Assembly: GCA_030610915.1 (NCBI GenBank)
Contig: JAUWQS010000008.1
Coordinates: 1 to 15,077, forward strand
DNA length: 15,077 nucleotides
From: Pseudomonadota bacterium
Lineage (GTDB): Bacteria > Desulfobacterota > Syntrophia > Syntrophales > JADFWA01
Direction of reading: 5' to 3'
Under the pieces are notes generated by a model. It was not told the DNA's origin, searched no databases, and saw only the letters and a list, made by a program, of their open reading frames with translations. Below, one piece after another: positions 1-15,077 of the stretch. A program made the position numbers and the translations under genes. How positions within the stretch are numbered: position 1 is the stretch's first letter; each line of letters opens with the position of its first letter.

Positions 1-258
1 CTGACCTTTTTTAATTTTCCTGAAGAAGAATGGATATCATTAAGAACCACAAACATAATTGAACGGCTCAACAAAGAATTTAAACGTAGGACAAAGCCCA
101 TGGAAATCGTAGCAGGGGAGCGGGCCTGCTACACGCTCCTAACTTTTATCTGTTTAAAGATGGAGCTGCATTGGAGATCAAACCCTATAGGAAAAGTGCG
201 TAACAACCTGCCATTCTTTAAAGAATCGGCCTTTAATAAATTTACACAATTAACTTGA
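1..258 (+). CDS. IS256-family transposase, C-terminal 85 residues
   Basis: The frame is open from base 1 to a TGA at 256-258 and enters from outside the window, so only the C-terminus is seen. It contains LRTTNIIERLNKEFKRRT, the conserved C-terminal block of IS256/MutA-type DDE transposases, which includes the region of the catalytic Glu (IIERLNKEF). A short tail follows that reads CLKMELHWRSNPIGK. The family is normally about 400 residues, so about four fifths lies upstream. The stop codon overlaps the TTG where the next ORF opens. The right end of the element must therefore be close to 260-280; I could not define its terminal inverted repeat because the left end is outside the window. Confidence 0.85.
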   Translation: MTFFNFPEEEWISLRTTNIIERLNKEFKRRTKPMEIVAGERACYTLLTFICLKMELHWRSNPIGKVRNNLPFFKESAFNKFTQLT

Positions 259-815
259 CACTACCTGGTTTCACGATCCTTAAAACAAGAGAAGCCTTTT
301 CGGCCAGACTACCCACTATTCAAAAAAATATTTCACTTGATGACAAAAAGCTTCATATAATTATTCCCAAATTTCCTCTTCTGGAAAAAGATAAATGGCC
401 AAGACTAACCTTCTGGAAAAGATATATTTCCACTGAAAAACTTCTTCAAAACATAAAATCTTCAAAAAGGATAAAAAATAGCTTAGGCCCTTTTTTTGAA
501 ATGGGTATGGATACCATATTTATTATTTTTAAACCTCGAGTAAGTGTAACAGAGGAAAAAGGGAATACCTTTGTTAATTTCCTTGTGGTGCCGATGGTGA
601 GAAGAACTGGGTTCACAGAGAGTGATGCTAAAAACGTTATGAAAAATATTGAAATCAAGGGTTTGCTGAGGGTCGAAAGGATGCTCTTAGCCGATGATAC
701 AGAACCGGTAAAGGGTAATATAGAGGTAATGACTGGTAGAGATTTCGAACAGGATAAAGGAATTCTAACTAGTATAGAAACCAAGATAGATGTGATTTTA
801 AGCCGATTTTATTAA
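255..815 (+). CDS. Unrecognised 186-residue protein, probably 5'-truncated by the IS256 element
   Basis: I do not recognise this protein. The frame is open from about base 240, inside the transposase gene, and the only early start is a TTG at 255 with no ribosome binding site. The natural start was probably removed or replaced when the IS256-type element inserted. The protein is soluble, with no signal peptide or membrane segment. It alternates Lys-rich and hydrophobic stretches (TIFIIFKPRVSV, NTFVNFLVVPMVRRTG) that look like beta strands, and ends in a helix-like SIETKIDVILSRFY. It lies 20 bases upstream of a 42-aa peptide gene. It may be a decaying gene; no function is proposed. Confidence 0.45.
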   Translation: MTLPGFTILKTREAFSARLPTIQKNISLDDKKLHIIIPKFPLLEKDKWPRLTFWKRYISTEKLLQNIKSSKRIKNSLGPFFEMGMDTIFIIFKPRVSVTEEKGNTFVNFLVVPMVRRTGFTESDAKNVMKNIEIKGLLRVERMLLADDTEPVKGNIEVMTGRDFEQDKGILTSIETKIDVILSRFY

Positions 816-834
816 AAGAAGGGAAGATGATTTT

Positions 835-963
835 ATGGACAAACACAGAAATATCAATGCATATCAAATAATCTTTAGTCTCATAATTGTGTGCTATGGC
901 CTTTTATCCATTACTTGCTGTGCCCCAATAATCTCTAAGCAATTGAGGGAACATATAGCATAA
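835..963 (+). CDS. 42-aa membrane peptide with Cys pair
   Basis: ATG at 835 is preceded by a purine-rich AGAAGGGAAG at about 817-826 that can serve as ribosome binding site, and the frame ends at TAA 961-963. The peptide has a charged N-terminus (MDKHRNINAYQ), one hydrophobic stretch of about 17 residues (IIFSLIIVCYGLLSITC), and a short charged tail. The SITCC sequence could be a poor lipobox or simply the end of a membrane helix. It sits 55 bases before the first binding-protein gene on the same strand, so it may be its leader gene. It resembles no family I know, and a chance ORF is possible. Confidence 0.4.
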   Translation: MDKHRNINAYQIIFSLIIVCYGLLSITCCAPIISKQLREHIA

Positions 964-1018
964 GGAACTAACCTTAAGGATATTAAATATTTATGAAAAC
1001 CAAAAGGAGACCTGAATT

Positions 1019-2008
1019 ATGAAAAGCGTTAATAAGCAAACCATGTTAAGGACTTTGGTCCTTCTGTCCATCATCGGCCTGGGGCTGGTTCTATTATCCT
1101 CCCAAACGGCTGAAGCAAAGCGAAAAATAGCCCCGGAAAAAATCAAGGTTATCATGGTTGGCGACCGGCTGGTAGATGTTGCCTTTAACCTGGGAGTTCT
1201 CCCCGAGGCCATGTCCGTGCGCTGCTCCATGTGGCCCATGTGCAAGGAACTCATAAATGCTTCCCAGATACTGGGTTGCCCAAAATGCATAGTCGACAGA
1301 ATACCGAACATCGTTCCCGACACGGCAAGGAAACGCGGTATCAAACGGATCATTATTGAAAAGCATCCCAATTTCTGTATTTACAGACCCAGGGTCAAGC
1401 CGGCCAATGTTGTCCCTTTGCTTGAAGGCAAGGGCTTGACCATCGAGTATGTAGATTTCTCCCGGGGCCTGGAGTCAGCCATACGACAGACAGCCAGGTT
1501 GCTTGGACGTCAGTCCGGGGCCGATGCTTTGATCAATCGCTACAACAAAGCTATGGCAAAGGCTAAAAATGCCCTGCCCGGAAAAAAGCTGGGGGAAAAG
1601 GTGGTCATTATCAATGGCACTTACCAGAGTGCGACGGGGAAAACGTTTCTAAGAATCGAGATGCCCGGGGGCTATTCCGATCGCTTCCTGCTCGATCCAC
1701 TCGGTTGTATGAATATAGGTGATGTTCTCAAATCTCCAAACAAAAAAGCGGATAAAGGCCACTTTTCAATTAGAAAGCTGGATGTCCTGGCAAAGGCCAA
1801 ACCTGATGTTATTGTTATGACAGGGAATGCCTTTGCAGTACAAAAGGCTCTTGCTGCAGCAGTAAAGAAATATCCGGCCATGGCCGATGTGCCGGCCATC
1901 AAGGACCTGGCAATCTATAGCCTGCCCTTTTATGGAGATTCGAGTGTGATTGAGTATCCGGCTATTTTACGGCAGTGGACCGACGCTATCTACAGAAAGA
2001 GAAATTAG
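1019..2008 (+). CDS. Periplasmic ABC-type substrate-binding protein (TroA/BtuF-like fold), Cys-rich; paralogue 1
   Basis: AAAAGGAGA lies 7-8 bases before the ATG. Residues 1-33 form a Sec signal peptide ending AEA. The mature part fits the two-lobed helical-backbone binding proteins (Peripl_BP_2 type). An early strand IKVIMVGDRLVDVAFNLG is followed by a long central helix around 150-190, and near the end comes VPAIKDLAIYSLPF, which matches the typical 'ValProAla(Val/Ile)Lys...ValTyr...LeuPro' ending of metal-chelate binding proteins. Distinctive Cys residues are C69, C75, C87 and C90 (GCPKC), C120, and one in a PLGCMNIGD block. The paralogue at 4814-5776 shares the RC...WPM, GCxxC, PGGYSD(R/K)FLL(D/E)PLGC and ADKG blocks. 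Substrate is unknown; a metal or metal chelate is an inference from TonB receptors alongside. No permease or ATPase gene is in the window. Confidence 0.8.
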   Translation: MKSVNKQTMLRTLVLLSIIGLGLVLLSSQTAEAKRKIAPEKIKVIMVGDRLVDVAFNLGVLPEAMSVRCSMWPMCKELINASQILGCPKCIVDRIPNIVPDTARKRGIKRIIIEKHPNFCIYRPRVKPANVVPLLEGKGLTIEYVDFSRGLESAIRQTARLLGRQSGADALINRYNKAMAKAKNALPGKKLGEKVVIINGTYQSATGKTFLRIEMPGGYSDRFLLDPLGCMNIGDVLKSPNKKADKGHFSIRKLDVLAKAKPDVIVMTGNAFAVQKALAAAVKKYPAMADVPAIKDLAIYSLPFYGDSSVIEYPAILRQWTDAIYRKRN

Positions 2009-2040
2009 GCAAACAGCTTTACTTTCAAGATACTCGAAGC

Positions 2041-2226
2041 AAGGGAGGTGATAAAATTATTGGTGCAGGGAAAGGCGGCTTTCATCCCGCAAGAAGCAAG
2101 ACCGCCTTTCCCCCGGGAAGCAGGCCTGGCTGAATTTATGGCCGGGCTGCCCCTTGGTTCTTTTTCTACCAGAGCTGAGGGTTACTGTCAATTGTCATGT
2201 AACTAAGAAGAGGAGGGAGAACTTAA
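2041..2226 (+). promoter_or_regulatory. Conserved leader, copy A, upstream of TonB receptor 1
   Basis: This 186-base leader is repeated almost base for base before TonB receptor 2 (6826-7013). From 5' to 3' it holds a near-perfect Shine-Dalgarno AGGTGAT block and then a long hairpin (GGGAAAGGCGG at about 2068-2078 pairing with CCGCCTTTCCC at about 2102-2112). A second hairpin follows (CCTGGC/GCCGGG around a UGAAUUUAUG loop, 2124-2146). A stretch of about 50 bases identical in both copies contains a dyad GTTAC-N3-CAATTG-N4-GTAAC at 2181-2203, and the true ribosome binding site GGAGGGAG comes last. The first block could translate a short leader peptide. I see no cobalamin-riboswitch core (no GCCACTG box). 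It could be a riboswitch-like RNA, an attenuator or an operator. Confidence 0.55.
2056..2133 (+). CDS. Possible 25-codon leader peptide (non-standard ATT start)
   Basis: A strong Shine-Dalgarno (GGGAGGTGAT) ends just before a frame reading IIGAGKGGFHPARSKTAFPP and stopping at TGA 2131-2133. There is no ATG, GTG or TTG in this frame at the right spacing; ATT at 2056 is the best placed start. The equivalent frame in the second leader (6842-6919) has the same length and stop. Of 12 base differences between the two, 8 fall at third codon positions, including Phe, Pro (twice), Gly, Ser and Ile synonymous changes. That pattern suggests translation, but the region also folds into a hairpin, so selection on RNA is an alternative. 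Confidence 0.3.
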   Translation: MIGAGKGGFHPARSKTAFPPGSRPG

Positions 2227-4257
2227 ATGAAACGGTTTAAATCGATGTTGAGCTTGTTTGCCTTAGTCTTTGTATGTGTCCCGTCGGCGCAGGCGCAAGA
2301 AGTGGTTGAACTGGAAAAGACAGTAGTTACCGCCACACGCACAGAGAAAGCGGTAAAGGATGCGCCGGCCAGCGTTACCATAATAACAAGAGAAGAGATT
2401 GAGGCCACCTCTGCCCGCTATGTAGACGATCTGCTCAGAGATATTGTGGGAGTCGATGTGAAACGGCCTCGCGGCATATCCAGCTCATGCACGCACATCC
2501 GCATGAGGGGCTTTTCCCATCCCCGTGGAACCCTGATATTAAGGGATGGAATGCCCATAAACCGGATCGCCTGCGGCGGCGGAAAGCATAACGAAATTCC
2601 GGTGGAGCTTATCGAGAGGATAGAGGTGGTGAGAGGCATTAACGCATCTCTTTACGGCACAAGCGCAATGGGCGGGGTAATCAATATCATTACCAGGAAA
2701 CCGGAAAAGGAGCTGAAAGGCACGGTAGAGGGTTCCTATGGGACATTCGATACCTGGAATAGCGGCGTAACCCTGAGCGGCACGGCAAAAGAGAAATTTG
2801 GATATCAGCTTTACTATAATCATCTGGAGACTGACGGCTATAATCCATGGTCGGATTCCTTTATTGCCACAAAACAGCCCTGGGTCCAGAAGAAGTTCAG
2901 ACAGGCTATCGTGGATCAGGACAGAGAGGCGGACAACATCTTTGCCAGGTTGACCTATGAAATCGATCCATCCTCCACCCTTGCCTTTGCGTATTCCTGC
3001 TGGGATGACGAAATCGGAAATGGACGAAAATACAATTATAATGAGTTTGAAAGAAACAGGTCAAGCCTAACCTATGAAAAGAAGGGCAAATTAAATATCT
3101 CTGCCAATCTTTATTACTTAGATGAAGACTTTGAATTTACCTATGACCGAAAGCCAAACAAAAAGATAATGAAGGCATTTGATACCATTGAGATGATAAG
3201 CAAGATCCCCATCGAAGATTTTGGAGGGATGGTCAGCGTCAGCATGCCGATAAAAAAGAGACATCTGTTGACCTTCGGGACGGATCAGCGGCTTGGTGAT
3301 TTAGAAAACAGATGTGACTGGGTGACATCAAACCGCAAAACCAGAACTGAAGGGAAGCAATATCGGGGAGCTTTCTTTGCTCAGGATGAAATAGATGCCG
3401 GAAGACTCCTTGCCACACTAAACGCGAGGATAGACTGGTACAAGACATACGATGGCTCATTTTACGATTCCACGGGTAAAAGTGAAAAGTATTCCGATGA
3501 ATCGGGCGAGGAGTTCAATCCAAAACTGGGTCTGGTCTATCATCTGACCGATTCGACTACCCTGCGTGGTTCTGTGGGCAGGGCATCCAATGTTCCCTAT
3601 TTATATTCTCTGTATGGCACATGGGAGTGTCCGCCGGGGAAATTTAATGAAGGAAACCCTGATCTGGACCTTGAATACACTATTGGTTATGAGGCAGGAA
3701 TAGAGCAGCGTTTCGGAGATCGAGTGATGTTAAGGATGACCGGATTTTACAATGATATAAATGACTGGATGGCAAGGATTTACAATAAGACACAAAAAGG
3801 GGTTAAGTATTATAAATGGCAAAACATAGATGAGGTGGAGACCAGCGGCATAGAATTAGAGGCGGAATATATGCCTTTCACCTCCCTCAGACTCTATGCC
3901 AATTATGGCTATCTCCATACTGAAATAAAAAAGTACAAAGACGGACCACAATTGGAGGGGAACAGGCTTGTTGACCAGCCTCGCCACCGCTTCAATTCCG
4001 GTTTTACATATACCAATCCCGATCTGTTCACCATCGACTTAAGACAGCGTTATGTTGGCCATCGTTATGATGATATGGAAAGCGCCCAGAAACTCGACGA
4101 TTATGTAACTTTCGATGTCAAGATTTCCAGAGATATCACTAAATTTATAGAGGCATCCTTAGAGGTCGAAGATATCTTCAACAAGACCTGGCAGGAATCA
4201 TATCAGTGGGAGACGCCCGGACGGATGATCTTCGGCAGGGTAAAGATAATGTTTTGA
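2227..4257 (+). CDS. TonB-dependent outer-membrane receptor 1 (BtuB/CirA-like)
   Basis: A ribosome binding site GAGGGAG lies 8 bases before ATG 2227. Residues 1-23 are a signal peptide cut after AQA. The mature N-terminus carries a TonB-box-like VVELEKTVVTATRT, then the plug domain (about 43-155: VTIITREEIE, VERIEVVRG-type block, YGTSAMGGVINIITRKP), then a 22-strand-type beta barrel to residue 676, ending in Phe (KIMF) as expected for outer-membrane assembly. Length is normal for the family. The plug has unusual Cys residues (SSSCTHIRMRG and NRIACGGGKHNE) absent from receptor 2. Its role is uptake of a bound substrate into the periplasm, energised by TonB-ExbBD. It follows binding protein 1, and its stop was originally 11 bases from the NikL-like gene. 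Confidence 0.9.
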   Translation: MKRFKSMLSLFALVFVCVPSAQAQEVVELEKTVVTATRTEKAVKDAPASVTIITREEIEATSARYVDDLLRDIVGVDVKRPRGISSSCTHIRMRGFSHPRGTLILRDGMPINRIACGGGKHNEIPVELIERIEVVRGINASLYGTSAMGGVINIITRKPEKELKGTVEGSYGTFDTWNSGVTLSGTAKEKFGYQLYYNHLETDGYNPWSDSFIATKQPWVQKKFRQAIVDQDREADNIFARLTYEIDPSSTLAFAYSCWDDEIGNGRKYNYNEFERNRSSLTYEKKGKLNISANLYYLDEDFEFTYDRKPNKKIMKAFDTIEMISKIPIEDFGGMVSVSMPIKKRHLLTFGTDQRLGDLENRCDWVTSNRKTRTEGKQYRGAFFAQDEIDAGRLLATLNARIDWYKTYDGSFYDSTGKSEKYSDESGEEFNPKLGLVYHLTDSTTLRGSVGRASNVPYLYSLYGTWECPPGKFNEGNPDLDLEYTIGYEAGIEQRFGDRVMLRMTGFYNDINDWMARIYNKTQKGVKYYKWQNIDEVETSGIELEAEYMPFTSLRLYANYGYLHTEIKKYKDGPQLEGNRLVDQPRHRFNSGFTYTNPDLFTIDLRQRYVGHRYDDMESAQKLDDYVTFDVKISRDITKFIEASLEVEDIFNKTWQESYQWETPGRMIFGRVKIMF

Positions 4258-4359
4258 GGTATCAGCTCAATAAATCAGGGTAGGGGAGGTTTTAACCTCC
4301 CGATGCGGGCGACTACGAGTCACCCCTGCCCGAACTTATTGGGCTATTACGTTTTGAGG
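4251..4359. mobile_element. 91-bp palindromic MITE-like element, copy 1, with 9-bp target duplication
   Basis: The element occupies 4260-4350 and is flanked by GTTTTGAGG at 4251-4259 and 4351-4359. The second copy (6713-6803) is the same length and about 95% identical but has different flanking repeats (GTCTAATCG). Different flanks around an identical core are the mark of transposition with 9-bp duplication. The ends are imperfect inverted repeats (AGCTCAATAA at 4264 against TTATTGGGCT at 4336), followed inwards by GGGTAGGGG pairing with CCCCTGCCC and by a perfect GGGAGGTT/AACCTCCC hairpin. No coding capacity. The left flank contains the stop codon of TonB receptor 1, and the right flank supplies the ribosome binding site of the next gene. 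Removing the element leaves just 11 bases between the two genes. Confidence 0.8.
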
Positions 4360-4368
4360 AGGTTTTTG

Positions 4369-4680
4369 ATGATGCAGCGTTTAGTTTATCTAACTGTCTT
4401 GCTGTCCATGGTCCTCTTTGCTTCCAGTGTGTTAGCCCATACCCTGGTGGTTTTTGCTGACGACAACGAGGATGGCACGGTGACCATCGAAGCTGTTTAC
4501 AGCACCCAGGAGATACCTGTTTTCGCCGAGGTGCGGCTTGAGGATACTGAAGGAAATATCCTCTGGAAGGGAAGAATCGACGAGGATGGTCTTTGTACAT
4601 TTAAGAAACCGGAGATTCTCTACACGATCATTGTGAATGCAGGGCCGGGGCATAGGGCCGAGGTGAATGGGCCTCGATAG
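4369..4680 (+). CDS. Small secreted NikL/DUF4198-like protein with N-terminal His in the mature form
   Basis: GAGGAGG at 4355-4361 lies 7 bases before ATG 4369 (a second ATG follows directly at 4372). Upstream codons in this frame belong to the inserted 91-bp element and are not part of the gene. Residues 1-23 are a signal peptide ending SVLA, giving a mature protein that begins His-Thr-Leu. The remaining 80 residues form a small beta-rich domain (AEVRLEDTEGNILWKGRIDEDG), the pattern of NikL and DUF4198-type periplasmic proteins that accompany Ni/Co transporters. A free N-terminal His is a common metal ligand in such proteins. It sits between a TonB receptor and a binding protein. The family call is by resemblance; metal binding is inferred. 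Confidence 0.6.
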   Translation: MMQRLVYLTVLLSMVLFASSVLAHTLVVFADDNEDGTVTIEAVYSTQEIPVFAEVRLEDTEGNILWKGRIDEDGLCTFKKPEILYTIIVNAGPGHRAEVNGPR

Positions 4681-4685
4681 ATAGA

Positions 4686-4790
4686 ATGAACATCGAACAT
4701 CGAACGTCCAACATCGAATGCTGAATGGGAATTGAGAAGCGGAGCGACATCATTATTCGACGTTCGATGTTCAATGTTGGACGTTCATCT
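4686..4790. repeat. Palindromic intergenic repeat built of GAACATC units
   Basis: The left arm runs ATGAACATCGAACATCGAAC and continues with GTCCAACATCGAATG. The right arm, ATTCGACGTTCGATGTTC followed by AATGTTGGACGTTCAT, is its approximate reverse complement. The arms therefore fold into a long imperfect hairpin around a short purine-rich centre (about 4725-4745). Each arm is itself made of 7-9-base GAACATC/GAACGTC units. This is a dispersed intergenic repeat type, inserted between the NikL-like gene and binding protein 2. No coding potential seen. Confidence 0.7.
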
Positions 4791-4813
4791 TTTAAAAAAG
4801 GAGAAAAAGTATC

Positions 4814-5776
4814 ATGAATACCGTAAGAAAAAAGTTTTGTTTACAGCTTTTGGCATGCATTGTGGCTGCTTTAGTTTCAATCCCATTTTTTGGCGCCCCG
4901 CCGGCAGCCGGAACGGAACTTGGGCTCAACCCCGGCTGCGATACTGTTAATGCCATATTTATATCGGACAGGATTACAGATGTTGCCTATCGCCTGGGAG
5001 CTGTGCCGGTTGCCTACTGTGCGCGCTGCTGCTGGCCCATGACCCAAAAAGAGCTTTCCACTGTGATTAGACTGGGATGTTACAGATGCGCAACCATTGA
5101 TTCAGTAATCGAGACAGCAGATAAGCACAAAGTCGGTCTAATCCTGATCGAGGATGGGTTTGTCTCTATCCATAAAGACTGGAACTGGAAGGACAAATAT
5201 CTGAGGCATCTAAAGAAGCGAGGGTACAATGTACATGTAATATCATTTTCAAAAGGGGCGCCCCAGGCTATTCTTGAAATCGGAAAGCTGCTTCACAGAG
5301 AGGAAAAGGCCGGCAGGCTTGCCGCAAAGTATATCAGGAAACACAAGCAAACCACGAAGGCAATTTCCGCCTCCAGGGCAAACAAAAAGATTCTGATACT
5401 ACAGGGACTGGGCAGGCGCGGTGTCAGGGTAGAGGCGCCGGGAGGCTATTCGGACAAATTTCTGCTCGAGCCGCTGGGGTGTGTAAATGTGGGAGATTTG
5501 GCCAGAGATCAGGATACGAAAGCAGATAAAGGGTATTTCCTGCTCGAGGACTGGCAGGCTGTTTCAAATGCAAATCCCGATATCATTGTAAAATATGGAA
5601 ACCCCTGTGCCGTGGAAAAGAGCCTTGCCCGGGCATTAAAGAAGTATCCTGAACTGGCAAAGGTCCCGGCTATAAGAGACCATGCAATCTATACCCTTCC
5701 ATTTTATATGGATTCTTCGGTGACTCAGTATCCAAAGATTTTGAAGGCATGGTTTGATGCTGTTTACAAAAAATGA
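4814..5776 (+). CDS. Periplasmic ABC-type substrate-binding protein, Cys-rich; paralogue 2
   Basis: AAGGAGA lies about 10 bases before ATG 4814. Residues 1-33 form a signal peptide (hydrophobic 9-28, PPAAG). The mature protein is collinear with the one at 1019-2008: SDRITDVAYRLGAVP, then C69, C72 and C73 followed by WPM, GCYRC (C89, C92), PGGYSDKFLLEPLGC, ADKGYF, and a near-identical ending (VPAIRDHAIYTLPF, then SSVTQYP and an Ala-Val-Tyr end). The RC-WPM, GCxxC and PLGC blocks are therefore the conserved core, while C120 of paralogue 1 is missing and a CC pair is added here. Binding of a soft or borderline metal, or of a thiol-ligated chelate, is possible. The gene presumably once followed the NikL-like gene directly. 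Confidence 0.8.
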   Translation: MNTVRKKFCLQLLACIVAALVSIPFFGAPPAAGTELGLNPGCDTVNAIFISDRITDVAYRLGAVPVAYCARCCWPMTQKELSTVIRLGCYRCATIDSVIETADKHKVGLILIEDGFVSIHKDWNWKDKYLRHLKKRGYNVHVISFSKGAPQAILEIGKLLHREEKAGRLAAKYIRKHKQTTKAISASRANKKILILQGLGRRGVRVEAPGGYSDKFLLEPLGCVNVGDLARDQDTKADKGYFLLEDWQAVSNANPDIIVKYGNPCAVEKSLARALKKYPELAKVPAIRDHAIYTLPFYMDSSVTQYPKILKAWFDAVYKK

Positions 5777-5778
5777 AA

Positions 5779-5955
5779 GTAACTTACTCAGGTGGATAGA
5801 CTGAAGGCTGAAGACTGTTAGTAAAAGCGGGAATACGGCACACTTTGAAGCCATGTTTGATGCAAAATCTGCTGTTTCTCTGCCAAAGTGCGGCAATCGT
5901 ATTTTTCTGGTACCTTCAGCCTAAATAGCTTCAGCCTGACTACGTGAGTAGTTAC
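5779..5955. repeat. Intergenic inverted-repeat element, nested
   Basis: GTAACTTACTCA at 5779-5790 is the reverse complement, with one extra base, of TGAGTAGTTAC at 5945-5955. Inside lie GACTGAAGGCTGAAG (about 5799-5813) opposite CTTCAGCCT copies near 5916-5937. Further in, GGAATACGGCACACTTTG (about 5829-5846) stands against CAAAGTGCGGCAATCGTATT (5884-5903). The nested arms make a long imperfect stem typical of non-autonomous palindromic elements. The only minus-strand frame across it overlaps the end of binding protein 2 and lacks coding features. Confidence 0.65.
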
Positions 5956-6010
5956 AAATGAAAAAGGAAAGCATGGTGAAACCGGATAGAATCATGGGAA
6001 AAGGGATGAA

Positions 6011-6607
6011 TCAAAGTAATTTTATCAGCGCAACAATAAAGGCTGCCTGAGCAATAAGCATACCGGCTACCCACTTGATAACACCAACCTTTGATTCTGC
6101 AATCTCTGTTCTAAGCTCAGCGCGGAGCAACTCAATATCCTTTTTGAGTTCAGCCCTGACTGACTCAATATATTTCGTAAGATTGCTTTCGGTAGTTTTG
6201 AGATCACTTCTAATTACCTCAATATCCTTTTTGAGTTCAGCCCTGACTGACTCAATATATTTCGTAAGATTGCTTTCGGTTGTTTTGAGGTCTTTCGTGA
6301 GATTGCTTTCTGTAGTTTTCAGGTCGTTCGTAAGATTGCTTTCAGTTGTTTTGAGATCACTTCTAACTATCTCAATATCTTTTTTGAGCTCAGCACGGGC
6401 AAATTCAATATCCTTTTTAAGATCAGCCCTGACTGACTCAATATATTTTGTGAGGTTGCTTTCGGTTGTTTTCAGATCGTTCTTGCTGGCAAGATTTTCT
6501 TCTATCATTTCCTGGAAGACCTCGGCAATCTCTTTGGCGGAGTCTTCACTCAGGCCAGTGGCTTTAAGGCGGCTGTAAATGTTCAGGGTGTCGATAGCAA
6601 GAGGCAT
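6011..6607 (-). CDS. DUF1640/CCDC90-like coiled-coil protein with C-terminal membrane anchor
   Basis: It reads opposite to its neighbours, with ATG at 6607-6605 preceded on the minus strand by AGGAAAA. The N-terminal 40 residues (MPLAIDTLNIYSRLKATGLSEDSAKEIAEVF) match the start of bacterial DUF1640-type proteins. The middle (about 42-165) is a long heptad-like coiled coil made of 29-residue units, DLKTTESNLTKYIESVRAEL plus KKDIE and a short variable link, with an 11-residue DLKTTESNLTN/K subunit repeated three times in the centre. The C-terminus (VGVIKWVAGMLIAQAAFIVALIKLL) is one membrane helix. Such proteins often sit beside mobile DNA and have no settled function. It splits the two halves of the transport gene set and is probably a later arrival. 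Confidence 0.7.
   Translation of the reverse strand: MPLAIDTLNIYSRLKATGLSEDSAKEIAEVFQEMIEENLASKNDLKTTESNLTKYIESVRADLKKDIEFARAELKKDIEIVRSDLKTTESNLTNDLKTTESNLTKDLKTTESNLTKYIESVRAELKKDIEVIRSDLKTTESNLTKYIESVRAELKKDIELLRAELRTEIAESKVGVIKWVAGMLIAQAAFIVALIKLL
6108..6480. repeat. Tandem 87-bp repeats inside the coiled-coil gene
   Basis: CTCAATATCC begins at 6131 and again at 6218, with near-identical sequence between, giving an 87-base period (29 codons). A third, more diverged unit covers about 6372-6470. Between about 6270 and 6350 a 33-base subunit (11 codons, DLKTTESNLTK) is repeated three times. The units remain in frame, so copy number can change without breaking the protein. Confidence 0.8.
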
Positions 6608-6703
6608 TTTACTGTTTTCCTATGAAAACCGGCAGACTGTAGTTTGGCATAAACTAACACATTGGCATTCCTTATGTCAATTTTTTAGGTAGATTAATTT
6701 AAC

Positions 6704-6812
6704 GTCTAATCGTGTCAGCTCAATAAATCAGGGTGGGGGAGGTTTTAACCTCCCGATGCGGGCGACTACGAGTCACCCCTACCCGAACTTATTGAGCTAT
6801 TACGTCTAATCG
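6704..6812. mobile_element. 91-bp palindromic MITE-like element, copy 2, with 9-bp target duplication
   Basis: The element lies at 6713-6803 between direct repeats GTCTAATCG at 6704-6712 and 6804-6812. It is the same length as copy 1 (4260-4350). In the stem next to the ends, copy 1 has GGGTAGGGG with CCCCTGCCC, while copy 2 has GGGTGGGGG with CCCCTACCC. Both changes keep pairing (U-G to U-A, A-U to G-U). The outer arms AGCTCAATAA and TTATTGAGCT pair perfectly here. It lies just upstream of the second copy of the receptor leader. Confidence 0.8.
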
Positions 6813-6825
6813 ATATTCTGTCGTT

Positions 6826-7013
6826 GAAAGGAGGTGATAAAATTATAAGCGCAGGAAAAGGCGGCTTCCATCCGGCAAAGAGTGAGACCGCCTTTCCCCC
6901 AGGAAGCAGGCCTGACTGAATTTATGGCCGGGCCACCCCTTAGTTCTTTTTCTACCAGAGCTGAGGGTTACTGTCAATTGTCATGTAACTAAGAATGAGG
7001 AAGGAGAACTAAG
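6826..7013 (+). promoter_or_regulatory. Conserved leader, copy B, upstream of TonB receptor 2
   Basis: It has the same order of parts as copy A: Shine-Dalgarno AAAGGAGGTGAT, hairpin GGAAAAGGCGG/CCGCCTTTCC, second weaker hairpin around UGAAUUUAUG, then the identical block of about 50 bases ending in the dyad GTTAC-N3-CAATTG-N4-GTAAC (6967-6989), and the ribosome binding site GAGGAAGGAG before ATG 7014. Differences from copy A concentrate in the first half. Presence before both receptors and no other gene here suggests shared control of receptor expression by one signal, perhaps the transported substrate. A recent duplication of leader plus signal peptide is the alternative. Confidence 0.55.
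6842..6919 (+). CDS. Possible 25-codon leader peptide, copy B
   Basis: This is the counterpart of 2056-2133, with the same length and TGA stop (6917-6919), reading ISAGKGGFHPAKSETAFPP after the first Ile. The Shine-Dalgarno is perfect (AGGAGGTGAT), but the start would be ATT or ATA; a TTG at 6824 in the same frame lies upstream of the Shine-Dalgarno and is not conserved in copy A. Synonymous third-base differences dominate. It is weak evidence on its own and should be judged together with copy A. Confidence 0.3.
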   Translation: MISAGKGGFHPAKSETAFPPGSRPD

Positions 7014-8996
7014 ATGAAACAGTTTAAATCGATGTTGGGCTTCTTAGCTCTGGGTATGGTCTTTGCCTCTCCGGCGTGGGCGCAGGAGGTGATGGAACTC
7101 GAGAAAACGGTTGTTACGGCCACAAGAACGCCTGAAGTTCTGAGAAATGTTTCATCCTCTGTATCTATTATAACCAGAGATGAGATTGAGAACTCTACTG
7201 CCCGTACAGTGGATGATCTGTTGAGTACAAAGGCAGGCATAAATGTAAGAAAGGCAGGCGTGAGTCACACAGATAATAAAATTACACTGAGGGGTCTTGG
7301 AAAAGTCTTGATTCTTATAGATGGTCTACAAGCAAATGATGCCATAGGTGGACAACAATTAGATAATCTACCATTGGAATCAGTAGAAAGAATAGAGATA
7401 GTAAGGGGGGCTGCCTCTGCGGTATATGGCTCCGAGGCCATGGGAGGTGTGGTAAATATAATCACAAAAAAACCAGAGAAGAAACTGCAAGGCTATATAG
7501 ATGGCGGTGGAGGCAACCTGGATACCTATCGAGCCGGAGGACAACTGAGTGGTTCTTACAAAGATTTAGGCTTTCTTTTTACCACCAAAAGAGAGGAGAC
7601 AGGTGGTTATATACCTACTCGTCACGAGTATCGAAAACCTGAAGTAAGCTATAAAGATCAGGATGTGCGTACCTTGGAGCAATTTGGTAAATTGAATTAC
7701 GAAATAACGGCTGACTCAGATCTTAATCTACAGTTCTTACGAACTTATAATCATGTTGACAATAGTGCTGGTGCGAAAAATCAGATGAGTGACAGAGATC
7801 GGGACAGGGTTCAAGGCAGTTATAATCTCAGGATATGTGAGATAGATTCTTCTGTAAACTTTTTTTATCAGAAGGATAATTTCACTTACAACTCACTTAA
7901 ATATAAGACCAATATACCGCAATACAAAATGGATTCTGATAGGGATCTATGGGGTATTAGCCTTCAGACCTCCCGTGATATTACAGATTTCTGGAAGTTG
8001 ACTGCCGGTGTTGATTACAAAAACGCAGAGCTTGATACTGGTTATGATTACTATTTTGAGGCGAGAGATAAACTTTGTGAAGGAAAACAGGATTACTGGG
8101 GACCTTTTTTACAGAACAGATTTTCTTTTCTGGATAAGAAGTTAATTTTGCATCTGGGTCTCAGATACGATACCTGGCGCTCACATGACGCGAAAAACTT
8201 TGACTCAAAGTATCAAACAGACCCCACAGACTATGGGAGTAATACCGATGGAGCAGTCAATCCTAAGTTTGGTTTTACTTATGATCTGCCTTGGGATTCG
8301 ACCCTCAGGGCCTCTGTCGGGAGGGCATTTCGCGCACCTACTATCATGGAACTCTATTACACCTGGTATTATGGCACTACAACCTATGCCGGCAATTCCG
8401 ATCTTGATCCGGAGGATATGCGCTCTTATGACATAGGATTGGAAAAGAGGTTTGGTTCGAAAGGGAAAATATCTATTACCTATTATTATAACAAAATAGA
8501 GGATCAAATAACATCAATAGTAACTCAGGAATCCCCTCAGAAGATAAAACAGAAGCAAAACGTGGGAGAAGCAGAATCCCAGGGGGTAGAATTAGCCGCC
8601 AATTACGATATCTGCACATGGTTATCCCTCTTTGCTAACTATACCTATAATCACTCAAAAATAAAAGAGTTTTCTGACGATCCCAGCTTGGAGGGCAACC
8701 GCTTAGCTTGGTCTCCATACAATAAGGCAAGCTATGGTTTAACATACAAAGGGCCTTATTCCATCACGGCAACCCTGACTGGAAACTATAAAGGAAATTG
8801 CTGGCATGAAAATAAAAACACCAAGCGCATGGAAGCATATACTATATTAGACTTGGCGCTCAGGTGGAAGCCCTCTAAACATATCGAGTTATGGTCTGAT
8901 ATACATAATTTGAATGATAAAAAATATAGCGGAATGACCGATACATGCAGGATGCCTGGCCTGAGGTGGCTGGCCGGCGCGAAATTCAACTTTTAA
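7014..8996 (+). CDS. TonB-dependent outer-membrane receptor 2 (BtuB/CirA-like)
   Basis: GAAGGAG stands 6-7 bases before ATG 7014. The signal peptide is cut after AWA at residue 23, with the first 40 residues nearly the same as receptor 1, including the TonB-box-like ELEKTVVTATRT. The plug reads VSIITRDEIE, ITLRGLGKVLILIDG, VERIEIVRGAASAVYGSEAMGGVVNIITKKP. The barrel runs from about residue 160 to 660 and ends in Phe (AGAKFNF). The barrel sequence differs widely from receptor 1 and the plug lacks its two Cys blocks, so the two may take different forms of one substrate. It is followed closely by the TPR gene. It shares the duplicated leader with receptor 1. Confidence 0.9.
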   Translation: MKQFKSMLGFLALGMVFASPAWAQEVMELEKTVVTATRTPEVLRNVSSSVSIITRDEIENSTARTVDDLLSTKAGINVRKAGVSHTDNKITLRGLGKVLILIDGLQANDAIGGQQLDNLPLESVERIEIVRGAASAVYGSEAMGGVVNIITKKPEKKLQGYIDGGGGNLDTYRAGGQLSGSYKDLGFLFTTKREETGGYIPTRHEYRKPEVSYKDQDVRTLEQFGKLNYEITADSDLNLQFLRTYNHVDNSAGAKNQMSDRDRDRVQGSYNLRICEIDSSVNFFYQKDNFTYNSLKYKTNIPQYKMDSDRDLWGISLQTSRDITDFWKLTAGVDYKNAELDTGYDYYFEARDKLCEGKQDYWGPFLQNRFSFLDKKLILHLGLRYDTWRSHDAKNFDSKYQTDPTDYGSNTDGAVNPKFGFTYDLPWDSTLRASVGRAFRAPTIMELYYTWYYGTTTYAGNSDLDPEDMRSYDIGLEKRFGSKGKISITYYYNKIEDQITSIVTQESPQKIKQKQNVGEAESQGVELAANYDICTWLSLFANYTYNHSKIKEFSDDPSLEGNRLAWSPYNKASYGLTYKGPYSITATLTGNYKGNCWHENKNTKRMEAYTILDLALRWKPSKHIELWSDIHNLNDKKYSGMTDTCRMPGLRWLAGAKFNF

Positions 8997-9011
8997 ATGA
9001 TTGACAAACTT

Positions 9012-9042
9012 ATGCCTGCAGTTTCCAATTTGCTACAGGCAT
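9012..9042. repeat. Hairpin between receptor 2 and TPR gene
   Basis: ATGCCTG at 9012-9018 pairs with CAGGCAT at 9036-9042 around a 17-base loop, and outer TTGACA/TGACAA bases are partly matched. There is no U-run after it, so it is a weak candidate for a terminator and could instead be an mRNA-stability or translational control hairpin before the TPR gene. Confidence 0.35.
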
Positions 9043-9065
9043 GACAATCAGAAAGGAGAAAATTG

Positions 9066-10556
9066 ATGGACAAGGCAGAAAATAAAAAAAGGAATATCAC
9101 AGGGATAATATTAGCGGTTCTTATAGTTCTGGTAATCATCTCTATGGTCTATACGCAGCAAAAGGCAGGGTATGAAAAATCGGGCGTTGTCGAGTTTAAC
9201 AACGGAAATTACAGGAAAGCGATAGAGAATTATACAAGGGGATTAGAATCCGACCAGGACAATGCCTCCCTGTACAATAACCGGGGACTAGCCTACTGCG
9301 GGCTGGAGAAGTACGCTAAGGCCGTCGCCGATTACGACAAGGCCATAGAAATTAAGCCTGATTTTGCAGATGCCTATTATAACAGGGGTTTGGCCTATTT
9401 CAAAAAGGGTTCTTCCTATAATCTTGAACCGCGAAAAAAGGCGATCAAAGATTTCACCATGGCCATTGAATTGCAGCCCGATTTTGCTGATGCTTATTAT
9501 AATCGGGCCGTTGCCTATACCGAGCAGATCCATTATCACCATAAATATTCAACAATCCCTCCCAAGTTTCCTTCCGAAGACATGGATAATTATAACAAAG
9601 CGCTAACTGATTATACCAGGGCGCTCGACTTAGATCCCTCCTATGTCCTGGCCTATCAGGGAAGGGGAAATCTCTTTTACAGACATGGAGACTGGGACCT
9701 GGCAAACAAAGAGTATGATAAGGCCCTCGATCGTCAAAAGGAAATATTGATGAAGGTGGGAGATGTCGGTCTGGCCGGAGTATTAAACAGCAGAGGAAGA
9801 AACAACCTGGCCTGGGGAAAACTGGATGAGGCGATCTCCGATTTCACAACAGCGATTGAGCATTACAGAAAGGGCGTGGTCAACAAAGAGGTGGGGCTTA
9901 GCAAAAGCGTCACCAATGCCCTCGCCCACAGGACAGTTGCTGCATGGGAATTAGGAAGATGGGAAGATACAATCAGGTTTGCAGATGAGACAATTGAAGT
10001 AAAGGAGGCCAACCCTAGAAAATATGGGACGGCTGCCTTTTATTACTTCACCAAGGGGAGGTGTTATTACAAACTTGGCAGATATGATGAGGCAGTCTCC
10101 AATCTTGAAAAGGTGCTGGCCGAATCAAAGTATGGCATGGGCGCCAAGGCGAGGTTGTGGCTGGGCAGGGTATATAAGGCGAAAGGTGATAATGAAAAGG
10201 CGGAGAACCTGATAAGAGAGGCTCTCAGATTATGCATTAAAGACGTTGAGAAAGGAAACGAACTTAAGCTTTATAAGGCACATCTTCAAAGAGGATTATG
10301 TTACCTGGAACTTGATGAGCACAAAAGGGCAATCTCCGACTTTAAAGAGACGATAAAGTGGCGGGTCTTTGCAGATAAGCCGGCCAACCACACAAATTAC
10401 TGGTTAGATGCCCACAAATATACCGGCATTGCCTATATGAAGGCGGGAGATAAGAGCAATGCCCGTGAATATCTGCAAAAAACAATAGAGCTGGCAAAGG
10501 AGCGGGGATTTAACGAAGTGGTGGAAGAAGCGAAAGAGCTGTTAGCCGAACTGTAA
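9066..10556 (+). CDS. Membrane-anchored tetratricopeptide-repeat protein
   Basis: AAAGGAG precedes ATG 9066; a TTG three bases earlier is in frame but less likely. Residues about 11-30 (ITGIILAVLIVLVIISMVYT) form one N-terminal membrane anchor with the rest probably periplasmic. About ten TPR units follow: the clearest are 36-69, 70-103 (YNNRGLAYCGLEKYAKAVADY), 107-143, a unit after a short insert rich in His/Tyr/Pro (IHYHHKYSTIPPKFP), then units near 230, 265, 300, 340, 380, 415 and 455. TPR arrays scaffold protein complexes; the partner here is unknown. Its place between receptor 2 and the radical SAM genes suggests a role in assembling or tethering the system. Confidence 0.85.
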   Translation: MDKAENKKRNITGIILAVLIVLVIISMVYTQQKAGYEKSGVVEFNNGNYRKAIENYTRGLESDQDNASLYNNRGLAYCGLEKYAKAVADYDKAIEIKPDFADAYYNRGLAYFKKGSSYNLEPRKKAIKDFTMAIELQPDFADAYYNRAVAYTEQIHYHHKYSTIPPKFPSEDMDNYNKALTDYTRALDLDPSYVLAYQGRGNLFYRHGDWDLANKEYDKALDRQKEILMKVGDVGLAGVLNSRGRNNLAWGKLDEAISDFTTAIEHYRKGVVNKEVGLSKSVTNALAHRTVAAWELGRWEDTIRFADETIEVKEANPRKYGTAAFYYFTKGRCYYKLGRYDEAVSNLEKVLAESKYGMGAKARLWLGRVYKAKGDNEKAENLIREALRLCIKDVEKGNELKLYKAHLQRGLCYLELDEHKRAISDFKETIKWRVFADKPANHTNYWLDAHKYTGIAYMKAGDKSNAREYLQKTIELAKERGFNEVVEEAKELLAEL

Positions 10557-10562
10557 TTTTCA

Positions 10563-10683
10563 ATCCACAGATTTCGCAGATTACACAGATTACTCTAATT
10601 ACTGGAAGGGCGATGCGAAATTTGATACTCCCGCAGCTTGCAGCGAGTAGTTCGTTAAGGTTCTCCCCTTTTTTAAAGGGGAG
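10563..10683. repeat. Intergenic palindromic repeats, including a 9-bp-stem hairpin
   Basis: 10563-10595 has the CACAGATTTCGCAGATTACA type sequence common as a dispersed intergenic repeat. At 10663-10683 CTCCCCTTT/AAAGGGGAG makes a 9-bp stem with a three-base loop. It is followed by GGGGATTTTTAT, so transcription termination or attenuation before the 54-aa peptide gene is possible, but the form also matches a common dispersed palindrome. Confidence 0.5.
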
Positions 10684-10720
10684 TCAGAGGGGATTTTTAT
10701 ATAAAAGGAGGTAGAGAATT

Positions 10721-10885
10721 ATGTGTGTTCCGATAAGTGTTTTAACAAAAGGAAAAATCAGTGGTTGCACAGGAGTGTGCGGGCTGTGGCCTCACATCAG
10801 CGCCCTGGTGGTCCTTTGCGCCGGTCTGGTCTGGAACTTTGTCCGTGGAGGATTTTCCAGGAAAAAGCATGCGGAGGTTAATTGA
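10721..10885 (+). CDS. 54-aa Cys-containing single-span membrane peptide
   Basis: A strong ribosome binding site AAAGGAGG (10703-10710) stands before ATG 10721, and the frame ends at TGA 10883-10885. The peptide has a Cys at position 2, a GCTGVCG block (C16, C20), then one membrane helix (about 25-41, with C33) and a basic tail (FSRKKHAEVN). It lies upstream of a radical SAM gene, from which it is now separated by an inserted palindrome. It could be a small subunit of the membrane complex or a substrate of the radical SAM enzyme. I do not recognise a family. The ribosome binding site and composition support a real gene. Confidence 0.6.
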   Translation: MCVPISVLTKGKISGCTGVCGLWPHISALVVLCAGLVWNFVRGGFSRKKHAEVN

Positions 10886-10897
10886 ATAGTATTTCTA

Positions 10898-10970
10898 TTT
10901 TTTGACAGGATCAACAGGATAATCAGGATAAATAAAAAATCAGGTAAATCCTGTTCATCCTGTCGAAAAA
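10898..10970. repeat. 73-bp inverted repeat of the GACAGGAT type
   Basis: The left arm 10898-10920 (TTTTTTGACAGGATCAACAG plus GAT) and the right arm 10948-10970 (reverse complement) match at 21 of 23 positions around a 27-base AT-rich loop. It lies between the peptide gene and the radical SAM gene and may have displaced the original spacing, since the radical SAM start has no good ribosome binding site. Termination in either direction is possible because of the T-run and A-run at the ends. Confidence 0.7.
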
Positions 10971-10999
10971 CATTCCGCCGCAGGCGGCTAATTCAATAA

Positions 11000-11914
11000 A
11001 TGAATTTTTCATATCCACATTCTACCTTACAGATCGAACCTACCCGCAGATGCAACCTGAACTGTGAGATATGTATGCGCCAATACCTGGATGAAACTTC
11101 TGCTTTGCTTTCTCTTGAAGGATTTAAAAAGGTGTTGAACTCATGGAATTTTCGGCATGTGGCGCTTCATGGGTGGGGTGAGCCGCTGCTTAATCCTCAA
11201 CTGTTTGAGATGGTGAAATATGCTGAATCCAAAGGGGTTTCAACGGAACTGACCACCAATGCGACATTGCTTCGGACAAAGATGGAAGAAATCTTTGCAA
11301 GTGGCCTCGACAGTATCGTATTCGGGATACACAGGAGTGAAAGTCTGCCGGTTGTTCTGTCTCAGATCAAAGAGTTGATAACTCAAAGAGACGTAAAGAA
11401 ACTGAGATGTCCCAGGACTTACATCGATATTGTTATATATAGAGGAAATTGCCATGAAATTGTGCAGCTTATCGAAGCCACCGCCGGATTAAATATAGAT
11501 GGAGTAGTTATGCACAGAATTTTTAAGCCTGAATTCTGCGCAGGGATCCGGCAGGTAAATCCCGCCACGGAATATATCTCTATTCAAGAGGAAATGACAT
11601 TGTTCAGGGAAGTAAAAAAAGCAGCAAGAAGGCTGAAGATAAAACTCTGCTTGCCTCCGAAGCCATCCATACCCTGCAGGGCGGTAAAGTATAGTCTTTT
11701 CGTTACCTCTAAGGGCAAAATCTCACCCTGTCCCTTTTTGTCGGAGTTTTATATGGGAGACGCACTTAATGGAGACCTGCGGGAGGCTATAATCTCGCAA
11801 AGGTATAAACAATTTGTAAAAGATATGAAAGGGCATCCTGTCTGTAGCAGATGCCCCTTAGGTTCCGCAAATGGAAGCTTTTATGAAGGCATGGCGTTAT
11901 GCCCCATCATGTGA
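11000..11914 (+). CDS. Radical SAM protein with SPASM/twitch-like C-terminal Cys cluster
   Basis: Residues 18-25 hold the radical SAM CxxxCxxC motif (CNLNCEIC), preceded by the usual LQIEPTRR, with GWGEP at 58-62 (the SAM-binding 'GGEP' loop) and TTNATLL near 85. The C-terminal part carries C226, C244, C282-xx-C285 and C301 around FVTSKGKISPCPFLSEFYMGD, the layout of a shortened SPASM/twitch domain holding at least one extra Fe-S cluster. Such enzymes make radical modifications on peptides or small molecules. There is no clear Shine-Dalgarno before ATG 11000; an inverted repeat ends 29 bases upstream. The membrane protein at 11930 follows after 15 bases, so these two are co-transcribed. Substrate is unknown. 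Confidence 0.85.
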   Translation: MNFSYPHSTLQIEPTRRCNLNCEICMRQYLDETSALLSLEGFKKVLNSWNFRHVALHGWGEPLLNPQLFEMVKYAESKGVSTELTTNATLLRTKMEEIFASGLDSIVFGIHRSESLPVVLSQIKELITQRDVKKLRCPRTYIDIVIYRGNCHEIVQLIEATAGLNIDGVVMHRIFKPEFCAGIRQVNPATEYISIQEEMTLFREVKKAARRLKIKLCLPPKPSIPCRAVKYSLFVTSKGKISPCPFLSEFYMGDALNGDLREAIISQRYKQFVKDMKGHPVCSRCPLGSANGSFYEGMALCPIM

Positions 11915-11929
11915 GCGAAAGGAGGATAA

Positions 11930-12649
11930 ATGATAACCTATTTCTGGGCGGCAGGCATTGCCTTTACTGTTTTTATCTTTGCAGGCAAGGCCGGGCTGGT
12001 GGCAGGCACGACAGGTATTAAGGCATTGAAAATATGGGGTTTAGCCTTGATTTATGGGGCGCTCGCTTTTCTTATGGGCGTTATCTTAAAGGTTTTCAAT
12101 CCACTTAATTATTTCGAGTTTTTTCAAAAATTCATGTCATATGGTGTAATACTCCATTTTTTTCTATCAATCGGCCTGCTGGCCTGGGGAGTCTATACCA
12201 TAAAGTCGTATCTCAACCGGAAATTAGGACGCATGTCGAAGGCAGGATATCTTCTAATGCTCCCCTGTCCTGTTTGTCTGTCGGCCATGCTTCTTTCTTG
12301 CTCCATATTTGTCGCCATAACCGGCATCGATCCATTGAAAGCAGGGGGATTGATGGCAGGCCTTTTCATGGTTGTGATCGCAGGAGTCGCTCTGCTGACA
12401 AGGCGGGTGATGAGGGCAGACAAGGAGGGAGTGCCAGGGCCTGTGCTGCTTGGGTTTGTAATGATGCTGGTGGGGCTCTATTTTGCTGTCTCGGTCATAG
12501 TTGTGCCAGTATATTCCCAATCTAAGGTCTTTTTTTCTACTGCGAACAATATAGTACCGCCAAGCCTATCTCTTAAAGAGGCAGTAGTGATCCTCGCAGT
12601 GTCTGCTCCGTTTTTCGGTCTTGGCTTTTTCAAAAATCGAAAGGAATAG
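11930..12649 (+). CDS. Multi-span membrane protein, probable DUF2162-type transporter
   Basis: AAAGGAGG lies 5 bases before ATG 11930. The 239 residues form about seven membrane helices (about 3-20, 35-53, 70-90, 105-130, 138-156, 172-194, 217-234). A CPVC motif (C113, C116) with C124 sits inside or at the edge of the fourth helix, and a LysE/cadmium-transporter-like [13 protein letters not shown] comes early. Length and motif fit the 'predicted transporter' family DUF2162 as I remember it, which is recorded near ExbB-like genes; that association is from memory. It is translationally close to the radical SAM gene. Moving a metal ion through the CPxC helix is an inference. Confidence 0.6.
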
Positions 12650-12715
12650 AACAATGAACAATTAACAGTTTGAAGTGAGGAATTGGAAAATCGAACATGT
12701 GAGGGAAGAATATCG

Positions 12716-13262
12716 ATGAAAAATAAGAAAGAGGATTTCGGTGATGAGCTGGCAGAACGTTTTTTACACTTTGCGATCGGGATAATCAAACTCACCGGAG
12801 CGCTTCCTAAAACGCCGGCAGGTAAGTACATAGCCGATCAATTGCTGCGGTGTGGAACCTCGTCCGGTGCAAACTATGAAGAAGCAAAAGGAGCTGAGTC
12901 TCGCAAAGATTTTGTTCACAAATTAGGTGTAGTGTTGAAGGAAACAAAAGAAAGCCGTTATTGGTTGAAATTGATGTTAGTTAGCAAAATGTTAGCTCAT
13001 AACAAGGTAGGTTCTCTGCTAAGTCACCGCAAATAAATAAGCTTTACACTATATCAACCCTAATTCGATAAGTAGTAGGGGGGCAGATGCCCTCATCAGC
13101 AGATATTCGAGCCTATTCGAGGAACAGGCCCTACATTTAACAGCTTGCCCGAAGGGCACTCTGCGGTGAACAGTTAAGGTTATTTATTTTCGATTCCTAA
13201 ATGAAGCTGAAGAGCTTATCGCAATTGCAGGAAAAAGCATCATGACAGCAAGAAACAAGTAA
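12716..13262 (+). pseudogene. Four-helix-bundle (S23-type) protein gene, split by a 174-bp insertion
   Basis: GAGGGAAG precedes ATG 12716. The first 102 codons read as an S23/four-helix-bundle protein (FLHFAIGIIKLTGALPKTPA, then QLLRCGTSSGANYEEAKGAES, KLGVVLKETKESRYWLKL). The frame then runs into foreign sequence and stops at 13036 after SHRK. The missing C-terminus (LNEAEELIAIAGKSIMTARN) is intact at 13197-13262. Joining 12716-13022 to 13201-13262 gives an uninterrupted 122-codon frame, the usual family length of about 120. The family is found in 23S rRNA intervening sequences and as stand-alone genes. As it stands the product would lack its last helix and is probably not functional. Confidence 0.85.
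13019..13200. mobile_element. 174-bp MITE-like insertion with CTAA target duplication
   Basis: The insert 13023-13196 lies between CTAA at 13019-13022 and CTAA at 13197-13200. Its ends contain AAATAAATAA (13031-13040) and TTATTTATTT (13180-13189) as inverted repeats. Inside, GCAGATGCCCT (13083-13093) pairs with AGGGCACTCTGC (13153-13164). It has no coding capacity. Its borders are fixed independently by the continuity of the host gene on both sides. Confidence 0.8.
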
Positions 13263-13315
13263 ACAATTGACAATTGATCACTGTTAATTGACCATTGAGA
13301 AGGAGGTCCACCAGA

Positions 13316-13453
13316 ATGAATATTTTAGGTTACATGCAGTCTATCTTTTATCTAATGATGAATGCCATGCTCTATCCGGTCATGGGGCTGCTTATTTTTT
13401 TGTTTATCTACATGCTTTACTCAACTTTCGCACCTGCACCTAACTGCTGGTAA
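13316..13453 (+). pseudogene. N-terminal fragment of a probable TolQ/ExbB-like membrane protein, cut by the IS4 element
   Basis: A strong ribosome binding site AAGGAGG (13300-13306) precedes ATG 13316. Residues 1-33 (MNILGYMQSIFYLMMNAMLY then PVMGLLIFLFIYM) belong to the host. The IS begins at 13417, and the last 12 codons to TAA 13451 are read from the IS end. The host part looks like the opening of MotA/TolQ/ExbB-family proteins, in which a short N-terminal segment with 'Leu-Tyr-Pro-Val' leads into the first membrane helix. The rest of the gene is not seen after the IS. The family call rests on 33 residues and on the operon context (TonB receptors, DUF2162-like protein). Confidence 0.45.
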
Positions 13454-14940
13454 GAACAAGTAATTTATTGATTCCATTATGGAATCAATAAGCTCTTTGA
13501 TAACTTCTTCAGTCAAGCAACTGATATTACGTAGTTTATCTGCAAGCACAGAAAGAATCAGCGTTATGGCTTCAAGGTAATTCAAATCAGCAATCTCCTC
13601 ACAGCACGCGTGGAAGAGAAGGCCGATTGTACGACCATCGTTTTGTTGACGATGCTCGACGCTCAGAAAAATATAGCGAACCATGACAATGGTGGTATGA
13701 GCAATCAGCGCATCATATGACCGCATCTGTATTTCTTTTGCAAGCGCCAGGAATGATTTGCATATCTTGAAGAATACCTCGATATCCCATCGCTTCCCAT
13801 AGATCCGGACTACTTCATCGTCAGTAAGATTACACTGTGTAGAGAGTAAGGCAATCCATACTTTCGTTTGACGATGACGGATAAAAACAATTTTGACTTC
13901 TCTTTCACTCTTGAAGGTTACCTTTACTGAAGCCAATATACGTGCTTTTCCACGACGTTTGCGGACTTTTCTGTAGAGTTGTTTCAGCGTGAGCCATTCG
14001 CCGTTATAAAAATAAGTGATCATGGGCATCGGTTTCAGATGGCAGATAACGTGAATCCCCAAACCGGCAATCTGATCGATCACCGAAGGAAATGAAAACC
14101 AGGAATCGAACAGAACATAATCGGCTTTCAGTCCACGGGAAAGGGCTCTTTTCACCATGGCTGCTGCCATATCAGTTGCTTTCTGAACCGCTTCCCTGCG
14201 TCGGTGGCCGCCGCATGATCGTTTATCAATTGCGGGATTTACTTCCTGCAGCTGTTTTTCCTTTCTGGCGGAAGCCAACAGGGCAAAATCTACCGGCAGG
14301 AAGCTGGCGCCGTCAGACCAGCCAAGGGTTAACATGCGAAAGCCCCGTTTCATGATTCGGCGATTATGATCAAATATCCAGCTCAACAACTCCACCTTTT
14401 TACTGCGATCACGTTCATAGGAAGAGTCATCTATGATCAGCACCTTTTCCCTGTCATCACTTGTAAGAAGTGACAGGAAAAACTGATTGATCATCTTCTG
14501 TGTTAGTCGGAAGAGAAAGTTACGTCAGTTGAATGTCGGGGTGTTCATAAACCGGTAAATAGTCGATTTTTCACATCCGGCTTCTCTGTTTCTGATAAGA
14601 GACACATACATGCTTTTGCCCATAAATATCAGGTGGAACAGCCCTTTGAACAGGAAAAGGACGCCAAAGCCTAACTTCCTGATACCTGCCTGATTCAGAA
14701 GCGAACCGACACAGTAGGAATAGAAAAAGTGATCGATGCGGGATCCGATGTTTTTTTCTGCTTGGCTGTCAAAGAACTTTGTATTACAGTGCATTTGAGA
14801 TGTCCTCCTTTTTTGTTTTTGTGCAGGGTAATTATACCCTAAAAGGAGTGGAGTCTCAATTATTATTTAAATAATACCGCCAGTTATAACTTCCACCCTC
14901 TCGCCGAAAAGTGCGAAAATGGGGTGCGAAAGTTGAGTAA
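13417..14940 (-). mobile_element. IS4-family insertion sequence, about 1.5 kb
   Basis: TTACTCAACTTTCGCACC at 13417-13434 is repeated in perfect reverse complement at 14923-14940 (18 of 18), giving a 1524-bp element. It carries one minus-strand transposase gene. An outer GTGCGAAA motif is repeated at about 14911-14918 just inside the right end. No direct repeat is visible at the two borders, so either the target duplication has decayed or the two flanks are not an original pair. Confidence 0.85.
13421..14794 (-). pseudogene. IS4-family DDE transposase with one in-frame UGA
   Basis: On the minus strand AAAGGAGGACA precedes ATG at 14794. The frame reads 89 codons, meets TGA at 14527-14525 and continues in the same frame to a stop inside the left inverted repeat (457 codons in all). 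Around the stop the protein reads TPTFN-stop-RNFLFRLTQK, where IS4-type proteins typically have Asn-Trp-Arg, so TGG to TGA is the likely change. After it come LIIDDSSYERD (first Asp), YVLFDSWFSFP (second Asp) and YGKRWDIEVFFKICK, a perfect Y-x2-R-x3-E-x6-K IS4 signature. All catalytic residues lie downstream of the stop. An internal ATG at 14494 could give a 357-residue product lacking the DNA-binding N-terminus. Confidence 0.85.
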
Positions 14941-15077
14941 GGTTCTTGCCGAAACAGCAAAAGAATTTAAAACGATCACGAAAGTCCGAAAATTACAAAG
15001 ACACGAAATAACTGCGTGGAAACAGGAAATAGGAGAAAAAATATCAGTGATAATCCGCGTAGATCGGTGGCTGAATA
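14795..15077. other. IS right end and flanking intergenic repeats
   Basis: 14795-14940 is the non-coding promoter end of the IS, with an AT-rich palindrome TATTATTTAAATAATA at about 14859-14874. From 14941 the flank has CACGAAAGTCCGAAAATTAC and a TAATCCGCGTAGATCGGTGG sequence near the end, both like dispersed intergenic repeats. A plus-strand frame is open from about 14925 to the window end (VLAETAKEFKTITK...), so a coding reading cannot be excluded. Confidence 0.4.

Follow-up and report, generated by a model that had tools for sequence, protein, structure and literature searches.

A predicted TonB-dependent locus for metal-chelate acquisition with duplicated leader RNAs and a radical SAM-microprotein pair

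Gene content of the locus

The window, the whole stretch of 15,077 nucleotides that we analyzed, encodes two TonB-dependent receptors, two paralogous binding proteins, a NikL-like protein, a TPR protein, a radical SAM/SPASM protein, a DUF2162 membrane protein, and a TolQ/ExbB-like fragment (Table 1). In this inventory, our profile searches agreed well with the original prediction, which had named these genes from the sequence and joined them into a single undescribed gene set. Two features were overlooked there: a gene for a 54-residue microprotein and a structured leader, present in two copies.

Table 1 Features of the locus
Feature	Position	Strand	Evidence
Binding protein 1 (BP1), class III periplasmic fold, Cys-rich family	1019-2008	+	PF01497 46.9 bits
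Structured leader RNA, copy 1	2048-2205	+	21 nt before TBDR1; models R1/R2
TonB-dependent receptor 1 (TBDR1)	2227-4257	+	PF07715 and PF00593
94-nt repeat, copy 1	4259-4352	+	96% identical to 6712-6805
NikL-like secreted protein	4369-4680	+	NF058648 54.5 bits, cut-off 100
Binding protein 2 (BP2), BP1 paralogue	4814-5776	+	PF01497 38.8 bits
Structured leader RNA, copy 2	6834-6991	+	22 nt before TBDR2; 91% DNA identity to copy 1
TonB-dependent receptor 2 (TBDR2)	7014-8996	+	PF07715 and PF00593
TPR protein, N-terminal hydrophobic segment (by eye)	9063-10556	+	TPR families
54-aa microprotein gene	10721-10885	+	Conserved motif, ribosome-binding site
Radical SAM/SPASM protein	11000-11914	+	PF04055, PF13186
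DUF2162 membrane protein, PCPxC motif	11930-12649	+	PF09930 140 bits
Four-helix-bundle protein, between DUF2162 and TolQ	12713-13036	+	TIGR02436 68 bits, cut-off 24
TolQ/ExbB-like N-terminal fragment, cut by insertion sequence	13316-13416	+	62% over 34 aa to L022 TolQ
Insertion sequence, DDE_5 transposase 13421-14494	13417-14940	-	PF13546; 18-nt inverted ends

Judged by sequence comparison, the listed genes are three recurring modules and not one new operon. The first comprises the Cys-rich class III binding proteins; the second is DUF2162-TolQ, the opening of a trio, DUF2162-TolQ-DUF2149; and the third unites receptor, TPR, and radical SAM genes with the 54-codon gene. Receptor, TPR protein, microprotein, and radical SAM recur together, as do binding proteins and receptors. 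The 15-nt gap between the radical SAM and DUF2162 genes was measured as predicted, but among the loci read this adjacency is found in the window alone, and the other radical SAM-microprotein loci have no DUF2162 gene beside them, which argues against a single gene set. The neighborhood survey thus bore out part of the proposed association, with NikL, DUF4198, and receptors recurring beside binding proteins, but not the link between the radical SAM and DUF2162 genes.

The distance from the first receptor gene to the NikL-like gene, given earlier as 11 nt, is in fact 111 nt to the start at 4369 (45 nt to an ATG at 4303). A gap of 11 nt is possible only when approximately 100 nt of repeat are taken out. 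The 94-nt repeat is real (4259-4352 and 6712-6805, 96% identical) and is probably a small inserted element.

Binding proteins and structured leader RNAs

Both binding proteins exceeded the PF01497 gathering cut-off of 27.5 bits in the profile search. BP2 is 38% identical to BP1 and 68% identical to a protein encoded at locus L041. The unusual cysteines that had been noticed in both proteins proved to be conserved in the family: among 164 aligned members, Cys occupies BP1 position 87 in all 163 that have a residue there, and positions 120, 230, 90, 69, and 75 in 151, 149, 134, 117, and 109 of 163, respectively. An AF2 model of BP1 (pLDDT 92) gave moderate TM-scores against the PDB (approximately 0.41-0.58 by query length, 50 matches listed), with heme-binding BhuT ranking first and siderophore binders also among the top 50 listed. 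A search of the PDB by BP1 sequence returned a single match, which we rejected as a chance one (E 0.6). Relatives of the first receptor in L041, L026, and L088 are 75-85% identical to it and retain the plug Cys.

The fold of the binding proteins and their presence in a locus with TonB receptors are reminiscent of class III (FecB/BtuF/BhuT-type) ABC importers. The family differs from these in its conserved Cys set and in its surroundings: of 34 matches in 28 genomes, many of them on short contigs, not one has a FecCD permease gene within 10 kb. The expectation that no FecCD partner would adjoin these proteins therefore holds at 10 kb, but not quite at 12 kb, since one of the 34 matches lies 10-12 kb from FecCD. 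Within the window, no FecCD permease or ATPase was found among the open reading frames and family matches. The opposite outcome, constant pairing with an ordinary ABC permease, was not seen locally; yet all 28 genomes searched encode FecCD elsewhere, so that an ABC importer is possibly used in trans. FeoB was found within 10 kb of 8 of the 34 matches, compared with approximately 0.4 expected; NikL relatives (E below 1e-10) and a DUF4198 cluster occur in 11 and 12 of 45 binding-protein loci, respectively, and a CbiQ-type ECF transporter adjoins the binding-protein gene in L032 and L045. The NikL-like protein of the window resembles the NikL of nickel/cobalt ECF transporters (NF058648) in being small and secreted and over 89 residues of similar sequence, but it scores under the curated cut-off and the window has no ECF core.

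A 158-nt structured leader, composed of three separate conserved hairpins, lies before both receptor genes and ends 21-22 nt upstream of the start codon. We collected 26 copies (12 found by the second of the models R1 and R2 only), all of which precede TonB-receptor genes. Two-sided changes were observed in 28 of 33 pairs, and the covariation score was 0.392, versus 0.075-0.148 when slid and with none of 500 shuffles as high, the leader alignments A8 and A9 being fitted to the model. A match in L041 that extends over 41 nt only (L041a) was included in alignment A6 and dropped from A7. Weak matches were left uncounted, namely those in L037 (E 0.07), L147 (position 450), L155, and L145 (position 5065, E 0.38); those in L037 and L145 do not precede a receptor. 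Taken alone, the two leaders of the window show no significant folding advantage over shuffles (z -1.73 and -1.72).

Cobalamin-type riboswitches stand upstream of receptor genes, and the leader is similar to them as a structured element near the start codon of TonB-receptor genes. It departs from them in its three separate hairpins and in matching no family of Rfam 15, against which 23 of the 26 copies were searched (copy 2 at the gathering threshold only). A search to E 10 yielded two chance matches on the opposite strand, which were rejected. Conserved structure together with covariation, in the 5' leaders of one functional gene class, is the pattern of a cis-regulatory RNA, and on these sequence grounds the receptors are probably under the control of an undescribed leader-RNA class. 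We recognized no description of either the leader or the microprotein in the literature searched, including the available portions of PMC10553843, PMC2864571, and PMC545781.

Other leader-receptor operons include CobN-like genes (L126, L142, and L149; BLAST, 25-28% identity), a nickel permease of the Opp2B type (L151; NF045470, 426 bits, cut-off 350), and a relative of tetrapyrrole methylases that scores under the cut-offs (L150). It is possible, although we consider it somewhat unlikely, that the cargo is nickel or cobalt (or cobamide) instead of iron, with the leader sensing nickel, cobalt, or a corrinoid. The nickel permease and the CobN neighbors are consistent with such a cargo, as are the NikL and DUF4198 neighbors of the binding proteins and the CbiQ-type transporter, which also precedes the microprotein locus in L155; we also counted in its favor the reported absence of cobalamin synthesis from some seep sulfate reducers (PMC10553843). 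The proximity of FeoB and the top-ranked heme-binder fold, however, point to iron, and NikL and DUF4198 are found together with FeoB at some loci (L003, L087, and L152). Signs of iron, nickel, and cobalt thus coexist and conflict in these sequences, and the substrate is putative.

The DUF2162-TolQ module and its insertions

The DUF2162 protein scored well above its cut-off of 34.4 bits. Its PCPxC motif is present in the 30 relatives read and is invariant in the 28 rows of alignment A10. The structural model (pLDDT 81) had no PDB match at E at or below 0.001, and none of the papers retrieved for DUF2162 or DUF2149 mentions DUF2162. Across 30 fetched DUF2162 loci, TolQ was found in 30, DUF2149 in 29, and a receptor or CobN in 23 (receptor in 14, CobN in 11), within approximately 1.5 kb. 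DUF2162 and TolQ are close neighbors in other loci; L022, for example, has the order receptor-DUF2162-TolQ-DUF2149-CobN, and its full TolQ protein belongs to PF01618. The suggestion that DUF2162 and TolQ stand in place of an ABC permease gave way to a different picture, in which they form the opening pair of this trio.

In the window, the trio is incomplete: DUF2162 is present, TolQ is a fragment, and no DUF2149 was seen among the open reading frames. The four-helix-bundle gene probably represents an insertion between DUF2162 and TolQ. Because the 1,524-bp insertion sequence (inverted ends at 13417-13434 and 14923-14940) cuts the TolQ gene, whose continuation was not recognized in the right flank by comparison with TolQ of the other loci, the DUF2162 module is probably not working here. 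The window also has no unassigned reading frame of the size of a CobN-like de-chelatase. A 1160-residue frame in L003 that we considered as CobN is a helicase-like ATPase, and its genome (G005) has no CobN match.

The DUF2162-TolQ-DUF2149 trio is ordered like hmuTUV, and from gene order DUF2162 would occupy the position of HmuT. In the Hmu system of Bacteroidota, HmuS strips iron from heme, and FeoB has been proposed to carry the Fe2+, according to PMC12583661 and PMC6460266; the latter reports periplasmic heme-iron release together with FeoAB in Bacteroides fragilis. The similarity to hmuYRSTUV extends to the TonB receptor, which the window has, to the TolQ/ExbB-like protein, and, in other DUF2162 loci, to DUF2149 with a CobN-like de-chelatase. 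The window is unlike it in having neither CobN nor DUF2149 and in its additional binding proteins, microprotein, radical SAM protein, and leader RNA. HmuY, the hemophore, is also absent from the family matches obtained for the window's proteins. One alternative, which we judge unlikely, is that an ordinary Hmu-type locus for importing heme (or a corrinoid) was disrupted here by insertions, that CobN and DUF2149 have been lost or lie past the end of the window, and that the radical SAM protein and microprotein are bystanders. The composition of the 30 DUF2162 loci, the gene order in L022, and the leader before receptor-CobN pairs in L126 and L142 would fit such an origin; the microprotein-radical SAM pair, however, repeatedly accompanies receptors or TPR proteins at loci without DUF2162. 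Furthermore, a search of 29 DUF2162 loci revealed no leader, although this absence weighs little because each was covered by only approximately 1.5 kb of flank.

The microprotein-radical SAM pair and a predicted route of uptake

The microprotein combines the motif MCxP[IV]SVxTxG..GCxG[ILV]C (invariants of alignment A4) with one hydrophobic segment and a basic tail. A ribosome-binding site precedes the copy in the window and the other copies examined, and 514 of 917 pairwise differences fall at the third codon position. We identified 144 database relatives. Out of 11 radical SAM loci, two supplied query peptides; in seven of the remaining nine, the microprotein lies beside the radical SAM gene. 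The microprotein model matched 8 of 395 sampled genomes at E below 1e-20, with seven further genomes (E 0.0017 to 0.0086) left uncounted. All seven radical SAM-bearing genomes in this sample also match the model, a count that is not independent because six of them supplied rows of it. In L087, the microprotein ATG lies 5 nt after the stop codon of the TPR gene, and the end of the microprotein gene shares 4 nt with the start of the radical SAM gene; in L114, the copy has no radical SAM gene beside it, and the same genome carries one on another contig. TPR proteins are encoded near the microprotein in L041, L005/L095, L087, L088, L089, L114, L115, and L155.

A short conserved gene adjoining a maturation enzyme is the arrangement by which RiPP precursors are recognized, and methanobactin-type peptide metallophores have their own TonB receptor. 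The window resembles both in its short Cys-containing peptide beside a radical SAM/SPASM enzyme and in its TonB receptors, but here the peptide carries a hydrophobic segment, and neither a leader nor a protease site is visible in it. As with the NikL-like and CfbC-like assignments, the naming of the radical SAM protein rests on scores under curated cut-offs: TIGR04317 (a tungsten-cofactor radical SAM maturase) gave 111 bits against a cut-off of 380, and TIGR04311 gave 72 bits, also far under its cut-off. We rejected selenocysteine in four radical SAM matches with an in-frame TGA, where the TGA is a normal stop that the match runs past.

These closest named models, both for metalloenzyme maturases, raise the possibility, which we regard as rather doubtful, that the radical SAM protein matures a metalloenzyme or an imported compound, the microprotein being a structural subunit and not a substrate. 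Larger islands that add HGD-D, a BadF-type ATPase, and NapH-like and nitrogenase-like proteins are in line with it (CcdA-like, NapH-like, and flavodoxin are names given by eye, and the NapH-like protein shows only Fer4 domains in Pfam). No target metalloenzyme is constant among the loci read, however, and the most constant partner is the microprotein.

Taken together, we lean towards TonB-dependent acquisition of a metal chelate under leader-RNA control, accompanied by a radical SAM-microprotein pair; to this extent, the earlier proposal that a metal or metal chelate is imported here is supported. The cargo of the island would be a metal complex: a chelate of iron, nickel, or cobalt that is possibly a metallo-tetrapyrrole. 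Its host would be an anaerobe, probably a sulfate reducer and a member of the Desulfobacterota. The leader RNA would sense metal or chelate status and set translation, the receptors would carry the complex into the periplasm, and the Cys-rich binding proteins may retain it there. Release of the metal in the periplasm could then involve a CobN-type chelatase or a reduction step, with entry through FeoB, an ECF transporter, or some other carrier whose gene lies elsewhere. The microprotein is presumably a small membrane protein whose conserved, Cys/Thr-containing N-terminal half is the probable substrate or partner of the radical SAM enzyme.

More speculatively, and with rather little confidence, we envisage an undescribed anaerobic system: a new metal or metallo-tetrapyrrole riboswitch class would govern TonB receptors, the MCxPxSVxTxG..GCxGxC half of a membrane microprotein of approximately 55 residues would be modified by the radical SAM enzyme into a metal site or peptide metallophore, and in larger islands (L155/L156) CobN, ECF, HGD-D/BadF, and nitrogenase-like reductants would take the metal off its carrier.

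The leader, with its strong covariation before TonB receptors and no Rfam match, is a candidate for a previously undescribed class of riboswitch, whose ligand would reveal the cargo of these receptors. Peptide-modification chemistry gains a new target in the microprotein-radical SAM pair; since one microprotein relative (P0291) carries the name of Desulfosarcina ovata in the database, the pair may be amenable to tests in culture. Such a system would bear on the supply of trace metals or tetrapyrroles to anaerobic sulfate reducers, including methane-seep lineages.

Gene content and the DUF2162-TolQ module

Reading-frame and family searches of the window bore out the gene list of the original prediction, which had proposed a single undescribed uptake gene set with DUF2162-like and TolQ-like genes present instead of an ABC permease or ATPase. 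Absent from that list were a microprotein gene and, revealed by DNA comparison, a duplicated leader of 169 nt (91% identity) preceding both receptors.

Features of the window
Feature	Positions	Basis or remark
Transposase-like protein, C-terminal part	1-258	left edge; judged by eye
BP1, binding protein	1019-2008	reading-frame and family searches
Leader RNA, copy 1	2048-2205	structured element
TBDR1, TonB-dependent receptor	2227-4257	reading-frame and family searches
94-nt repeat, copy 1	4259-4352	96% identity between copies; probably small mobile or REP-like element
NikL-like protein	4369-4680	reading-frame and family searches
BP2, binding protein	4814-5776	reading-frame and family searches
CCDC90-like coiled-coil gene	6011-6607	opposite (-) strand; repeat-rich
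94-nt repeat, copy 2	6712-6805	as copy 1
Leader RNA, copy 2	6834-6991	structured element
TBDR2, TonB-dependent receptor	7014-8996	reading-frame and family searches
TPR protein	9063-10556	reading-frame and family searches
Microprotein gene	10721-10885	54 codons
Radical SAM/SPASM protein (rSAM)	11000-11914	reading-frame and family searches
DUF2162	11930-12649	reading-frame and family searches
TolQ N-terminus	13316-13416	truncated by 1,524-bp insertion sequence

TBDR1 is 85%, 83% and 75% identical to its counterparts in loci L041, L026 and L088; it is the most conserved shared gene in L041 and ranks second in conservation, after the microprotein, in L088. Its plug cysteine motifs, SSSCTHIR and ACGGGK, are kept in 4/4 sequences. 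Because the nearest PDB sequence for both receptors is the colicin I receptor, followed by BtuB, heme and siderophore receptors, these comparisons do not fix the ligand.

DUF2162 was found in 38 of 291 genomes of the order (36 above the cut-off). TolQ adjoins it in all 30 fetched loci and DUF2149 occurs in 29, the lone exception ending at a contig edge; within about 1.5 kb lie CobN (11/30), a receptor (14/30) or either (23/30). All 30 DUF2162 relatives read carry the PCPxC motif, which is invariant in alignment A10. The DUF2162-TolQ-DUF2149 order matches the hmuTUV gene order of Bacteroidota (PMC10434189); PMC12583661 describes HmuS as the protein that removes heme iron and the role of HmuT as unclear. 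On these grounds, DUF2162 and TolQ are parts of a known module and not a substitute for an ABC permease. The adjacency of rSAM and DUF2162 was seen in the window and in no other locus read.

Binding proteins and their neighbours

The relatives of BP1, by which the probable source of the window is judged, come chiefly from metagenomes and from metagenome-assembled genomes that carry the label Desulfobacteraceae, Eth-SRB1 and Eth-SRB2 among them. The cysteine at position 87 is kept in 163 of 163 (164 members aligned), and five others are found in 109 to 151 of 163 aligned members. The predicted model of BP1 (pLDDT 92) folds as a class III binding protein. Its top PDB match, at a moderate TM-score, is BhuT, a heme binder; HutB, RhuT and several siderophore binders are also among the matches listed, so that the fold leaves the ligand undecided.

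The original prediction's remark that no ABC permease accompanies the binding proteins found support for FecCD: of 34 family matches in 28 genomes, reached from 30 of the 45 sampled loci, none had a FecCD permease inside 10 kb and one had it 10-12 kb away, while all 28 genomes encode FecCD somewhere. FeoB occurred within 10 kb of 8/34 matches (against about 0.4 expected, with 58 FeoB genes across 101 Mb) and CobN within 10 kb of 1/34. All these proximity counts are lower bounds, since many contigs are short. Two of the matches are probably the halves of a single gene that is broken across contigs of G012. Across the 45 loci, the neighbours include receptors (18), a DUF4198 cluster (12), NikL (11) and, directly before the binding protein, a small membrane protein (seven: L001, L005, L017, L022, L037, L039 and L045), of which the one member tested matched COX1 below the cut-off. 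A database protein, P0103, combines PF01497 and PF00115 in one chain. An ECF transporter (CbiQ) adjoins the gene in L032 and L045, and an ABC-2 type transporter (L018) or an ABC ATPase (L028) lies nearby. In L012 and L013, an ABC ATPase lies close to the binding protein, as does a DUF4857 protein.

A structured leader RNA ahead of receptors

By DNA similarity, the leader was found, whole or in part, ahead of receptors in six other loci. An alignment of nine copies (A7, with partial row L041a removed) yielded a consensus of three hairpins in which 11/33 pairs show two-sided changes. The model R1 recovered three further copies from 44 sources (L087, L114 and a partial one in L115), leaving uncounted a weak match in L037 (E 0.07) with no receptor after it, and matched six of 242 genomes of the order, adding two positions. 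With the model R2, matches came from 15 of 375 genomes in the phylum and included 12 new copies, each followed by a receptor frame; L131, L132, L133, L135 and L136 among them look closely related to one another. Two-sided changes rose to 23/33 pairs in A8 (14 copies) and 28/33 in A9 (all 26 copies, 88.9% of cells paired), both alignments being fitted to the model. Covariation in A9 was 0.392, versus 0.075-0.148 with partners slid, and 0/500 shuffles scored as high. Taken singly, the window copies showed no significant folding advantage over shuffles (z -1.73 and -1.72). Weak, uncounted matches lay at receptor frames in L147 (position 450, 26.8 bits) and L155 (18.1 bits) and, partial and away from a receptor, in L145 (16.9 bits).

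The structure of the RNA is well supported. The 23 of 26 copies searched against Rfam (all but L115, L128 and L129) gave no match, window copy 2 being searched at the gathering threshold only, and the two window copies represent a candidate new class of cis-regulatory RNA. They end 21 and 22 nt upstream of the receptor start codons, which favours control of translation. Among the genes following leader and receptor elsewhere are those for CobN-like proteins (L126, L142, L149), FecCD-type permeases (L143, L149), a nickel permease (L151), a tetrapyrrole methylase relative (L150), and DUF4198 with NikL (L152). A relative of the CCDC90-like gene precedes the leader-receptor pair in L005/L095.

A conserved microprotein beside a radical SAM protein

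In the window, rSAM is adjoined by a conserved microprotein. Thirteen residues are invariant across ten copies (A4): M1, C2, P4, S6, V7, T9, G11, G15, C16, G18, C20, P24 and I26; a hydrophobic stretch (top score at residues 19-37) and a basic tail follow. Each copy examined for it has a good ribosome-binding site, and pairwise differences among eight copies over 40 codons fall 245:158:514 on codon positions 1:2:3, the pattern that protein-level selection is expected to leave. The gene is well supported as real. Eleven loci were found by rSAM alone; outside L046 and L047, which had supplied query peptides, the microprotein adjoins rSAM in 7/9. The other two are L049, with a distant form of rSAM, and L055, at a contig end, whose genome carries a copy at the start of another contig. 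Among 395 genomes, seven carry rSAM (E <=1e-50) and eight the microprotein (E <1e-20), with at most 6 and 16 candidates scored per genome, so absences are not firm; all seven rSAM genomes carry both, six of them having supplied rows of the microprotein model, and the eighth copy (G187) sits at a contig end. One of 30 genomes of G024's family held a further copy, rSAM included. The protein database contains 144 relatives; the named ones among the 120 listed are 'hypothetical' or 'uncharacterized', save one automatic label (P0292), and they include P0291 from Desulfosarcina ovata.

Two contexts recur. The first (type A: L041, L005/L095, L087, L088, L089, and L115, without rSAM and at a contig end) combines receptors, TPR, microprotein and rSAM, with varying members and order. 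ExbB, ExbD and TonB lie upstream in L041 and L087, and FeoA, FeoB, NikL and DUF4198 downstream in L087. Downstream in L041/L161 and L095 are an ECF sigma factor pair and a weakly DUF4198-like protein (below cut-off), then a NapH-like Fe-S membrane protein, HGD-D, a BadF-type ATPase and a CcdA-like membrane protein, identities resting partly on similarity to tested L155/L156 proteins and names given partly by eye. Microprotein islands carrying HGD-D with the BadF-type ATPase, the Fe-S membrane protein and the CcdA-like protein were noted in L155/L156 (all of these), L095, L041/L161 and L114. L114 has microprotein and TPR without rSAM. The second context (type B: L090-L094) comprises a secreted FmdE-domain protein, microprotein, rSAM (where the L093 contig stops) and a membrane protein of about 193 residues, with no Pfam match in the two members tested; a receptor is next in L091 and L093. 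One genome, a single contig of 7.6 Mb, is probably that of a Desulfosarcina, its microprotein being identical to P0291. There the series receptor-microprotein-rSAM-TPR-NapH-like-HGD-D-BadF, with a nitrogenase-like set, comes after a CobN-like gene, an ABC ATPase and CbiQ; in the nitrogenase-like trio, the NifH-like member scores best with F430 CfbC, below cut-off.

Families and neighbours together point to the window as a TonB-dependent metal-chelate acquisition locus assembled from recurring modules, and the reductive modules of the microprotein islands suggest that metal may be released through reduction.
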